Positions 1-64,000 of a stretch of 64,000 bases of DNA are shown piece after piece (the first letter of the stretch is position 1; every line of letters starts with the position of its first letter). The DNA comes from Erythrobacter sp. SCSIO 43205 (GTDB taxonomy: Bacteria; Pseudomonadota; Alphaproteobacteria; Sphingomonadales; Sphingomonadaceae). The position numbers and the translations under genes were made by a program. The notes beneath the pieces are model-generated. The model did not search any database. It was not told the DNA's origin and was given only the letters and a program-made list of their open reading frames with translations. The stretch spans positions 930,001-994,000 of the forward strand of contig NZ_CP063202.1 in NCBI RefSeq assembly GCF_019904235.1, given 5' to 3'.

Positions 1-1323
1 TCTTCAGCGCGCACGTTCCCGTCAATCCTTGCAGCGTTCGAAAAAGAGGCTGCTGTACGTTCAGATCAATTGGCAGCTGAAGGCGCCTTCGATTTGATGC
101 TCGATGCCAAAGCCTATTCCCGCATCACCGGGTTTTACTCAACGATCTACCTCGACACGAAAGCAACACAGCCCTTGGAGCAAATGGGCGCTGAGATTTT
201 TGCCTCTTATCGCTTGTCGAACGGAAGTTTTCCAACTTACGAAAATTACTTCAACACCAATGAGTTTGGTGAGATCAAAATCGGCGGCGTTCTGCCCCTG
301 CTTCGAGATACAAATATCGACAGCCGCCGCTTTGCCAGGCGCGATGCTGAACTTGCCGCCTCGCAAGCGCAACTCGACGTGCTGTTGGTAAAGCTTAAAG
401 TGCAGGCGGAGGCCCTTGGTGCATACTGGCGCTGGGTTGCGGCAGGTCGCGAAGTCGGCGTGTATGAAGAGTTGCTCGAAATTGCGCAGGCGCGCGCGAT
501 TGGCCTCAACCGGGAGTTTCAAGAGGGCGCAGCGCCGCGGATCGCTTTGGTTGAAAATGAGCAAAATGTCTTGAGACGAAAAACGCTTCTTGCAGAAGCA
601 CAGCGAAAATTTGCAACGGCCTCCAATTCTCTTGGCTTTTACCTGCGAACAGGCAGCGGCGAAATGATCGTCCCTGATCGTGCGCATTTGCCAGATGTCG
701 AAGACCTTGAAGGCTTATCTCCCGTCGAAAAGCTGGTTGAAGCTGAACTTTCTCAAGCGGTGGCAAATCGACCGGAGCTGGCGGATCTCGCGCTTTCTAT
801 CGAGCGCGCTCAAGCGAAGATTGCTTTGCGCCGAAACGAACTTTTGCCAAGGCTTGATGCGAGCGCAGAAATCAGCCGCGATTTCGGGCCAATAGGCGCA
901 GGCGGGTCTTCTTTCGATTCGACTGATACGGTCGTGGGCGTCACATTCTCTGTACCACTGCAGCGGCGAAGCGCGCAGGGGCGGCTGGACCGGGCAGAAG
1001 CAGAACTGCGCGCACTTGAACTCGATCGACAGCGTGTCAGCGATGAGCTCACAGTTGAGCTTGAGAACATCGTGACCAATCTCGAAGCGGCTTTGGAGCT
1101 TTCGAACCTGGCTGAAGCTGAGCTTGCACAGGCACGCCAGATGGTGACCGCTGAGCGTCGGCGTTTATCTCTGGGAGCTGGCGATTTCTTCCTCGTCAAT
1201 GTGAGAGAGGAAACTGCGGCATCGGCGCAAATCAGTCAGATCAGGGCAGAGCTGAACGGGCGACTATCGGCGACAAATTACGACACTGCAGTCATGAACC
1301 TTGAAGCTCTCGGCCTCGAATAG
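1..1323 (+). CDS. TolC-family outer membrane protein (5' end outside window)
   Basis: The reading frame is open from base 1, so the gene starts before the window and the N-terminus with its signal peptide is missing. The visible 440 or so residues have the pattern of TolC/OEP proteins: long amphipathic helices rich in Ala, Glu, Leu and Arg (coiled-coil barrel) and two short beta-rich stretches, near the start (FYSTIYLDT, IFASYRLSNGSF) and around residue 310 (VGVTFSVPLQRRSAQGRLDRA), which matches the internal duplication of the family. Such proteins form trimeric outer-membrane channels that serve RND efflux pumps or type I secretion. The inner-membrane partner is not in view, so the substrate is unknown. 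The gene ends 90 bp before the convergent LuxR gene. The family call is firm; the role is not. Confidence 0.85.
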   Translation, partial: SSARTFPSILAAFEKEAAVRSDQLAAEGAFDLMLDAKAYSRITGFYSTIYLDTKATQPLEQMGAEIFASYRLSNGSFPTYENYFNTNEFGEIKIGGVLPLLRDTNIDSRRFARRDAELAASQAQLDVLLVKLKVQAEALGAYWRWVAAGREVGVYEELLEIAQARAIGLNREFQEGAAPRIALVENEQNVLRRKTLLAEAQRKFATASNSLGFYLRTGSGEMIVPDRAHLPDVEDLEGLSPVEKLVEAELSQAVANRPELADLALSIERAQAKIALRRNELLPRLDASAEISRDFGPIGAGGSSFDSTDTVVGVTFSVPLQRRSAQGRLDRAEAELRALELDRQRVSDELTVELENIVTNLEAALELSNLAEAELAQARQMVTAERRRLSLGAGDFFLVNVREETAASAQISQIRAELNGRLSATNYDTAVMNLEALGLE

Positions 1324-1412
1324 CCGCAATTGTCAAAGCTTTTTCGGTGGTCCAACATTTGATACCGATGCGTATATGCGCAAGCTGCGATTAGAGTTCG
1401 TTTGAGGATTTG

Positions 1413-2033
1413 CTAAAAGTAGTGCTTGAGTTTGATTACATCTTCGCGCTTGGTGAAGCCCAATTTTCGAAAAATGCTGCGTGTATGTGTCTCCACGGTC
1501 CTGCCTGATATGCCAAGTTTCAGGCTGATTTCGTTGGATTTCAATCCTGACGCCAACCAGTTTGCGACTTCAAGTTCCCGGCTGCTGAGGTTCTGTAATT
1601 TGATAATCTCACCCTCAGGCGTACGGTTCGACAGCATGGCGCTCGGCAACGCTGGTTTCTCGCTTGCTGCTAGCAGAAGACTTTCGTTGAAATTCTTGTC
1701 TAACGGCAAGGAATAATAATCGACCAGTCCCGAGCGGATGCACTTTACCACCCTGCGCACGTCAAATTTTTCGGCATAGGCGCAAAAAACCGCTCGCGAT
1801 CTTCGTTCACGGGCTATCCCCATCAGTCTTTCAGGGGTTGCGATATTGTCGTACACCAGAACGAGAGCGATGTCGGCAATTCTATCGGTAAAGTCGGCTA
1901 AGTGAGCTGATGCGAAAGGTGAGAAGCAGGACTTGTTCATCTGCGAAATCAGTTGGTTAGCGCGCTTTTCCTTTTCATCGAAGACGCAAACACGCAAGCG
2001 TTCGAAGCCGTTGGAAGTATCTGGGTTGTGCAT
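1413..2033 (-). CDS. LuxR-type regulator with degenerate receiver domain (copy 1)
   Basis: A 206-residue protein. Residues about 148-206 form a clear LuxR/GerE helix-turn-helix (LSSRELEVANWLASG, then ISGRTVETHTRSIFRKLGF), which binds DNA as a dimer. The first 130 residues look like a worn receiver domain: a VLVYDN segment near residue 60 where the phospho-acceptor should be, and VDYYSLPLD near 105-112 where active receivers have Lys-Pro but this protein has Leu-Pro. Loss of that Lys suggests a phosphorylation-independent pseudo-receiver. The second LuxR gene at 5305-5937 has the same architecture and also Leu-Pro, so the two look like paralogues that bracket the transposase-like pair. It is transcribed toward the TolC gene and away from the small acidic protein. 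Target genes are unknown. Confidence 0.85.
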   Translation of the reverse strand: MHNPDTSNGFERLRVCVFDEKEKRANQLISQMNKSCFSPFASAHLADFTDRIADIALVLVYDNIATPERLMGIARERRSRAVFCAYAEKFDVRRVVKCIRSGLVDYYSLPLDKNFNESLLLAASEKPALPSAMLSNRTPEGEIIKLQNLSSRELEVANWLASGLKSNEISLKLGISGRTVETHTRSIFRKLGFTKREDVIKLKHYF

Positions 2034-2538
2034 TCAGATGAACCGGTCCTTTGAGGTCTGATCCAAGCGTAGTGAACTGTTCTTTCGATCAGTCATAACA
2101 AGAGGGCGATGTTATGCAAAGCGGTTCGAGCAGCAGGGTTAGCCTTGAACAGAGGCGGATCAGAGCCAAAACAGGTTTCGGGCAATGGGTAACAGGTGAG
2201 CGTCGCTCTGCACCATTGCGGCAAAAGATGCTTTTTTCGCAGACTGGAACCGAAAATCCCACAACATTTTAATGGTTATTCCAGCAAAAGCAATGGTTTT
2301 CGCGGTGGCACGACGTCTTCAGCAAAACGATGCCACTACTCGTTCACAGACCAAAACCGCCTATTGTTGGTTCTGGTTTGCTTCATATTGCGCGGCGGAT
2401 CGCTTCGTGCATAGCAAGCAGCGAGATTTGCGAATGGTCATCAGCGCGTCACTAAGAGGGACTATAGATCACTCTTAAAGTATCTATGGTTGACAAAGTC
2501 GCATCGTTTTTCTAACCCACCTCTTGAAAGGATTTGCC
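2034..2538. other. Intergenic region upstream of LuxR copy 1 and the 77-aa protein
   Basis: This 505-bp region must hold the promoters of the leftward LuxR gene and the rightward small gene. A TTGACA hexamer lies at 2490-2495, 43 bp before the 2539 start, but no good -10 sits at the usual distance. An open frame of 52 codons at 2114-2272 starts with ATG about eight bases after a GAGGG; its product is basic and matches nothing I recognise, so it is not called. Nothing else stands out. Confidence 0.4.
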
Positions 2539-2772
2539 ATGAAAAAATTGATTCTCGGATTGGGCGCCGCATCACTTGCTTTCGCTCCTGTGGCAGCGTC
2601 GGCTGTAGAAGCCAGCGCACTTGATCGCGCCGTTGCACCGGTAGAAGGTGAAAATGCAGCTGGTGCGCCCACGCTGCTCATCGCCGTTCTCGCAGGTGTT
2701 GCTGTGATCGGTGGCGTCATCATCGCTGCTGATGAAGATGACGACGACAGCGATTTGCCTGTAAGCGGCTAA
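2539..2772 (+). CDS. Small secreted or membrane protein with acidic C-terminus
   Basis: A 77-residue product starting at ATG 2539, preceded by GAAAGGA about eight bases upstream; an in-frame TTG at 2524 is less likely. The N-terminus is a signal peptide (MKKLILGLGAASLAFAPVAASA, cleavage likely after ASA at residue 22). A short linker is followed by one hydrophobic helix (LLIAVLAGVAVIGGVIIAA) and a run of acidic residues (DEDDDDSD) before the end. The layout, signal peptide then single helix then charged tail, is common among short alphaproteobacterial envelope proteins of unknown function. A strong rho-independent terminator follows 30 bp downstream, so it is transcribed alone. Its place beside a LuxR gene suggests it may be a target, but nothing proves this. 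Confidence 0.7.
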   Translation: MKKLILGLGAASLAFAPVAASAVEASALDRAVAPVEGENAAGAPTLLIAVLAGVAVIGGVIIAADEDDDDSDLPVSG

Positions 2773-2802
2773 GCCGTTTACCTTTCGTTGAGTTCAAAAA
2801 GG

Positions 2803-2829
2803 TCGCCTCGGTTCCGGGGCGATTTTTTT
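2803..2829 (+). terminator. Rho-independent terminator of the 77-aa protein gene
   Basis: An 8-bp stem (TCGCCTCG at 2803-2810 pairing with CGGGGCGA at 2815-2822, one G-T pair), a GTTC loop and then seven T residues. It begins 31 bp after the stop codon at 2772. Confidence 0.85.
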
Positions 2830-2976
2830 GTGTCTGGTACCAGGCTGGTCGAGCGCAATCAGTTTTTCCGGCACCAATTCAGGATGCGCTTTGATTGACT
2901 TGGTAAAGCGCCAACGACTTCTTCAACGAAACAGGAACTCTATCTAGTCTTTTTGCCACGTGAGTTCTTCCCGATA

Positions 2977-3015
2977 CAAAAAACGCGCCCGAACTGGGTG
3001 CACAGTCCGAGCGCG
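2977..3015 (-). terminator. Rho-independent terminator on the minus strand
   Basis: The arms 2984-2996 (CGCGCCCGAACTG) and 3003-3015 (CAGTCCGAGCGCG) pair over 13 bp with a few G-T pairs when read on the minus strand, with a 6-base loop. Six A residues at 2978-2983 become the U tract of a leftward transcript. The gene it serves is unclear, see the next entry. Confidence 0.75.
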
Positions 3016-3341
3016 GGGCAGTACTAGATACCCAATAAAAACATACGCACTTAAAAGCATGAATCAAGTAATCACCCATGCTGCGAATGAGTAATGCGTC
3101 CGATTTGGATGTTAGAGCCGGCAAAAGTCCGTTCATAAGAAAGCACGGTCTTCAAAGATTTGCATCGCCCGGCCTGGCGCAACCGGTTCCAGCTCAGGCT
3201 GTATGCGGTCTTTCCCAAACTCATCCTTTGCAAGCAGAACGAGGCTCCGTTTGCGCCGCGAAGAATGCCTGACTCTTCAGACTTGCGCATTTTTGATAGG
3301 AAAGTGTCTGTGTCAATGTGTGAGCCACTGATCCGCAGACT
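3016..3341. other. Region between minus-strand terminator and transposase-like pair
   Basis: There is no gene I can support here. The minus strand has an open frame from ATG 3290 to a stop at 3072 (72 codons, basic, many Ser), which ends about 57 bp before the strong leftward terminator at 2977-3015 and is the only nearby candidate for the transcript that terminator ends. It resembles no family I know and has no convincing ribosome binding site, so it stays a candidate. No terminal inverted repeats of an insertion sequence could be picked out by eye upstream of 3342. Confidence 0.3.
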
Positions 3342-4325
3342 GTGACCCATGGATATCTCGACTATCCGGCCACTTCCTATGGCCACCATATTCCCGGTTT
3401 TGCGGGCACCAGTCTTCAATTGTTCAGTTCGACCTTTCCAGACGAAATTGCCTGTCTGAGGCATCTTTTTTTGTTTCGGACGGGTGGGCGGCATATTTGC
3501 TCTAGATGTTCGATGCCAACAACGAACTGGCGCAAGCATGACTTGCAAAAGCACTATTTCCATTCATGCGGCGGGATTTATTCGCCGCTGGTCGGAACAA
3601 TCTTCGAGCGATCAAAAATCAGCGTCCATGTCTGGTTTTATTTGATGCTTTATTTTTCCAATACCTCGCGAGGCCTCAATCTCAGCTTCATATCCAATCA
3701 CATGGGAGTGAGTATACCCACGGCTCTTAGAATGGCGAACAAAATCCGGCTTCATATGGCGATGATCCAAGGCTGTGAGCCCAGGCTTGGATCGATTGGA
3801 AATGTAGTGGTTGTGCGGTTGCATATGCTGCGAAGGGTGACAAATCCGAAAAAAGGAACCCGTAACCGCTGCGCTGTTTTGCTTCTTAGTGACGGGAGAA
3901 AAGTCAGGACAGTCGTCATGCCCTATGCCGACCGCTCGACAATCAACAAGGCCCTTGATCTGCACATAGCGGCAGGGTCATCTATGGTGACTGACTGCCA
4001 CTTCACGATGAATGTCGCGACAAATTATGGTGTCTGCACCACCGATCTTACATGGGACTTGCTCGATGAAGGCGACGGTCTTCTCGGCAAGCAGGCAATT
4101 CATGGTTTTTTAAGACCGGTCTATGAGGCTTTGAGAGACCAGTTTCGCAATGTTTTTGTGAATAATCTTTGGCTCTATCTCAAAGAGTTCGAGTTCCGTT
4201 ACAACCGGCGCGTAAACTCGAAAATGCGCTTCTGGGACCTAGTGTGCACTTGGCCGACCCTGTCTCATTCCAGCACCACCAAGGTCAAAAACCAGGCGTT
4301 CATTCCAGCAGACACTGGGTTTTGA
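3342..4325 (+). CDS. IS1595-like transposase homologue, catalytically degraded
   Basis: A 327-residue protein (GTG start at 3342) that is collinear with the next gene across its length: FPDE[IL]ACL motif, zinc-ribbon remnant (C53-x2-C56, C76 with the fourth Cys lost), GT.F.RS.IS, then N[KL]IR.HMA, and a C-terminal NNLWLYLKEFEFRYNRR matching the partner's GNAWLYLAEMQLRYNFR. IS1595 transposases cut DNA with a DDE/N-type triad. Here the first Asp (ID of IDEVY in the partner) is replaced by Val-Val near residue 157, the second Asp is kept (D218, MVTDCH), and the third acidic site (E in the partner) is lost around 252-254. The frame has nevertheless stayed open. It is probably not an active transposase; it may be a domesticated DNA-binding protein or a relic. 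Only 4 bp separate it from the following gene. Confidence 0.7.
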   Translation: MTHGYLDYPATSYGHHIPGFAGTSLQLFSSTFPDEIACLRHLFLFRTGGRHICSRCSMPTTNWRKHDLQKHYFHSCGGIYSPLVGTIFERSKISVHVWFYLMLYFSNTSRGLNLSFISNHMGVSIPTALRMANKIRLHMAMIQGCEPRLGSIGNVVVVRLHMLRRVTNPKKGTRNRCAVLLLSDGRKVRTVVMPYADRSTINKALDLHIAAGSSMVTDCHFTMNVATNYGVCTTDLTWDLLDEGDGLLGKQAIHGFLRPVYEALRDQFRNVFVNNLWLYLKEFEFRYNRRVNSKMRFWDLVCTWPTLSHSSTTKVKNQAFIPADTGF

Positions 4326-4329
4326 GGCT

Positions 4330-5259
4330 GTGGCGGAAAAAGCTGTCAGCGCTGCAGAGTTCTTTGCCCGGTTTCCTGATGAATTGGCTTGCCTGCATCA
4401 TATTCAGCAAACGAAATACGGTTCTCACACGCCGTGCCCTCGCTGTGGTCAATTTGGGCGCTGGACGTACATTCGAGGCACCAAGAAATTCCGGCATACC
4501 TGCCGCAAACAGATTTCCACATTGGCCGGTACGCCATTTTATCGCTCAAATATTTCCCTGCATGCTGTTTTTTATGCGATCCTACTCTTTGTGAACTCAT
4601 CGCATGGTGTGCATTCCTCTTTGTTGCGCAAACATCTGGGACTGGGAACAAAGACAGCGCATCGGCTGGGCAATCTCATCCGTATGCATATGGCCTCGCT
4701 TCAGCCCCTCAGGAAGCTTGGTAACCCAAGCGATCCAGTTGCGATCGATGAAGTCTATCTGCGATATTTCAGAGACAACAAGTTTGATGCGCTTCAGCCC
4801 AAAATCCTTCTAGGCCTCGCTCACTGCGGGCAAGTCCAATGCGGATTTATTGAGAACCGGACACAAAGCGAATTGGAGCGCGCGGTGTCACATTTCGTAC
4901 ATCCTGGTTCCAGGGTCATGACTGATCAGTGGGTAGGTTATGCGAATCTTCGTGCGCTCGGATTTCGACATAGCTGGGTCAATCACAGCGAAGGCACCTT
5001 TTACCGCAACGGTGTCTCCACGGTCGAGATCGACACCTGCTGGGCTGTTTTCAGGCGATCATTGCGTCTTTACGGACAGATCGGGGCAGGGAATGCGTGG
5101 TTGTATCTTGCCGAGATGCAGTTGCGATACAATTTCCGCGGCCGGCCAAGAGAAGCTTTCGAGTTTTTGATTTCAAACTGGCCTGCCGTGGACGGCAAGG
5201 CAGGAAATGCTCTGCGAGCACGCTTTGAGTGGAATGCTCAAAATCTAGCGCTTGGTTGA
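4330..5259 (+). CDS. IS1595-like transposase homologue
   Basis: A 309-residue protein (GTG start at 4330, just after the preceding stop). It carries the IS1595 plan: N-terminal FPDELACLHHI, zinc ribbon with C36-x2-C39 and C58 but Gln where the fourth Cys should be, linker GTPFYRSNISLHAVFYAI, HTH-like segment LGLGTKTAHRLGNLIR, then candidate catalytic residues D140 (AIDEVYL), D199 (MTDQWVGY) and E233 (VEIDTCW), and the C-terminal helix AWLYLAEMQLRYNFR. All three acidic residues are present, so it could still be active, but the broken zinc ribbon is shared with its neighbour and argues for old divergence. I see no obvious terminal inverted repeats or target duplications around the pair. It is convergent with LuxR copy 2. 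Confidence 0.75.
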   Translation: MAEKAVSAAEFFARFPDELACLHHIQQTKYGSHTPCPRCGQFGRWTYIRGTKKFRHTCRKQISTLAGTPFYRSNISLHAVFYAILLFVNSSHGVHSSLLRKHLGLGTKTAHRLGNLIRMHMASLQPLRKLGNPSDPVAIDEVYLRYFRDNKFDALQPKILLGLAHCGQVQCGFIENRTQSELERAVSHFVHPGSRVMTDQWVGYANLRALGFRHSWVNHSEGTFYRNGVSTVEIDTCWAVFRRSLRLYGQIGAGNAWLYLAEMQLRYNFRGRPREAFEFLISNWPAVDGKAGNALRARFEWNAQNLALG

Positions 5260-5278
5260 TAAACGAATCCGGTGCCAG

Positions 5279-5300
5279 CCGGGCCAAACAAAAGGCCCGG
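5279..5300. terminator. GC-rich hairpin between convergent genes
   Basis: A perfect 7-bp inverted repeat (CCGGGCC at 5279-5285, GGCCCGG at 5294-5300) with an 8-base A-rich loop, located between the convergent stops at 5259 and 5305. There is no T tract on either strand, so termination is only likely from position. Confidence 0.5.
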
Positions 5301-5304
5301 TCAA

Positions 5305-5937
5305 CTATTCAAAGCAGTGACTCATGCCCACCAGGTCATATCGGCGAATGCCTCCCATCGACTGGTAAATGCTACTGGCATGAACTTCGACGGTGCGGGG
5401 CGAGAGCTCAAGGTCTTGTGCGATCTCTTTGTAGGTTTGGCCATCAGCAATTCTGCGTGCAACGGCCCTTTGACGCCTGGACAGATTGGTCAATCCGACC
5501 CGTATCTTGTGGTCTTTCACCCAGTTTGCGTACTCTTCCTTGCCGCGCGTGCACGCGACAACAACTCTCGTCACGAAAGTGTCATCGCAAGGAAGAATGA
5601 AATAATCTGACGCGCCTCTTTTGGTTGCGGTTACGATTTTCTTCAAACTCGCTTTGGAAGAAAAGCCGCAAATGGCCGCTTGCAGATCTTTATTCAATCT
5701 CGTTTTGAATGCTGTCGCAAGTAGGCTGCCGACATCTTCCACCAGTACGAGATCAGGCCGGTGAGGCTGCTCGGGCAAAGAGATAAGGTTGCTATCAAAA
5801 TAGCACTCAAACAATTCTTCCGGCAGGAGTGCGGCGATACTTTTTGATGTCTCGTCGTCGCGAGTAACTATGATTACCTTCCATAAGGCTTGCCTCTGGT
5901 GGCCGGGCACTTGGGTAATCGGGATCGTTGATGCCAT
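5305..5937 (-). CDS. LuxR-type regulator with degenerate receiver domain (copy 2)
   Basis: A 210-residue protein with a C-terminal LuxR HTH at about 150-205 (LSRRQRAVARRIADG, then LELSPRTVEVHASSIYQSMGG). The N-terminal part resembles a receiver (RPDLVLVEDVG; GASDYFILPCDD) but the conserved Lys-Pro is Leu-Pro, the same change as in copy 1, so phosphotransfer control is doubtful. Sequence and layout suggest the two LuxR genes are paralogues kept on either side of the transposase-like pair, both on the minus strand. It could regulate the pair, the small acidic protein or genes outside the window; the sequence does not decide. Confidence 0.85.
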   Translation of the reverse strand: MASTIPITQVPGHQRQALWKVIIVTRDDETSKSIAALLPEELFECYFDSNLISLPEQPHRPDLVLVEDVGSLLATAFKTRLNKDLQAAICGFSSKASLKKIVTATKRGASDYFILPCDDTFVTRVVVACTRGKEEYANWVKDHKIRVGLTNLSRRQRAVARRIADGQTYKEIAQDLELSPRTVEVHASSIYQSMGGIRRYDLVGMSHCFE

Positions 5938-6319
5938 TTAGGACGTCTTTTGTCTTTTGCTGGGGTGATTAAGCCTGTGAGTCCTGCTGCGTTTTTGTGA
6001 CATGATGCAATCCCGAAATTCAAGGCTTATCGCACGAAAGTTAAACCAGCAGTGATAAAAGGACCAGAAAAAGCTTTAAGTGATCTGGTGGCACAGGCGA
6101 ATGCTTGAGGCTGCGCACAGCCATGGTGCGCAAATGTTGGACGAAGCTCGTGTGTCCAACACTCGCTTGACGATCAAACAGCGCACACCGGGCTCTATCT
6201 CTTCCCGGGGGCCAGAGAGTGGTCTGGTTCCGCAATTCCGGGTCGCCCCTTTGATTGCGGTGTTTTTGCCAGATCGGATTGCTCAAGTGAACCCACAGCT
6301 TTGGGGAAAGGGGCAGCTA
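5938..6319. other. Intergenic region between LuxR copy 2 and AlpA-like gene
   Basis: The leftward LuxR promoter must be here, followed by the region downstream of the AlpA-like gene. An 8-bp inverted repeat (TGTTGGAC 6135-6142, GTCCAACA 6154-6161) is the only structure noted. Open frames on both strands have no recognisable product. The region separates the LuxR/transposase-like island from the conjugation locus. Confidence 0.4.
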
Positions 6320-6547
6320 TCAATTCGCATTGGAATTGATCCTCTCATCGATCCACTGGTCGATTGTTTCTTGTGACCAGGCGACTGTGCGTCCCCCCAA
6401 TTGCACAGGCTTGGGAAACTGGCCTTCGTGCATCCAGCGGTAGATCGTTGAGCGTCCAAGCCCTACTTGCCTCATCACTTCTGGCAAGCGAATGAGACGG
6501 CGTATCCGACGTGGATTGTCGCATTTTCTGTCTGTTTGCTCAGCCAT
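6320..6547 (-). CDS. AlpA-family DNA-binding regulator
   Basis: A 75-residue product if started at the ATG at 6547, the only start that gives a compact AlpA protein; the frame extends 19 codons further but that part overlaps the upstream gene. The core LIRLPEVMRQVGLGRSTIYRWMHEGQFPKPVQLGGRTVAWSQ is the AlpA/excisionase winged-HTH fold: a MerR-like helix-turn-helix, then the GR.V.W wing. Such proteins are regulators or excision factors of mobile elements. The start overlaps the stop of the upstream HTH gene by eight bases, so the two are co-transcribed leftward, divergent from the tra operon, which makes control of transfer genes likely. Confidence 0.85.
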   Translation of the reverse strand: MAEQTDRKCDNPRRIRRLIRLPEVMRQVGLGRSTIYRWMHEGQFPKPVQLGGRTVAWSQETIDQWIDERINSNAN

Positions 6548-7031
6548 GATGACCTCCAGCGGCAGTTGCATAGAGATCATCGAGCAGCACGTCCCTGCGT
6601 TCAAGTTCGTCGATGTGATCGGCTAGCAGCCGTGCCACGCGGTGAGCGGTCCCTTTTGCCCAGCGTGGTCGAACGTCCTCTAGCCGATCTGCAAGCTCGC
6701 TTGACAAAGCTGCGGGAAGCTCGGTCAGGAAGTCCTCAAGGAACCTTCCGACTTTCGTATCCTGCCATTCAGCGGCAAGGCTGGCGTCAGTGAGGATAAA
6801 CAGGGAGAGTGTTTGCTTTGCCCGCACACCGCTGGCGGAAAGAATCCGCGATGCTTCACCTAGGGATGTTGATCGCTTGCCAGTAAGAATTCTGCGCAAG
6901 GCGTCTTTATGAATGTGAGCATCGCGCGCGATGTCGCAGCGCAGACGTCCGCTCGCTTCAACAGCCGCGTTCAACAATCGCGCCAAATCAGCACGACTTT
7001 CTTGTTCTGACAGGGACACTGCATGGGGCAT
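6540..7031 (-). CDS. HTH transcriptional regulator of the transfer region
   Basis: A 163-residue protein with an N-terminal lambda-repressor/XRE-like HTH (about residues 14-70: LARLLNAAVEASGRLRCDIARDAHIHKDALRRILTG) and a longer helical C-terminal half of unknown fold that may mediate multimerisation. It is the first gene of the leftward pair with the AlpA-like gene and lies 365 bp from traA, reading away. The 11-base element TTTCCTACACC occurs about 60 bp upstream of its start and again, in the mirrored position, upstream of traA, so autoregulation together with control of the tra operon is a reasonable inference. I cannot assign it to a named regulator. Confidence 0.75.
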   Translation of the reverse strand: MPHAVSLSEQESRADLARLLNAAVEASGRLRCDIARDAHIHKDALRRILTGKRSTSLGEASRILSASGVRAKQTLSLFILTDASLAAEWQDTKVGRFLEDFLTELPAALSSELADRLEDVRPRWAKGTAHRVARLLADHIDELERRDVLLDDLYATAAGGHHG

Positions 7032-7396
7032 AGCCGCTTCCTTTCTCCTTGGGCTTTAAATTCAAGGACGGGGCTACAAGCGTAGGAAGGGTGTAGGAAA
7101 CAAAAAAGAACAAAAACAGAACACATAGGATGCTGCGAATCACGATCGCTCCTTGAACTAACGCAAATTTGAGCGTCAGCGCGCGCTACACGGGATGGAA
7201 AGCGCGCGATCCGGTAAACATTGCTCATCGAGGGCATGAGCCAGCGCACTTTCCAGCTTTTTACAGCGATAGTGCCGTTTTCCCTTGGTTCGGGCTGGCC
7301 GATTACAGTTTCGCTTTTCCTACACCTATCCTTTCATTCGAGGAAAGAACACACAGCGAACGCATCGCTGCTTTGTATTTCCAATGGAGATCCTCG
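7032..7396. promoter_or_regulatory. Divergent regulatory region between HTH/AlpA genes and tra operon
   Basis: This 365-bp region has to carry the promoters for both the leftward regulators and the rightward tra operon. It contains GTAGGAA twice close to the regulator side (7082-7088 and 7093-7099) and the reverse complement near traA. A TTTCCTACACC element reads toward each transcription unit (see the repeat entry). Stretches rich in GCGC (7181-7210) form weak inverted repeats. No oriT nick site could be recognised by eye. Confidence 0.55.
7090..7326. repeat. Mirrored 11-base element TTTCCTACACC (7090-7100 on minus, 7316-7326 on plus)
   Basis: The two copies are identical over 11 bases and, after a 2-base difference, share TCCT as well (TTTCCTACACC-NN-TCCT). 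Each copy reads in the direction of the gene it precedes, about 60 bp upstream of the HTH gene start and about 70 bp upstream of the traA start. Such symmetry fits a common operator or promoter element for the divergent units. Confidence 0.6.
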
Positions 7397-7723
7397 ATGA
7401 CCAAGACCCTCACTCTTGCCCAAACCGCCAAAAGCAACATTCGGGCCCGCGATTATATCGTGCCTGCGGCTGTCGCTCTGGCTTGCGCCGGCGCTGCCTA
7501 TGCGGGTGCTGACACCACTTTCGATCCTGCGCTTCAGAAGTTCACTGATTTTCTTGAAGGTTCGGGCGGCAAGATCATCACTGTCTTGAGCCTTGCTGGC
7601 GGGTTGATCGCTCTGGCTTCGGGCCGCTTCGCGCTTGGTCAAGTGGCTGTGCCTGTGGGCGTTGGCATTGGCGTCGGCACGGGCGTACCGATCGTCACCT
7701 CAGTCGTCACCGCGACCATCTGA
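7397..7723 (+). CDS. traA: F-type conjugative pilin precursor
   Basis: A 108-residue product with ATG at 7397 and GGAGA six bases upstream; the frame is open further upstream but without a ribosome site. A long leader (positively charged, RARDYIVPAAVALACAGAAYAG) is followed by a short mature chain with two hydrophobic helices (IITVLSLAGGLIALAS and VAVPVGVGIGVGTGVPIVTSVV), as in TraA pilins. In F-like systems the leader is cut and the small pilin is stored in the inner membrane until assembled into the pilus. It is the first gene of the tra operon, followed by traL. Confidence 0.85.
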   Translation: MTKTLTLAQTAKSNIRARDYIVPAAVALACAGAAYAGADTTFDPALQKFTDFLEGSGGKIITVLSLAGGLIALASGRFALGQVAVPVGVGIGVGTGVPIVTSVVTATI

Positions 7724-7750
7724 TCGCGGACTCGACGACAGGAGGGCGGC

Positions 7751-8038
7751 ATGGCCGACAAATACCTCGTGCCTCAGCGGCTCGATGATCCGGAGCTGAT
7801 TGGCTTTTGGACGATTGATGAGTTTGCGGGACTTTTGATCCCGTTCGCCTGGGGCATTCTAGCGCAGCACATTCTCATCGGGACTGGCCTATCGGCCTTG
7901 ACCTGGTTCGCCTTGCGGAAGGCGAAACGGTCCGGTGCAAGCTCGAAACTGGTGCACGCTGCCTATTGGTATTTGCCGGGGAGTTTCCTCGGTTTGAAAG
8001 CCACGCCGCCCTCCCATTGTCGCCTGCTGGCCGGCTGA
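7751..8038 (+). CDS. traL: Pilus assembly protein TraL
   Basis: A 95-residue protein with the TraL signature near its start (VPQRLDDPELIGFWTIDEF), followed by two membrane helices (about 27-60) and a C-terminal segment typical of TraL (AAYWYLPGSFLGLKATPPS). TraL is an inner-membrane part of the F-type T4SS, counterpart of VirB3, needed for pilus assembly. AGGAGGGCGGC precedes the ATG. It stands in the usual position between the pilin and traE genes, 27 bp after traA. Confidence 0.9.
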   Translation: MADKYLVPQRLDDPELIGFWTIDEFAGLLIPFAWGILAQHILIGTGLSALTWFALRKAKRSGASSKLVHAAYWYLPGSFLGLKATPPSHCRLLAG

Positions 8039-8050
8039 GGGAGGAACCCT

Positions 8051-8617
8051 ATGAAATCCGAATTCGCCTATGAGGAAGCGCAGCGCCATTTGAAGCAGCG
8101 CAACCGCTTTGCTGCGCTCGCTGGCGTCCTGGGTATCACCACCATGCTCGCGGTCGGCGCGGCAGCCACCCGCGATGAAGCCATAGTCCTCGTGCCGATC
8201 ACAACGGAACGGGTCGAGCTCTCGAGCGGCGGGATCGATGCGCCTTATCTCGAGCTTGTCACCCGCGACACCGCGCTGATGCTGCTCAATCGCGCGCCGG
8301 AAAGCCTCGACTATTGGATGGAAAGCATACTCAAACTCGCTGATCCTTCATCGCGCGGACACCTTAAGGCTGAGCTAATCAAGATCGTCGATGAGCAACG
8401 CGGTTCTGACATCAGCCAGGCCTTTGTGATTGCGCAGATCCATGTCGATCCGGACGCGCTCACCTCAACGGTCAGTGGCACGCTCAAGACCTTTGTCGGC
8501 GCGCAAGTGATCGCCAGCCAGACCCGGAGCTTTGAATTCATCTGGCAGCGTCGCGGCCTCAGCCTTGGCCTTTCAGGCTTCCGCCAACTTCCAAGCAAAG
8601 AGGAGGAAAGCCAATGA
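8051..8617 (+). CDS. traE: Type IV secretion protein TraE
   Basis: A 188-residue protein with a single N-terminal membrane helix (about residues 20-38: FAALAGVLGITTMLAVGAAA) and a periplasmic domain of the TraE/VirB5-8-like class (ITTERVELSSGGIDAPYLE, DTALMLLNRAPESLDYWMESIL, LSGFRQL near the end). TraE is part of the core complex that links inner-membrane components to TraK and TraB. It starts 12 bp after traL and its last four bases overlap the start of traK (ATGA). Confidence 0.9.
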   Translation: MKSEFAYEEAQRHLKQRNRFAALAGVLGITTMLAVGAAATRDEAIVLVPITTERVELSSGGIDAPYLELVTRDTALMLLNRAPESLDYWMESILKLADPSSRGHLKAELIKIVDEQRGSDISQAFVIAQIHVDPDALTSTVSGTLKTFVGAQVIASQTRSFEFIWQRRGLSLGLSGFRQLPSKEEESQ

Positions 8618-9369
8618 GCTTTGCCACCCGATCCCTGCCAACAGGGCTTACGAGCGTGCTGCTCGCCACCGCGTCACTCATCCCAGCCTCACCTGCTCAT
8701 GCTGACCAAATTGTCGAAGCCGCTGATGGCGCAAGCATTGACTGTGTGCTTGCACGCGGCGCGCTCACGCGGATTGCGCTTATCCAAGACGGCTTTGCCA
8801 ATGTCTCCAAGATGGCGAGCGGATATCCCTATAATGATTTTGAAGTGACCCATGAGCCGGTGCGCGGTGACATCTATGTCTCGGTCCCGCTGCAATATGC
8901 GAGCGCCAAAGTCAGCTTCTTTGCGACCAGTTCCAAAGGCCATGTCTACAAGTTTGCCTGCACAGTCGACGGCGATGAGGCAAGCCAGCTTTTCGTGACC
9001 AATCCAGCGCTGGCGAACCCCGATACTAGCGAAGGCCCAAACCCGCCTTCATCCGAAGGCGAAGCCGCGATCCGCCTGATCGAAGCGATGGCAAGCGATG
9101 CGGTGCTGCCCGGTTTCCAGGCGCGCACGGCGCTCTCCCGTCCGCGCCGCACAGGCGGTCTCGAAGTGCAGCAGGTCGCGGAATATGAAGGCGCGGAGCT
9201 AACCGGTCAGGCCTTCACTCTGCGCAATCTTGGACCTGAGACACTTGACCTTACCAGCGAGCGCGACGCGCCTGCAGGCGCGCTCGCCTTTGCCTATGCT
9301 AGCGAAACGCTTGCTCCCGGCGAAAGCACACAGGCCTTCCTCGTCTTTGCCAAGGGAGGGCTCAAGTGA
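8614..9369 (+). CDS. traK: Type IV secretion outer-core protein TraK
   Basis: A 251-residue secreted protein. The signal peptide runs to about residue 30 (ending SPAHA). The body is beta-rich and fits the TraK/VirB9-like family: an N-terminal beta domain (IALIQDGFANVSKMASGYPYNDFEV) and a C-terminal domain (YEGAELTGQAFTLRNLGP, ETLAPGESTQAFLVF). TraK forms the outer-membrane ring with TraV and TraB. Both ends overlap neighbouring genes, so translation is probably coupled. Confidence 0.88.
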   Translation: MSFATRSLPTGLTSVLLATASLIPASPAHADQIVEAADGASIDCVLARGALTRIALIQDGFANVSKMASGYPYNDFEVTHEPVRGDIYVSVPLQYASAKVSFFATSSKGHVYKFACTVDGDEASQLFVTNPALANPDTSEGPNPPSSEGEAAIRLIEAMASDAVLPGFQARTALSRPRRTGGLEVQQVAEYEGAELTGQAFTLRNLGPETLDLTSERDAPAGALAFAYASETLAPGESTQAFLVFAKGGLK

Positions 9370-10628
9370 TGGCACAGAGCAAAGCCAAATCGCCTGACAG
9401 CAAAAGATCAGGCCTCAACTCTGCGATCGCCAAACGGCAAAAACTGCTCCTTGCAGGGATCGGAGCGGCGGCGCTGATCGGCGGATCGATGTTCATCTTT
9501 AGCGGTGATGATGCCGGTGATGGTGCGAAAGGCGGCGCAACCACGATCGATACGGGCGGGCTGGTTAATCGCAATCTCTCCCAGCGTGAGTTTGTGGCGA
9601 CCTATGGCAATCGGCTCGATGCGCAGGGCCGCGCGATCAAGGATCTGCAAGAAAGCCAGCTTCCCAAAAGCTCGATTGAGCAGGAACTTGAGACACTGCG
9701 CAGCGAAAACGCGCGTATGCTCAGCGATGGCCAGGCCGCGATCGATGCGATCTCGGCTGAGAACGCTGTGCTGCGTTCTGAACTCGAAAGCGCAACAGCC
9801 AATCCACCGATTGTGCCCGTTCAACCGATCACACCGGCTCAACCCATAAATGGTTCAAGCGCCTTGGAACCCGCACCGCTCACCGAGCCCAAACCCAGCC
9901 TGCTGAGCTTTGAAAGCGAGGCTGCCCACAAAGCTCCCACCAATGCTGGCGATGGGTCTCCACCCCTGCTTTTGGAAGCAAGCCGCGATTATCTACCGCC
10001 CAATAGCTATGCGCCTGCAACAGTTATCGTCGGCGTCGATGCTTCAACCGGAGTCACCAGCCAAAGCGATCCGCTTCCTGTTGTGCTGCGTATCACGGGT
10101 CCGGCGCGCTCGGTCCTCAAAGGTGATCGCCTGCTCACCACCGATTTGACCGGCTGCCTCGTCAATGGCGCGGCGCGCGGCGATCTCTCGGCTGAGAAAG
10201 TCTACGTCAAATTGGTGCGCATGACCTGCGCACAGCCTGGCGGTCGCTATGCTGTGAGCGAAGTGAAAGGCTTCATCGCCTTTGCGGGTAAATCAGGCGT
10301 GCGTGGCCGCGTTGTCAGCCGCGAAGGCAGTCTTGTCAGCCAAGCGCTGGTCGCTGGCATCGTCGGCGGGTTTGGAAGAGGCTTTTCTGCAAACGCCAAT
10401 GGCATTTTTGCAGGCCGTGTCGGCGAGGATAGCCGGCGCAGCGCGCTTTCGCCCACCGACATTCTGGCAGGTGGATTGGGCCAAGGCGCTGGCGATGCCG
10501 CCGACACTGTCAGCCAATATCTCATCGAACGCGCCGAACAATATCAACCCGTCGTCGAGATGCCGACCGGTATCGAAGTCGAAATCGTCTTTCTCGACGG
10601 CGTCCATGTCAGGAGCCCCTCTCAATGA
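9369..10628 (+). CDS. traB: Type IV secretion channel protein TraB
   Basis: About 419 residues with ATG at 9369, sharing one base with the traK stop (a GTG three bases earlier is also possible). A cytoplasmic Lys/Arg-rich tail precedes one membrane helix (LLLAGIGAAALIGGSMFIF). A coiled-coil stretch (about 75-140) and a Pro-rich linker lead to the C-terminal VirB10/TrbI-like beta-barrel (VVLRITGPARSVLKGDRL, GFIAFAGKSGVRGRVVSREG, followed by the Gly-rich stretch). TraB spans both membranes and joins the inner-membrane motor to the outer ring. Its stop overlaps the dsbC-like start by four bases. Confidence 0.92.
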   Translation: MAQSKAKSPDSKRSGLNSAIAKRQKLLLAGIGAAALIGGSMFIFSGDDAGDGAKGGATTIDTGGLVNRNLSQREFVATYGNRLDAQGRAIKDLQESQLPKSSIEQELETLRSENARMLSDGQAAIDAISAENAVLRSELESATANPPIVPVQPITPAQPINGSSALEPAPLTEPKPSLLSFESEAAHKAPTNAGDGSPPLLLEASRDYLPPNSYAPATVIVGVDASTGVTSQSDPLPVVLRITGPARSVLKGDRLLTTDLTGCLVNGAARGDLSAEKVYVKLVRMTCAQPGGRYAVSEVKGFIAFAGKSGVRGRVVSREGSLVSQALVAGIVGGFGRGFSANANGIFAGRVGEDSRRSALSPTDILAGGLGQGAGDAADTVSQYLIERAEQYQPVVEMPTGIEVEIVFLDGVHVRSPSQ

Positions 10629-11488
10629 ATTTTCATGATTTTCGTGCCCGTTGGATGACACGGGCCATCCATATCTCGATTGCAGCAGCAAGCGCTGCCG
10701 CCGTGCTCACCAGCGGTGTTGCGATGATGACTGCCATCCCGGCTCATGCCGCGATTGCGCGCGATGTCAGCCAGGCGCTCAAGCTGCGCTTGCCCAAGAC
10801 ACCGATCGATGCGCTCGATTGCAGGAGCTTTGCGCCCTGGTGCGAAGTCGTTTCGGGTGACACGCTGTTTTATATCGACGAGGCCGCGCGCTATCTCTTT
10901 GTCGGGCGGCTCTATGATCTGGAAGAACGCCGCGATGTGACGGCCACACGGCTGATCGAACTCAATCCTGATCTGCTGGCGGCAGGAGCGGCGCGCGCTG
11001 CTGGGCGCGCTGAAAGTGCAGCGCCAAACCGCTCTGCGAAAACCGCCAAAGCCAAGGTCGATACATCCAGCCTCCCCAAAGAGGGCGCCATTCATTGGGG
11101 CAATCCCAAAGGCGAAAAGCTGATCGTCTTTTCCGACTTTCAATGCGGCTATTGCCGCCAGCTGACCCAAGCGCTTGAAGGCACTGGCCTCGCCATCGAA
11201 GAGCGCCCGATCTCGATCTTCGGCGCTTCAAGCCGCCGCATGGCGCAAAGCGTGCTCTGCGCGCAAGATCCGGTCAAGGCGATGCATGCAGCCTATGCTG
11301 GCGAGACGAGCCCTGTCCCATCGACTTGCAATGTCAGCGATGCGCTTGATGCCAACGAGGCCTTTGCCAAAGCCAATGGCTTTTCCGGAACGCCGGTGAT
11401 CGTGCGCGCCAGGGATGGCGCGGTGATCCATGGCTACCGCGATGCGCAGACGCTGATCCGCTTTGCCAATGGCGGAGCAGACCAATGA
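10625..11488 (+). CDS. dsbC: DsbC-type periplasmic disulfide isomerase
   Basis: A 287-residue protein with an N-terminal signal segment (hydrophobic helix about 17-42, ending IPAHA), a DsbC dimerisation-like domain (LFYIDEAARYLFVGRLYDLEER), a linker, and a thioredoxin-fold domain with active-site C174-G-Y-C177 and the cis-Pro loop SGTPVIV. Plasmid-borne DsbC proteins shuffle disulfides in Cys-rich transfer proteins such as TraU, TraN and TraH, all encoded downstream. It is translationally linked to traB and traV by four-base overlaps. Confidence 0.9.
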   Translation: MNFHDFRARWMTRAIHISIAAASAAAVLTSGVAMMTAIPAHAAIARDVSQALKLRLPKTPIDALDCRSFAPWCEVVSGDTLFYIDEAARYLFVGRLYDLEERRDVTATRLIELNPDLLAAGAARAAGRAESAAPNRSAKTAKAKVDTSSLPKEGAIHWGNPKGEKLIVFSDFQCGYCRQLTQALEGTGLAIEERPISIFGASSRRMAQSVLCAQDPVKAMHAAYAGETSPVPSTCNVSDALDANEAFAKANGFSGTPVIVRARDGAVIHGYRDAQTLIRFANGGADQ

Positions 11489-12048
11489 AGGCGCGGATCA
11501 AAAAACTAGCACCGTTAGCCATCCTGGGTCTCGCAGTAAGCGGCTGCGCAACCTTGGGTAGCAATGTGAGCGGCGATTTTGCCTGCCGCGCGCCAAGCGG
11601 AAGCTGCGCTCCTACCTCGGCGATTGATGATGCAGCAACAAAGGCAAGCCTGCCTCAAGAACCTGCCACAGTCATCAAAGCACAAAGGAGTGAGCGCAAG
11701 CTTCGCATTGTGATTGCTGCACGGCGCGATGCCAGCGGACGCGAGCATGAAGCGCGCATTGTCTTCGTGCCACTGCCCGAGCCATCGTATTCTGAATGGC
11801 GGGCGCCTCTGTCGACGGGGCAAGTGCTTCGTGCGCTTGGCCATGCCAGCCAAAACCAACCGCTAGAGGAGCCTGTCGCTCCCTCTTCCAATTTCACCCC
11901 GCAGCAGCTACCGGACCTTCTGGTTATCCCCTCCCAGAACTCTCCGGTGCTGTCCGGCGCGAAAGCGTCGGCCGCAGGGACACCCGGCCTTTCCCCCCCC
12001 CCAGGCCGGGTGTCCCAATCAACCACAGATGATGGAGAGATGCGATGA
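11485..12048 (+). CDS. traV: Outer-membrane lipoprotein TraV
   Basis: A 187-residue lipoprotein with a lipobox AVSGC (Cys at residue 22) and a second Cys pair typical of TraV (FACRAPSGSC). TraV anchors the TraK/TraB outer core to the outer membrane. The C-terminal third is Pro/Ser-rich and low in complexity. A perfect 14-bp inverted repeat with a C10 loop lies inside the last 25 codons (11977-12016). Any slippage in the C tract would alter only the last dozen residues and the overlap with traC. The start overlaps dsbC and the stop overlaps the traC start (ATGA). Confidence 0.85.
   Translation: MKARIKKLAPLAILGLAVSGCATLGSNVSGDFACRAPSGSCAPTSAIDDAATKASLPQEPATVIKAQRSERKLRIVIAARRDASGREHEARIVFVPLPEPSYSEWRAPLSTGQVLRALGHASQNQPLEEPVAPSSNFTPQQLPDLLVIPSQNSPVLSGAKASAAGTPGLSPPPGRVSQSTTDDGEMR
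11977..12016. repeat. 14-bp perfect inverted repeat with C10 loop inside traV
   Basis: The arms GGGACACCCGGCCT (11977-11990) and AGGCCGGGTGTCCC (12003-12016) are exact reverse complements. The 12-base loop is TT plus ten C. It lies in the 3' end of the traV coding sequence, 28 bp before the traC ATG at 12045. It has no T tract, so it is not an ordinary terminator. It could be an mRNA-processing or attenuation hairpin or an inserted palindromic element. Confidence 0.85.
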
Positions 12049-14597
12049 CCTTCTCACTGGTTTCAGCGCGCGATGCGCTGCTCTCGGGCCTGTTCGGCGA
12101 TGCCAAACAGGCCGATCACAAGGCAGCCCATTTCTCGCTCGATATGCTCTCGGACTGGCTACCCTACCGCGTATTTGATGAAAGCGCGGGGCTCTATCGC
12201 AACGCCCATTCCAAAGGCTTTGTGCTTGAAGTAACGCCGCTCATTGGTGCGGATGAACGCACAGGCGAGATCCTGGGACAGTTCTTCTCCGAAAGCCTTC
12301 CTCAAGGCGCCTGCCTGCAAGTTCTGAACTTTGCGAGCCCGCGTATTGGGTCAATTGTCGCGCCCTGGTTTGCTCCGCGCTATGAGCAAGGCGGGATCTA
12401 TGAAGCGATCGCCAGAGCGCGCACGAACCGGCTCTACGATCTTGTCTGGCAATCGGGCTCTGAGCATGCACCTTTCCATGCCCGGCATACGCGCTTGGTT
12501 ATCTCGCTTGGTGTGCCGGTCCCCAGCAATGTAAGCGATGCGGAGCTGAGCGAATGCCGCAAGGGCCTTATGGGGATGCTCAATTCTCTGGGCCTTTCTT
12601 CCAACCCGTTAGAGCCCGCAGGTCTTCTGGCGCTGATTGATGAGCTGACCTCACCCACGACAGCGCGCGAGCCAGAGGGCACGCATTGGAACCGCGAAGA
12701 CACGCTCGATGCGCAAGCCATACGGCGCGACATCGAACTGGAAGTCGAAGACGACCGGCTGATCCTTCGTACCGAACGCTTCCGCGAGACGGGGCGCAAT
12801 CGCGATGGCGTGCCGCAGATGGGTGAATGCTATCCCGACCGCTTTGATGTGCGCCATTATGGTGTGCGCTCGATGCCGGAACGCTGGGCGCCTTGGGAAT
12901 GCGCGCGCCTTATCGGTGATATGTTTACCGATAAGCTGCGCTTTCCCTGTCCTGCCGCGACCATGATGTGCCTGCATTATCCCGATCAGGAAGCTGCTAG
13001 CGCCCGCGCAGGCTACAAGTTCATGCGCACGACCAGCCTTTCGGAAACCAAAAGCGCGCGCTTTCTTCCCAATCTTTCACAGCAATCTGCCGAATGGAAA
13101 CATGTCCAGGCCGAGCTTCAAGCGGGCAAGAAACTGGTCAAACTCTTTTACGGCGTGACCACGATCTCGCCGCTTGGCGAAGGCGATGCGCATGAGCGCA
13201 CGATCAAGGCGATCTACAAAGCCGCCGGATGGGATTTGGCCGATGAACGCTTCCTGCAATTGCAAGGATTGGTCGCGGCGTTCCCGCTGAGTCTTGCTGA
13301 TGGCCTCGTGCACGACATGGCGCGCCTCAAGCGTTTTCGCACTATGCTGTCGACGACGGCTGCGAACATCGCACCGATGCAAGGCGAATATTTAGGAGGC
13401 GCAATCCCGCATCTGCTGCTGCTTGGACGGCGTGGGCAACCCTTCTTCTGGTCGCCTTTCGAGAACAGTGCAGGCAATCACAATATCGCGATTTGCGGCA
13501 AATCGGGGTCAGGCAAATCAGTGCTCCTTCAAGAGCTGTGCACCGCCTTACGCGGCGCGGGTGCCAAGGTTGTGGTAATCGATGATGGTCGCAGCTTTGA
13601 GCATTCGGTGAAGCTTCAAGGTGGGCGCTTTGTCGAGTTCACGCTGGCTTCGGGTTTCTCGCTCAATCCTTTCTCGATGGTCGATGATGCCCGCGCCGAG
13701 ATCGACGAGGATTACAGGCTTGATTGCTTTGCGATGATCAAAGCGATCATTGGCCAAATGGCGCGGCCGAGCGCAGCCCCTTCGGATACCGAGCGCGGCC
13801 TCATCGACCGCGCGGTGACGCAGGTCTGGGAAGCGCTTGGCAGCGGCGGCGCGGTCGACGATATCGCGCATGCGCTTTATTCAAGTGAAAACGAGGCGGG
13901 CAAGGAACTCGCTACCGCGATCGCTCCCTTCTGCCGCGGTGGCAGCTATGCCGGGTTCTTTTCAGGCAAAGCGAGCTTTGCGCTGGAAGATGATTTCACC
14001 GTCTTCGAAATGAGCGATTTGGCTAGCCGAGAGGAGCTGAGAAGCGTCGTTCTCTCAGCCATTATGTTCATGACCGGTCAGGCGATGACGCGCAGCTCAA
14101 GGGCGACAAAGAAGTTGCTTCTCATCGATGAAGCCTGGGCCATGCTCAAAGGCGGCTCGATGGGCGAGTTTGTTGAGACCTATGCGCGCACGGCGCGCAA
14201 ATATGGCGGCGCGCTCGCCACCGCAACCCAGTCCTTGAACGACTATTACAAGTCCGATGGCGCGCGCGCCGCGCTTGAAAACAGCGACTGGATGCTGGTT
14301 CTCCAACAGAAGCCGGAGACCATTGCGGATTTCCGCAAGGAAGCCCGGCTCGACATGGATGATCGCACCGAGACACTGATCCGAAGCCTCAAGCGCTCGG
14401 GGACCGAATATAGCGAGATCTATGTGAAGGGCCCGGAGACCGAGGCTGTCGGAAGATTGGTGCTCGACCCGCTTTCAGCGACCATCTTCTCCTCTGATCC
14501 CGACACATATGCTGCGATCCAGGCCCATGTCGAAAGCGGCATGCCGCTTGAACGCGCAGTGGCGCTGGTCGCAGGCTTGGAAGGAAAAAGCCAATGA
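12045..14597 (+). CDS. traC: Type IV secretion ATPase TraC
   Basis: An 850-residue VirB4/TraC ATPase. The N-terminal half has the TraC-F domain (WLPYRVFDESAGLYRN...GFVLEV near residue 40). The C-terminal half is the AAA motor with Walker A GKSGSGKS at about 484-491 and Walker B LLLIDEAWAM at about 690, followed by TYARTARKYGGALATATQS. It supplies energy for pilus assembly and works with TraL and TraE at the inner membrane. Length matches the family (about 800-875 aa). It overlaps traV and the next gene by four bases each. Confidence 0.95.
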   Translation: MTFSLVSARDALLSGLFGDAKQADHKAAHFSLDMLSDWLPYRVFDESAGLYRNAHSKGFVLEVTPLIGADERTGEILGQFFSESLPQGACLQVLNFASPRIGSIVAPWFAPRYEQGGIYEAIARARTNRLYDLVWQSGSEHAPFHARHTRLVISLGVPVPSNVSDAELSECRKGLMGMLNSLGLSSNPLEPAGLLALIDELTSPTTAREPEGTHWNREDTLDAQAIRRDIELEVEDDRLILRTERFRETGRNRDGVPQMGECYPDRFDVRHYGVRSMPERWAPWECARLIGDMFTDKLRFPCPAATMMCLHYPDQEAASARAGYKFMRTTSLSETKSARFLPNLSQQSAEWKHVQAELQAGKKLVKLFYGVTTISPLGEGDAHERTIKAIYKAAGWDLADERFLQLQGLVAAFPLSLADGLVHDMARLKRFRTMLSTTAANIAPMQGEYLGGAIPHLLLLGRRGQPFFWSPFENSAGNHNIAICGKSGSGKSVLLQELCTALRGAGAKVVVIDDGRSFEHSVKLQGGRFVEFTLASGFSLNPFSMVDDARAEIDEDYRLDCFAMIKAIIGQMARPSAAPSDTERGLIDRAVTQVWEALGSGGAVDDIAHALYSSENEAGKELATAIAPFCRGGSYAGFFSGKASFALEDDFTVFEMSDLASREELRSVVLSAIMFMTGQAMTRSSRATKKLLLIDEAWAMLKGGSMGEFVETYARTARKYGGALATATQSLNDYYKSDGARAALENSDWMLVLQQKPETIADFRKEARLDMDDRTETLIRSLKRSGTEYSEIYVKGPETEAVGRLVLDPLSATIFSSDPDTYAAIQAHVESGMPLERAVALVAGLEGKSQ

Positions 14598-14998
14598 CCA
14601 TCGAGACCCAGATGCTCGTCGATCGCTCACCTTCAGTCTTGATGAAGCGGGCAGGGCGCATTCGCCGATCGTTCCACTGGCAAGCGCTTTTTCAAGGCGG
14701 TTGCTTTGTCCTCATTGAATGCATGATCTTCGCGGCCAGCACCTTGCTGCTAGTGCTCGGACTGCCGCTCTTCCTTTTTCTGCTTCTTGCGGGCTGGGAT
14801 CTGACCGCGCTGTTTGCGCAGCTCGGCAATCTGGCGGACCATTACCGAACCGCTGAGCCGATAGCGCGGTATCTCTTTGCATCGGATTTGCAGATGGCCT
14901 TCCTCATCTGCGTGGGCACGCTCGCTTTCATCCGGATGCCAACTTTCCTGCATCGCCTCGAACGCGGCCTCAAGAAAAGCGAGGTGTCCCATGGTTGA
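14594..14998 (+). CDS. Two-helix membrane protein between traC and trbI
   Basis: A 134-residue protein I cannot assign to a named Tra family. It has two strong hydrophobic stretches (about 36-66, FVLIECMIFAASTLLLVLGLPLFLFLLLA, and about 98-114) with a hydrophilic loop between and basic ends, so both ends are probably cytoplasmic. Overlaps with traC (four bases) and trbI (eight bases) show that it is translated as part of the operon. Its position corresponds to where other F-type systems carry small variable proteins. A role in pilus assembly is likely only from location. Confidence 0.75.
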   Translation: MTIETQMLVDRSPSVLMKRAGRIRRSFHWQALFQGGCFVLIECMIFAASTLLLVLGLPLFLFLLLAGWDLTALFAQLGNLADHYRTAEPIARYLFASDLQMAFLICVGTLAFIRMPTFLHRLERGLKKSEVSHG

Positions 14999-15371
14999 GG
15001 CGAACCCTACGCGCGCGCTGCTTTTCAAGGCGCTCGTAGTGACGGTTTTGATCGGCGCTTTGCTATGGGGCGCATGGATCACACGCGAGGTCGCACAGGC
15101 CCCGCCGAGCCAGCGCATTGTCACGGTCCGGCTTGCGGAGACAATCGGGAGCTTTGTCGAAGAGGCTGCGCACGCCGATGCAGAGCCCGCCGCAGTCCAA
15201 GCGGCAAGCCTTGCCTATCTCAAGGCCGCTGAAAGCGCGGTTGAAGATATGGGCCGCGATGGCCGCGTCATTCTGGTTGCCGAAGCCGTGCTCGCAGGCG
15301 CGGCTGAAGACGCGACGCCCGAACTTGAAGCGCGCATCGCAGAAAAACTCCAAACGGGAGAGCAGCCATGA
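14991..15371 (+). CDS. trbI: TrbI-family transfer protein
   Basis: A 126-residue protein; the ATG at 14991 is chosen because it gives the expected TrbI layout and an eight-base overlap with the upstream gene. An N-terminal membrane helix (ALLFKALVVTVLIGALLWGAW) is followed by SQRIVTVRLAETIGSFVEEAA, the TrbI/F-type motif, and a helical periplasmic tail. In F, TrbI affects pilus retraction and length and is encoded between traC and traW, as here. It overlaps the following peptidase gene by four bases. Confidence 0.82.
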   Translation: MVEANPTRALLFKALVVTVLIGALLWGAWITREVAQAPPSQRIVTVRLAETIGSFVEEAAHADAEPAAVQAASLAYLKAAESAVEDMGRDGRVILVAEAVLAGAAEDATPELEARIAEKLQTGEQP

Positions 15372-15874
15372 GCCTGTCTCTTCGCTTCAAGCGCCCGCTG
15401 CTACTGACCGGCCTCATCCTCTTGCCGCTTGCCTGGGCACCGCTCGATGCTTTTGGCAAGAGCCACGCCTTTTTCATCAATGCGAGCCCCAGTCTTCCCA
15501 ATTGGGCCTTCTGGCTCGACAAAAAGACACCGATTAAGCGCGGCAACCTGATCTTCTTCGAGCCGCCGAAGAGCGAGCTCGTCGAAAGCCACTTTGGCAA
15601 AGAACCGCAAATCTTCGGCAAGCGCGTGCTCGGCATGCCCGGTGATGTGGTGCGCCATGAGGGCAATCAAGTCTTCATCAACGACAAGCTGGTCGCATCG
15701 AGGCTGAAGAAAACACGCCTGGGCATTGCGCTCTCCCAAGGGCCGCAAGGCGTCGTCCCGGAAGGGTGTTTCTACGCCGGAACCGATCATCCGCGCGGGC
15801 TCGATAGTCGGTATGCCGAGATAGGCTTTGTCTGCTCCACGCAGATTATGGGCAGCGGGAGGGCGATCCTGTGA
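15368..15874 (+). CDS. S26-type signal peptidase of the transfer system (TraF/TrhF-like)
   Basis: A 168-residue protein of the RP4-TraF/TrhF family. An N-terminal membrane helix is followed by the serine protease site NASPSLPNWAFW (S42) and the Lys general base in FGKRVLGMPGDVV (K85), then DHPRGLDSRYAEIGFV, the conserved box D/E. Related enzymes cut pilin leaders or cyclise pilins in the periplasm, so TraA is the natural substrate here. I leave the symbol empty because traF is also the name of an unrelated protein encoded at 19985. It overlaps both neighbours by four bases. Confidence 0.88.
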   Translation: MSLSLRFKRPLLLTGLILLPLAWAPLDAFGKSHAFFINASPSLPNWAFWLDKKTPIKRGNLIFFEPPKSELVESHFGKEPQIFGKRVLGMPGDVVRHEGNQVFINDKLVASRLKKTRLGIALSQGPQGVVPEGCFYAGTDHPRGLDSRYAEIGFVCSTQIMGSGRAIL

Positions 15875-16502
15875 CGCGCGCCGCACTCCCACTCATCGCG
15901 CTTTCCCTTGCCCTCCTGCCCGCACAGGCGCTGGCGCGCGACTATGGCCAACGCGGCGCGCTCTTTCCGATTGTCGAGCGAGACCTCCTCGAACAGATCC
16001 ATTCGCGGCTTATCCATATGGAAAAGTCTGGTGAGACCACGCGCCTCAATCAGGAATTGAAACGCCGCACAGTCGCACGGGTCAACCGGCCCGATCCGGT
16101 TTCCGGCCTTGTCCGCGCGCACGAAAACCGCAGCTGGGCATTCGATCCGACCATTACGCTTGCTGCGGATATCCGCGGCGCCAAAGGTGAACTGATCCAT
16201 GCCGCCGGAACGCGGGTCAATCCGCTCGACAGCGTCAAGCTGCGCGGCGACCTCCTGTTTATCGACGGCGACGATCCCTCGCAGATCGCCTGGGCGCTGA
16301 GACAGGACCCGCAGGCCAAGCTGATCCTCGTGAAAGGCGCCCCTCTCGAGCTGATGAAGGCCCGTCAGCGCCGCTTCTTTTTCGACCAGGGCGGCAAGCT
16401 CACGCATCAGTTCGGAATTCGGGCAACGCCCGCGCGGGTGCGCCAGAACGGGCGCGTCCTCGAAGTAAGCGAGATCGCGCTGCCGCTCCGAAAGGCCCGG
16501 CC

Positions 16503-16506
<4 letters not shown>
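15871..16506 (+). CDS. traW: Pilus assembly protein TraW
   Basis: A 211-residue periplasmic protein (GTG start, four-base overlap with the peptidase gene) with a signal peptide ending near ALA at residue 17. The TraW motifs are present: YGQRGALFPIVERDLLEQI at the mature N-terminus, NRSWAFDPTITLAADI, then LLFIDGDDPSQIAWAL and RFFFDQGGKLTHQFGIRATPARV near the end. TraW works with TrbC and TraU in pilus assembly and mating-pair formation, and the gene order traW-traU-trbC here is the usual one. Confidence 0.93.
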
Positions 16507-17512
<1,006 letters not shown>

Positions 17513-17516
<4 letters not shown>

Positions 17517-18268
17517 GAAACGCCTTTCCCCTTTTTGCCATCACCAGCCTTGCAATCGCGGCGAGCGTCGCTGTCGCTTCAGCCCAAGATGCCTCGCCAC
17601 AGCTTGATCTTGCCGAAATCCGGGCACGCGCAAATGAGCATTCACAAGACGCCGAAGCGCTCGCCAATTCGGTAAGGACAAAAGCCGATGCTTTGGCGCA
17701 CAATGCCAAGAAAACGCAGCAGGAGGCGATGGACAATCGCGCAGGCTATGCAGCCACCACGCAGGCAGCGATGGACGAAGGCCCGCTCGACTTCGATCGC
17801 ATGATCCGCGCGCAAGCCGATGCGGAGGCGGCGAGCCTCACCGAGACACCTAAGTTCATCGCCTTTGCCTCGTTCGGCATGCCCGAAGCGTCGTTAAAGG
17901 CCTTGGTGCGCGACGTCACAAAGGCTGGCGGAGTCACGGTGCTGCGCGGCTTTCCGCAAGGCGACAGCAGGGCCTTTAAGCGGCGCCTAGCCGCGATTTG
18001 GAGCGATGGTGATGAAGCGGGCGCGCTCGGAATCGATCCGCGCCTTTTCCGCGCATTCCAGATCAAGGCTGCGCCCAGTTTCGTGATGGTCGCAAGCGAT
18101 TTTGCGCCCTGCGATGGCTTTGATTGCACTGACACACTGCCACCTCATGACCGCGTTGCTGGCAATATCACTGTTGCAGAAGCGCTTGATATCTTTGCCA
18201 GAGGAGGCGGTCCCGGCGCTCGCCTCGCGCAGCTTCATCTTCACCGCTTGCAAGGAGAGCGCATGTGA
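17513..18268 (+). CDS. trbC: Pilus assembly protein TrbC (F-type)
   Basis: A 251-residue periplasmic protein; ATG at 17513 overlaps the traU stop and yields a signal peptide (LFAITSLAIAASVAVASAQ). A helical, Ala-rich stretch (about 30-105) precedes the TrbC domain: FIAFASFGMPEASLKALVRDV, then VLRGFPQGD, ALGIDPRLFRAFQIKAAPSFVM and the paired Cys in CDGFDCTD. TrbC interacts with TraW and is needed for pilus assembly. The frame extends far upstream within traU, but only this start has the right context. It shares four bases with the traN start (GTG). Confidence 0.9.
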
Positions 18269-19988
18269 TCCGCCAACCATATATCAAGGATGTGCTCTTT
18301 GCACTGTGTTTACTGGCTGCGCCTGCCTCGGCCCAGCAGCAGGATGCAAGAAGCGATGGCAAAGCCTTTGGCGAGAGCCTGCGCGGTGAAGCACAAGCAG
18401 CAAGCCAAGCGGAGCCCAGCGACTCCAACTTGCCCAATTTTGATCGCCAAGCTGTGCGATCTCTTGAACGGCTCGCGGGGGTTCCCAAGCGGATTGAAGG
18501 TGCTGCCAGAGCTGCAGCGCGCAATCACCAGGGCCATCGCCTGGTGCGCGACAGCATGGCCAATCGTGCACGTTTTGAGAGTGATGATATTGAAGCGATT
18601 GTCGCCCGCAGCCTGGTGATCAATCAAGCTCCGCTTGATTACACCAGCGGGATGTCGATCTCCGGAAGTCAGGGGGAATGTATCCCGCTGCCGCCTGGCT
18701 CTGGGTCCGCTGGCACCTACACCGCGACCTGCAACACCGGCACGCGGATCGAGCAGTCTCAAGGGCAATGCTCTGTCCCACTTATCGCCAGCGTAATCCA
18801 GCATCAGCAATGGCACTATTTGTGCAATCAGACGGGGTTTGTTCCCAGCCTGCCTCTTTGTGCCGATTTTGATCAGACGAAGTGCCGGGTGACCGGCTAT
18901 CGTCCCGGACCCTGCCTGCAATGGAGCGGGACGGGATATGGGCGCTTTTGCACCGAACCGGGCGAGCCGATTGCCGAGATATCCTGCGATGCGCCTGACT
19001 TGCGGTATTCGCCTTTTTCAATCACCACTCACAATTCGGTAGAGACGGCAATCGACGAAAGCCAATGCCGCCCCTTTGCCAAAGATTATGATTGCACGCT
19101 CGACGCGGAAGTCTGCACAGATGACAGTCCGCAAACCCGTATTATCGACGGGGTCGCTGTCACGCAGAGTTGCTGGGAATGGGAGCGCCAGTACAGCTGC
19201 ACTTCGCGCGAAGAGACAAGCGATTGCTCGGACATTGAGAGCCAGGGTACCTGCCATTTCCAGCGCGAAGAATGCCTTACCGAAGAGTTTCCCTGCGCAA
19301 CGTGGGAGCGGATATACGAATGCCCGCTGCCCGATACAGAGAACACCACGCAGTATGTCTGTGATGGCGATGTCTATTGCATCGACGGGAGCTGCGAGAC
19401 GATTGAGCGTACACCCAATGATGAGTTCAAGGATGCAGTCACAGCGCTTAACGCGATGGATGAAGCGCGAGGGCAATTTGATCCCGATACGCTGACGCTT
19501 TTTCGCGGCACCAGAAACACCTGCTCATCCAAAGTCTTCGGCGTGCTGAAATGCTGCAAGGGTAAAGGCTTTCCGCTTATTCCGGGCATCAGCCTGCTGG
19601 TTGCGCTCGGCTGTGACCGCGAAGAAGTTCTGCTCCATGAACGCCGATGCACAGGGGCTTTGCGCTTATGTCGGGACCTATTGCTCAAAGAAGGTGCTTG
19701 GCGTGTGCGTTACAAAGCGCAAGGCCTATTGCTGTTTTGAAAGCAAGCTCTCGCGCATCTTGCAGGAACAGGGGCGTAAACAGCTCCCCAAACCCTGGGA
19801 TGAGCCCAAGCAGGGAGAAGTGCGAAGGCTTCACCTTGGACGAGTTCGCGCTGCTTGATTTGAGCCAGATGGATTTCAGCGAAGTCTATGCCGAGTTTAC
19901 CCAAGCGGCGCGCCTCCCCGATGAGCTTGAAACGAGCCTGCTCATCCAGCAAAAGATCGAAGACTATTATGCAAGGGGCGCCCAATGA
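18265..19988 (+). pseudogene. traN: Mating-pair stabilisation protein TraN, broken by two +1 frameshifts
   Basis: The frame from GTG 18265 encodes a signal peptide, a helical region and a long Cys-rich adhesin-like domain typical of TraN, the outer-membrane tip protein that recognises recipient cells. It should continue past GCDREEVLLHER, but from about 19640 the family sequence (DAQGLCAYVGTYCSKK, YCCFESKLSRILQEQGR) continues in frame +2, then from about 19830 (CEGFTLDEFALLDLSQMD to ARGAQ) in frame +3, ending at 19988 where traF begins. Each shift equals one extra base (a C in GAACGCCGATGC; a G in GAGAAGTGCG). The unshifted frame would stop at 19740 after 491 residues with a wrong C-terminus. 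The intact protein would be about 573 residues. Because the disrupted parts still look fully conserved, the lesions are very recent or are sequencing errors. Confidence 0.88.
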
Positions 19989-20806
19989 TGTGCAGAAAAT
20001 CCGGGCTCGCTCTAATCCTTGTATCAGCAGTCCTCGGCGCGGCGCCAGCAAGCGCGCAGCGAGTTGAGAGCACCGAGAAAAAGACGGCTGCAGAAACGCT
20101 CTACTGTGAGGAGCGCAAGCTCGGCTATTGGTTCTATTGTTCCAGGCCGGCTTCCAAAAATGAGGCACGCCAAGGAGCCGCCGGAGAGCCTGAGAGCCTC
20201 CCTGCGACCCGGGAACTGGAAGCGATAACGAGCGAGCTGCGCGAGTTGAAGGCGCGCGCAATTCTCTATCCGACAAAAAGCAATGTCGCTGCCTATGTTC
20301 GTTTCCAGCGCGCGCAGCTCGATCGCGCCTCGCTCTTTTCTGATGTCTGGCAGCGCGCGATCTGGCAGGATCCGGACCTTGATTACACGCTGCAGCGCCC
20401 GGTTGGTGCACTCGCCAAGAAGCAATGGCAGGATGTACGGGCAGCTGAGCGCGACAGCGTGATGGCGCGCCTCTCTCAGCGCTATGGGCTGTTCTATTTC
20501 TTCAGCGCGACATGCGGCCCCTGCGAAGTCATGAGCCCGATTGTCAAAGGCGTGGCGGGCCGCTGGGGCATTACCGTGCGCGCGATTTCAACTGACGGCG
20601 GGCCTTCGCACCATTTCCCGGACTTTAAGATCGAGACCAATCAGCGCGCCAGGCTCGGTCTTGAAGGTAAGGCCACGCCGGCGCTCGTGCTGTGGGACAG
20701 CGTGACCAAGCGACCCATTCCGATCGGTTACGGCGTGCTGTCCGCCGACGAACTTCAGAACCGCATATACCTCCTCACCTCGAAGGAAGCCGGACATGAT
20801 TACTAG
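19985..20806 (+). CDS. traF: Thioredoxin-fold pilus assembly protein TraF
   Basis: A 273-residue periplasmic protein with a signal peptide ending ASAQ near residue 25. The C-terminal thioredoxin-like domain holds C177-G-P-C180 in LFYFFSATCGPCEVMSPIV and a cis-Pro in KATPALVLWD. The N-terminal part (LYCEERKLGYWFYC) is the conserved TraF lead-in. In F, TraF joins TraH, TraU and TraW in pilus assembly; here the CxxC pair may be redox-active, together with DsbC. The start ATGATG overlaps the end of the ancestral traN frame, which supports a traN end at 19988 rather than 19740. Confidence 0.92.
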   Translation: MMCRKSGLALILVSAVLGAAPASAQRVESTEKKTAAETLYCEERKLGYWFYCSRPASKNEARQGAAGEPESLPATRELEAITSELRELKARAILYPTKSNVAAYVRFQRAQLDRASLFSDVWQRAIWQDPDLDYTLQRPVGALAKKQWQDVRAAERDSVMARLSQRYGLFYFFSATCGPCEVMSPIVKGVAGRWGITVRAISTDGGPSHHFPDFKIETNQRARLGLEGKATPALVLWDSVTKRPIPIGYGVLSADELQNRIYLLTSKEAGHDY

Positions 20807-22232
20807 CATCCGCAATGCAGCGCTCACCATTGCTGCAGCCAGCATGGTCGCAGCGCCTGTTGCCGCAAATGTCGGCGATAGCATGGACCGCTTTATGGAT
20901 GATATGGGCGCGGCAGCAAACGTCACCGGCCCGACGGCCTTTGAAGGCCAGTCGGCGGGCTATTACAGTCTCGGCAATGTCTGGACGCGTTTTCCGCAAA
21001 AGACGACCAATATCGCCAATTTGCAATTGCCAAGAGCGCGCGCCGGATGCGGCGGGATCGACATCTTTGCTGGCTCCTTTTCCTTCATCAATGCAAGCGA
21101 GATGGTCGCGCTGATGAAGGCGGTTGCCAACAACGCAGTTGGCTTCGCTTTCAGCCTGGCGATCGACACCGTCTGCCCTGAATGCAACAAGATCATGCAG
21201 GAGTTTAGCCAGAAGGCTCAGCTCATGAACAATCTCTCGATCAATTCCTGCGAAATGGCGCAAGGGTTGGTCGGCGGTCTATGGCCCAAAGGCGATCTCG
21301 CCGACAAAGCAATCTGCGAAGCGATCGGCAATTCTGAAGGCATCTTCACCGATTATGCCGCAGCCAAACACGGCTGCGGCACGCGCGGCCAGCGCGCTTC
21401 AACCAATGAAAACGCTGGCACTGTCTATGCCGACGTCAATCCTGGCATCCCGCGAAACTACACCTGGCATATCTTGAAGAAGAGCGCCTTCTTCAACCCC
21501 GGTGGAACCTTCGACCGCGAGCTTGCCGAATACGCCATGACGCTCATTGGCACGGTGATTTATGTCCCGCCCAAGGACAATGAGGCAGGCAAGTTTGTGC
21601 CTTTTGCGGGCGATGCGTCTTCAACTCTGGTGAGCGCGCTGCTCGACGGGACACAGGGCCAGACCGTGCGCGTGTTCCGCTGCGACGAGACCGATCTCTG
21701 TCTCAATCCGAATTTCCAGCAGATGAGTCTGTCCAACGCCAAAGCGATCCGGCCACGTGTTGCCGGGCTCATCAGCAATATGGTTGATGCGATTAGGACT
21801 GACACAGCGATCGGCAATGCCGAGAAGGAGTTGCTGCAGGTCGCCTCGGTCCCCTTGTACAAAATCCTCACCGTCCAGGCCGCTTACGGGCGCGGCATGC
21901 CGACCGATGATCGCGATACGCTTGCCGAGATTGCAAGTGTTGATCTGCTCTATGCGATCCTTGACCGGATCGTGTCGGAAGCCGGGCGCTCAATGGCGAG
22001 CTTCATCGCCGCTGACGAAGCCAAGCTCGCGATCTGGCGAGGCCAAGTGGCCGAAGTGCGCAGCAGTCTCATTCAACGGCAAGCCACAGGCCAAGCCAAG
22101 GTCTCTGCGATCATGCAAATCATCGAGAAGACCGCGATGATCGAGAACGCGCTCGCCGCTTCGATGTCACCGTCCATGTCCGCCGCGCTCGACTGGTCGC
22201 GCGGTCTGCAATCGCGCTCGATCGTCCCTTGA
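20796..22232 (+). CDS. traH: Pilus assembly / mating-pair protein TraH
   Basis: A 478-residue secreted protein with a signal peptide ending VAA near residue 24 and the TraH signatures GGIDIFAGSFSFINASE, CPECNKIMQEFSQKAQ and NSCEMAQGL, followed by long helical segments to the end. TraH sits in the periplasm or outer membrane and interacts with TraF and TraU. The start overlaps traF by 11 bases; the stop is 10 bases before traG. The number of paired Cys fits a requirement for DsbC and TraF. Confidence 0.94.
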   Translation: MITSIRNAALTIAAASMVAAPVAANVGDSMDRFMDDMGAAANVTGPTAFEGQSAGYYSLGNVWTRFPQKTTNIANLQLPRARAGCGGIDIFAGSFSFINASEMVALMKAVANNAVGFAFSLAIDTVCPECNKIMQEFSQKAQLMNNLSINSCEMAQGLVGGLWPKGDLADKAICEAIGNSEGIFTDYAAAKHGCGTRGQRASTNENAGTVYADVNPGIPRNYTWHILKKSAFFNPGGTFDRELAEYAMTLIGTVIYVPPKDNEAGKFVPFAGDASSTLVSALLDGTQGQTVRVFRCDETDLCLNPNFQQMSLSNAKAIRPRVAGLISNMVDAIRTDTAIGNAEKELLQVASVPLYKILTVQAAYGRGMPTDDRDTLAEIASVDLLYAILDRIVSEAGRSMASFIAADEAKLAIWRGQVAEVRSSLIQRQATGQAKVSAIMQIIEKTAMIENALAASMSPSMSAALDWSRGLQSRSIVP

Positions 22233-22242
22233 GGCAAAGATA

Positions 22243-24945
22243 ATGGTCGAGATCTTCACCACTGGCGGCGGCGAGTACATCGTCAATGTCTTGAACGCTG
22301 TAGCCGCATGGACCGGGGCAGGCGGCTATAAGAGCCTCATTCAGGTCGCGCTGGTGATGGGGTTTGCGCTCGCGGTGATCGTCGTCGCCTTCAATCAGAA
22401 CTGGCGCGCTTGGCTCAATTGGTTCTTGGGCGCGACGCTTATCTACATGTGCCTGATGGTACCGCGGATGGACGTTCAGGTCACCGACCGCGTCAATCCG
22501 AGCCTTGCTCCGGCGACCGTTGCCAATGTCCCGCTTGGCCTTGCACTGATGGCGAGTTTCACCAGCCAGGCGGGAGACTACCTCACGCGCTCAGCGGAGA
22601 CCGCGTTCGGGCTTCCCGATGATCTCAATTACTCGAAGAACGGCATGATCTACGGCGCGCGCCTATTGGAAGCGACGCGGTCCCTAAGGATCGCTGACCC
22701 TGAATTCGCTGCCAATTTCGATGAGCATGTACGACAATGTGTGTTCTACGACCTGCTGCTCGGTCGCTATTCGATGAAGCAGCTTTCAGAAAGCGACGAC
22801 ATCTGGACAACGATTGCGCCCGGCAGCCCGGCTCGCGCGCAGAAGTTCCTCATTCGCGAAGCCGATGACAGTGTAACTGCATCCATCGTAACCTGTCGCG
22901 AAGCCTACACAAGCCTGTCCGGCCAATGGGCGGGGATGATCGACGAAATGACGTTGATCGCCGGACGCCAGCTCTATCCAAGACAAACCGAAGCGCTCGC
23001 CAAGGCCAAGCTGATTGCTGACCTGCCAGTCGCCTATCAATATCTCACAGGCATTTCGAAGGATGCGAGCAGCATCTTTCGCCAGGTACTGACTATCAAC
23101 GCGATGAACCAGGCGATGCACGGCTTTGCGGGAGCAAGCGGCGCGTCGAGCGTCGATGTATTTGCGCAGACCCGTGCCGACATCCAGACTGAGCGGACTT
23201 ATTCCTCGATCGCCCACAATGCGATGAAATGGGTGCCTATCCTCAACGTGGTTCTGACAGTCGTTTTCTACGCGCTTTTCCCAGTGCTCTTTCCTCTGTT
23301 CCTCATGCCAAGGACCGGTCCGATCGCGCTTAGGGGCTATGCCACTGGCTTTTTCTATCTCGCCGCCTGGGGGCCGCTCTTCGTTATCCTCCATATGATC
23401 CTTATGTTTAAAGGAGCAGGCGATGTCGCCGCCGCGGCCGGCACGACCGGGCTAAGCCTTGCAACCTTCTCAGGCATGACCGACGTCAACAACGATATCG
23501 GGATCCTGGCCGGCTACCTTGCCGCCTCGATCCCGTTCCTTGCAGGAGGCGTCGCCAGAGGCGCGATGGCAATTTCGGGCCAGGCGACCAGCTACCTCAA
23601 TCCGAGCCAAAATGCGGCCGAGGAAGCGGCGCGCGAAGCGAGCACGGGCAATGTCTCGCTCGGCAACACCAATCTCGACAATTCGAGCGTCTTCTCGAGG
23701 CAGTTTGCGCAAGGCAGCCTTGCGCCGAATATTGCCTATGGGGCGGCACAAACCCGCGGTCTTGGCGAAAGCGGCACGCAGACCACCAGCTTCCCGCAGG
23801 CCGAGTTCGCCAATGTCCCGACGTCGAGCTATCCTTTTACACCAACGCTCGGGCAGGATTTCTCAAGCCGACTGTCGACCATGGCGAGCGAAAGTCGCAG
23901 CCAAAGCGAGACCTTCTCCAATCTCGCACAGCAATCGACCAGCTCGGCGGTCACTCGTTTCAGCGAGCTGCGCGATGCCTATACCCGGTCCCGCTCGAAC
24001 GAGACCGTCAGCGGAACATCAACCAATGATAGCATTGGCCGGACCTTCAGCGAACTCGACAGTGCCTCCAACACACTCCAGCAGCAGTTTGGCCTGTCGC
24101 GTCGGGCATCGGATGACATCACCGTCTCATGGTTTTTGAATGGAGATGGCGGTTTGGGCGTCAGAGGAGAGCGCGGTTCAGTCGCTGGGAGCCTAGGTCT
24201 CAAGGGTGGAAGGAACCAAACTTGGACAGACAGCGATATCGGGATCGCCTCAGAGGATCGTTCGCGCATTGAAAGTGCGCTTAGTCAGATCTCCGAAAGT
24301 CAAAATTGGTCCAGCTCAAAAGAGGGATTCTTCCGTGAGACCAGTTCAAGCTCGGAAGCACTGGTCTCTAGCAGCGCTGCTGGCGTCACCAGTTCGCTAA
24401 CTGAAGCGCAAAGCTACACAGTGGAAGCCCGGCGTGCAGAAGAGATCGCCAATCGGCTCGAAAATCAGGCCAGCTGGTATGAAAGCGCAAATGCTGCTGG
24501 AACTCTAAACCTCAGCCAATCCTACCGCGAATGGGGCATGGCCGAGATCGATGCCAACCGCGACTATTATGGCCAGGCGCGCTTTGATGACATCGGCTTC
24601 CAGATGAGCGTAAGGGGACAGCAGCTCCAAGCTCGCTTTGTTGAAAGCTACGCTGATGGTCTCAATGACGAAATCGCGAGCGACCTGGTTTTGCCTGATG
24701 CAACACCGGTAGCTCGGCCCAATGTCGGAAGCGCTAGCGGCGTTCGCGGTTCAGTTCGTCTTGGCAGCGTGCCGAGCTCGCTCGAAAATCCGTTAGATGC
24801 TAGAGATGAGATCGCGGATGATGTCAGCCGTAGACAGAGTGAGGGCTCTCGAAACATGGAGCAAAGGAGGGGCAGGCTCGATCGCACTACACGGGACGCA
24901 AAAGGCGCGTCCGCTGAGGCAGCCGACGACGTGAAGGAATGGTAG
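22243..24945 (+). CDS. traG: Mating-pair stabilisation and inner-membrane protein TraG
   Basis: A 900-residue protein with a TraG-type N-terminal membrane domain (helices near 28-50, 60-75, 330-360, 370-395 and 420-450) including VEIFTTGGGEYIVNVLNAVAAWTG at the start, and a long hydrophilic, Ser/Asn/Gln-rich C-terminal region from about 460 to the end with coiled-coil character. The membrane half is needed for pilus assembly; the C-terminal part enters the periplasm and, in F, stabilises mating pairs and takes part in entry exclusion. It is the last gene of the tra operon in view. Its stop (TAG 24943-24945) abuts the stop of the small leftward gene with no gap. Confidence 0.93.
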   Translation: MVEIFTTGGGEYIVNVLNAVAAWTGAGGYKSLIQVALVMGFALAVIVVAFNQNWRAWLNWFLGATLIYMCLMVPRMDVQVTDRVNPSLAPATVANVPLGLALMASFTSQAGDYLTRSAETAFGLPDDLNYSKNGMIYGARLLEATRSLRIADPEFAANFDEHVRQCVFYDLLLGRYSMKQLSESDDIWTTIAPGSPARAQKFLIREADDSVTASIVTCREAYTSLSGQWAGMIDEMTLIAGRQLYPRQTEALAKAKLIADLPVAYQYLTGISKDASSIFRQVLTINAMNQAMHGFAGASGASSVDVFAQTRADIQTERTYSSIAHNAMKWVPILNVVLTVVFYALFPVLFPLFLMPRTGPIALRGYATGFFYLAAWGPLFVILHMILMFKGAGDVAAAAGTTGLSLATFSGMTDVNNDIGILAGYLAASIPFLAGGVARGAMAISGQATSYLNPSQNAAEEAAREASTGNVSLGNTNLDNSSVFSRQFAQGSLAPNIAYGAAQTRGLGESGTQTTSFPQAEFANVPTSSYPFTPTLGQDFSSRLSTMASESRSQSETFSNLAQQSTSSAVTRFSELRDAYTRSRSNETVSGTSTNDSIGRTFSELDSASNTLQQQFGLSRRASDDITVSWFLNGDGGLGVRGERGSVAGSLGLKGGRNQTWTDSDIGIASEDRSRIESALSQISESQNWSSSKEGFFRETSSSSEALVSSSAAGVTSSLTEAQSYTVEARRAEEIANRLENQASWYESANAAGTLNLSQSYREWGMAEIDANRDYYGQARFDDIGFQMSVRGQQLQARFVESYADGLNDEIASDLVLPDATPVARPNVGSASGVRGSVRLGSVPSSLENPLDARDEIADDVSRRQSEGSRNMEQRRGRLDRTTRDAKGASAEAADDVKEW

Positions 24946-25155
24946 CTAGATCAACCCGTCATAGATGATCACGAAAACGACAAACGCAGTGAATAGAAGA
25001 CCGAAAAGGACCATTCCCGCCTTTCCCCAAGGATCAGCCCAAGTTTTCTTCCAAGTGTAAGATGTCAGGCGGTTCTCAGCGATAGCGCGATCAATTTCAC
25101 GAAAGCCTTCCCAATCGCTATTACTCTCTGGCGGAGTTTTGTCGGAATTGCTCAT
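24946..25155 (-). CDS. Small single-helix membrane protein abutting traG
   Basis: A 69-residue protein of unknown family with a hydrophilic N-terminus (SNSDKTPPESNSDWEGFREID), a middle rich in Trp and Lys, and one C-terminal membrane helix (MVLFGLLFTAFVVFVIIYDGLI). It is convergent with traG and the two stop codons touch. In F-like plasmids the genes after traG are surface and entry exclusion genes (traS, traT); location makes a related role thinkable, but there is no visible similarity. The frame, composition and membrane topology support a real gene. Confidence 0.6.
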   Translation of the reverse strand: MSNSDKTPPESNSDWEGFREIDRAIAENRLTSYTWKKTWADPWGKAGMVLFGLLFTAFVVFVIIYDGLI

Positions 25156-25248
25156 CGGTCAGTGTCCTTTCGCCAGAAGCCAAAGCCTCCTCTGCTCTCA
25201 ATGAAGAACATAGACGAAGTTGTGCAAAGCTCAAAATTTGACCGAGGG

Positions 25249-25497
25249 TCAACTGCGGTCAGATTGATCATGCGGATACCCCGGATTTTCTTCGCAATGT
25301 TTGTGGCCAATCGAAGGCTGCTTGCTATCCGACATATTCAAGTAAGCGTTGAGCCGCTCAATGGTGCGGCGGCGTGGTCTGCGCCCCATTCTCAAGTCGA
25401 GTACGAACCGGGGATCGCCCACTGCACGCCTGCCAAATCGGGTGGCTGAGATATGATTGTCTTTCAGGTGTTTTTCGATCCTGTCCAGCAGCTTCAT
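25249..25497 (-). CDS. Small HTH-like DNA-binding protein
   Basis: An 82-residue protein counted from ATG 25497 (MKLLDRIEKHLKDNHIS), chosen over a codon nine residues upstream because it starts the recognisable fold. The core ATRFGRRAVGDPRFVLDLRMGRRPRRRTIERLNAYL has the length and spacing of a short HTH: a first helix, then the recognition helix with several Arg. The C-terminal tail is polar. It is divergent from the S24 repressor gene and shares its 109-bp upstream region, so the two probably regulate each other or share an operator. It could be a partner or antagonist of the S24 protein. Confidence 0.65.
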   Translation of the reverse strand: MKLLDRIEKHLKDNHISATRFGRRAVGDPRFVLDLRMGRRPRRRTIERLNAYLNMSDSKQPSIGHKHCEENPGYPHDQSDRS

Positions 25498-25606
25498 CTG
25501 TCCTCGCTCCGACTCGCAAATCACTTGTGTTCTTTGTTTGTTCCTACTAGGGTCATGCCTATTGGTCTAGGATAAATCCTACGATCAATTTCGAAGGGCT
25601 AAAGAA
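25498..25606. promoter_or_regulatory. Divergent promoter region with CCTA/TAGG half-sites
   Basis: Between the HTH-like and S24 genes lie CCTACTAGG (25543-25551), CCTA-N6-TAGG (25558-25571) and TCCTAC (25577-25582). These overlapping half-sites look like repressor operators and resemble the GTAGGA units at the tra promoter region (7082-7100, 7316-7326). Start codons are at 25497 (minus) and 25607 (plus). Confidence 0.45.
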
Positions 25607-26242
25607 ATGGAACATGTCAGAGAGGAACTCGAGCGGCTGATCACCCGTGGTGGTTACGGCTATGCAGCGATATCAAGGCTGCTGGGGCGAAATCCAAGTT
25701 ACATTCAGCAGTTCATCAAACGCGGGTCGCCTCGCAATCTTGATGAGAAAGATCGCAAGACCCTTGCCAGCTTCTTTGGTGTCGATGAGCAAAGGCTGGG
25801 CGGCCCTGCTCAAACGCCAATGGACGGAATGATAGAAGTTCCTGTCCTGAATATTGATGCGTCAGCTGGCTTTGGTGCGCTTGCTTCCAATGAGACAAGC
25901 TACACTCGCTTTGGATTTGACGAAAAATGGCTTCGACGATTGACTGGAGCCAAGAGCGCAAGCCTCTCAATCGTGAGTGTATTGGGAGACTCAATGGAAC
26001 CCACGCTTAGCGATGGAGATGAGGTGCTCGTGGATGCTTCTGATCATGGCGCAAGGCTACGGGACGGCATCTATGTGCTGCGCTCTGATGATGCGCTCGT
26101 CGTGAAGCGGATTGCCCTCAAACCAGGGGCAAGACAGATCACGATTTCAAGCGACAATCCTGCCTATCCGAGTTGGAACGATGTGGATCGGGGCGAGGTC
26201 GATGTGATTGGCCGAGTGATCTGGTTTGGACGGGCGTTGTAG
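25607..26242 (+). CDS. LexA/CI-like repressor with S24 peptidase domain
   Basis: A 211-residue protein with an N-terminal HTH (ISRLLGRNPSYIQQFIKRGSPRNL at about 22-46) and a C-terminal S24 domain. The catalytic dyad is visible as S129 in GDSMEPTLSDGDEVLVD and K167 in DALVVKRIAL. A candidate Ala-Gly self-cleavage bond lies in DASAGFGA at about 87-88. Proteins of this form repress mobile-element genes and are inactivated by RecA-stimulated self-cleavage during DNA damage, so conjugation or EPS genes could respond to SOS stress. AAGGG lies eight bases before the ATG. The gene stands alone on the plus strand. Confidence 0.9.
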   Translation: MEHVREELERLITRGGYGYAAISRLLGRNPSYIQQFIKRGSPRNLDEKDRKTLASFFGVDEQRLGGPAQTPMDGMIEVPVLNIDASAGFGALASNETSYTRFGFDEKWLRRLTGAKSASLSIVSVLGDSMEPTLSDGDEVLVDASDHGARLRDGIYVLRSDDALVVKRIALKPGARQITISSDNPAYPSWNDVDRGEVDVIGRVIWFGRAL

Positions 26243-26790
26243 AACCAGGGGATCCAAAGGGGCAGATAGCTTTGGGCTATCCAACTACTCGCGACTGCAA
26301 GTCAATTCTTGATCACAATGATCTTTTGGAAAGCCTTGCGAGGTTTGTGGGCGGATGCATCGCCTCGTGCTTCCAGAGATTTGTAGTTTACATGGATGAA
26401 GTTACGACAAGAATCAGGCTGGCATCATCTTGATCTTTGCAAGCTGGTGAATGCCTCGAAGTATTCGCCGTAAAATGAGTCATCGAATTTCAAAGCGAAA
26501 CGAGCCGGGCGGTGCGCCAACAGTCGCCCGGCTCTAAGCGTGATAGCTTCATGGAAGAGTACATCAGTAAGTGCGCGTCATCAACATGAGACATTTTTGC
26601 GAAAACTGCGCACATCACCCTTGCCGCTGAAAGAATTCATTGGCGTCAGCCAACCACAAAAAGCGCACGATAAGAAAGTGTCTATTTGAACCAGGCCAGG
26701 CCCAAGTGCAGTTTTGAACCTTCGACTGAGCGAAGGCCAAGGCCTTGTGACCCCTGCGCTATTGCAAACTTCAGATAGAGAAATACCAGC
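26243..26790. other. Intergenic region with GC-rich hairpin
   Basis: No gene was recognised in these 548 bp. A perfect 10-bp inverted repeat (GAGCCGGGCG at 26502-26511, CGCCCGGCTC at 26525-26534, 13-base loop) may end transcription of the S24 gene, although no T tract follows and it is 260 bp downstream. Open frames present have no family features. Confidence 0.45.
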
Positions 26791-27087
26791 TTAGACATCG
26801 GAAGAGGCTTTGGGCGCAACCTCGTAGAACACACGCAGCATTTCTTTCAGCAAGGTAACAAGGGCGACACCATCTTCTGAAAGCACAAAAGACTGACCTC
26901 GCTTCGAGAATATTTTGATACCGCTAAGATCTTCGAGCCTGGTGATGGTTAGGCTTACAGATGGGACAGTTCGTCCGAACGCTTCTGCTGTTTGAGTGAG
27001 GGACTTCAATTCGGCAAGAGTGACGATCATCTCCATTTTTCGGATCGTGAGTGTCTCTTTCAATCGATTGAGGTTTTGGATGTCCAT
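26791..27087 (-). CDS. LysR-type HTH-only protein
   Basis: A 98-residue protein that contains only the DNA-binding domain of a LysR-family regulator: LKETLTIRKMEMIVTLAELKSLTQTAEAFGRTVPSVSLTITRLEDLSGIKIFSKRG matches the winged HTH (about residues 8-66), then the dimerisation helix begins (ALVTLLKEMLRVFYEV) and the protein stops. Typical LysR proteins have about 300 residues, so the effector-binding domain is missing. The frame has a normal stop, and no downstream remnant was found on the same strand. It could be a truncated gene or a genuine short regulator. Its gene target is unknown. Confidence 0.65.
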   Translation of the reverse strand: MDIQNLNRLKETLTIRKMEMIVTLAELKSLTQTAEAFGRTVPSVSLTITRLEDLSGIKIFSKRGQSFVLSEDGVALVTLLKEMLRVFYEVAPKASSDV

Positions 27088-27560
27088 ATTGTCCGCACTG
27101 AGTTGAAGATTGCCAGACTTGGCAAAGGTTGCCGGTTATCATGAATAAAAACCCTTTGCCAAGGATCGACAGATCACAAGGGCTTGTATGAGCATGCGTT
27201 TTTGGAGGTGCGGCGATTAAACTGGATTGGTCAAGACTGCCTGAAGCATAATCTACCATATGCGCCGCATGGTATGCTCAATGTTTCAATAAGGCCTTTG
27301 GTGCCGCCAGGATGCAGATTTTGGCGCTTAGGGGGAGAAAAACGGGTGCGCAATGATGATCTTGGCTACCATCTCCAGGAGCAAAGGAGTGTTCTGTCGC
27401 GCTTAATATTGGGGGCTAGAGAAAGTTTGGCTTCACCATGTCAATGCGAACCGATGCCAAGCTGATTGGTAGCGCCAACAAGATTAGTATCGCAGGCGCA
27501 AAGCAATGAGAAAGCGGTGTCGAGCGCCTTGGTTATTAAGCCACCTCCTCGTCCCTTGTC
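27088..27560. other. Intergenic region without recognisable gene
   Basis: These 473 bp contain the upstream region of the LysR-type gene and the downstream end of the Excalibur gene operon. A 93-codon frame at 27184-27465 (plus) has no family features and no ribosome site. I see no conserved structure. Confidence 0.35.
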
Positions 27561-27890
27561 CTATTCACAAGCTCTGCCATCACCGTCGCGATCAAGGTGA
27601 GAGCCGTATCCCGGCTGGCCGCGCAATAGAGGAGTGCGGCCTGCCTGGCGCGCTGCAGCACAATTGGGATAGTATACGTTTCCGCTAGGGGTCTGGCTTA
27701 CTGCTCGACTTGGATGTGACCCTCGGTGACAATGACGACCACCGTTTTTTCGATCATTGTGGCATCCGTCTGCGGCAAGCCCTCCGGGATGGGCTTGCGC
27801 CGGGCTGGAGCTGCCATCGGGCACAAAGCAGATGCTCGTCACCGCAAACACAATGACTGGAGACAACCAAACCCGGCGCGGTATCAGCAT
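27561..27890 (-). CDS. Secreted protein with Excalibur calcium-binding domain
   Basis: A 109-residue protein started at ATG 27890, giving a signal peptide (LIPRRVWLSPVIVFAVTSICFVP) and an overlap with the upstream nuclease gene. A His/Cys-rich YHYH-like part (HPGGLAADGCHNDRKNGGRHCHRG) is followed by the Excalibur domain: YYPNCAAARQAGRTPLLRGQPGY, then the calcium loop DRDGDGRACE at the very end. Excalibur domains are often linked to secreted nucleases. The start lies in the last codons of the SNase-like gene (ATGCTGA), so translation is coupled and the two proteins probably act together outside the cytoplasm. Confidence 0.85.
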   Translation of the reverse strand: MLIPRRVWLSPVIVFAVTSICFVPDGSSSPAQAHPGGLAADGCHNDRKNGGRHCHRGSHPSRAVSQTPSGNVYYPNCAAARQAGRTPLLRGQPGYGSHLDRDGDGRACE

Positions 27891-28312
27891 CGGTGATCGG
27901 TCCAATACTTTTCCCATCGAAGCGCCCAGCCACCAGCCACCATGGCACAATTGATGTCTCCGCCTTTGGGTGACGTACACCACGCCGCTGTCCTATTGCC
28001 GCCCGCTGATCCATCAGAAAGGCACCGCATTGCGGGGCCGGAGACTGTAATGTGGCCATGCGGGCCCACGCCAGTGGGCGAGCCGATCAGCCGTACGAGA
28101 GCATCGCGAGCGTCAAGGGCAGATGCTGCGGGACATGGATGACCATCGCTGCAGGTTCCGTCCATTTCTCGGGCGGCAATGCCGGACAGGCGCACCCTTG
28201 GGCCCTCCTCGCACCAGATTGGTCCATCGCCATCCCAAACTGCTACCGGCGTACAGTTGAAAGTTTGACCCGCCGGGATGACGCTGGCTGCAAGCAATAG
28301 GAGAAAGGACAT
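27884..28312 (-). CDS. SNase-like secreted nuclease homologue
   Basis: A 142-residue protein with a signal peptide (SFLLLLAASVIPAGQ) and a compact OB-fold of the staphylococcal-nuclease type: VAVWDGDGPIWCEEGPRVRLSGIAAREMDG matches the V.DGDT...G..VRL.GIDA.E core, followed by AASALDARDALVRLI and a short C-terminal part. The thermonuclease Thr and some catalytic Arg/Glu positions differ from the classic motif (DGDGP for DGDT; RLSGIAARE for RLIGIDAPE), so activity is not certain. GAAGG precedes the ATG. It lies between the DUF6961-like and Excalibur genes in one transcription unit. Confidence 0.8.
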   Translation of the reverse strand: MSFLLLLAASVIPAGQTFNCTPVAVWDGDGPIWCEEGPRVRLSGIAAREMDGTCSDGHPCPAASALDARDALVRLIGSPTGVGPHGHITVSGPAMRCLSDGSAGGNRTAAWCTSPKGGDINCAMVAGGWALRWEKYWTDHRC

Positions 28313-28316
28313 GGGG

Positions 28317-28526
28317 TTAATTCACCTTCGACGAGCCGATGCGCTCATTTGTAATCTGATCAAATTTCTCGCCGACTTGAGCCCAGAGTTTCGCCCCTTG
28401 ATCTTCGCCTTGCGCAAGCAACTGGTCCTGCCTCTGGGCTATGTAAAACCAACCCTCATGACCGAAATTCTTTTCCACCCCTAAGGCCATCGCCCAAATT
28501 TCCTTTTGTCGGTTCATCCCAGTCAT
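28317..28526 (-). CDS. DUF6961-like small protein
   Basis: A 69-residue product from ATG 28526 (the frame continues upstream but this start overlaps the preceding stop as ATGA). The sequence MNRQKEIWAMALGVEKNFGHEGWFYIAQRQDQLLAQGEDQGAKLWAQVGEKFDQI fits the DUF6961 group of short sphingomonad proteins, with W-x2-AL-x-VEK, FIA.R and W..V..K..QL pattern. Function is unknown; these proteins are usually encoded near mobile or accessory genes. The stop is four bases before the SNase-like gene. Confidence 0.65.
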   Translation of the reverse strand: MTGMNRQKEIWAMALGVEKNFGHEGWFYIAQRQDQLLAQGEDQGAKLWAQVGEKFDQITNERIGSSKVN

Positions 28527-28657
28527 GCAGACAACCAGGAAATGATGAACATCAGAATGGCAATGAGAGGCAATATATAAAGGATCAATGCCCAAAACGA
28601 GAATTCGACAATAATGCCATCGTCCGTTTCGTCTTTCTTACTGGGCCATAACTTCAT
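28523..28657 (-). CDS. Very small membrane protein
   Basis: A 44-residue product starting at ATG 28657: a charged N-terminus (KLWPSKKDETDDG) and one long hydrophobic helix (FSFWALILYILPLIAILMFIISWLSA). It is the first gene of a four-gene leftward unit (small membrane protein, DUF6961-like, SNase-like, Excalibur), joined to the next gene by an ATGA overlap, which is the main support for its reality. Function is unknown; a role in anchoring or secretion of the downstream products is only a guess. Confidence 0.55.
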   Translation of the reverse strand: MKLWPSKKDETDDGIIVEFSFWALILYILPLIAILMFIISWLSA

Positions 28658-29048
28658 GAAACTGCGTCCTTGTACGACGAGTATCACTTTACCCGTAGAC
28701 CCGCAATCCAGGTGATGATGGCTTGGCGAGGCCAATGAGGCTTGGCTCGTATGGCGACTACTCAATGCCCCCTGTGGGTACGTCCCAAGCTAAACCATCA
28801 AAGTCAATGGCCTCGCCGCGAGGAATCAGACTGCCTCACATTGCCTCTCGTGTTCAGTGATGAAAGCCTCCCTTGGAGCTGAACAAGCAGTTGAACAAGC
28901 AATTCTCAAGTATGCGTATGGAGCGGTTCAATCCCAAAATGTGAACGAAAAAACTTATCTCTATGGGGTGCAATAGGCGCGCGAGCATGACGCTCTTAAA
29001 GCCAATATGTAGTTTTGCCTAAGAGCGGTTTGTGGCATTCTTGACGCC
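28658..29048. other. Divergent upstream region with inverted repeat
   Basis: This 391-bp region separates the leftward nuclease unit from the rightward LuxR-like unit. An 8-bp inverted repeat (CGCTCTTA 28991-28998, TAAGAGCG 29020-29027) lies 22 bp before the start of the LuxR-like gene, suitable for an operator. No gene was recognised. Confidence 0.5.
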
Positions 29049-29708
29049 ATGCCAGACGCTAGATCACAAACTCACTCATCACCCAAAGAAGCGCTCGAAG
29101 CGCTCAAGCGCGACCTTACCCGTTCAAAAGCGCAAGAGCTTCTCGATCGCCTAACTGTCCGCGAGACCGAAGCGATGGTCGCTCTTGCGCATTTTCGTTC
29201 CCACAAGGAGGTGGCTCGAGAAATGGGGGTGGGGCCTTCGCGCATTGGTCAATATCTGACTTCGGTCAAAAACAAGATGAAGGTCCCAAAGCCAAAAGAT
29301 GCAATTACCATCTTCATAATCGCACGTTCCTTGTGCGAAATGCCGGTCTATAAAAACCACTACCTTCAGGATGCTGCGTTTCTGATCGATAGAACGGTTG
29401 CGGACCACTCAGTCCAAAAGGTTTTTACGACCTTCCAGAAGCCAGAGTTCAAGCAATGGCTGAAAGATTTGGATTCGAGGGGGCCGTGGGCTCTCAGTGC
29501 AAGGTTTGGCCCATGGTGGATGATACTGGCAGGTGTTGTCCTTGCTATTCTGATTGCGGCAACAGTTGCGATCGGGTTTATGGCAAAAAACCAGATGGAC
29601 TTAGCTTACGCTGTTGAGCCTCCTGCAACCTATGGAGATCAAAGCAATGACAAATCCTTCAACCGCAATGATAGCGGATTTCAGCAGCGCCCTGCACGAG
29701 CGTCTTGA
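29049..29708 (+). CDS. Membrane-anchored LuxR-like DNA-binding protein
   Basis: A 219-residue protein with an HTH of the LuxR/sigma-70 region 4 type at about 34-92 (LTVRETEAMVALAHFRSHKEVAREMGVGPSRIGQYLTSVKNKMKV) near its N-terminus, a helical linker and one strong membrane helix at about 154-178 (GPWWMILAGVVLAILIAATVAIGF) with a short polar tail that would lie in the periplasm. The layout puts the DNA-binding domain in the cytoplasm tethered to the membrane. No receiver domain is present. The 3' end overlaps the next gene by 62 bp. It begins a three-gene unit and may receive a signal from the membrane protein encoded third. Targets are unknown. Confidence 0.75.
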   Translation: MPDARSQTHSSPKEALEALKRDLTRSKAQELLDRLTVRETEAMVALAHFRSHKEVAREMGVGPSRIGQYLTSVKNKMKVPKPKDAITIFIIARSLCEMPVYKNHYLQDAAFLIDRTVADHSVQKVFTTFQKPEFKQWLKDLDSRGPWALSARFGPWWMILAGVVLAILIAATVAIGFMAKNQMDLAYAVEPPATYGDQSNDKSFNRNDSGFQQRPARAS

Positions 29709-29985
29709 CGATCATGATCGCTCGATCCTTGCCGACCTTGAGCTGATGAAATCGGCGCTCACTATCAGAGTGGCAACCGGCCTTAAAGGCGCACAAAGTC
29801 AGCTCATGCTCAAACGCCTGGAACAGCAGATCGCGTCAGGCATCGAGGCGCGCGAGAAGCACATTCGCACGCACGATATGCTGCACAAGCTCGCAGAAAC
29901 AATGGACTGGCCAATGGGATGTCCAGACGACGCACGCGCTAAGATCGACGCGATGCCCGAGCCGAAAGTGTCCGCTGACGCATGA
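29647..29985 (+). CDS. Small helical protein of the membrane-regulator unit
   Basis: A 112-residue protein from ATG 29647, chosen for the GGAG located ten bases upstream and a compact product. It is predicted helical (about 10-100: SALHERLDDHDRSILADLELMKSALTIRVATGLKGAQSQLMLKRLEQQ) with no signal peptide or membrane helix and no family I know. It overlaps the LuxR-like gene by 62 bp and the next gene by four bases (ATGA), which indicates coordinated expression. A cytoplasmic adaptor between the membrane protein and the regulator would fit, but that is speculation. Confidence 0.6.
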   Translation: MTNPSTAMIADFSSALHERLDDHDRSILADLELMKSALTIRVATGLKGAQSQLMLKRLEQQIASGIEAREKHIRTHDMLHKLAETMDWPMGCPDDARAKIDAMPEPKVSADA

Positions 29986-30497
29986 GTGAGGCAGACTTAC
30001 TGGACGCTAGGATCTGGCCCGTTTTTGCAATTGCGCTGGGCCTGCTCGGCATGTCATTTACCCTTGGCGGTAAGCCTGAACGATGGGGCATTTGTGTCTT
30101 GATATTCATGCTTATCGCCCAAGGAATGATAGTGTCCTTTTTCACGGGCGGGATTTATTTCTCGGATATTGATCCCGCTTCCTTGACCGCAGATGTGGTC
30201 GGCCTAGCTGGCTTCACTGTTATCCTATGTAATGCTCGCCGTCTCTGGCCGATCGCTGCCTTTGCTCTCCAACTCTTGGCTGTCCTAGGCCATTTTCTGC
30301 AGAGTATCTCTGAAATGGTCGCTTACACATATGTGACCTTCAAGAGCTATCCGACAATGTCGATAGTTATCATCGTCGCCATCGCCGCGCTCGCCCACCA
30401 ATGGCGATTGAGAGCGAAAGGCGAAGATCCTGACTGGGTGCCGTATACAGAATACGCAAAGTTCAGGAGAATAGCGCGCGACCTTCAAGAACTTTGA
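29982..30497 (+). CDS. Polytopic membrane protein of the regulator unit
   Basis: A 171-residue protein with about four or five membrane helices (near 12-28, 36-52, 66-82, 88-108 and 122-138) and a hydrophilic C-terminus (HQWRLRAKGEDPDWVPYTEYAKFRRIARDLQEL) likely in the cytoplasm. It is not recognised as a member of a named family. ATGA overlap with the preceding gene marks it as the last member of the three-gene unit. Together the three genes look like a small sensing unit: membrane protein, helical mediator, membrane-anchored DNA-binding protein. Confidence 0.65.
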   Translation: MSEADLLDARIWPVFAIALGLLGMSFTLGGKPERWGICVLIFMLIAQGMIVSFFTGGIYFSDIDPASLTADVVGLAGFTVILCNARRLWPIAAFALQLLAVLGHFLQSISEMVAYTYVTFKSYPTMSIVIIVAIAALAHQWRLRAKGEDPDWVPYTEYAKFRRIARDLQEL

Positions 30498-30546
30498 CAC
30501 TTCGAGCTTCAATCAAAGGCGCTTACCCATTTCTGTAGCGACAATT

Positions 30547-30598
30547 CTATAAGCCTATGATTTCATTTTTGTATTGACAATTTTTATAGGCCTATAAA
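30547..30598 (+). promoter_or_regulatory. Candidate promoter with paired TATA(A/G)GCCTAT palindromes
   Basis: CTATAAGCCTATGA at 30547-30560 and the perfect 16-bp palindrome TTTATAGGCCTATAAA at 30583-30598 are two versions of one sequence. Between them lies TTGACA (30574-30579), a good -35 hexamer, though the -10 distance (TATAAA at 30593-30598) is shorter than usual. They lie about 90 bp upstream of the gene at 30690. Confidence 0.5.
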
Positions 30599-30655
30599 TC
30601 GCCTTTTGTTCTCTACTGAAATTGGAAAGTTGTAACTCCTCGTAGCATCGAGATC

Positions 30656-30685
30656 ATGACCCATAGCAATCATCTATTGGGTCAT
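30656..30685 (+). promoter_or_regulatory. Leader hairpin just before the 30690 start
   Basis: ATGACCCA (30656-30663) pairs with TGGGTCAT (30678-30685); the pairing can extend inward with TAG/CTA around a bulged A. The right arm ends five bases before the ATG and carries the only GGG that could serve as ribosome site, so the stem may mask it. Confidence 0.5.
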
Positions 30686-30689
30686 TGTC

Positions 30690-30980
30690 ATGCGATTTAT
30701 TGTTCACAAGGTAAGCGTAGATCCCGTTTCTGGAAAAGATGTGCTGGTCCCGCTGAATGAGGGGGGCACTCCATTTGACTTGGAGCAACTTAAGTCCGCG
30801 CTAGGTCGATTGTATCTTGAGAATTGGAAAACGGCCTCGCCTGACGAAGGCGTGATCATTTCTCCCGTTGATTCGGCAGATGCTCAGGATGGGAAGGAAA
30901 CTAGCGTGGCATTGAGCTACAGCGAGATTGCCGAGAAGTTTCAGTTTCTCGAAGAGCACGGGCTGAGAAAAATGATCTAA
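30690..30980 (+). CDS. Conserved-looking hypothetical protein
   Basis: A 96-residue soluble protein without a signal peptide or membrane helix and with no family I recognise. The N-terminus reads RFIVHKVSVDPVSGKDVLVPLNEGG and is followed by acidic and polar stretches and a helical C-terminus (SEIAEKFQFLEEHGLRKMI). It has its own upstream region with two related palindromes and a leader hairpin, suggesting tight control. The next 390 bp are without a gene, so it is probably monocistronic. Confidence 0.5.
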   Translation: MRFIVHKVSVDPVSGKDVLVPLNEGGTPFDLEQLKSALGRLYLENWKTASPDEGVIISPVDSADAQDGKETSVALSYSEIAEKFQFLEEHGLRKMI

Positions 30981-31373
30981 AACTCGAGAATTCCATCAGA
31001 CGAAAATTTTAGTCGTCAGTGGCTACGGCTTCAGGCGAAGTGAATATTGGGACGAGCTGTGCGCGCGGGAGCCGGTTTCAAAGAAACTGTTGCAGGTTAA
31101 AGCGCGTAAGAGGAGACGGAATCCAAGACGCCGCTATTCATCGGTTTGCGCATCGCTTGACGTCGAGACCCATCTTTTAAGGCCGGGCTTGATGTCTCAA
31201 TGCGAGGATCGCTCTTTAGGTCTCGGAGTAGGGGTAAGCGGGCAACTTCTGCTCTTTGCAATTCCCTGATACAATAATATGATTTGCATCAGGATACGAT
31301 ACGTTACGCTCTTTTTGCGAGGCGCCTTCGTGCATCTTGATCATAACCAATATCGTCAATTGGCAACGGGGTT
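30981..31373. other. Intergenic region without recognisable gene
   Basis: These 393 bp appear more A+T-rich than the tra region and hold no convincing frame on either strand. No terminator with a T tract was seen after the 30690 gene. Confidence 0.35.
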
Positions 31374-31727
31374 CTATGCCGCACTTCGCGCTCTGAAACT
31401 GCGATACAGTCCAAACAACATGAGAGTGCTGCCTGCGCCAATGATGTCCGCGAGCCAGTCCATAAAGCTTGGTTTCCGCCCCAGGCTTGGGATTGATTGC
31501 ACGAGCTCAATGAGCCCCCCGAAAACGGCAAGGCCAACAAATACTCTTGTCAGACTAAGTTGAGGAAATGCTAAAGCTGCAAGAGTCGCGAGCACGACAA
31601 AGGCTAGAGCATGTAATTGTTTGTCATTCAGAGCGTCGCTTAACGGTGCTGGGTTAGGCAAGCTCGCTGCTAGAAAAGCGAGCGCAAGCGCAAACCAAAA
31701 GGCGATTTGAAACAATTTGGTGAGCAT
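31374..31727 (-). CDS. VanZ-like membrane protein
   Basis: A 117-residue protein with four hydrophobic helices and the VanZ pattern: NDKQLHALAFVVLATLAALAFP (K..H...F..L) followed by GGLIELVQSIPSLGRKPSFMDWLADIIGAGST (E..Q...P.R...D...N..G). VanZ-like proteins are membrane proteins best known from teicoplanin resistance in vanA clusters, but in alphaproteobacteria short versions are common next to polysaccharide genes with no known function. It is monocistronic and leftward, near the start of the EPS region. Confidence 0.85.
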   Translation of the reverse strand: MLTKLFQIAFWFALALAFLAASLPNPAPLSDALNDKQLHALAFVVLATLAALAFPQLSLTRVFVGLAVFGGLIELVQSIPSLGRKPSFMDWLADIIGAGSTLMLFGLYRSFRARSAA

Positions 31728-32250
31728 CTAAGATGGGAAGTCCGCTATCTGACGCGACCACGTTTCGAGCCGACACCGTAGATTTTTAGCAAATCTACAT
31801 CGAGCGATCTATCAGGTTCAACTAGCCAAGCAACCTCTCAGATTGAGTTGACAGCTTTTGTGCTGAGAGCTGCCATCATGCCATAACACAGGTTAGGGTT
31901 GCCCCTCAATCATAAGCCAATTGGATGAGAAGCTAGGACCTCTATACTGCGTCAATGCATGTGTTGTGTTGCTGCCTTAACCGCTTTGATTTCTGGCGAT
32001 GAGCTTGTGGCTAAGGGCTCGTCAAGCTTGGGCTGTCCCTCTCGACAGCGCGGGAACTTGTCCTTTAGATAACGCAGAGAAGTTGAGGTTGAAACGATCG
32101 ATGCGGCGCGTAGTGATCAAAGCCAAGGAACTACATGGTTTTGAAATCTTCAGTCCGCTTTGCACGTGTAATCGCTTCCATTAAACCGATCATGCCCATG
32201 GCTTGCTCACACTTGAAAGTTGTCAAATTGAGGATGATTCATTCTTGGCA
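31728..32250. other. Intergenic region without recognisable gene
   Basis: This 523-bp region holds the VanZ-like gene's upstream side and the region downstream of the NusG paralogue. A 61-codon frame at 31999-32184 has no supporting signal. No clear repeat or terminator was seen. Confidence 0.35.
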
Positions 32251-32745
32251 CTAGGCTTCTACCAAGTCACTTTTAGCAACCAGTGTGCGGTTTCTATGAC
32301 CTAGGATGTCGAGCAACACCCATACGCGGTCGTTAGATGCCAATTGCTCGACCTTCCCAAGATGGTCATAAAATGGCCCTCCGGCAACACGAACCTTATC
32401 ACCAACCTGCGTATTAGATTGAAGCTGCAGAAAGCCATTCTCGTCGCACCTACTTTTGAGTTCATCAATTAATCGCTCAGATATTTTCGCTATGCTGCCG
32501 CCAAATTCGACCAATCGGGAAACCCCACAAGTTGATCGTATTTGCGAAACTGGTGCCTCGCTGTTTCGCAGAGAAACAAAGAGATAATTGCCAAAATAGG
32601 GCTTCGTCATCTCTTGCAACCTATTTTGTCGTCTCTGCATCCTGCGTTCGAGAGGCAGGAAGGTTGTAAAGCCTTGCCTGTGCAGATTATTGACAGCCAA
32701 CATCGTTGCATGCGGCTTTGTCTGCGCTACGAGCCAGTTTGACAT
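32251..32745 (-). CDS. NusG paralogue (RfaH/UpxY-like antiterminator)
   Basis: A 164-residue protein counted from ATG 32745 (MSNWLVAQTKPHA), the usual NusG-type start; 14 more codons upstream are open but less likely. The NGN domain is clear (WLVAQTKPHATMLAVNNLHRQGFTTFLPLERR, then PYFGNYLFVSL and STCGVSRLVEFGG), and the C-terminal KOW domain follows (VGDKVRVAGGPFYDHLGKVEQL). Specialised NusG paralogues such as RfaH, UpxY and LoaP let polymerase read through long polysaccharide operons. It is divergent from the EPS-associated MarR-like gene, at the head of the cluster, which fits that job here. Confidence 0.9.
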   Translation of the reverse strand: MSNWLVAQTKPHATMLAVNNLHRQGFTTFLPLERRMQRRQNRLQEMTKPYFGNYLFVSLRNSEAPVSQIRSTCGVSRLVEFGGSIAKISERLIDELKSRCDENGFLQLQSNTQVGDKVRVAGGPFYDHLGKVEQLASNDRVWVLLDILGHRNRTLVAKSDLVEA

Positions 32746-32934
32746 TATTCCCCTAACGCGCTCCACATTACGAACGCTTTGCACCAATCTGAAACTGCGG
32801 CATCAAAATGCCCGATGATCGCTCCAGAATGGTTGCATTTATCCGCAAATCATCTAGCGTTCAATGTTGAACATGATCTTCAGGTTGTTTTCAAGTTCGC
32901 CTCTATCCACCTTCTCGTTCGCTTTTCGAGGAGT

Positions 32935-32942
32935 GCGGTAGC
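32935..32942 (+). promoter_or_regulatory. ops-like octamer GCGGTAGC
   Basis: GCGGTAGC equals the central bases of the enterobacterial ops element (GGCGGTAGC) that recruits RfaH. It lies one base before the ATG of the MarR-like gene at the start of the EPS operon, with a NusG paralogue encoded divergently 190 bp away. An 8-base match can occur by chance and ops recognition is not known in this group. Confidence 0.3.
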
Positions 32943-32943
32943 C

Positions 32944-33321
32944 ATGGCGGGCACAATTCCCGAACTCGAGCCCAGTCGCCTTTCTCCGAGGGATGAGGCG
33001 TCTTTTCGGTTGCTGCGCTTGATTGAGCAAAATCCGAATTCGACGCAGCGAGAATTGGCGCGGGCGGCGGGCATCAGTCTTGGCAAAACGCACTACGTTC
33101 TCGAGGCTCTCATTGAGCGAGGCTTTGTTAAACTCGAGCGATTTGGTTCCTCGAGAAATAAGCTTGCTTACGCCTATGTTCTTACGCCAAGTGGATTGGC
33201 AAATAAAGCTGCCATTGCTGGTCGCTTTCTTGCGCGAAAGCGTGAGGAATATGATGCTCTGCGCAAAGAGATTGAGCAGCTGGCCAGTGAAATTGAAGCA
33301 GGCAACTCAGCTGAGGGTTAG
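32944..33321 (+). CDS. MarR-like EPS-associated transcriptional regulator
   Basis: A 125-residue protein from ATG 32944; the frame is open upstream but the regulator fold starts here. The winged HTH is clear (FRLLRLIEQNPNSTQRELARAAGISLGKTHYVLEALIERGFVKLERFGSSRNKLAYAYVLTPSG), followed by a helical tail (ARKREEYDALRKEIEQLASEIEA). It fits the MarR-family EPS-associated regulators found at the front of proteobacterial exopolysaccharide operons. With the divergent NusG paralogue it probably sets expression of the downstream cluster. An ops-like octamer overlaps its leader. Confidence 0.85.
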   Translation: MAGTIPELEPSRLSPRDEASFRLLRLIEQNPNSTQRELARAAGISLGKTHYVLEALIERGFVKLERFGSSRNKLAYAYVLTPSGLANKAAIAGRFLARKREEYDALRKEIEQLASEIEAGNSAEG

Positions 33322-33576
33322 CGGTTGCGCAAACCTCTCGGAGTTTGCGTTATCGGGGGTTTGGGACGCGAGGCGCGCGACGAGAGAGAGATATCTAAAG
33401 TTCAATGAAGCGAGTTTTGATCGCAGCGACGCAATGCAGATTTGAGGATTGCGATCGTCTGGCGTAGGCTAACCGTGAGCTTGGGCTTGATGTGATTGTT
33501 TACCTGGCGGCGCAAGCGGGGGTCGCCATTTGCTGGAAAATCCCTGCGCCTAACTCTCACCAAGCAGGAGCACTTG

Positions 33577-34470
33577 ATGAAACTGAGACATTTTCGAGAA
33601 GCGTGGGCATCGCTTTCCTCCTCGTGGCTGTTTCTCTCGGGTCGATTTTTTTCGAAACAGGAGCTGGCTTCTAAAGCTTTCAATCTGGATCCTAACAACC
33701 TACAGGCTCTGGAGTTCTCGTTAAAGTCTCCGGAGAAAAGACGTTTCGTGCGGGATTTTCGTCGCGCTCCACTGATCGCAGCAGAGATTGAAGATGACCG
33801 CATGGCCGAGCTTCGCCACCTGCTGACGATATCCGAATCCCAATTCCTGCAAGACGTATTTGCCGCGCTAACCCATGGTGGAAAGCGCAACGGCTATTTC
33901 GTTGAAGTGGGCGTGGGATCGGGGCGCGATATTTCAAACACTTACATGCTCGAAAAGCATTTCGACTGGGACGGATTGTTGGTCGAGCCCAATCGCGCTT
34001 CGCACGAGACGATCCGGCAGCAGCGTTCCGCACAACTTGATCTAAGAGCTGCCGCGAAGACTTCGGGCAATGTCGTGACTTTCGAAGAATATGTCGGGCA
34101 TGGCGTCCATTCCCGTGTTGTCGGTGCCGGTGTCGGGCACGAGCTGAACGAGGTAGAGAAACGCACATACGACGTTGAGACGATTTCTCTGACAGACCTG
34201 TTTGTCGAGAAGGGCGTTCCGGAAGTGGTCGACTTCATGTCGCTCGATACCGAGGGTGGCGAGGCTGACATCCTGCGAGGGCTCGACATGAACAAGTACA
34301 CCGTCGGAGTGATCGCGGTCGAGCACAATCTGGACGCAGCAACACAGGCTGATCTTGACTTGGTCCTGATGCCTCAGGGCTTCCGCAAAGTGCTGCCCCA
34401 TGTTTCGGCCGTCGATGCATGGTACGTCCACGATTCGGTCAAAGCCGATGGATGTTCGTGGGGGGTATGA
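33577..34470 (+). CDS. FkbM-family methyltransferase
   Basis: A 297-residue protein from ATG 33577 with CAGGAG seven bases upstream. It has the FkbM SAM-dependent fold: SESQFLQDVFAALTHGGKRNGYFVEVGVGSGRDISNTYMLE (motif I), WDGLLVEPN (motif II) and VDFMSLDTEGGEADILRGLDM with the GVIAVEHN strand. FkbM enzymes O-methylate sugars or lipids; in an EPS cluster methylation of a sugar of the repeat unit is likely. About 50 in-frame codons without a stop follow the TGA at 34468-34470, which could be a remnant of a longer C-terminus. Confidence 0.85.
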   Translation: MKLRHFREAWASLSSSWLFLSGRFFSKQELASKAFNLDPNNLQALEFSLKSPEKRRFVRDFRRAPLIAAEIEDDRMAELRHLLTISESQFLQDVFAALTHGGKRNGYFVEVGVGSGRDISNTYMLEKHFDWDGLLVEPNRASHETIRQQRSAQLDLRAAAKTSGNVVTFEEYVGHGVHSRVVGAGVGHELNEVEKRTYDVETISLTDLFVEKGVPEVVDFMSLDTEGGEADILRGLDMNKYTVGVIAVEHNLDAATQADLDLVLMPQGFRKVLPHVSAVDAWYVHDSVKADGCSWGV

Positions 34471-34665
34471 ATTTTATGGGTTCGAGGTTTCCATAATTCA
34501 GGCCCTTTGACTGTGCTTGCATCGACGATTAGCCCCGAGTACGTGCCCTTTTGGAGTTGCCGTTTGGTAGCTGATGACGGCGACAACTACTGGCTGGCTT
34601 GGTTCATCCGAGATCGGATGTAAACCCATGCAAGCCAAGATCCAAGATATGCGAGGCCCAATTAG

Positions 34666-35463
34666 ATGCGAACACACAAGCTGAAGTCGTTTTTTGAAGC
34701 GACTTTAGGTAACAAGTTCTGGCTCGAGCCTTCTTCCGACCTGGATATGGTTCGTGGATTTGTAAGATCGCTGACACCTGTCGACATCGGCATCGACCTT
34801 ATCCGGATCGGTTCTGACACAGACGGCGGTTACTTGGTGCCCGATGATCTTGATGGGATCGAGGCATGTCTCTCTCCGGGCGTTTCGACTGAAGTGGGTT
34901 TTGACCTTGTAATGGCTGAGGCGGGCCTTCACGTGGTGATGGCTGATGCATCAGTGAGCGGCCCCCCTGTGTCCCATGAACGATTTCACTTCTTTCAGAA
35001 GTTCCTTGCCGTTCATGAAGATGAGCGCAACATGCGCTTTGATAGCCTTGTCACCGAAGCGTCTAAACACACCGCTGGCGATCTCTTGCTGCAGATGGAT
35101 ATTGAGGGTGCCGAATATGCCGTGCTCCTCGATGCAAGCGATGAAGCTCTGCAGAGATGTCGAATTATCCTACTAGAGTGCCATAACCTGACTTGCCTCT
35201 TTGGACGCCAGAACTCGCAAATCATCACCGCAACTTTTCAAAAATTATTACGCCACTTCAATATAGTCCACCTACACCCCAACAACGTTTGCCCGCCAAC
35301 CGTAAGGGATGATGTTGCGATCCCGCCAGTCATGGAATTTTCTCTCGTCCGAAAGGATCGTGGAAAGGCGCCTCAACCGAACGGTGGTGTCTTCCCTCAC
35401 CCGTTAGACCGGGACAACGTCCCTTCGTTGCCGCCGTTGGTACTTCCGGAAAGCTGGCAATGA
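34666..35463 (+). CDS. FkbM-like methyltransferase, second copy
   Basis: A 265-residue protein with the FkbM core in a looser form: RIGSDTDGGYLVPDDLDGIEACLSPGVSTEVGFDLVMAEAGLHVVMADASV, then DLLLQMDIEGAEYAVLLDASDEALQRCRIILLECHNL (the DIEGAE motif that aligns with DTEGGE of the gene before). It is distinct enough from its neighbour to be a separate enzyme, perhaps for another position or sugar. The start follows 195 bp after the first FkbM gene; the stop overlaps the acyltransferase gene by four bases. Confidence 0.8.
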   Translation: MRTHKLKSFFEATLGNKFWLEPSSDLDMVRGFVRSLTPVDIGIDLIRIGSDTDGGYLVPDDLDGIEACLSPGVSTEVGFDLVMAEAGLHVVMADASVSGPPVSHERFHFFQKFLAVHEDERNMRFDSLVTEASKHTAGDLLLQMDIEGAEYAVLLDASDEALQRCRIILLECHNLTCLFGRQNSQIITATFQKLLRHFNIVHLHPNNVCPPTVRDDVAIPPVMEFSLVRKDRGKAPQPNGGVFPHPLDRDNVPSLPPLVLPESWQ

Positions 35464-35954
35464 AGCAATTCATCTATGCCACTCTTGTCGCATTTTGGTG
35501 TTTCGAGCGAGGCATGCTGAGTGCACGCGCGCGGATTTGGATCGCAGTTAGCTTCAGGCGGGCCTTCTGGACGTCGAGGCTTAAATCGTTAGGTCCAAGA
35601 ACCCGTATTGGGTTACCCGTCATCATGCATCATCCGGACCTGATAGCAGTTGGAGATGAGTGCTCTATCGGTGAGTTTGTGCACATGTGGGGCGGCGGTG
35701 GTGTGACCATAGGCAACAGGGTGTTCATCGCTAGCCACGTAGCGCTCACCTTGTTGACCCATGATGCTGATGCAGATGATTTAGCAAGCACTTCTATTGG
35801 GCGCACGATCGTTATCGGAGATAATGTCTGGATTAGGGCTGGCGCAAAAATCCTACCCGGCGTCCGCTTGGGAGAAGGGCGCATCATAGGGGCAGGTGCC
35901 GTAGTTACAGCGGATGTGGCATCTCGGACTGTAGTTACTGGTGTCCCTTGCTAG
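35460..35954 (+). CDS. Hexapeptide-repeat acyltransferase, likely frameshifted at the 3' end
   Basis: A 164-residue left-handed beta-helix protein (LbH) of the sugar O-acetyltransferase type: LIAVGDECSIGEFVHMWGGGGVTIGNRVFIASHVALTLLTHD, then TIVIGDNVWIRAGAKILPGVRLGEGRIIGAGAVVTADV with His in LLTHD. It ends at GVPC, whereas relatives continue as GVPARP. Removing one T near 35948 restores GVPARPMRSF and moves the stop to 36012, overlapping the flippase start. The loss affects only the last helix, so the enzyme may still fold. It would O-acetylate a sugar of the EPS unit. Confidence 0.75.
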   Translation: MKQFIYATLVAFWCFERGMLSARARIWIAVSFRRAFWTSRLKSLGPRTRIGLPVIMHHPDLIAVGDECSIGEFVHMWGGGGVTIGNRVFIASHVALTLLTHDADADDLASTSIGRTIVIGDNVWIRAGAKILPGVRLGEGRIIGAGAVVTADVASRTVVTGVPC

Positions 35955-35996
35955 GCCGATGAGGTCGTTCTCCGTTGCCAAGAAACAAGGTGCCCT

Positions 35997-37370
35997 ATGC
36001 GTCCCGAAATAGGAAAGGTCATCCAGTCCTGGTCGCTTCTAGTCAGACGCATTCGCAAAGGGGGCGACCTAGTCGCGCTGACGGCGGTGACGGGAATGGT
36101 CTTGCAAATGACCCGCCCACTCGCTTCGCTGCTTACGATCCCGTTCCTTTTGGATAAGCTTGGTTCGGCCGGCCTGGGTGTGTGGATGATCGCACTGTCC
36201 CTGATGGGATTGATGTCAACGTTGAATAGCGGCCTGTCGATCACACTGGTCACTCGGGCAAGTCGGGCAAATGATGACACTTCTGTCGAGGCAACAGAAA
36301 GCTTGTCTGTTACCGCGACCATCATCGCATTAATTACGGCTGCTGTATTGTTAACGGTGTGTTTGCCGCCGGTTCTTTTGATCGACTGGACGACGCTTCT
36401 GGCGCTGGAAAGTGCAGCGCAAGGCCGGGAAGTCAAAGAGTTGTTGGTAGCTTTGACCGCTATCATGGCTTTGGGGTTTGTCGCGGCTGTTCCCAAACAG
36501 ATCATGTTAGGGCGCCTGCACGGCTTTGTTTCGCATGCAATCGATATCGTTGCATTGGTAACGGGGGCTATCGCACTTATAGTCTGCTTGCTCCAAGATT
36601 TCCCCCTCTGGGCCTTGGCGGTTGTCTTTATGGGACCCGCTGCAGTGATGGGGATTTTGGGTGGCATCGCATATTTGCGGCACCAGAGAATTCGCTATTT
36701 CGTGCCGAGCAGGTTCCAGCGCGATGTCTTTCGTTCCCTTGGTGAAGACAGCTACAAGATGGTCGGCTATCACGCGGCCTATTCAGTTTCCTCTCAAACA
36801 GATATCTTTCTAATCGGCGCGCTAGCCGGCGCTCAAGCGAGTGCGATCTATGGGGTGGCCCAAAGGGTTTTTTCGCTTCCAATCATGTTTGCTCTCGCAG
36901 TGACAAATGCTCAGTGGCCGGCGCTGGCGAAAGCGGATGCTGCGGGCGATTATGCAAGTTTTGACCGCATCCTACGGTCTACCTTAAAAGCTTTGGCTGC
37001 ATTCGGGTTCGTAATTGCGCTGGCGATTGCTCTTGCTTATCCGAATATTCTGCTGCTGTGGCTGGGCCGCGATCTGAATACGGACACAATGTTGATCGTC
37101 GGACAAGCGATTTGGATTCCTTTGGCCATCATTGTGACGCTTTATGACATCAGCTTCCGCGCCCGCGACGAGACTGGCTTTCTTGCGAAACATATGATCA
37201 TGATGGCTGTCGTAAACATCGTTTGCAGCTTGGCGCTGGTTCAGACAATCGGGTATGCTGGCGCCATCTGGGGAACGATCATCGGATACGCTGTGGTCTT
37301 GTTTATTCCTTATCTGTACCGCCACAAGCAACTTTGCGCTGCGCGTCACTTCCCGAAGGAGTCTTTGTGA
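35997..37370 (+). CDS. wzx: Wzx-type polysaccharide flippase
   Basis: A 457-residue polytopic protein with about 12 membrane helices and no large soluble domain. The N-terminus (LVALTAVTGMVLQMTRPLASLLTIPFLLDKLGSAGLGVWMIALSLMGLMSTLNSGLSITLVT) shows the MATE/MOP signature of Wzx, and internal features (DIFLIGALAGAQASAIYGVAQRVFSLP, VTNAQWPALAKADAAGD) also match. It would flip undecaprenyl-linked repeat units across the inner membrane. It is translationally coupled to Wzy (TGATG) and lies directly after the acyltransferase gene. Confidence 0.88.
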   Translation: MRPEIGKVIQSWSLLVRRIRKGGDLVALTAVTGMVLQMTRPLASLLTIPFLLDKLGSAGLGVWMIALSLMGLMSTLNSGLSITLVTRASRANDDTSVEATESLSVTATIIALITAAVLLTVCLPPVLLIDWTTLLALESAAQGREVKELLVALTAIMALGFVAAVPKQIMLGRLHGFVSHAIDIVALVTGAIALIVCLLQDFPLWALAVVFMGPAAVMGILGGIAYLRHQRIRYFVPSRFQRDVFRSLGEDSYKMVGYHAAYSVSSQTDIFLIGALAGAQASAIYGVAQRVFSLPIMFALAVTNAQWPALAKADAAGDYASFDRILRSTLKALAAFGFVIALAIALAYPNILLLWLGRDLNTDTMLIVGQAIWIPLAIIVTLYDISFRARDETGFLAKHMIMMAVVNIVCSLALVQTIGYAGAIWGTIIGYAVVLFIPYLYRHKQLCAARHFPKESL

Positions 37371-38731
37371 TGGCGAGCTCGGCGGCAACCCATATCGGTG
37401 CACCCGTGCGAAGCCGACCTAAGGGTCGGCCTGCTGCAATGATAAGCGCACCCATGGCGCTTATGTTTCTCTATGGCGTAGGGTGGTCGCTCTCATTTGA
37501 CTTAGGTGTTCGTGTCTATGTCGCCGAATTGGTGGCTCTGCTTGGATTGGTGATCCTCAATCTGAGTGCCGCATGGCGCGAACACAAAATCTTGCGCAGC
37601 GTGCTCGCGGCTTATGCAATCTGGGTGATGGCGATCATCCTGTCAGATTACGTCAACGATATCCCATTCATAGATTTTGCGCGGAATGCGGCTACACCGA
37701 TAATCGGGGGAATATCCCTCGTTTTCGTTGTCGCATCACTCACAAAGAAACCGGCTGCTGCCTTTGCATTCTTGATTGGCACCGTGCTGGCAAAAGCCAT
37801 CTTCGGAGACGCTGCATATGGCGACACATTTGCAGATGTGGCAGTCAGTTTCGAAACAATTCAGCAAGATACGAATATTTTCAAGGTCCGGATTGATCCG
37901 TTTCTCACTCCGGCCTTACTCTTGGTATCCTGTTTTTTGATAAGGTTCGGGAAGCTTCGCTCGGCTGCCTTTCTTGCTTTTTGTTCAATCTTTTACTTTG
38001 CCTTGGACGCACGCTCTTCGGCGCTGATATTGGCTTTGACATCGTTGCTTATTGCGGCTGCCGGAGTGGGCTACCGTCCGAACATGCGGCAAGTCATCGT
38101 AGCCGTGGCTCTGTCTCTACCGCTGCTGTATGCTGCGTATGTCGGCTACGTCGAATATACCATGGAGTTCAATCCGAACGGCCATAACGGCAAGCAGCTA
38201 CAACGGTTGGATAATCCGCATAATCCGTTTGCCTTGCTATTGCAGGCGCGTTCAGAGTGGCTGGTTTGGCCGGTGGCATTTGCCGAAAAACCGATATTCG
38301 GTTGGGGCTCTTGGGCAATCGATGTCGATGGGCGTTTCCAAGCTTTGCGCGCCCTCATGACAGACCAAGGCCAAGGCATCTTTTCTTACAATCGATGGGA
38401 TCAGGGGTACATACCGGTCCACTCTCTTGTTGGGACTGCGCTTGTGTGGTCAGGAATAGTGGGGCTTGTGGCTGCTTTGATGTTGGTCAGGATAATTTTC
38501 AGGCTGATGTACTATGCTCCTTCCGTCCGGCCTGCCTACCTACCAATAGTCAGCTTTTTCGGATTTATGCTGTTGTTCCATTTTCTTTTCAGCCCGCCTC
38601 AGCACGTCCGCATAACCTTTCCGTTTGCCTTGGGACTTCTAATCGTAGCCACCGCAAGTACGCGCCAGCTTATGCGTGGAAAAGTGGGACGGAAGTACGT
38701 GATCTTTAAGAAACTAGGAGCAACCAATTGA
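37370..38731 (+). CDS. wzy: Wzy-like EPS polymerase (first copy)
   Basis: A 453-residue membrane protein from ATG 37370, overlapping the flippase stop by one base. About ten helices and a large periplasmic loop (about residues 255-345: VGYVEYTMEFNPNGHNGKQLQRLDNPHNPFALLLQARSEWLVWPVAFAEKPIFGWGSW) with the R-x-W and G.G pattern of Wzy_C/O-antigen polymerase proteins (IFGWGSWAID; VHSLVGTALVWSGIVGL). It would join flipped repeat units. A second protein of this class is encoded at 58179, so the division of labour is uncertain. The TTG start of the next gene overlaps its stop by four bases. Confidence 0.8.
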   Translation: MASSAATHIGAPVRSRPKGRPAAMISAPMALMFLYGVGWSLSFDLGVRVYVAELVALLGLVILNLSAAWREHKILRSVLAAYAIWVMAIILSDYVNDIPFIDFARNAATPIIGGISLVFVVASLTKKPAAAFAFLIGTVLAKAIFGDAAYGDTFADVAVSFETIQQDTNIFKVRIDPFLTPALLLVSCFLIRFGKLRSAAFLAFCSIFYFALDARSSALILALTSLLIAAAGVGYRPNMRQVIVAVALSLPLLYAAYVGYVEYTMEFNPNGHNGKQLQRLDNPHNPFALLLQARSEWLVWPVAFAEKPIFGWGSWAIDVDGRFQALRALMTDQGQGIFSYNRWDQGYIPVHSLVGTALVWSGIVGLVAALMLVRIIFRLMYYAPSVRPAYLPIVSFFGFMLLFHFLFSPPQHVRITFPFALGLLIVATASTRQLMRGKVGRKYVIFKKLGATN

Positions 38732-39591
38732 AGGTTTCAGTCATTATGCCTTCGTTCAATCAGGGCGAGTTCGTTGAACGAGCTATTGAATCGGTGCTTG
38801 CACAAGAAGGTGTCGATGCTGAAATCATCTTCGTCGATGGCGGCAGCACAGACGATACGATGACCAAAGTTGAGCAGTATCGTGGTCAACTCGCTCGCAT
38901 AATTTCGGAGCCTGACGAGGGACAGAGTGACGCACTTGGCAAAGGCTTTGCTCTTGCTACCGGTGATTTTCTCACCTGGCTGAATACAGACGATCTTTTG
39001 CTGCCCGGCGCTCTGTCCGACCTTGCACAATGCTCTACACTGAATCCCGATTGTCAGTGGTTTCTGGGAAATTCTTTGTGGGTCGATGTCGATGATCGCA
39101 TCCTCGATGCACGAAGAGGGGAGCCTTATCGGAGCATTGGCCCACGCACTGGACTACTGACTGCTGCGGGACCTTCGGCGTTTTTCTCCAAAGCTGCTTA
39201 CGACGCGGTTGGCGGAATAAACAAATCGCTTCATTACAAGATGGACACCGAATTGTGGTGGAGGTTTATTTTGGCTGGGCTGCCCTTCGGCAGGCTTCAA
39301 CACTACACTTGGGCGCTACGCCTTCATGCCGGCGCGAAAGTGTCGGGCAGCCTGTTCTTGGATCGAAATGATCCAAAGGCAATTGCGGCTGCGCGCGCTC
39401 AAGCCAACGAGGCTATGCACATCAAGAGGCTTATCGCTTGTGCCCAAATCGGTATTGGCGACACTGGACGCTGGACTGCATCGAAAGCTCAGCGAGTGCT
39501 TTCTGCAGGGTTTTGGCGAAGTTTAGTGGAGGCCCGTCGTTGGAGGGGGAAAACAGTAGTTAGCGTTTTCGGAAGCACCTCACTTAGTTAG
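38728..39591 (+). CDS. GT2 glycosyltransferase
   Basis: A 287-residue GT-A fold glycosyltransferase with a TTG start (no ATG fits) that overlaps the wzy stop. VSVIMPSFNQGEFVERAIESVLAQEGVDAEIIFVDGGSTDDT is the nucleotide-sugar binding start, followed by GDFLTWLNTDDLLLPGAL (DxD: TDD) and FFSKAAYDAVGGINKSLHYKMDTELWWRFI. It would add a sugar to the lipid-linked EPS unit. The donor cannot be read from the sequence. Confidence 0.88.
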   Translation: MKVSVIMPSFNQGEFVERAIESVLAQEGVDAEIIFVDGGSTDDTMTKVEQYRGQLARIISEPDEGQSDALGKGFALATGDFLTWLNTDDLLLPGALSDLAQCSTLNPDCQWFLGNSLWVDVDDRILDARRGEPYRSIGPRTGLLTAAGPSAFFSKAAYDAVGGINKSLHYKMDTELWWRFILAGLPFGRLQHYTWALRLHAGAKVSGSLFLDRNDPKAIAAARAQANEAMHIKRLIACAQIGIGDTGRWTASKAQRVLSAGFWRSLVEARRWRGKTVVSVFGSTSLS

Positions 39592-39708
39592 TACCATGGC
39601 TCGTCTCCTCGGCTTGGTCTACCTCACTCATGCCGTCAACCCAAAGCCTTGTGGCCAGCTTTGGTTTCAACCGACGCGCCAATGCGAATGCCAGCGAAGG
39701 GAAGTTTA

Positions 39709-40839
39709 ATGAAAGGCGTGCAATTCTGGGCGCACAGCTTCTGCCGGTCGACGCTTGCGCTGTACGATGAGCTGGGCAAACGATTTGGCGTGCCTTACAG
39801 GATTTGTCTTGGTCGTTCCGGCCTAGGCTTGCGTGAGGAAATCGGGTTTGATCCCGATGAATTCGCCCGGCTCGAATTGGTGGAACTTGATGGTTCATCC
39901 GAAGTCGCACTGAACGCGCTGGATGAACGTAAGGAATGGCATCAGTTCTTTGGGACTTATCAGGATGTCCCGCATGTTCAGGCTGCGTTGGCGCAAGCGA
40001 TCAAGGAGGAGTGCATCGTCGGCATCGGTTCCGAGGCACCGTGCAACCTGTTCGAGCCGGGGGGCAAGCGGATTGCGAAAGCTCTCTATACCCCGACGCT
40101 CGCAAGACAACGTGTTGCGCATGTGGTCAAATATGCCGATTTTATTCTGAACTGGTCGGGCGATGGGGCCGAGCCGCTGCGCCAACTGGGCTGGGATTCA
40201 GACAAGATTATCCCGTTCGGATATTTCCCTCCGCCCCTGCAGGGATCGACATTCACGCCGCGCGATGAAAAGCATCACAAGGATTTTCATATCCTTTGTT
40301 CGGGCAACATGACCTGGCACCGCGGTCAGGACGTTCTGATGGATGCGTTGGTGCTTCTGAAGCGTTGGGGCGTGCCGGTGCGCGCGACCTTTACGTCGAA
40401 AGGTCCTCTTGCCGAGGGATTGCAGGCCATCGCCAAAAAGCACGATCTCGCCTGCGATTTTCCGGGATTCGTGTCGATGCCAGAGCTCATCGAGCTGTAT
40501 CAGTCATGTTCGGTTTTCGCCGCCCTGGGACGCGCAGAGCCGTGGGGTATGCGGGTGAATGACGCCTTGCTCTGCGGTGCACCCCTTTTGATCAGCACGG
40601 GCATGGGTGCGGTCAAGCTTGCAAACGATTACGGCTACGGACTCAGTTTCCGCTCGGACGACGCATATGACCTCGCATGGCGAATCCGCGAACTGGCAGC
40701 CGACGGAACCATGTATCGCAGGATCAACCAGAACCTGGCCGAAAATCACACGGCCATTTTGCCCGAGGAAGCTGCCGATCGAGCGGTCAGCACCTTGTTG
40801 ACGCATTGTCCTAACTGGCAGCCGGCTGGATCGCGATGA
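39709..40839 (+). CDS. GT4-like glycosyltransferase
   Basis: A 376-residue GT-B fold protein from ATG 39709 (AAGGGAAG upstream). The C-terminal nucleotide-binding half is recognisable: FHILCSGNMTWHRGQDVLMDALVLLKRWGVPVRATF, GFVSMPELIELYQSCSVFAALGRAEPWGMRVNDALLCGAPLLISTGMGAV (the E-P-W-G-x9-G-x-P region). The N-terminal half contains VGIGSEAPCNLF. The start is 118 bp after the GT2 stop, and the stop overlaps the next gene by four bases. Sugar and linkage cannot be told. Confidence 0.82.
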   Translation: MKGVQFWAHSFCRSTLALYDELGKRFGVPYRICLGRSGLGLREEIGFDPDEFARLELVELDGSSEVALNALDERKEWHQFFGTYQDVPHVQAALAQAIKEECIVGIGSEAPCNLFEPGGKRIAKALYTPTLARQRVAHVVKYADFILNWSGDGAEPLRQLGWDSDKIIPFGYFPPPLQGSTFTPRDEKHHKDFHILCSGNMTWHRGQDVLMDALVLLKRWGVPVRATFTSKGPLAEGLQAIAKKHDLACDFPGFVSMPELIELYQSCSVFAALGRAEPWGMRVNDALLCGAPLLISTGMGAVKLANDYGYGLSFRSDDAYDLAWRIRELAADGTMYRRINQNLAENHTAILPEEAADRAVSTLLTHCPNWQPAGSR

Positions 40840-41987
40840 AGATCGCTCACACTGTTGCCAATATCGATGAAGAGGCCTCGGGCCCGTATTACTCGGTCCC
40901 AAGTCTTGTCGCCGCGCTCAACCGCCGCGGGCATGATGCCGAGGTGGTGACGGTATCAAGCAAAGAACTGACATTCGCATTGGGCGCGCCGGTGCAATCG
41001 TTCGAGGCTGATGAGGTCTTCCCATCGGTGCTCAAGCGGCTGGGCCGGTCGCGCCAGATGGATCGATACATCAAGGCCTCTGATGCCGATATATTCCACG
41101 CCCACGGGCTTTGGATGATGTCGAACATCTATCCTGCCAGAAAGGTGGCGGGTTCGGAAACGCCGCTGGTGCTCGCTCCGCGGGGAATGTTGGGGCGCGA
41201 TGCGCTGAAATTCTCGAAACCGGTCAAGAACCTGTTCGGTTTGCTTTATCAGAACCGCGCTTTGCAGGCTGTGTCCTGCTTCCATGCGACGGCGCAAAGC
41301 GAGCTGGAGGATATCCGCGCCTTCGGGCTGAAACAGCCGGTTGCCATCGTGCCCAACGGCATTGATCTGCCGACGCTCGATAACCGACCGGCGAAGCCGG
41401 ATGGCCAGCTCCCGTACATTCTCTCGCTCGGTCGCGTGCACCCGAAGAAGGCTCTGGATCGACTGATCTCGGCTTTCGCCAGTGTCGCTGACGAATTCGC
41501 ACACTGGCGTTTGCGGATCATCGGGCCGAGCGAAGGCGGCTACGCCCAAAGGCTTGAGGCACAGGCGAAAGAGCTTGGCCTGTCTGACCGCGTGTCCATT
41601 GAGAAGCCCGTCTTTGGCGCAGCCAAAATCGCCCTGATGCAACAAGCTGAGATATTCGCCTTGTCCACGCTCCATGAAAATTTCGCGATGACGGTTGCGG
41701 AAAGCCTGGCAGTCGAAACGCCGGTAATCTCAACCAAAGGGGCACCTTGGTCCGGGCTTGAGTCACATGGCTGCGGCTGGTGGACTGATCACGGGATTGA
41801 GCCGATGGCCAGCGCTTTGCGAAAGGCAATGGCCTTGTCTAATGACCAGCGCCAAGCCATGGGGGCCAAAGGCAGAGAATGGATGAACCGCGAATTCGGC
41901 TGGGCCGGGATCGCGGCAAAGATGGAACAGGTTTACCAATGGCTCCTGAAGGATGGGCAAAAGCCTGACTTCGTGCACTTGGGCTAA
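40836..41987 (+). CDS. GT4 glycosyltransferase
   Basis: A 383-residue GT-B protein of the WcaI/PimA-like GT4 type: IAHTVANIDEEASGPYYSVPSLVAALNRRGHDAEVVTV at the N-terminus, DIFHAHGLWMMSNIYPAR, and in the C-terminal half VAIVPNGIDLPTLD, ILSLGRVHPKKALDRLISAFA, then the acceptor/donor site ALSTLHENFAMTVAESLAVETPVISTKGAPW (E-x7-E motif). It is coupled to the previous gene by overlap and is followed by an acetyltransferase, consistent with sequential assembly of a decorated repeat unit. Confidence 0.9.
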   Translation: MKIAHTVANIDEEASGPYYSVPSLVAALNRRGHDAEVVTVSSKELTFALGAPVQSFEADEVFPSVLKRLGRSRQMDRYIKASDADIFHAHGLWMMSNIYPARKVAGSETPLVLAPRGMLGRDALKFSKPVKNLFGLLYQNRALQAVSCFHATAQSELEDIRAFGLKQPVAIVPNGIDLPTLDNRPAKPDGQLPYILSLGRVHPKKALDRLISAFASVADEFAHWRLRIIGPSEGGYAQRLEAQAKELGLSDRVSIEKPVFGAAKIALMQQAEIFALSTLHENFAMTVAESLAVETPVISTKGAPWSGLESHGCGWWTDHGIEPMASALRKAMALSNDQRQAMGAKGREWMNREFGWAGIAAKMEQVYQWLLKDGQKPDFVHLG

Positions 41988-42030
41988 ATGGTCATTCGGT
42001 GTTCGTGACCTATCAGACAGAATGTGAGAC

Positions 42031-42573
42031 ATGACTGACGTCGCTTCAAATCGCGCAGCCACCAAATGGAGCACCGAGGCCAAGATCGGCCGGCTGCTCT
42101 GGGCAATGTGCAACCCGCTCTTCCGGCTCAGCCCGCGCCCGTTTTGGGGATGGCGACGTATGTTGCTGCGCGCATTCGGGGCCAAGGTCGGTGCGGATGC
42201 CCACATCTACCCCACAGTGCGGATCACGATCCCGTGGAACCTCGATATCGCGGATGGCTGCGCCATTGGCGATCATGCAATTCTCTATGCGCTGGGCCCA
42301 ATTCGTATTGGGCCGCGGGCCACCGTCTCGCAATACGCGCATCTGTGTGCGGGAACGCATGATTGGCGGGATCCTTTGATGCCGCTGATCAAGGCGCAAA
42401 TTGTCGTGGGCGCCGATGCCTGGGTGTGCGCCGATGCGTTTGTCGGCCCCGGTGTAACCATTGGCAACGGGGCTATCGTGGGTGCGAGAGCGGTTGCGGT
42501 ACGAGACGTCGCAGCCAATGTTGTTTCTGCTGGGAACCCCGCGAAGAAGATTGGAAATCGACCGATATGCTGA
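42031..42573 (+). CDS. WcaF-like O-acetyltransferase
   Basis: A 180-residue LbH acetyltransferase. LRAFGAKVGADAHIYPTVRITIPWNLDIADGCAIGDHAILYALGPIRIGPRATVSQYAHLCAGTHDWRDPLMPLI contains the hexapeptide coils and the catalytic His in CAGTHD, followed by IVVGADAWVCADAFVGPGVTIGNGAIVGARAVAVRDVAANVVSAGNPAKKIG, which is the canonical C-terminal turn of WcaF-type colanic acid acetyltransferases. It probably O-acetylates a fucose or other sugar of the EPS. Its stop overlaps the start of the following pseudogene by seven bases. Confidence 0.9.
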   Translation: MTDVASNRAATKWSTEAKIGRLLWAMCNPLFRLSPRPFWGWRRMLLRAFGAKVGADAHIYPTVRITIPWNLDIADGCAIGDHAILYALGPIRIGPRATVSQYAHLCAGTHDWRDPLMPLIKAQIVVGADAWVCADAFVGPGVTIGNGAIVGARAVAVRDVAANVVSAGNPAKKIGNRPIC

Positions 42574-43469
42574 AAAATGCGATACGGCAGCTCACTATCG
42601 GGGCGGCAAGGCGTTTGCCAATCGATGCCGGTCTGACAATCACATGTGGTAAGGGCCGGTTTCTTCGGTGAGCTTTTCACGTCTCTCAACGGCTTGCGCG
42701 CGGCAGAGAAGGCGGGCCTGCCAGCAAGGATATGTTGGGGTGAATTATCTCCGTATTTTGATCGGGTTAGCAACGATAATGTGTGGGCAAACTATTTCGC
42801 CAAAAGTACCTTCGATTTTTCCGGCACTGGCCGCGAAGTTCGGCTCTTCATTCCATTCAAGCCGGGAGCGCATGAATTCGCTCCCTACGACGCCTCAATA
42901 TCAGAGAATCGCTTCGCGTTGCCATTGCGCGTTGGTGCCAGCCGAAGGGCGAGATCTTGGCAGCTGTCGACGAAATCGTAGAATCAAAGTTCAGGAAGGG
43001 GAAAGTCCTAGGCGTGCATGTTCGACTCACCGATGCAGCTGCTGGACAAGAAAATCGTAAATCGGTAGGACTGCGAGACGTCTTCGAAGCGGTTGGTCGC
43101 TGGCTTAAGACCAATGCCGATGGCCAAATTTTCTTGGCTACAGATGATCAGCGGGCGATTGCGTTATTTCAGGAGCATTACTCAGACCGTGTGATCTTTC
43201 AAGATTGTTTGCGCTCAACAGATGGGACTTCCATTCACGGTCACTACGACACCGGTGTAGAAGGAAGCCCATACTTGAAGGGCCTTGAAGTTATGATCGA
43301 CGCGCTTCTTCTGGCCCGATGCGACCATCTGATCCGCACACACTCGAGGGTGACCTGCTTCACTCTTTGTTGGAATACAGCACTGTCTTACACCGACTTA
43401 GAACTAGAGCTGTTTGGCGAAAACCGGACACCGTGGTTGTACGAGCCATCGATAAAGAGCCCAGTTTAG
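42567..43469 (+). pseudogene. Fucosyltransferase-like gene with two compensating frameshifts
   Basis: The intact frame would start at ATG 42567 and end at 43469 (300 residues). The N-terminal 30 codons (LKNAIRQLTIGAARRLPIDAGLTITCGKG) lie in one frame. From about 42655 the family sequence GFFGELFTSLNGLRAAEKAGLPARICWGELSPYFD continues in frame +1 (one extra C would explain it). From about 42930 it returns to the first frame as WCQPKGEILAAVDEIVESKFRKGK, GVHVRLTDAAAG, IFLATDDQRAI, GSPYLKGLEVMIDALLLARCDHLIRTHSRVTCF. This is an O-fucosyltransferase/NodZ-like (GT23-type) protein, fitting the gmd/fcl genes downstream. As sequenced it is broken. Confidence 0.82.
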
Positions 43470-43542
43470 GATTGCTGGCATAGCCGTTAGCGAGTTTTGG
43501 GGGTGGGCAATTGTAAAGACTTCCTTTAAGAGGGCTGGCGTC

Positions 43543-44394
43543 ATGGTGCAGCGCAGCAAATCCACTCTACCGGTGACTGTAGCGGTTCCGGTGAAGAACG
43601 AAGAGGCGAATCTTGCTCGATGCCTTGAGAGATTAGGCCGTTTCGCGGAAATCGTTGTGATCGATAGCAGCTCCACCGACCGCACTTGCGAAATCGCCGT
43701 CGAACACGGCGCGCGCGTCGTCGACTTCAAATGGGATGGTAAATATCCCAAGAAACGCAACTGGTTCCTGATGAACGATTCACCCAAACAGGGCTGGGTG
43801 CTGTTTCTCGATGCTGACGAATTCCTCGACGATGTATTCTGCGATGAAGTCGCCGAAGCCATCGCCAAGGATGACAAGGACGCCTACTGGCTCGCCTACA
43901 ACAATTACTTCCTCGACAAGCCGCTGCGCCACGGCCTTGCCCAGCGCAAGTTGGCGCTGTTCCGGGTGGGCAAGGCGCTCTACGAGCGGATAGACGAGAA
44001 CGGCTGGAGCCAGCTCGACATGGAAATCCATGAGCACCCGATCGTCGAGGGCGAAATCGGCGAGATTGCCGCGCCGATCGACCACCGCGATTACAAGGCG
44101 CTCGGCCATTTCATCCAGAAGCACCGCGATTATGCGCTGTGGGAAGCGGCGCGTTACGCCAAGCTCAAGGATGCCAGTGAGGCATGGGCCAGTCTAACCT
44201 CACGCCAGCAGTTCAAATACCGCTACATCACCAAATGGTGGTTCGCGTGGTTCTATTTCGCGCTGACCTATTTCGCGAAGCTCGGCATCCTAGATGGATC
44301 CGCTGGCTTTCATTATGCCAGTTACAAGTTATGGTACTTCCAGACGATCCGGCTGATGATCCGCGAACAGGCAGCGTCGCCCGACAGAAAATGA
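43543..44394 (+). CDS. GT2 glycosyltransferase, WaaE-like
   Basis: A 283-residue glycosyltransferase with [42 protein letters not shown] (GT-A start), [16 protein letters not shown] (DAD metal site) and [12 protein letters not shown], a signature of the KdtX/WaaE-like subfamily that transfers glucose to lipid-linked or LPS acceptors. A C-terminal part with Trp-rich membrane-near helices ([22 protein letters not shown]) suggests contact with the membrane. It is separated from the fucosyltransferase remnant by 73 bp and from the UXS gene by 16 bp. Confidence 0.9.
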
Positions 44395-44410
44395 CAAACA
44401 GGAGCGTTCC

Positions 44411-45382
<972 letters not shown>

Positions 45383-45413
45383 TCCAAGCGACCCAAGAAC
45401 AGGAATTGAGCCC

Positions 45414-45690
45414 TTGAGGATCGCGATGGTTGGTTCGGGCTATGTTGGTCTGGTGTCTGGAGCGTATTTTGCGGATTTTGGGTGCGAGGTTGTGTGCATT
45501 GACAAGGATCAGTCGAAGATTGACCGTCTGCACGAGAACGCCATGCCGATCTACGAGCCGGGGCTGGATGCGCTGGTCGAGAGCATTGGCCCTCGCCAAC
45601 GCCCCAGTCCTCGTCGACCTGCACAATATCTACAACCCGCAAGACATGCGCGACAAAGGGTTCCAGTACTCGTCCTTGGGGCGGGTGTAA
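45414..45690 (+). pseudogene. ugd: UDP-glucose 6-dehydrogenase remnant with internal deletion
   Basis: The first 55 or so codons (TTG 45414 or ATG 45426) are a normal Ugd N-terminus: RIAMVGSGYVGLVSGAYFADFGCEVVCIDKDQSKIDRL, IYEPGLDALVE. Near 45585 this joins, in another frame, the extreme C-terminus ALANAPVLVDLHNIYNPQDMRDKGFQYSSLGRV ending at 45690. The usual protein has about 430-450 residues, so about 350 codons including the catalytic Cys were deleted, and the junction is out of frame. The enzyme would oxidise UDP-glucose to UDP-glucuronate for the UXS step. The remnant cannot be active. Confidence 0.92.
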
Positions 45691-45703
45691 GAACAGCCGC
45701 GCC

Positions 45704-46462
45704 ATGAAAATCTCTGTCGTCACCGCTGTCTTTAACCGCGCCGAGACGATCGGCGCGGCGATCGAGAGCGTACAGGCGCAGACCTATGGCGATGTGGAGC
45801 ATGTCGTGCAGGATGGCGGATCGAATGACGGCACCCTCGATGTCGTGCGCAAGGCCGCCAATGGCTCGACCAAGCTGGTCAGCGAGCCCGATCACGGAAT
45901 TTATGATGCCATCAATCGGGGCATCGGCCATGCGACCGGCGACGTGATCGGCTTGATGCATTCGGACGATTTCTTCGCCTCGCCAGATGCGCTTGCCAAG
46001 GTGGCAGACGCTTTCGCCGATCCATCGGTCCAAGGCGCCTATGGCGATCTCCAATATGTCGCCGCTGACAATCCGGCCAAAGTCGTGCGCCATTGGCGTT
46101 CGGGAGAATTTACGCCTGCAAAGCTCAAACAAGGCTGGATGCCGCCGCATCCGACACTGTATCTGAAGCGCGAAGTGTTCCAGGCGCATGGTGTTTACGA
46201 CACCTCTTTCAGCATCGCTGCAGATTACGATGCGATGCTGCGGTATCTCGCCATCGGCAAAATCAAGCTCGCCTATGTTCCGCAAGTGCTGGTGAAGATG
46301 CGCGTAGGTGGAGAGAGCAACCGCTCGCTCGAGCGGATTATCAAGAAAAGCCGCGAGGACTACCGCGCCATTCGCAAGAACAAGGTCGGCGGTATCGGCA
46401 CACTTGCCGCAAAAAATCTCAGCAAGATCAATCAATTCTGTGTAAAGGACATAGCAGCGTAA
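45704..46462 (+). CDS. GT2 glycosyltransferase, WcaE-like
   Basis: A 252-residue GT-A protein with [81 protein letters not shown] (the DHGIYDAMN box and HSDD metal site typical of the WcaE/WbbK-like group), and [12 protein letters not shown]. These often transfer fucose or galactose in colanic acid-like pathways. The start is 14 bp after the ugd remnant and the stop shares one base with the gmd start. It directly precedes the GDP-fucose genes, so a fucosyl transfer role is plausible. Confidence 0.9.
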
Positions 46463-47583
46463 TGACCAAGCGTGCCCTTATAACTGGCGTCACCGGACAA
46501 GACGGTTCCTATCTCGCGGAATTCCTGCTCGCGAAAGGATACGAGGTTCACGGCATCAAGCGCCGCGCGTCGAGCTTCAATACCCAGCGCATTGACCACA
46601 TTTACCAGGATCCGCATCACCCCGATCCCAAGTTGACGCTGCATTACGGTGACTTGAGCGACACGTCGAACCTGACGCGCATTATCAAGGATGTCGAACC
46701 TGACGAGGTCTATAACCTCGCTGCGCAAAGCCACGTGGCGGTCAGCTTTGAATCGCCGGAATACACCGCCGATGTTGACGCGCTGGGCACGCTTCGGCTG
46801 CTTGAATCGATCCGCTTTCTCGGGCTCGAGAAGAAAACCCGCTTCTATCAGGCATCAACCTCGGAATTGTACGGCTTGGTGCAGGAAATTCCGCAACGCG
46901 AGACGACGCCGTTCTATCCGCGCTCGCCCTATGCGGTAGCCAAACTCTATTCCTACTGGATCACGGTCAATTACCGCGAAGCCTATGGCATGTATGCCTG
47001 CAACGGTATCCTGTTTAATCACGAGAGTCCGCGCCGGGGTGAGACATTTGTGACGCGCAAGATCACGCGCGGCCTCGCAAACATCGCACAGGGCCTCGAA
47101 AGCTGCCTCTACATGGGCAACATAGATGCGCTACGCGATTGGGGCCATGCGCATGATTATGTCCGGATGCAGTGGATGATGCTGCAGCAGGATGTGCCCG
47201 ACGATTTCGTGATCGCCACCGGCGTCCAGTACTCCGTCCGCGAATTCATCACCTGGTCGGCGGCAGAATTGGGCATCACTCTGGAATTCAACGGCGAGGG
47301 TGTCGAAGAAATCGGCACGATTGCCGCAATCGAGGGTGACAAGGCTCCCGCGCTGGATGTTGGCGATGTGATCGTGCGAATTGACCCGCGCTATTTCCGC
47401 CCCGCAGAGGTCGAAACGCTGCTTGGCGATCCGGCCAAGGCGAAGGAGAAGCTGGGCTGGGAGCCCGAAATCACCACACAAGAGATGTGCGCTGAAATGG
47501 TCGCGGCCGATCTCAAACAGGCGCAGCGTCATGCGCTTATGAAAGAGCACGGGCTCGAGCTGCCCGTCAGCATCGAGAACTAA
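46462..47583 (+). CDS. gmd: GDP-mannose 4,6-dehydratase
   Basis: A 373-residue SDR enzyme. [38 protein letters not shown] is the GMD start; [60 protein letters not shown] (catalytic Tyr and Lys), [22 protein letters not shown] and [17 protein letters not shown] follow as in all GMD proteins. It converts GDP-D-mannose to GDP-4-keto-6-deoxy-D-mannose. Length is normal. Together with fcl it makes GDP-L-fucose for the EPS. Confidence 0.98.
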
Positions 47584-47593
47584 GGGCCGCGCT

Positions 47594-48553
47594 ATGAGAG
47601 TTTACGTCGCAGGCCATCGCGGCATGGTGGGCGGTGCTATTGTGCGCCAACTCGAGAAATCGGGTGAGCCGGTCGAAATTGTCACATGTACCCATGCCGA
47701 ACTCGACCTGACCGACCAGAGCGCGGTGCGGGACTTCTTTGCCGGCGAAAAGTTGGATGCCGTTGTGCTTGCGGCGGCGAAGGTGGGCGGTATTCACGCC
47801 AACAACACATATCCGGCGGACTTCATTTACGACAACTTGATGATCCAAGCGAATGTGATCCATCAGGCCTTTGCCGCCGGGATCACCAGACTGCTGTTCC
47901 TCGGCTCATCGTGCATTTATCCGAAAGAGGCGCCGCAGCCGATGGCGGAGGATGCGCTGCTGACGGGCGGCCTTGAATCCACCAACGAACCCTACGCCAT
48001 CGCCAAGATTGCCGGAATCAAGCTGTGCGAGAGCTATAACCGCCAGCACGGCACCGATTACCGCTCGGTCATGCCGACCAATCTTTATGGCCCCGGCGAC
48101 AATTTCCATCCTGAAAATAGCCATGTGCTTCCCGCCCTGATCCGTCGGTTCCATGAAGCCGCGCAGGAAGGGAGCGATGAAGTGGTCATCTGGGGCACCG
48201 GAACACCAAGACGCGAGTTCCTCCATGTTGATGACATGGCGGCAGCCTCGCTGTTCGTCCTCGATCTTCCGCGCGAGCAGTACGAGGCAAAGACGCAGCC
48301 TATGCTTAGCCATATTAATGTCGGATGCGGTGAAGACATTTCAATCCTCGAACTGGCGCAGCTCGTTGCGCGGGTCACTGGGTTCGAAGGCAAGGTTGTG
48401 ACCGATCCATCAAGACCTGACGGTACAATGCGTAAGTTGATGGATGTCAGTCGGCTGAAGGACATGGGCTGGGCGCCCGCGATCGGTCTCGAGCAGGGCG
48501 TTGATGAGACCTATCGCTGGTTTCTTGAGAACGTCGAGACGGCACGCCTCTAG
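47594..48553 (+). CDS. fcl: GDP-L-fucose synthase
   Basis: A 319-residue epimerase-reductase with [19 protein letters not shown] (NADP site), [51 protein letters not shown] (Ser/Cys), [20 protein letters not shown] (catalytic Tyr and Lys) and [27 protein letters not shown]. It makes GDP-L-fucose from the GMD product. It lies 10 bp after gmd. Its last codons face the remains of a leftward integrase gene, so it marks the end of the first half of the EPS cluster. Confidence 0.98.
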
Positions 48554-48580
48554 ATCGGATTGCTCGTCTTTGGCTTGAGG

Positions 48581-49212
48581 CCAGACCCAGACGCTATGCT
48601 CGGCCTTCTCAAGATAGCGGGCTCGTACATTGACTGACTTCCAGCTGCCCGTGCGCATGATCGCGGCTGTATCAAACACCCGCTTCAAGAGGTCCTGCAC
48701 AGCACCTACTCGCATTGAGTGGCCGCTGAACGACGCGACCTGATCTGCGCGCAGACCGTAGCGCTGTGCTGCCTCCTTGATCACGCGCCTCACTGTTTTT
48801 GTTTCAAGGCGGCGATCGATCACCATGCCGTGGTAGATCGGGCAGAACAGCCACTCGATTACGGGACCTCGAAAGTCGAGCCATTCCCTCAGCAGGTCGG
48901 CCGTGCGCTGCGACGTGAGCGCGATCCGCCCTTGCGCATGGCGAGATTGATATCCTCGTCATAGGTTGGGTTGGGCAGCCGCAGCAGGCGGTGCACCTTG
49001 CGGATCGCGTAAAGTCGCCGCTGTACGGTTGATGGAGCTTTGGCCTGACCCTTGTCTTCGAGAAATTGGCAGACAGTTTCAACTTGGGCTGGGAAGGGCT
49101 TCTCTATCCGGTTCTCCACGCACCAGTGCTCGAAAGCCTCGACATCCGCATAGTAACTGCGCTTTGTTGCTAACGCATAGGCCACTTGAGGCGCTGGAAT
49201 TCGGAGCGCCAA
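48581..49212 (-). pseudogene. Tyrosine recombinase (integrase) remnant
   Basis: The leftward frame from 49212 starts as an integrase core-binding domain: YALATKRSYYADVEAFEHWCVENRIEKPFPAQVETVCQFLEDKGQAKAPSTVQRRLYAIRKVHR, LPNPTYDEDINLAMRKG. Near 48925 it jumps to another frame: ALTSQRTADLLREW, then PIYHGMVIDRRLETKTVRRVIKEAAQRYGLRADQVASFSGHSMRVGAVQDLL, AIMRTGSWKSVNVRARYLEKAEHSVW. The H-x2-R box and nucleophilic Tyr are present, but the region with the first catalytic Arg (about 100 codons) is missing. The normal stop after the C-terminus is gone. It is a dead integrase from an island or element that once entered the cluster. Confidence 0.85.
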
Positions 49213-49261
49213 TCACAGTTGATATGTTGAAGTTTTACGCAACCCTTCTGATGGAAAATAA

Positions 49262-49566
49262 ATGATAATGCAAGAGCCGGGATTGACCGCGCAGCAGATA
49301 AAGGCTGCTCGCGGAGCACTTGGATGGTCGGTGCAAGATTTGGCCGATAGAACCGGCGTAGGAACAGCTACGATCTCAAGGTATGAACTAGCGAACGCTG
49401 TTCCCCGAGCCAACCTAGTAAGATTTGGACAGCGATTGAAGCCGCCGGTATCGAATTCATCGGCTCGCCCGATGATCGACCTGGCATCCGTATTGGCAAG
49501 CCGCCGGCCCCCTATGTCACTGGTACAAGCTTTCAGAAATCGTCGAGCATTTCCTTGCCGCTCTAG
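49262..49566 (+). pseudogene. XRE-family small regulator with a one-base deletion
   Basis: The N-terminus is a clear HTH (LTAQQIKAARGALGWSVQDLADRTGVGTATISRYELANAVPRANL). The family then continues as SKIWTAIEAAGIEFIGSPDDRPGIRIGKPPAP, but this lies in frame -1 from about 49418 and ends at 49566. A missing A (CTAGTAAG for CTAAGTAAG) explains the shift. The uncorrected frame runs on to 49612 with unrelated residues. Such 70-100-residue XRE proteins are common accessory regulators on mobile elements. Confidence 0.78.
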
Positions 49567-49799
49567 AGCAGTCCTAGAACACGCTTGCGGAATGCCTTCG
49601 CTTCGCGAGTAAATTCGCAATGCTTTAGCACATTCTGATTGCCGAGGGGCGCGCCCGATCCCTTGGCGCCGCCATGCATACGGCAACACTTCTTACCGCT
49701 AACTGCTGGAGATCGGCATGGCGTGCCCTCGCGAGTCTTGACGTTGCAGCGCGGGCTTTCCCGCATAGGGCCCAAATTGCGCGGATGGGTTCCGGTCAC
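49563..49799 (-). CDS. HGG-motif small protein, mobile element associated
   Basis: A 78-residue basic protein: SPRCNVKTREGTPCRSPAVSGKKCCRMHGGAKGSGAPLGNQNVLKHCEFT. The C-x10-C...RMHGG.KGSGAP.GN.N..KHG.YT pattern defines a widespread family of small phage and integrative-element proteins of unknown role. Here the last Gly is Cys and the protein stops a little after, so it is shorter than usual. It is coupled (ATGA) to the decayed gene upstream, in an area of pseudogenes, so it may be on its way out. Confidence 0.7.
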   Translation of the reverse strand: MTGTHPRNLGPMRESPRCNVKTREGTPCRSPAVSGKKCCRMHGGAKGSGAPLGNQNVLKHCEFTREAKAFRKRVLGLL

Positions 49800-50416
49800 T
49801 TGCGATTCCTAGACCGGGTCTTTGCCTTTTGGGGACTCTCCAACGGCGCCGTCTCGTCCGGTTTGTGCTCGAGTTCGAGTGGCTTGGCGGTATCGGCCTC
49901 GCGCCCGCCGCTGGTCTCGACATTGCCGACGATTGCCTGACTACCCTTCTCGACTTTGACATGCTCGACAGTGACCTTCTGCTGTCCCTTGCCACGGTGC
50001 TTGTTGAGGGTCCCAAGCTGGCGCGCATAGAGCGTCATCATCTTATGCGCATGCTTGTGGTAAAGATTGCGCGCCTCGAATGCCTAGCTAGGCAAGGCTG
50101 CGCGCCGCAGACAATCGATTGCGGCAAAATGGGTGCCGCCCCTTTACTGCACCAACATCCCCTCCATGCCATCCGCAGGCTTCAAGCTGTTGGAGTGCTC
50201 TCTCGCACGAACAATCCGAACATGGAGGGATTCGTCGCTTATGCCCTCGTGGTGCCAAAGGAACTTGGCCAACTCATTTGCCCGCGCACTGACAATGGCG
50301 GCATTATTGACCTCAAGCTTCTCGCGTGCCTGCTAGTCCGACACCATCTCGTGAACTGGCGTCGCCTTCTGCTTCTCGGCTTCCTTGTGGGATCGCTTGG
50401 TTTTCTTCGTGCTCAT
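49796..50416 (-). pseudogene. Mobile-element gene with three in-frame nonsense codons
   Basis: From ATG 50416 to 49796 one frame of 207 codons is continuous apart from stops at 50333-50335 (TAG), 50144-50146 (TAA) and 50084-50086 (TAG). The translation reads STKKTKRSHKEAEKQKATPVHEMVSD, then AREKLEVNNAAIVSARANELAKFLWHHEGI, HSNSLKPADGMEGM, and ARNLYHKHAHKMMTLYARQLGTLNKHRGKGQQKVTVEHV, IVGNVE. This is the protein that usually precedes the HGG gene in integrative elements. Substitution-type stops without frameshift point to genuine decay. Its 3' part encodes the conserved GKGQQKVTVEHV motif. Confidence 0.82.
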
Positions 50417-50621
50417 GTTGGAGAGTGGGCATAGCTTAGCCCGCACGTGCAATAGCCCTCCGGCGTTTTTCCAATGGGAAACATTTAGAAATGCTACCGT
50501 GCCAAAGGTTGTTTCGCAATTTCGTGTTGTATACCCCCCCCCACCTTGGCTTCTTATGGGATGAGTTCTTTGAATCGGGGCAGCTAGGTGAGTAACGTCA
50601 AATGCCCGATAACGCGCAATC

Positions 50622-51638
50622 CTAACAATTCTCGCAAAGCTTCCGCTCCCACCTGAGCGCGTGCCTCACAATTGTCTCCAAGTTATCAAACTGGGGTCTC
50701 CAATTGAGAGTTTCGCGTATCTTTGTAGGATCAGCGATAAGGGTCGCAGGATCGCCGGCCCGCCGGTCATCAGCTATCCTGACGAGCTTGTTGTTGGTTA
50801 CCCGATCGACCGCATCCAAAACTTCCAGAACCGAAAAGCCGCGTCCATAGCCGCAGTTCATTGTGAGCGATTGTTCGGGCTGTTCAATTAGCGCTTCGAG
50901 CGCCAATACATGAGCGACTGCCAAATCAGTCACGTGAATATAGTCGCGCACCCCTGATCCATCAGAAGTGTCGTAATCAGTACCGAATATTGCCACACTA
51001 TCGCGCTTGCCAAGGGCTGCTTCGATCGCGACCTTGATAAGGTGAGTTGCTCCAACGGTAGACTGACCTGCGCGGCCATCTGGATCCGCACCAGCGACGT
51101 TAAAATATCGAAGGGCGCAGTGGTTCATCTCCCCGGCGAAAGATACATCTTTGAGCATCTGTTCGGTCATAAGCTTTGACCAGCCGTATGGGTTTATTGG
51201 CGCACAGGGCGTTTCTTCACTAACCCTGTCAACGAGTGGTGAGCCATAAACCGCTGCGGTAGAAGAGAAGATGAAATGCGGTATCCCCGCTCGTGCAGCT
51301 GTTTCTATCAAGATGTGGGCATTCACGGTGTTATTGTGATAATACGCCAGCGGGTTTGCTACACTGTGAGGCACAACGACCGAGCCTGCAAAATGCATGA
51401 TTGCGCCAATCATTTGCTCCTCGAAGATGCGCAAGAGCAGATCCTTATCGCCCACATTGCCATTGTAGAACGGAACATCGTCAGCGACTGCAGAGCGAAA
51501 CCCGGCGGAAAGATTGTCAAGCACCGCGACTGGCCAGCCAGAATCTTTCAAAGCCAAGACTGCGTGACTGCCAATATAACCTGCACCACCAGTTACAAGT
51601 ACACTGGGCTTGGGATTTTTACGAATGAGTGTTCTCAT
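50622..51638 (-). CDS. galE: UDP-glucose 4-epimerase
   Basis: A 338-residue epimerase: VLVTGGAGYIGSHAVLALKDSGWPVAVLDNL at the NAD site, IMHFAGSVVVPHSVANPLAYYHNNTVN, SSTAAVYG, catalytic PYGWSK, and ALRYFNVAGADPDGRAGQ plus YDTSDGSGVRDYIHVTDLA typical of GalE. It interconverts UDP-glucose and UDP-galactose, giving galactose for the EPS. It is divergent from the wza-like gene with 241 bp between them, so they probably share control. Length and key residues are normal. Confidence 0.96.
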   Translation of the reverse strand: MRTLIRKNPKPSVLVTGGAGYIGSHAVLALKDSGWPVAVLDNLSAGFRSAVADDVPFYNGNVGDKDLLLRIFEEQMIGAIMHFAGSVVVPHSVANPLAYYHNNTVNAHILIETAARAGIPHFIFSSTAAVYGSPLVDRVSEETPCAPINPYGWSKLMTEQMLKDVSFAGEMNHCALRYFNVAGADPDGRAGQSTVGATHLIKVAIEAALGKRDSVAIFGTDYDTSDGSGVRDYIHVTDLAVAHVLALEALIEQPEQSLTMNCGYGRGFSVLEVLDAVDRVTNNKLVRIADDRRAGDPATLIADPTKIRETLNWRPQFDNLETIVRHALRWERKLCENC

Positions 51639-51879
51639 AATCGATATCCGATGGAGCCGTTCACACTATTTCTCACAAGCAAGGCAGTTGTGATCTATTC
51701 GCGAACTAAGCGTTTCCCCATGAATGGCAAGGGCTTGGCGTTCCCTCTCGAAAAGGGGCTTTCTCTTCTCGTCAAGCTTGTTCGCTAAGTGTGTCTTTTG
51801 TGCGCTTGAAGCAACATGAACTGAAGTTCCTGAGACAAATGGTCTTGGCATAGCTCCCAAACCCGCTAATGCGTTGGGC

Positions 51880-52602
51880 ATGAGGGACGCATTTGTTGCT
51901 AGGTTCAAGCTGGGTATTCTTGCTTGTGGTATCGTATTGGGACTTTCCGCTTGCGCCGTGGATCGCACCTATGGTGCGGCACCTCAAATAGAGGTGACGC
52001 AGCTCGAGACTCTACCTGCTCCGCAAGCAGATATTTCATATGTTATAGGCCCGCAGGAAAAACTTGAAATCACCGTGGTTGGAGCTGAGGAGCTGGGCGG
52101 TGAATTTCTCACAGATGGTGTGGGAGATATACAGTACCCCTACCTTGGAAATGTGCCGATTGGCGGAAAGTCGCCAAGCGAGGCAGCTCAGATTATCGCT
52201 GATGGGCTACGGGGACGTGTCGTGCTTGATCCGCAGGTGCGTGTGCTTCCTGCAGAGCTACCTCCATTGGCGATTTCCGTCGGCGGTGAGGTGAAGAGGC
52301 CGGGCTCATACCCAGCCATAGGTAAACCAACTCTTCTTACCGTCATCAACCAGGCTGAAGGTCTCGACCAATACGCCAAATTGGATGATGTTCTCATCAT
52401 GCGTAGTGTCAATGGGCAGAGCTACATTGGTCTTTACAATGTCGGCGCAATACAGCGTGGCAATTACGATGATCCAAGGCTTTATCCTGGAGACATTGTG
52501 ATGGTGGGGGATTCGCCTGGAAGGCGCCGCATTGATGGAATTTTGCCCTTCATTCCGCTTGTGACCTCGGCCGTAATTCTGCTGGATCGGGTCGGGCAAT
52601 GA
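51880..52602 (+). CDS. wza: Wza/GumB-like polysaccharide export lipoprotein
   Basis: About 240 residues from ATG 51880 (TTG 51874 also possible; the upstream ribosome site is weak). The lipobox LGLSAC and the PES motif YVIGPQEKLEITVVGAEELGGEFLTDGVGDIQYPYLGNVPIGGKSPSEAAQIIADGL are followed by a SLBB-type domain (ISVGGEVKRPGSYPAIGKPTLLTVINQAEGLD). It makes the outer-membrane channel for the EPS. It is shorter than Wza (about 380) and matches the GumB type. Its stop overlaps the autokinase gene by four bases. Confidence 0.92.
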   Translation: MRDAFVARFKLGILACGIVLGLSACAVDRTYGAAPQIEVTQLETLPAPQADISYVIGPQEKLEITVVGAEELGGEFLTDGVGDIQYPYLGNVPIGGKSPSEAAQIIADGLRGRVVLDPQVRVLPAELPPLAISVGGEVKRPGSYPAIGKPTLLTVINQAEGLDQYAKLDDVLIMRSVNGQSYIGLYNVGAIQRGNYDDPRLYPGDIVMVGDSPGRRRIDGILPFIPLVTSAVILLDRVGQ

Positions 52603-54785
52603 ATATTCCAAGTGCAGGAAGAAGCGGGCAGTTGGCATCCGAATTGGTTTCTCGTGATCGCATTGAGCGCGATGATGCGGGTTATATTCAAGAAGATGAT
52701 GCCTTCTTCGCGTTGGACCTGGAGCGCTACTGGCTCGAAGTTCGCGTTTTAAAGTTTTGGCTTCTGGGGATTTTTGTCCTCTGCCTTCTTGGGGCTGTGG
52801 TCGCAACGCTGCTTGCGACCCCTCAGTATGCGGCGAGCTCAAGGATTGAGGTGTCTCAGATTTCAGCAAATATTACAGATATCGACCCGCTTGAAGCGGT
52901 CGGCAATGTGTCCGAATTGCAATATCTCAACACACAATATGAGCTGCTTGAATCGCGCTTTATGGCCGAGCGCGTCACCAGTGCAGGAAACCTTGCGCGC
53001 GATGACGAGTTTCGCTCGGCTTTTGATATTGGTGAAGGCGAGGAGTTTGATGAGGGCGACGTAGAGCAGATCTTGCAGGATAGCCTCACTATCGAGGGGA
53101 TCACGCAGTCTAGTCTCGTAGATATTCAATTCACCACTCCGTCCGCTAATCTCTCTGCGCGCCTTGCAAATCTCTGGGCCGATGAATTCATTGCGGCGAA
53201 CTACGAAAAGCGTTTTGGGGCAAATATTGAAGCGCGCGAATTTTTGAGCGACCAAATAGAAGAGCTGCGCGAAGTTCTTGCTCGCTCGGAGGCGGAGCTT
53301 GTCGAATATGCCAATGCCAATGAGATCTTGATTATCGAGCCGCGCGGGGGCGATGACGGTCAGCCCGCTACCCAATCGCTTGCTGCCACTGATCTTGAAG
53401 CTCTCAATGCAGCTTTGGCACAAGCGGTTACCGACCGGATTGAGGCACAGGCGATCGTTGCCGCAGGCGATCTATCTCAAAAGCAGAAGAACCTTCAGAT
53501 TACCGCCGAGTTGGCGAAGGCCAAATCTGAACTTTCCAATCTCCAAGAGACTTTCGGCGACGAGTTCTCTGCCATCCGGGAAAAGAAGGCAGAAATCGCT
53601 GCCTTACAGGCAGCTCTTGATAGCGAGACCTCTTCGCTGCGGGGTGAGGCACAAGCCGCGCTGCGTTCTGCAAGCTTGAGGGAGCGTGAGCTCAGGGCAG
53701 AACTTCAAAGGTCAAAATCCCAGTTTCTCGGGCAACAGACCCAGGGTATTCAATATGGGATCCTCTCACGAGAAGTTGAGACCAACAGGGCGCTTTATGA
53801 TGCGCTGCTTCAGCGTTTCAAGGAGTTGGAAGCATCAGGTGCTGGCCAGAACAATATCAAACTTATTGATGCCGCCAGCCCAGACAATCGTCCGGTTTCC
53901 CCATCGCTCGTTCAAAATATAGCGATTGGCATAGTGCTGGCGGCAGTCCTGGCTGCCGCATTAGTCTATCTGCGCGTATTGCTTAGCCAAACGCTTCGTT
54001 CACCTGAGGATGTGCAAAGCCGGATTGGTCTTCCTTTGCTCGGATCAATTCCATCGGCGAGCAATGAAGAAGTTCTGGAGGAGCTCGGACAGGAAAGTTC
54101 AGAAGTCAGCGAAGCATATCGCTCGCTTCGCTCAAACCTTGCCTTCCTTACAACTGATGGCGCGCCCAAAGTTCTTATGGTAACCTCGACCGCGCCAGCA
54201 GAAGGCAAATCAATTTCTGCTATCGCGCTTGCAGGCAGTTTTGCCAAGTTTGGGAAAAAGACCCTGCTGATCGATGCCGATTTACGCAATTCAAAGGTCA
54301 CTCAAACCTTGTCGCTTGGGACAAATGTCGGCGATGGACTTGCTGGATTGCTTACTTCTCCCGGCCGCGCGACTAAAGACGGCATTGTGGAGGTATCTGA
54401 GTTTGGCTTTGACCTTCTGCCGATTGGCCGGAAGATCCCAAATCCTGTTGATCTGCTTGCCAGCGGCAGGCTTTCAGAAATCGTCAGGGAAGCAGGCGAA
54501 ATCTATGATCAGATCGTTATAGACAGCGCTCCTGTTCTAGCGCTCGCCGACGCGATCGAAACAAGCAGAGCTGCTGATGGCGTTCTCTATGTGATAGAAT
54601 ATGACCGGATCAAGGCTAAGGCTGTTAAGGCCTCGATCGACAGACTGCTCGGCTCTCAAGCGACAGTATTCGGGGCTATCCTGACCAAACTCGATCAACG
54701 CGCAGCAGAATATGGCTATGGATACGGCTATGGTTATGGCTATGGATATGGCTACGGCGAAGGGCGCGAAAAATCAGGAAATTGA
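52599..54785 (+). CDS. wzc: Wzc-like tyrosine autokinase and chain-length regulator
   Basis: A 728-residue inner-membrane protein. A Wzz domain spans two membrane helices (near 50-72 and 440-460) with a long periplasmic coiled-coil part. The cytoplasmic C-terminal BY-kinase has Walker A TAPAEGKS (about 533-540), Walker A' LLIDADLRNSK (about 558-568) and Walker B IVIDSAPVLALAD (about 639-651). The end carries a Tyr cluster, eight Tyr-Gly repeats (54711-54758), the usual autophosphorylation site. It controls export and chain length with Wza. The order wza, wzc fits a GumB/GumC-like unit. Confidence 0.93.
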   Translation: MNIPSAGRSGQLASELVSRDRIERDDAGYIQEDDAFFALDLERYWLEVRVLKFWLLGIFVLCLLGAVVATLLATPQYAASSRIEVSQISANITDIDPLEAVGNVSELQYLNTQYELLESRFMAERVTSAGNLARDDEFRSAFDIGEGEEFDEGDVEQILQDSLTIEGITQSSLVDIQFTTPSANLSARLANLWADEFIAANYEKRFGANIEAREFLSDQIEELREVLARSEAELVEYANANEILIIEPRGGDDGQPATQSLAATDLEALNAALAQAVTDRIEAQAIVAAGDLSQKQKNLQITAELAKAKSELSNLQETFGDEFSAIREKKAEIAALQAALDSETSSLRGEAQAALRSASLRERELRAELQRSKSQFLGQQTQGIQYGILSREVETNRALYDALLQRFKELEASGAGQNNIKLIDAASPDNRPVSPSLVQNIAIGIVLAAVLAAALVYLRVLLSQTLRSPEDVQSRIGLPLLGSIPSASNEEVLEELGQESSEVSEAYRSLRSNLAFLTTDGAPKVLMVTSTAPAEGKSISAIALAGSFAKFGKKTLLIDADLRNSKVTQTLSLGTNVGDGLAGLLTSPGRATKDGIVEVSEFGFDLLPIGRKIPNPVDLLASGRLSEIVREAGEIYDQIVIDSAPVLALADAIETSRAADGVLYVIEYDRIKAKAVKASIDRLLGSQATVFGAILTKLDQRAAEYGYGYGYGYGYGYGYGEGREKSGN
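54711..54758 (+). repeat. Eight tandem TAYGGN hexamers encoding the Tyr-Gly tail
   Basis: TAT/TAC followed by GGN occurs eight times in a row at the end of wzc. The Tyr residues are the likely phosphorylation sites of the autokinase. Slippage in this 6-bp repeat would change Tyr number by steps of one without a frameshift. Confidence 0.85.
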
Positions 54786-55005
54786 CGGCGGTTGGCCTGA
54801 TAATGAGAGCTCGGCTCCCTTAAGCATTAGGCGGCATGATAGTCCAATTTGAATGGACTTAGTGGTGTTTCGCTTTTTGTAAACTCGCTATGTAATGGTG
54901 CAAAGATGCACATTGTATCCATGGCCGGCTGCGTAAATCACCCTTGCATTAAGGGACAATACTGATAGCTCTTATTGCGGTGCAGCATGATCGGGGTTAG
55001 GCGCA

Positions 55006-56298
55006 ATGCATGGTAGTTTCAGCACATTTGATGCCTCAAAAGCGATGAATCTGACTTCAACAACAACGCTTCAGAGATATCGAACCCAAGCTCCGCTTAT
55101 CTTGCTCTCCGCTGCCGGCTTGCAGGTTTGCATGGCCTATGCTGTTCGTCAAAGTCTGGCTCCAGGCGACTATGCATCGATCTTGCTTGCTCTTCTGGCT
55201 AACACGGCGTGCCTGCTCATTTTCCGCAGGATGCGGCATTATCCCGGAAACGCGAATGCGGCGAGCCTGGCTCCCAGCTTTGTTATTGGGTGGGGCCTTG
55301 TTTTTGCTGCAATTACCTTTTTCCGCTTGCCATATAGTGCACTCATTCTTGGGGTCGGGGCCGTTTCTGCGTATGCCCTCACCCTTGCATTCAGTGTGTT
55401 GATCAGGCGTCCAGCAAGCGATCCATTTTTGGTCGTCCCAAGTGCTGCTGTCAGCTCTACCCTCAAAGAACTTGGTCCCTTCGGATACAAGGTTTGCCAC
55501 GATGCAGACCAATTGCTGAATGGACGAGGACCAATCATAGCGGACTTACGAGCTGACATCTCCCCTGACATTGAAAAAGCGCTTGTTCAAGCAACGCTTG
55601 ATGGGCGGCGTGTCTTCCATATCAAGCAGATCATCGAATCTTTGACGGGGCGCGTCCAGATTGATCACCTCAGCGAGAATGCCCTTGGCACACTTGCTCC
55701 TAATGAGTCCTACGCGTTTGTGAAATCTGTCGCAGAGCGTGTGATCGCTGCCATACTCCTCATTGTGACATTACCCATATTGGCGGCCGCGTGCCTGGCT
55801 ATCAAACTGGACTCGCCAGGCCCAGCCCTGTTCCGACAAACGCGCGTTGGTTATCGCGGGAAGCCCTTCACAATTTTAAAATTGCGCACCATGCGCACGG
55901 CTGAAGGCCCTGCCAGCAGACAGAGCGATGTCACTCAAGAGAATGATCCGCGCATAACACGTATCGGGAGCTTTTTGAGAGGCAGCCGGATCGATGAGTT
56001 GCCCCAGCTCATCAATATTATTCGCGGAGAAATGAGCTTTATCGGCCCACGTCCGGAGACCGAGGCCCTCTCAAAGTGGTACGAAGAGCAACTCGATTTT
56101 TATCCCTACCGCCATGTCATTCTTCCCGGCATCACGGGCTGGGCTCAGGTCCGGCAGGGCCACGTTGCCTCGCCTGCAGAGGTCTATAAGAAGCTCCAAT
56201 ACGACTTCTATTACATCAAGAATTATTCGTTCTGGCTCGACATCTTCGTGGCCCTTGAGACTGTAAAGGTTATCCTCCTTCGTCTGGGTGCCAAATAG
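55006..56298 (+). CDS. Undecaprenyl-phosphate glycosylphosphotransferase
   Basis: A 430-residue polyprenyl glycosylphosphotransferase (WbaP/GumD/ExoY class). Four or five N-terminal helices (up to about 140) and a middle domain (PASDPFLVVPSAAVSSTLKELGPFGYKV) lead to the catalytic part: KSVAERVIAAILLIVTLPILAAACLAIKLDSPGPALFRQTRVGYRGKPFTILKLRTM, then GSFLRGSRIDELPQLINIIRGEMSFIGPRPE and PGITGWAQVRQG. It starts the repeat unit by placing a sugar-1-phosphate (glucose or galactose) on the lipid carrier. It is 220 bp after wzc. Whether the sugar is Glc or Gal cannot be told. Confidence 0.94.
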   Translation: MHGSFSTFDASKAMNLTSTTTLQRYRTQAPLILLSAAGLQVCMAYAVRQSLAPGDYASILLALLANTACLLIFRRMRHYPGNANAASLAPSFVIGWGLVFAAITFFRLPYSALILGVGAVSAYALTLAFSVLIRRPASDPFLVVPSAAVSSTLKELGPFGYKVCHDADQLLNGRGPIIADLRADISPDIEKALVQATLDGRRVFHIKQIIESLTGRVQIDHLSENALGTLAPNESYAFVKSVAERVIAAILLIVTLPILAAACLAIKLDSPGPALFRQTRVGYRGKPFTILKLRTMRTAEGPASRQSDVTQENDPRITRIGSFLRGSRIDELPQLINIIRGEMSFIGPRPETEALSKWYEEQLDFYPYRHVILPGITGWAQVRQGHVASPAEVYKKLQYDFYYIKNYSFWLDIFVALETVKVILLRLGAK

Positions 56299-56589
56299 TC
56301 TGCTTACGCGATGCCGCAGGCCGTAAGTTGACGGACCCCTTGGGTTGTCCTTGGGTGATCGCTTACAACGACAAAGACGCGGAACGTGTGCTCGCGGCTT
56401 GCGCAGCCTTGCTCGACCCAGCCCTCGTTTGATAAGCGGCTCCCGGCAATACCCTGATCCGGTTCGGGACCACCAAACTGAATAGTCGGGCTCTGGGCTT
56501 GCCGACTACCTCAGTGCCAAAAACAATAAGTCAGGTTTTCCAGGCTAGAGCCTTTTTAAGCCTGCGCCTCGAATAGAGTGAGTTGGATC

Positions 56590-56736
56590 TCAGGCTAGAA
56601 GACCATACAACCCCCAGACCACGCTTCCAGCCAAGAGCACCAGAATAAAGTCGATTTCCCACCAACTGCCATCCTTGGCTTCTTCTTTGCGAAGACCAAG
56701 GCGGCTAGCAAGCCAGCTGCGAGCCCTTTTGATCAT
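56590..56736 (-). CDS. Small membrane protein, leftward
   Basis: A 48-residue product from ATG 56736: a basic N-terminus (IKRARSWLASRLGLRKEEAKDGSWWEI) followed by one membrane helix (DFILVLLAGSVVWGLYGLLA). It was found by reading the gap between the glycosylphosphotransferase and the TPR-like gene. GAAAGG lies about a dozen bases upstream. Amphipathic plus transmembrane layout and normal codon use support a real gene. Function is unknown. Confidence 0.5.
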   Translation of the reverse strand: MIKRARSWLASRLGLRKEEAKDGSWWEIDFILVLLAGSVVWGLYGLLA

Positions 56737-56900
56737 TTGTAAGGGGCCTTTCGACTTCCTGAATTGTCCGGCTGCCGGACTGCCTTTGTCTATCAGAGAC
56801 AGAAATGACGCATACTATTTTTCGCGGCTAGTGAAAACATGACGAATAGCGGGCATGCTGCGCTGGTATCAGCGGTGAGTACGTCTTATTGCGCTGGGTC

Positions 56901-58100
56901 ATGGCACAAACAACAACACACTCGTGGAACCTGCCCCGCTTGGCTGTCTCTTGCATCCTTTGCTTGGCGATAGCAACGATCCTTGGATATCAATCTTTTA
57001 CTGCAATCCTTTTGCGCGTCCAACCAGAAAATGTTGTCAATGCGAGCGTCCGTAAAGGACATGCCATGGAGCGGGTTGCCTATGCTCAGTTGCGCGAAAA
57101 CATTCAGGATCCAGCTGAAACGCAGGGCGCTGCCCAATCAGTGCGTGAGCTGGCGTTATCATCCTTTCGCAGCGAGCCGCTCGTGCCCAAGTCATGGGCT
57201 ATTCTTGCGCTTTCGGCTGATGAAGGCAGAGAACGCAATGCTGTTCTCGAACCTGCTCTAAAGCTCAATCAGCGGGAGATGAGCCTTCAGACAGCAGCGC
57301 TTTCTCAAGCGATCGAAGACGAGAGTTTGTCGGGCGCTGCATCGGCAATTGATGCGATTTTGCGCGTCAGGCCGCAGCGATCTCAGGAACTTTTTCCTCT
57401 TTTGCTTCAAGCGATGGCACAGCCTGAGGCAGCAGGCGAATTCCTTCAGATCCTGGATTTGACCGCGCCATGGCAGGAGCGTTTCCTGCTGCTTGCCGCA
57501 GGCAATGCTGAAGCTCGCCCGACACTGGCACTCATGCATAAAAGGCTGGGATTTGATAATGTTGATTTCAATCGCCGGCTTATCGGGGGGCTAGCAGGGC
57601 AAGGGGAGCTGACCGCCGCGCGAGAGATCTATCAAAGAGTTTCAGCAAAGGAGGAGCGTGTCTCGACCGCGGGCAGCGCTATGAGTTGGACGGATACATT
57701 TCCGCCCTTTGACTGGTATCTGGCATCATCTTCAGACATGCGCGCCGAGCCATCCTCGTCTTTCAATAGCGTTGATGTTTATGTGCGCTCAGGCCACGGA
57801 GGCGATGTAGCGCGAAAGACGCTTGATCGAAGAGACTTGTCCAATTCTGGCCGCGTGAGCGTACGATCGTCACGCTCGCTCAGAGCTGGCAATCTGGTTC
57901 TTAATCTCACCTGTCCGGGAACACAGGCTCCGGTTCTTTCTCAAGACTTGGAAGAAGGGTTGAACCAGCTGGCGATTGAACCTCAGCTTATCGATTGTTC
58001 AGATCCTACAATAGTGTTTCGCGCAAGGGCATTTCGCGGAGAACCTGACTTGCGCCTTACCCTTTCCGACTTCTCCATAGCGACGTCGCGCAGCAGATAG
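56901..58100 (+). CDS. EPS-associated TPR-like membrane-anchored protein
   Basis: A 399-residue protein from ATG 56901 (TTG 56889 also possible). One N-terminal membrane helix (LAVSCILCLAIATILGYQSF) is followed by a helical periplasmic region (about 45-240) with the rhythm of TPR/Sel1 repeats (KSWAILALSADEG, LQTAALSQAIEDESLSGAASAIDAIL, FLLLAAGNAEARPTLALMHKRLGFD) and a beta-rich C-terminal domain. I know no specific family. It is encoded directly before the second polymerase/ligase gene, which suggests that the two work together in chain polymerisation or transfer. Confidence 0.7.
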   Translation: MAQTTTHSWNLPRLAVSCILCLAIATILGYQSFTAILLRVQPENVVNASVRKGHAMERVAYAQLRENIQDPAETQGAAQSVRELALSSFRSEPLVPKSWAILALSADEGRERNAVLEPALKLNQREMSLQTAALSQAIEDESLSGAASAIDAILRVRPQRSQELFPLLLQAMAQPEAAGEFLQILDLTAPWQERFLLLAAGNAEARPTLALMHKRLGFDNVDFNRRLIGGLAGQGELTAAREIYQRVSAKEERVSTAGSAMSWTDTFPPFDWYLASSSDMRAEPSSSFNSVDVYVRSGHGGDVARKTLDRRDLSNSGRVSVRSSRSLRAGNLVLNLTCPGTQAPVLSQDLEEGLNQLAIEPQLIDCSDPTIVFRARAFRGEPDLRLTLSDFSIATSRSR

Positions 58101-58178
58101 TGAATAGGTTTGGGTGCAAAACTTGCGCCCACTGGCTGTGCCATACGCCAAATTTTTCCTCACGTTATAGGTCAATAA

Positions 58179-59612
58179 ATGTCATCCAAACCGCAAGAAT
58201 TGAGGCAGCGAAAGAAAGTGACTCCTGTGCCTATCGCTGCCTATGCATGGCTTGCTGCTTTTTGCTTTCCGCTTATCCTCCTTGGTGGCAGCTCCCAGAT
58301 CGCGATGGTTCAAACGACCATAATGTGGCCAATGGCGGCTCTGTTCCTAGGACCAGTATTCTATCTCGGATCGAGAGAGGCCTTCGTGCCTGGACGCACT
58401 TTGTTGTTGCTCCTCGCAGGGTTAGCGCTTTTGCTGGCTGTGCAGGCGGTTCCTTTACCTTCAGGTTTGTGGCAAGCCTTGCCGGGCCGTGCGGACCTTA
58501 TCGAACTTGAGAATGCAGTCGGGCTTCAGGGCGTGTGGCGCCCTATATCGTGGGTGCCGTCACGCACGCTTGATGCTCTGTTTAGCCTCATCGTTCCGGC
58601 TACAGCCTTGTTACTGGCTCTCTCGCTCAAGATATCGGCAAAAAGGCTTTTCAATGTCATCATTTTTGTGGCGCTCGCCGATGTTGCTCTGACGATCGTG
58701 CAGGTGTTGTCTGGCTATCAATCAGAATTTTATCTCTACTCCGTTAGTTCGGGGAGGGCTGATGGAATTTTCGGAAATGAGAACCACTCGGGTGTCTTTT
58801 CGTCTTTGGCCATGCTCATATGTGGCTATCGAAGTTCCCAGTTGATGGGAAAACACAAAGACCGTTCCCGGGCCATTTTCTTTGCCGCTTGCTTTTTCAT
58901 ATTTCTGGTGAGTGCGATTATTGGAGGTTCGCGCGCTGCTCTTGCCAGCAGCTTGCTTGCGACGCTCATTGTGAGCGCCATGTTCGTCAGTCATTTTTTC
59001 CTCGATCCAACTGCAAACCTCAAGCGTAGTGGCCGCAGCACGAAGCGGGAGGTGGTCGCCAGCCAACTTCAAGCAAGAGCGGCAGCGGCAATTGCTTTGG
59101 TCTCGGTATTGGTCACGGTTGGTCTGTTTATCTGGTTGGATCGCAGCCCCAGTTTTGATGGCATCCTATCGCAAGACAGCTTTGAGGACCTGCGCTGGGA
59201 GCTCGGACCAATTCTCTGGGAGATGATCAAGGAAAACTGGCTTTTGGGAATTGGTGTCGGCGCATTTGCCGAGTTTTACCATATTTATGAGCCCACAGCT
59301 TTGCTGATGCCAGCCTTTGTTAATCAGGCGCACAATGATTGGGCGCAATTTGTCCTGGAGGCAGGCGTAGGCGGCATCGCACTTTTGCTCGCGCTTCTCG
59401 TTTGGATCGCAAAGAGGATCGCTCTTCTTTGGCAACATGGAAAGAACGATAGAGCTGCGATCTTTTTCTGGCTCGGCGTCTTTGCAATCGTGGGTCTCGC
59501 ATCCATCGTGGACTATCCTCTTCGCACCGCGATCTATCAGGTCACAATGGTCTGGCTTTTGCTCTGTCTGGCGCTGGAAACCCATGCACTGGCGCGAGAT
59601 GCAGCGCGCTGA
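58179..59612 (+). CDS. O-antigen polymerase/ligase-like protein (second copy)
   Basis: A 477-residue polytopic protein with about ten to twelve helices and a Wzy_C/O-antigen ligase signature: AVQAVPLPSGLWQALPGR, GIFGNENHSGVFSSLAML, GGSRAALASSLLATLIVSAMF, and LGIGVGAFAEFYHIYEPTALLMPAFVNQAHNDWAQFVLEAGVGGIALLLALL (the conserved G.G...F....P......AHND..Q...E.G.......L region). It may polymerise repeat units or attach the polymer to another acceptor. With the first Wzy at 37370 it gives the cluster two enzymes of this class. It is 78 bp after the TPR-like gene. Confidence 0.88.
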   Translation: MSSKPQELRQRKKVTPVPIAAYAWLAAFCFPLILLGGSSQIAMVQTTIMWPMAALFLGPVFYLGSREAFVPGRTLLLLLAGLALLLAVQAVPLPSGLWQALPGRADLIELENAVGLQGVWRPISWVPSRTLDALFSLIVPATALLLALSLKISAKRLFNVIIFVALADVALTIVQVLSGYQSEFYLYSVSSGRADGIFGNENHSGVFSSLAMLICGYRSSQLMGKHKDRSRAIFFAACFFIFLVSAIIGGSRAALASSLLATLIVSAMFVSHFFLDPTANLKRSGRSTKREVVASQLQARAAAAIALVSVLVTVGLFIWLDRSPSFDGILSQDSFEDLRWELGPILWEMIKENWLLGIGVGAFAEFYHIYEPTALLMPAFVNQAHNDWAQFVLEAGVGGIALLLALLVWIAKRIALLWQHGKNDRAAIFFWLGVFAIVGLASIVDYPLRTAIYQVTMVWLLLCLALETHALARDAAR

Positions 59613-59905
59613 TCTTGGTGAAGGAAGATGCAGATGTCCCAAGGCTTCTCGATCCCGGATTTTTCACACCAACCCGTGATTGTCATCGATTGATTCATTT
59701 GTGCTTAACTTCTCGCAGCTATTCAACGCCTTGAGAGTGGACCTCTCGATTGCGTGGTGAGCCGGTCATTGGTCTTGAATGGCTCACCACACTTCCTCCA
59801 ATTCACTTTGCCGGGATGCTCTTGCGTGTACAATTTACCGCAAGCACGCTTGGCCCTGTTTTTGGAAACTGCCTTTGAAAACGGGCGAAGGCTGGATCAG
59901 GTTTG
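59613..59905. other. Boundary region between EPS cluster and traI with hairpin
   Basis: There is no gene in these 293 bp. A perfect 10-bp inverted repeat (GTGGTGAGCC 59754-59763, GGCTCACCAC 59781-59790, 17-base loop) lies between the convergent ends of the polymerase and traI genes. It has no T tract on either strand, so it could be a terminator, a junction sequence or a recombination relic. Confidence 0.5.
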
Positions 59906-62815
59906 TCAAAGACCGATGTCTATCGAGCGAATTTTTTCTGCCTTTCTGTCTTGATTTTGTAGCCCGGCGTTTTGTTCGTTCCCTGGGAGCCGAGCGCCTG
60001 TCTTTACTGCGGTTCTGAGGCGGGACGTCACCTCAAGCGCAGACGCCTTTTCGCCTTTGTTGGATGCAACAGCTGCTGTCAGCCTCTGCTTATTGTCCAA
60101 CACCAAGGTCAGATGGTCGCGAAGCCGTGTCACAGTGACCAAGAAGGTTTTCTGGTTCGCAAGATTGCGCTCTTTGCTATCCATCACGGCAATCCCGCGA
60201 TCCGAGGTGAGGCCCTGCGCCATATGAGCATTGAGCGCATAGGCGAGATCAAGGCGCTTGAGCATAGGATCATCTTTGCCAAGCCTAACCTCGTCACCCC
60301 TAGAGGTCTCAACAGTCACCTTGCCTTTATCGATCGCGATGACTTTTGCCCGGTCAGCGTTGAACAGCCCACGCTTGTGGTCATTGCGCGTCCAGCGGAT
60401 CCTATCGCCCGTGTGGAGTTGGAGTTTTCGGTCTTTGAAAAGGGCCAGGCTGTGATTGAACTTGTTTGCTCTTAGCCGCGCAGGATCAAAGCTGAATGTC
60501 TTTCCGCGCGCATTTTGGAGCGTGACCTTCTTGTGCTTCGGATCGCTGCCTAAGACGCGATAATGTCCGGGCATAAGGCCGAGCGCCTTTTGTCTTCTGG
60601 AAACCTCAACAATGCGCCCCTTCTGATAGGCGCTAAGATGGCGCAGCTCTTCATGAGTGGCGTTTACGCGGTCGAGCACCGTCAACTGAGCATTCTCCGG
60701 GCCGATCTGGCCGCTTTCAAGAAGACCTGTCTGCACCGCGTCATTGACGGCGGAACGAAGGCGACGTCCCGAAGCATAGATTGATGTGCGCTCCCGGTCC
60801 TCTGGCCTTAGCGAAAGCCACAGCTCGGCCGCCACAATCGCGCCATCGCCCTTCGCCTCAATCGTATGGCCCTCAAGCCTAGCAAGCGCTGCTTTCACAT
60901 CGCCTTTTTGCGCAGCGGCCTGGGCCTCGCGAACAACGGGATCGCGCGCACGTAAATTGGTGGTCATATTGGCCTGTGCGATACCGGCCTTTTGCAGGAG
61001 CGCGAACGGTTTGCCGGCATCAACGGCCCCTAGCTGTTTGCGGTCTCCCATTAGCACTAGCCGATGGACACCCGCCAGATTGGCGAGCTTTACGAGTTTC
61101 TCCTTGTCACTGTTCGCAACCATGGAAGCCTCGTCGAGGATCAGAACGCTGCCTGCGAGCGCCTGCCTGGCCTCAGCCTTGAGAGTGTGACTGGTGGGTT
61201 CATCAAGCAGAGGCTTCCAGCCTCCGAGGAACCGGGCAAGCGTTTGCGACTTAATCCCCGTATCACGCTCCAGCATCTGCACGAGCGTGTTCTGGATCGC
61301 GAGGCCGATGACGGGCCGTCCTTCTTCACCAAGCACTTTGGCAACCGGCCCCAGAACACTGCTCTTGCCAGCGCCTGCGCCCCCTTGGACTGCGATCGTT
61401 CGATCCGAAGATGTCAGGATAAGGCGAGCCGCGGAGAGCTGTCCTGCATTCAGTCTAAACCCGTGCCCAATCTCGGCTGAAGCCTGCACGCGGGTCTCAG
61501 CCTCCTCACCGCCCAGATCGGGCTTAACTTCTCCTTTTCCTGTTCCAACCGAAGCGATGATCCGCTGCTCGGTTTCAATCGCTTCGCGTGAAGCGAGCCA
61601 GCCCTGATGCTCGCCGCGTCCGACTAGAAGATGCCCGGAATTGATGAGCGCGCGGGTTCGCGTCTCGATTGCTCCGATCGTTGTTGGCAGGCCAAAATCG
61701 AGAGCCGCCTTGTAGAGCGCTTCGCGTTCAAATGCGGCTTCGCGCTGCGACAAATGACGCACGGCTGAGGCAACGGCTTGCGCGGCGGCAATTGTCTGCT
61801 TGTCCTGTTTAAGCACCGAAGCGGGCACCAAGGGATCTTCTATTTCTCCTCGAACATGGCTCGCAAATTTGGCAAGCCAGGCGCGGCCCCGTTCCACCAG
61901 AGTGGTAAATCCTGAGTGTGGCTTCTCAGGCATCAAAGAGCGCAATCGCGCGCGCTCGACCATAGGTGCTAGATCGAGTCCAATAGACTGCGCTGTCTCT
62001 TGCCACATGCCGCCAAGCGTATCGCGATCCTCGATCGGCGCTTTCGCTGAACGGGTGTCGAGCGCAGCGATCCGCCCGGCTTCAAGCCCTGGGCCTTGCC
62101 TCGCTGCGAGCACTTCTTTGCGTCTCGAAGAGAAGGCCATGACATCTTCGCGCGAAATCCCGCGCGCTTCAAAATTGCCATGTTTGAGGGTTGGGCCGGT
62201 TTCATAGCCTAGCTTTTCAACCTCCACGCGAAAGCGCGCCATCGCGATGGAATTGAGCGTGGTGTTAAGCTGCCAAAGCTGGTCGTTCTTCAGCGTTCGC
62301 CATTTGCCATCCTTGCCTTGCGTCACATTGGCAATGACCGCGTGAAAATGCAGATTGGGTTCCTGGTTTCGATTGGTGTCGTGCTGGAAAAGCCCAATCG
62401 TCAGGTTGCCTGTCTTTTGGGTCTGCACCTTGCCCTTGGCCATGATGCGGGTTTCAGAGACGTTTTTCTCGGCCCATTGAAGCGCTTCAAGGACCGCCTC
62501 ACGATAGGCTGCGATGATGCGCTCATCCTTGCCAACGAGCGCAAGAAGCGACCAGCTCTTGGGGACGGAAAAGGTCAGATCGGTACCGGGCCTATGGGTC
62601 TGGCCTTGGTTGCCAACTTGTGTTCCATCCGGAAGCTCACCGCGCAGCAGGGCGTCAAAGGCCTTGGCTTCCACCTTGCCATCGAGACCCAGTCGCTTCG
62701 CGCCTTCACCAAGCCATTCGCCCGAGCGATCCGCATCGGCTTTGGCGTAGTAATTGTCGGACGCGAAGTAGTTGGCCGCCGCTGACGAAGAACGAACATT
62801 GGCAACAGAGAGCAT
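59906..62815 (-). CDS. traI: MobF-type relaxase/helicase TraI (TrwC-like)
   Basis: A 969-residue protein, close in size to TrwC (966). The relaxase domain shows Tyr residues at 16, 22 and 23 (ANYFASDNYYAK) for strand transfer and the metal-binding triad H145, H156, H158 (GLFQHDTN, NLHFHAV). A TrwC-type linker leads to the RecD-like helicase with Walker A GGAGAGKS (478-485) and Walker B LILDEASMV (about 558-566), plus GDRKQLGAV and YALNAHMAQGLT near the end. It nicks oriT, binds the 5' end and unwinds the plasmid for transfer. It is 51 bp downstream of traD, both leftward. Confidence 0.97.
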   Translation of the reverse strand: MLSVANVRSSSAAANYFASDNYYAKADADRSGEWLGEGAKRLGLDGKVEAKAFDALLRGELPDGTQVGNQGQTHRPGTDLTFSVPKSWSLLALVGKDERIIAAYREAVLEALQWAEKNVSETRIMAKGKVQTQKTGNLTIGLFQHDTNRNQEPNLHFHAVIANVTQGKDGKWRTLKNDQLWQLNTTLNSIAMARFRVEVEKLGYETGPTLKHGNFEARGISREDVMAFSSRRKEVLAARQGPGLEAGRIAALDTRSAKAPIEDRDTLGGMWQETAQSIGLDLAPMVERARLRSLMPEKPHSGFTTLVERGRAWLAKFASHVRGEIEDPLVPASVLKQDKQTIAAAQAVASAVRHLSQREAAFEREALYKAALDFGLPTTIGAIETRTRALINSGHLLVGRGEHQGWLASREAIETEQRIIASVGTGKGEVKPDLGGEEAETRVQASAEIGHGFRLNAGQLSAARLILTSSDRTIAVQGGAGAGKSSVLGPVAKVLGEEGRPVIGLAIQNTLVQMLERDTGIKSQTLARFLGGWKPLLDEPTSHTLKAEARQALAGSVLILDEASMVANSDKEKLVKLANLAGVHRLVLMGDRKQLGAVDAGKPFALLQKAGIAQANMTTNLRARDPVVREAQAAAQKGDVKAALARLEGHTIEAKGDGAIVAAELWLSLRPEDRERTSIYASGRRLRSAVNDAVQTGLLESGQIGPENAQLTVLDRVNATHEELRHLSAYQKGRIVEVSRRQKALGLMPGHYRVLGSDPKHKKVTLQNARGKTFSFDPARLRANKFNHSLALFKDRKLQLHTGDRIRWTRNDHKRGLFNADRAKVIAIDKGKVTVETSRGDEVRLGKDDPMLKRLDLAYALNAHMAQGLTSDRGIAVMDSKERNLANQKTFLVTVTRLRDHLTLVLDNKQRLTAAVASNKGEKASALEVTSRLRTAVKTGARLPGNEQNAGLQNQDRKAEKIRSIDIGL

Positions 62816-62866
62816 GGATAAACCTCACTCAATTGGAGCCCCTCAATCCTCCCCAAATGCCGCGTT

Positions 62867-64000
62867 TCACATCTCTGCGTCGAAATCGCCGAGATCGTGA
62901 TCGAATTCTTCACGCGCAGCGCCCCCTAGAAGCGCGCGCTGCTGCTCTTCTTGAAGCGCCTTGTCTGTTTTAGCTCGTTCATCGCCTTCGCGCTGCGCAG
63001 CGTCAGGATCAGGCCGATCGCTGCGAGGGGAGGCCTCTTTGAAAGCGTCTGCCTCACGCTTCTCGTCCTCTTGATCTTGCAAGGGGAGCTCGCCTTGCGG
63101 TCTTCCTTGAGCGGCTGCTTCCTTGCTCTGCAGCGGAGCCTCGGCGGCTTCTTTCAGCTTTGCTTTGTTGCGAGACGTAGAGCGCTTTCCCTTGCCATTC
63201 TTTGCTCTCTTACCGCGCACTCGAAGCTTGGCTTTGCGCTGCTTGGCTGGTTCATTCTTCTGATCTTTAGCTTCCTTCATCTTGCGCGGATCGCCCTCAT
63301 CACTGCGGTCTGCAGCGCTTCCTTCAGAAGTCTCTTCATCGCGGTTCGAAGGGGCCGTCTTGGGCTTTGCTTTTGATCCTTCAGCGTCCTCGCGCGGAAT
63401 GAATCCTTCGACCAGGCGCGGCCAATCTTGAGGCTGCAAAGAAACAGGTGCAGCCGGAAATCCATCCGGAAACTTGATAAAGCCCTCAAGGCTGGGAAGG
63501 CCCATAAACTCGTCAGGCAAGAGCAGCGGGACAACCTGTCGACGCGGGGTCAGGCTGACCGCATCGCGAGCATTGTTGTAGCCATAGCTATAGCCTTCTT
63601 CCATCTCGCGAACCTCACGGTGACCGATGATGTCTGAACACCATGTCGCGGTCTCGCGATCAGCGGTGGCAAGGATCAGCTTGGTCCTGGCAAGCGAGGA
63701 CAAGGTCATCGCCATGTTCTCTCCATAAACCTCTTTGAGTTTGGCGAAAGTATGAACACCCGTGACGATTGCGCCGCCGAAGTTTCGCGCGGTCTGAAGA
63801 CCCTTCTCAAGCGAAGGCAGACGATGAAGCGCGCCTAGCTCGTCGATCAAGAACCAGAGTTTGAGATCGCGCGTACGGCGTCCCGTCATCAGCGTGTTGA
63901 TTGCTGTGTCGAGCCAAAGCGTCAGCAATTGCGAGAGCACGCTCATATCCACATAGCGCGCTGACAAGAACAAAAAGGAGCCTGGTTCACTATCGCCCTT
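62867..64000 (-). CDS. traD: Type IV coupling protein TraD (5' end outside window)
   Basis: The leftward frame is open to the window end, so only the last 377 residues are seen. VDMSVLSQLLTLWLDTAINTLMT, then LWFLIDELGALHRLPSLEKGLQTARNFGGAIVTGVHTFAKLKEVYGENMAMTLSSLARTKLILATADRETATW gives the Walker B (LIDELGA) and motif III of TraD/VirD4 ATPases; Walker A should lie beyond the edge. After DEFMGLPSLEGFIKFPDGFP the tail is long and charged (Lys/Glu/Ala-rich), which may bind relaxosome proteins. It couples the relaxosome to the T4SS channel and is encoded just before traI. Confidence 0.95.
   Translation of the reverse strand, partial: KGDSEPGSFLFLSARYVDMSVLSQLLTLWLDTAINTLMTGRRTRDLKLWFLIDELGALHRLPSLEKGLQTARNFGGAIVTGVHTFAKLKEVYGENMAMTLSSLARTKLILATADRETATWCSDIIGHREVREMEEGYSYGYNNARDAVSLTPRRQVVPLLLPDEFMGLPSLEGFIKFPDGFPAAPVSLQPQDWPRLVEGFIPREDAEGSKAKPKTAPSNRDEETSEGSAADRSDEGDPRKMKEAKDQKNEPAKQRKAKLRVRGKRAKNGKGKRSTSRNKAKLKEAAEAPLQSKEAAAQGRPQGELPLQDQEDEKREADAFKEASPRSDRPDPDAAQREGDERAKTDKALQEEQQRALLGGAAREEFDHDLGDFDAEM

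Follow-up and report, generated by a model that had tools for sequence, protein, structure and literature searches.

A Wzx/Wzy-type exopolysaccharide locus in the cargo hotspot of a probably stranded ICE of Erythrobacter sp. SCSIO 43205

A complete Wzx/Wzy-type exopolysaccharide (EPS) locus of Erythrobacter sp. SCSIO 43205 (G000) lies in a cargo hotspot of an ICE, and the chromosomal site at which relatives hold related loci is empty in this genome. The window analysed, i.e. the 64,000-nucleotide stretch G000:C1:930001-994000, would be the middle of a large ICE (element A) of the Erythrobacter tRNA-Leu(CAG) type, which measures about 142 kb without its displaced end. In the account that we consider very probable, the hotspot of this ICE acquired an EPS allele, the chromosomal site is empty, and an inversion stranded the ICE. 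The full contig proved to be a single one of 3,377,939 bp in a genome that is 99.98% complete, and the tra genes, the polysaccharide cluster, and the convergent traI/traD all lie on this 3.38-Mb contig. Positions of tra and EPS features are given in the window, and those of att, tRNA, and inversion features in chromosome coordinates.

The F-type (MPF-F) transfer operon (7169-24945, + strand) encodes pilin, TraK, TraB, TraC, a signal peptidase, TraU, TrbC, TraN, TraF, TraH, and TraG, and is collinear with those of the sister element on the same chromosome (element B) and of the elements in G121, G128, and G130. Ten ORFs (8.6-24.9 kb) match NCBIfam F-type transfer models, five of them above the curated cut-off (TraC, TraU, TrbC, TraN, and TraF-like) and five below it (TraK, TraB, TraF-type peptidase, TraH, and TraG). 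The VirB2-pilin match at 7169-7723 is weak (22.3 bits, under the cut-off). At the pilin end of the module lies a conserved backbone ORF (6540-7031, - strand), homologues of which are found in the same place in 11 other elements. TraC of element A (850 aa; TIGR02746, above the cut-off) is 96% identical to TraC of the tRNA-Leu element of G121. A plasmid source of the tra genes was considered and rejected: the best plasmid TraC among the matches listed reaches 62%, whereas large contigs of relatives encode TraC proteins with identities of up to 96%. traN (18265-19988, + strand) is frameshifted into a 491-aa ORF and a 113-aa ORF in a different frame; in B, G121, G130, and G128 it is intact as one ORF of 573 or 574 aa.

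Beyond the EPS genes, a relaxase and a coupling protein are both present. traI (59906-62815, - strand) encodes a TrwC-type relaxase/helicase by domain match, with a length of 969-970 aa in A, B, G121, G128, and G130, and traD (62867-64000, - strand) runs on to window-equivalent position 65182. The backbone continues to 1043.4 kb with a ParB-domain gene, a gene for a 1425-aa AAA/helicase, a Toprim gene, and an SLT transglycosylase gene. These right-hand genes are common to B, G121, G221, G128, G130, G247, and G252, except that the last has no match in the G247 piece, whose sequence ends there.

The tra operon and traI/traD (59906 onward) thus flank the EPS genes on one contig, as the original prediction had it. 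The split in the conjugation region that it describes is not a disruption. Sixteen elements were fetched, and both borders are in hand for 12 (G162, G166, G136, and G252 are not spanned); all 12 have the order S24-peptidase/HTH regulator, cargo gap, inverted traI. The regulator, which we take to be of the LexA/CI type, is the left border (25607-26242, + strand, in A), and traI the right one. This is therefore the normal layout of the ICE family, and the tra operon has not been broken up by the EPS genes; the same layout bears out the placing of the EPS genes inside an ICE-type element. The hotspot (26243-59905) measures 33.7 kb in A versus 4.2-17.6 kb in the 11 other elements, which have the same tra region without the EPS block, as was to be sought among relatives. 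Recognisable anti-phage genes occupy it in five of eight relatives examined. Because EPS cargo is found in A alone among the 12, we infer transfer of the EPS locus by the ICE from its position. Another variable hotspot within the conserved core of A is the ArdC-ParB gap, which is 29.7 kb in A and 7.1 to about 11 kb in B, G121, and G221.

Element A belongs to the Erythrobacter tRNA-targeting ICE family of PMC4919336. In the available portions of that article, the ICEs target tRNA-Leu or tRNA-Met with the integrase directly after the tRNA, have a conserved core interrupted by seven cargo hotspots, and have TraC compared over 846 positions; the tRNA targets recur here, as do variable hotspots in the core, and TraC is of similar length. 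Unlike those ICEs, as far as these portions describe them, element A holds EPS cargo and appears to have been cut by an inversion; EPS cargo goes unmentioned in them, with no occurrence of 'exopolysaccharide' or of words beginning with 'polysaccharide'. Integration at prfC, the criterion for SXT/R391 elements in the accessible part of PMC5217437, is not seen: B and the elements in G121 and G252 end at tRNA-Met or tRNA-Leu, and the att copy of A is a tRNA-Leu 3' end.

By family matches the EPS locus extends over 32779-59612 (+ strand), between traG and traI as predicted. Its core set is complete: a MatE-like wzx flippase gene (35997-37370, +; PF01554 at 24.6 bits, just below the cut-off of 24.9), a wza Poly_export gene (51874-52602, +; PF02563), a wzc copolymerase gene (52599-54785, +; PF02706/PF13807, a Wzc-like Wzz/GNVR/AAA protein), an initiating sugar-phosphate transferase gene (55006-56298, +; PF02397), and a wzy polymerase gene (58179-59612, +; Wzy_C, PF04932). 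With these are a regulator, two FkbM methyltransferases, hexapeptide transferases, GT2 and GT1 glycosyltransferases, and a GDP-mannose dehydratase with epimerases (gmd/fcl-like). A NodZ/FUT8-like fucosyltransferase gene (42668-43469, +) is apparently broken into two overlapping frames. The predicted extent holds for 32.8-59.6 kb; it does not hold for the low-GC stretch (0.506) from the S24 gene to the polysaccharide genes at 26.2-32.7 kb, where polysaccharide families are absent from the searched ORFs.

The locus has homologous EPS counterparts on the chromosomes of G241, G121, G041, G247, and G234. Its repeat-unit block (GT2, GMD-like, GT2, gmd; 43558-47587, +) is collinear with the chromosomal locus of G247, with 77-79% nucleotide identity and amino acid identities of 91% (GMD-like) and 87% (gmd). 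The closest Wzc in other genomes is 62% identical in a search of 397 genomes, and the GC content of the locus (0.544) is below that of the chromosome (0.56-0.58) and of the G247 EPS locus (0.61); therefore, none of the sampled genomes is its immediate donor. As to plasmids as a source of the EPS genes, the best-ranked plasmid Wzc is just 36% identical. The Wzc search listed one match in G000, with two of 16 first-look candidates scored, and a scan of the genome contigs with Wzc confirmed no match. This EPS locus is not the sole polysaccharide system of G000, because two further Poly_export genes are found in unrelated loci.

A decayed tyrosine recombinase (48550-49230, - strand) lies inside the EPS locus. 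Of the decayed integrase genes predicted in the middle this is the one that stands, no other member of the integrase family in the window being listed in the own-genome search. An open 311-aa homologue lies within the chromosomal EPS locus of G241, and therefore the relic came with the cargo. Judged from this sequence context, the relic is not a record of assembly of the ICE, stepwise or otherwise. The common integrase relic points to the kind of chromosomal locus from which the EPS allele came, and the hotspot would have taken in an allele of the locus that genus relatives hold at the chromosomal site.

Related EPS loci are held at one chromosomal site in seven genus relatives, so that tra and EPS genes do not share a fixed chromosomal locus in all relatives. 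The corresponding site is empty in G000, where positions 376604 and 376626 abut and G241 holds 41 kb. The empty junction is common to G000 and G221 (86% over 2.69 kb, collinear). It is conceivable, if unlikely, that the locus moved within the genome, from its own chromosomal site into a resident ICE; the clean emptiness of the site would agree with such a relocation, as would the nature of the cargo, an allele of the chromosomal-site locus down to the integrase relic. The junction common to G221 argues against it, as it suggests that the emptiness is probably older than the split of G000 and G221 and that the ICE probably brought the EPS locus back. Acquisition by the ICE, which we favour, may then have occurred in a lineage that had lost the chromosomal locus or had never had it.

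The original prediction also held that the polysaccharide locus is self-transmissible if these genes are on one replicon or ICE, and proposed looking for an integrase with att sites. The two att copies of the 25-bp tRNA-Leu 3' end, which is also present at tRNA-Leu in G121, G252, and G221, are found at 901377 (+) and 3018415 (-), i.e. about 2.1 Mb apart and inverted. The latter lies in a tRNA-Leu gene (3018350-3018436) adjoining a 438-aa integrase ORF (3018516-3019832), and the block 3018348-3019783 encodes a three-domain integrase (73% nucleotide identity to the tRNA-Leu-adjacent blocks of G121 and G252). No integrase is found beside the body of the element within the window, nor is one found at 1043.4 kb. 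Element B has an integrase next to its tRNA-Met(CAT), and a 17-bp sequence is directly repeated at 1243161 and 1356290. Between the arms of A, the only exact repeats of at least 16 bp are one of 18 bp and one of 16 bp, both away from tRNA genes. Two other candidate att sites were rejected: a 101-bp repeat past ArdC (1006244) is really a degenerate fragment of the ParB-domain gene, and the first 20-40 bases of tRNA-Val 1049658 have no second copy in 850-1074 kb (at about one mismatch in seven).

Synteny is broken on both sides. Two pairs of segments that each lie on a single contig in G221 are split in G000, namely C3 510-526.7 and 542.3-547.2 kb (15.6 kb apart) and C5 297-301.4 and 308.9-325 kb (7.5 kb apart). 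In 11 of the 12 relatives compared, at most 31 kb separates the halves of the tRNA-Val locus; the distance is 120 kb in G210 and about 1.97 Mb in G000. Therefore, an inversion of about 2 Mb seems to have parted the ICE body from the integrase and tRNA-Leu, leaving the att copies inverted and cutting a formerly complete ICE in two. Element A was probably once mobile; because of this split and the frameshift in traN, it is probably no longer self-transmissible in G000, and its excision and conjugative transfer are predicted to be impaired.

Somewhat less likely than relocation is that the 901.4-kb att copy and the 3,018-kb integrase derive from a different tRNA-Leu element, and that the ICE body lost its end otherwise. 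The left arm (901.4-936.5 kb) has its own serine recombinase and no backbone genes tying it to the element, so that this att copy could be another element's. The right-end backbone is nearer the tRNA-Met-type G221 and G247 (92-93% nucleotide identity) than the tRNA-Leu-type G252 (87-90%), and the available text of PMC4919336 reports two strains with tandem integration at tRNA-Leu(CAG). Against this, TraC has its closest counterpart in the tRNA-Leu element of G121, the left arm (35 kb) resembles those of G121 (29 kb) and B (32 kb) in length, and the broken synteny of the two tRNA loci demands a breakpoint exactly at both loose ends. An apparent inversion made by assembly error is very improbable: the region is a single contig, and similarities between the 20-kb breakpoint neighbourhoods (E ≤ 1), a 55-bp tRNA-Val piece (91%; the partner of tRNA-Val 1049658 at 3021.5 kb) and five of 16-31 bp, are too short to mislead most assemblies. 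It is scarcely credible that no ICE is involved and that tra and EPS genes became neighbours on a fixed chromosomal island through two unrelated insertions. Although the element body has no integrase found beside it, all 12 spanned elements have this layout and carry their cargo in the same gap, and B has an integrase, a tRNA, and direct repeats.

Surface-polysaccharide loci are often exchanged between bacteria, and the vehicle is, to our knowledge, usually unknown. In Salmonella Typhi the Vi polysaccharide locus lies on the ICE-like island SPI-7, with a different transfer system, host, and polysaccharide. The titles and abstract openings searched name no EPS locus on an Erythrobacteraceae ICE, although one may exist in print. 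The consulted part of PMC5217437 describes a polysaccharide cluster on Alteromonas chromids, proposed as an intermediate in the exchange of chromosomal clusters (replacement flexible genomic islands); without a similar cluster, its authors could not conclude. Element A likewise carries a polysaccharide cluster but is an ICE; its cargo can be recognised as an allele of the locus on the chromosome, whose own site stands empty in G000.

Here, one EPS allele has been found on a conjugative element in a genome whose chromosomal EPS site is unoccupied. The element would now be stranded, which would make the EPS a permanent trait of the host, short of a reversal of the inversion or help from transfer functions supplied in trans. 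A route of domestication is suggested, in which inversion between two tRNA-borne elements retains the cargo and removes excision. More tentatively, and with considerable doubt, the ICE family may be the exchange vehicle for the polysaccharide 'replacement island' of the genus, its slot restoring a coat to lineages that had lost the chromosomal locus, with the coat as a defence or entry-control cargo that inversion then fixes. If so, the coat would occupy a slot otherwise used for anti-phage systems.

The window spans 930001–994000 of a single 3,377,939-bp contig of a genome (G000) that is 99.98% complete, and the original prediction placed its tra genes, polysaccharide genes and traI/traD correctly. 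Unless marked as window positions, G000 coordinates below refer to the contig, from which window positions follow by subtracting 930 kb. A region 72–75% similar to a border piece of the window was found at 1.305 Mb on the same chromosome, and the comparison of open reading frames (ORFs) identified it as part of a whole second element (B), besides the integrative and conjugative element (ICE) of the window (A). TraC matches of some kind, many of them remote, are found in 145 of the 199 family genomes searched; 19 genomes, G000 included, have a match that covers nearly all of TraC at 85% identity or more. Sixteen elements were fetched, and the span from the S24-peptidase regulator gene to traI is complete in twelve: A, B and those of genomes G121, G060, G006, G128, G178, G130, G054, G221, G247 and G234. 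The element of G162 is without the part after traC, those of G166 and G136 run off their contigs, and the fetched part of G252 contained neither the S24 gene nor traI.

In all twelve spanned elements, the S24 gene is followed by a cargo gap and an opposite-strand traI facing it. traG precedes the S24 gene in the 11 elements with that side fetched; in G234, the exception, the S24 match is itself truncated by the edge of the fetched piece. In the ten elements with a mapped traD, G221 among them, this gene comes after traI. The gap measures 33.7 kb in A; those of the other elements measure 4.2, 6.6, 7.9, 9.3, 10.5, 10.5, 10.5, 10.9, 14.5, 17.6 and 17.6 kb. The separation of tra from traI/traD, which had been taken for a split conjugation region, is therefore the normal layout, and nothing was split by the exopolysaccharide (EPS) genes. 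Among the transfer genes compared, the only clear break is in traN, which occupies two frames (491 and 113 aa) in A and a single frame in B, G121 and G130 (573 aa) and in G128 (574 aa). An IS1595-like transposase gene (DDE_Tnp_IS1595) with luxR-type regulators on either side lies close to the tra module's pilin end (window 3342–5259).

The S24–traI gap is a hotspot for cargo, which often consists of defence genes. When 20 gap proteins from eight of the 11 other elements were searched with PADLOC (E ≤ 1e-10), 11 were matched, spread over five elements: SspA, SspB and SspC in B; an IetS protein and a remote Avs4-like protein in G128; Hachiman HamB in G060; a Pycsar cyclase with E2 and TIR proteins in G221; and AbiEii with a CBASS-type cyclase in G234. 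The tested gap proteins of G178, G054 and G121 had no match at this threshold; three G121 gap proteins outside the PADLOC set match the Ssp proteins of B at 27–34%. G006 has cargo in common with G128, and G130 and G247 with G178. The gap of A is occupied by polysaccharide genes, and its ORFs are unmatched (E ≤ 1e-10) by any gap ORF of at least 120 aa in the 11 other elements. The stretch that separates the S24 gene from the EPS genes (window 26243–32700) is low in GC (0.506), and near 28.1–28.3 kb there is weak DNA similarity (110–224 bp) to three other loci.

The EPS locus of the window is an allele of a chromosomal type, carried as cargo by a known ICE family. A polysaccharide locus occupies one and the same chromosomal site, between conserved flanks, in seven genus relatives (G241, G121, G041, G247, G252, G218 and G234). 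Its end module is akin to that of the window in six of them (Wzc 52–60%, Wza 58–68%) and more remote in G218 (34% and 40%). The repeat-unit block is collinear between A and the chromosomal locus of G247, with DNA identity of 77–79% and protein identities of 75% (GT2), 91% (GMD-like), 75% (GT2) and 87% (gmd). The decayed tyrosine integrase gene (window 48.55–49.23 kb), previously read as a trace of stepwise ICE assembly, and the stretch after it are 77% identical in DNA to the chromosomal EPS locus of G241, inside which the homologue is an open 311-aa frame with a Phage_integrase domain. The relic is therefore part of the polysaccharide locus, moved along with it and does not record how the ICE was assembled.

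In G000, the flanks of the chromosomal site abut (376604 corresponds to G241 1849945, and 376626 to 1891404), and 41 kb of G241 are missing. The main rival explanation, a direct move of the locus from this site into the ICE within one genome, is opposed by the same empty junction in G221 (1154526/1154552), collinear with that of G000 at 86% over 2.69 kb. Since the collinear junction is common to both genomes, the emptiness of the site probably predates their split, and the EPS locus was probably gained later, on the ICE. G226 has merely about 1.4 kb at this site. For Wzc (E ≤ 1e-60), the window's copy is alone among the matches listed in G000 (2 of 16 first-look candidates scored). G000 has two further Poly_export genes, at 2262 and 2891 kb (12 of 12 candidates scored), in loci that weakly match just one of the 29 window proteins; thus the window locus is not the sole polysaccharide system of the strain.

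Beyond ArdC, the backbone of A consists of genes for a ParB-domain protein, a Strawberry-notch-type helicase, a Toprim protein and a transglycosylase, and ends at 1043.4 kb. B has the same backbone genes, followed by an integrase gene and tRNA-Met(CAT), and extends over 113 kb between the two copies (1243161 and 1356290) of a 17-bp direct repeat; G121 and G252 have tRNA-Leu(CAG) at the corresponding end. B is an apparently complete second ICE (G000:C1:1243161-1356306) at tRNA-Met(CAT). Its counterpart of the S24–traI hotspot carries the SspABC genes, and the element also has two tandem integrase genes near SSB, an RHS protein gene and components of another T4SS, this one VirB-type. A has a second cargo gap of about 29.7 kb, from ArdC to ParB, just past the window (G000:C1:1004500-1034050). 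It contains a fragment of a second tyrosine integrase (G000:C1:1006370-1006813; 39% to an integrase of B) and a stretch with pirin, beta-lactamase-family serine hydrolase and NmrA-like genes (1007648–1015249), 95% identical to the G247 chromosome at 1572.6–1580.1 kb and without a second copy among the matches listed in G000 (4 of 48 candidates scored).

Directly after 1043.4 kb in A there is no integrase, tRNA-Leu or tRNA-Met gene; the first tRNA gene on that side is tRNA-Val, 6 kb away. A 25-bp copy of the tRNA-Leu 3' end is found at 901377 (plus strand), and the same 25 bp at 3018415 (minus strand), within a block (3018350–3019832) of a tRNA-Leu gene and a 438-aa three-domain integrase, whose counterparts in G121 and G252 share 73% identity with it. 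On one G221 contig, 15.6 kb separates the counterparts of G000 3001–3018.4 kb and 901–890 kb; on another, 7.5 kb separates those of 1054–1049.6 kb (tRNA-Val) and 3020.2–3041 kb. From this synteny, the G221 arrangement appears to be the older order. Of the 12 relatives that both searches have in common, 11 have the two tRNA-Val halves at most 31 kb apart and G210 has them 120 kb apart; in G000 the distance is 1.97 Mb. A single inversion with breakpoints at 1043.4–1045.1 and 3019.8–3020.2 kb would account for the displaced att and integrase and for the split synteny, A being an ICE cut in two. Assembly error as the source of the apparent inversion is spoken against by the breakpoint neighbourhoods, which share at most a 55-bp piece of tRNA-Val and some matches 16–31 bp long. 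As the att copies are now inverted, the predicted integrase action would flip the chromosome and free no circle. A 3.6-kb stretch occurs twice, the copies being inverted relative to each other and 91% identical (G000:C1:1045068-1048660 and 1082147-1085739); one of them lies beside a breakpoint of the inversion. In the left arm of A, a large serine recombinase gene near a HipA gene (G000:C1:921376-923262) may mark a nested element.

Among the best 80 of 584 close TraU matches, named carriers include Qipengyuania, Erythrobacter, Croceicoccus, Aurantiacibacter, Alteriqipengyuania, Pontixanthobacter and Novosphingobium. The paper on the Erythrobacter ICE family (PMC4919336) has neither a word beginning with 'polysaccharide' nor 'exopolysaccharide'. 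An Alteromonas study proposed a mobile replicon as the vehicle for a replacement polysaccharide island, and could reach no conclusion on that route for want of a matching cluster (PMC5217437). The present case supplies both the matching chromosomal family and the empty site. The EPS locus within a conjugation region is thus real, but is better explained as ICE cargo than it had been: its slot is one that relatives often use for defence, in an ICE since stranded by the proposed inversion. The ICE family itself was already known; the point of interest is an exchange route for surface polysaccharides.
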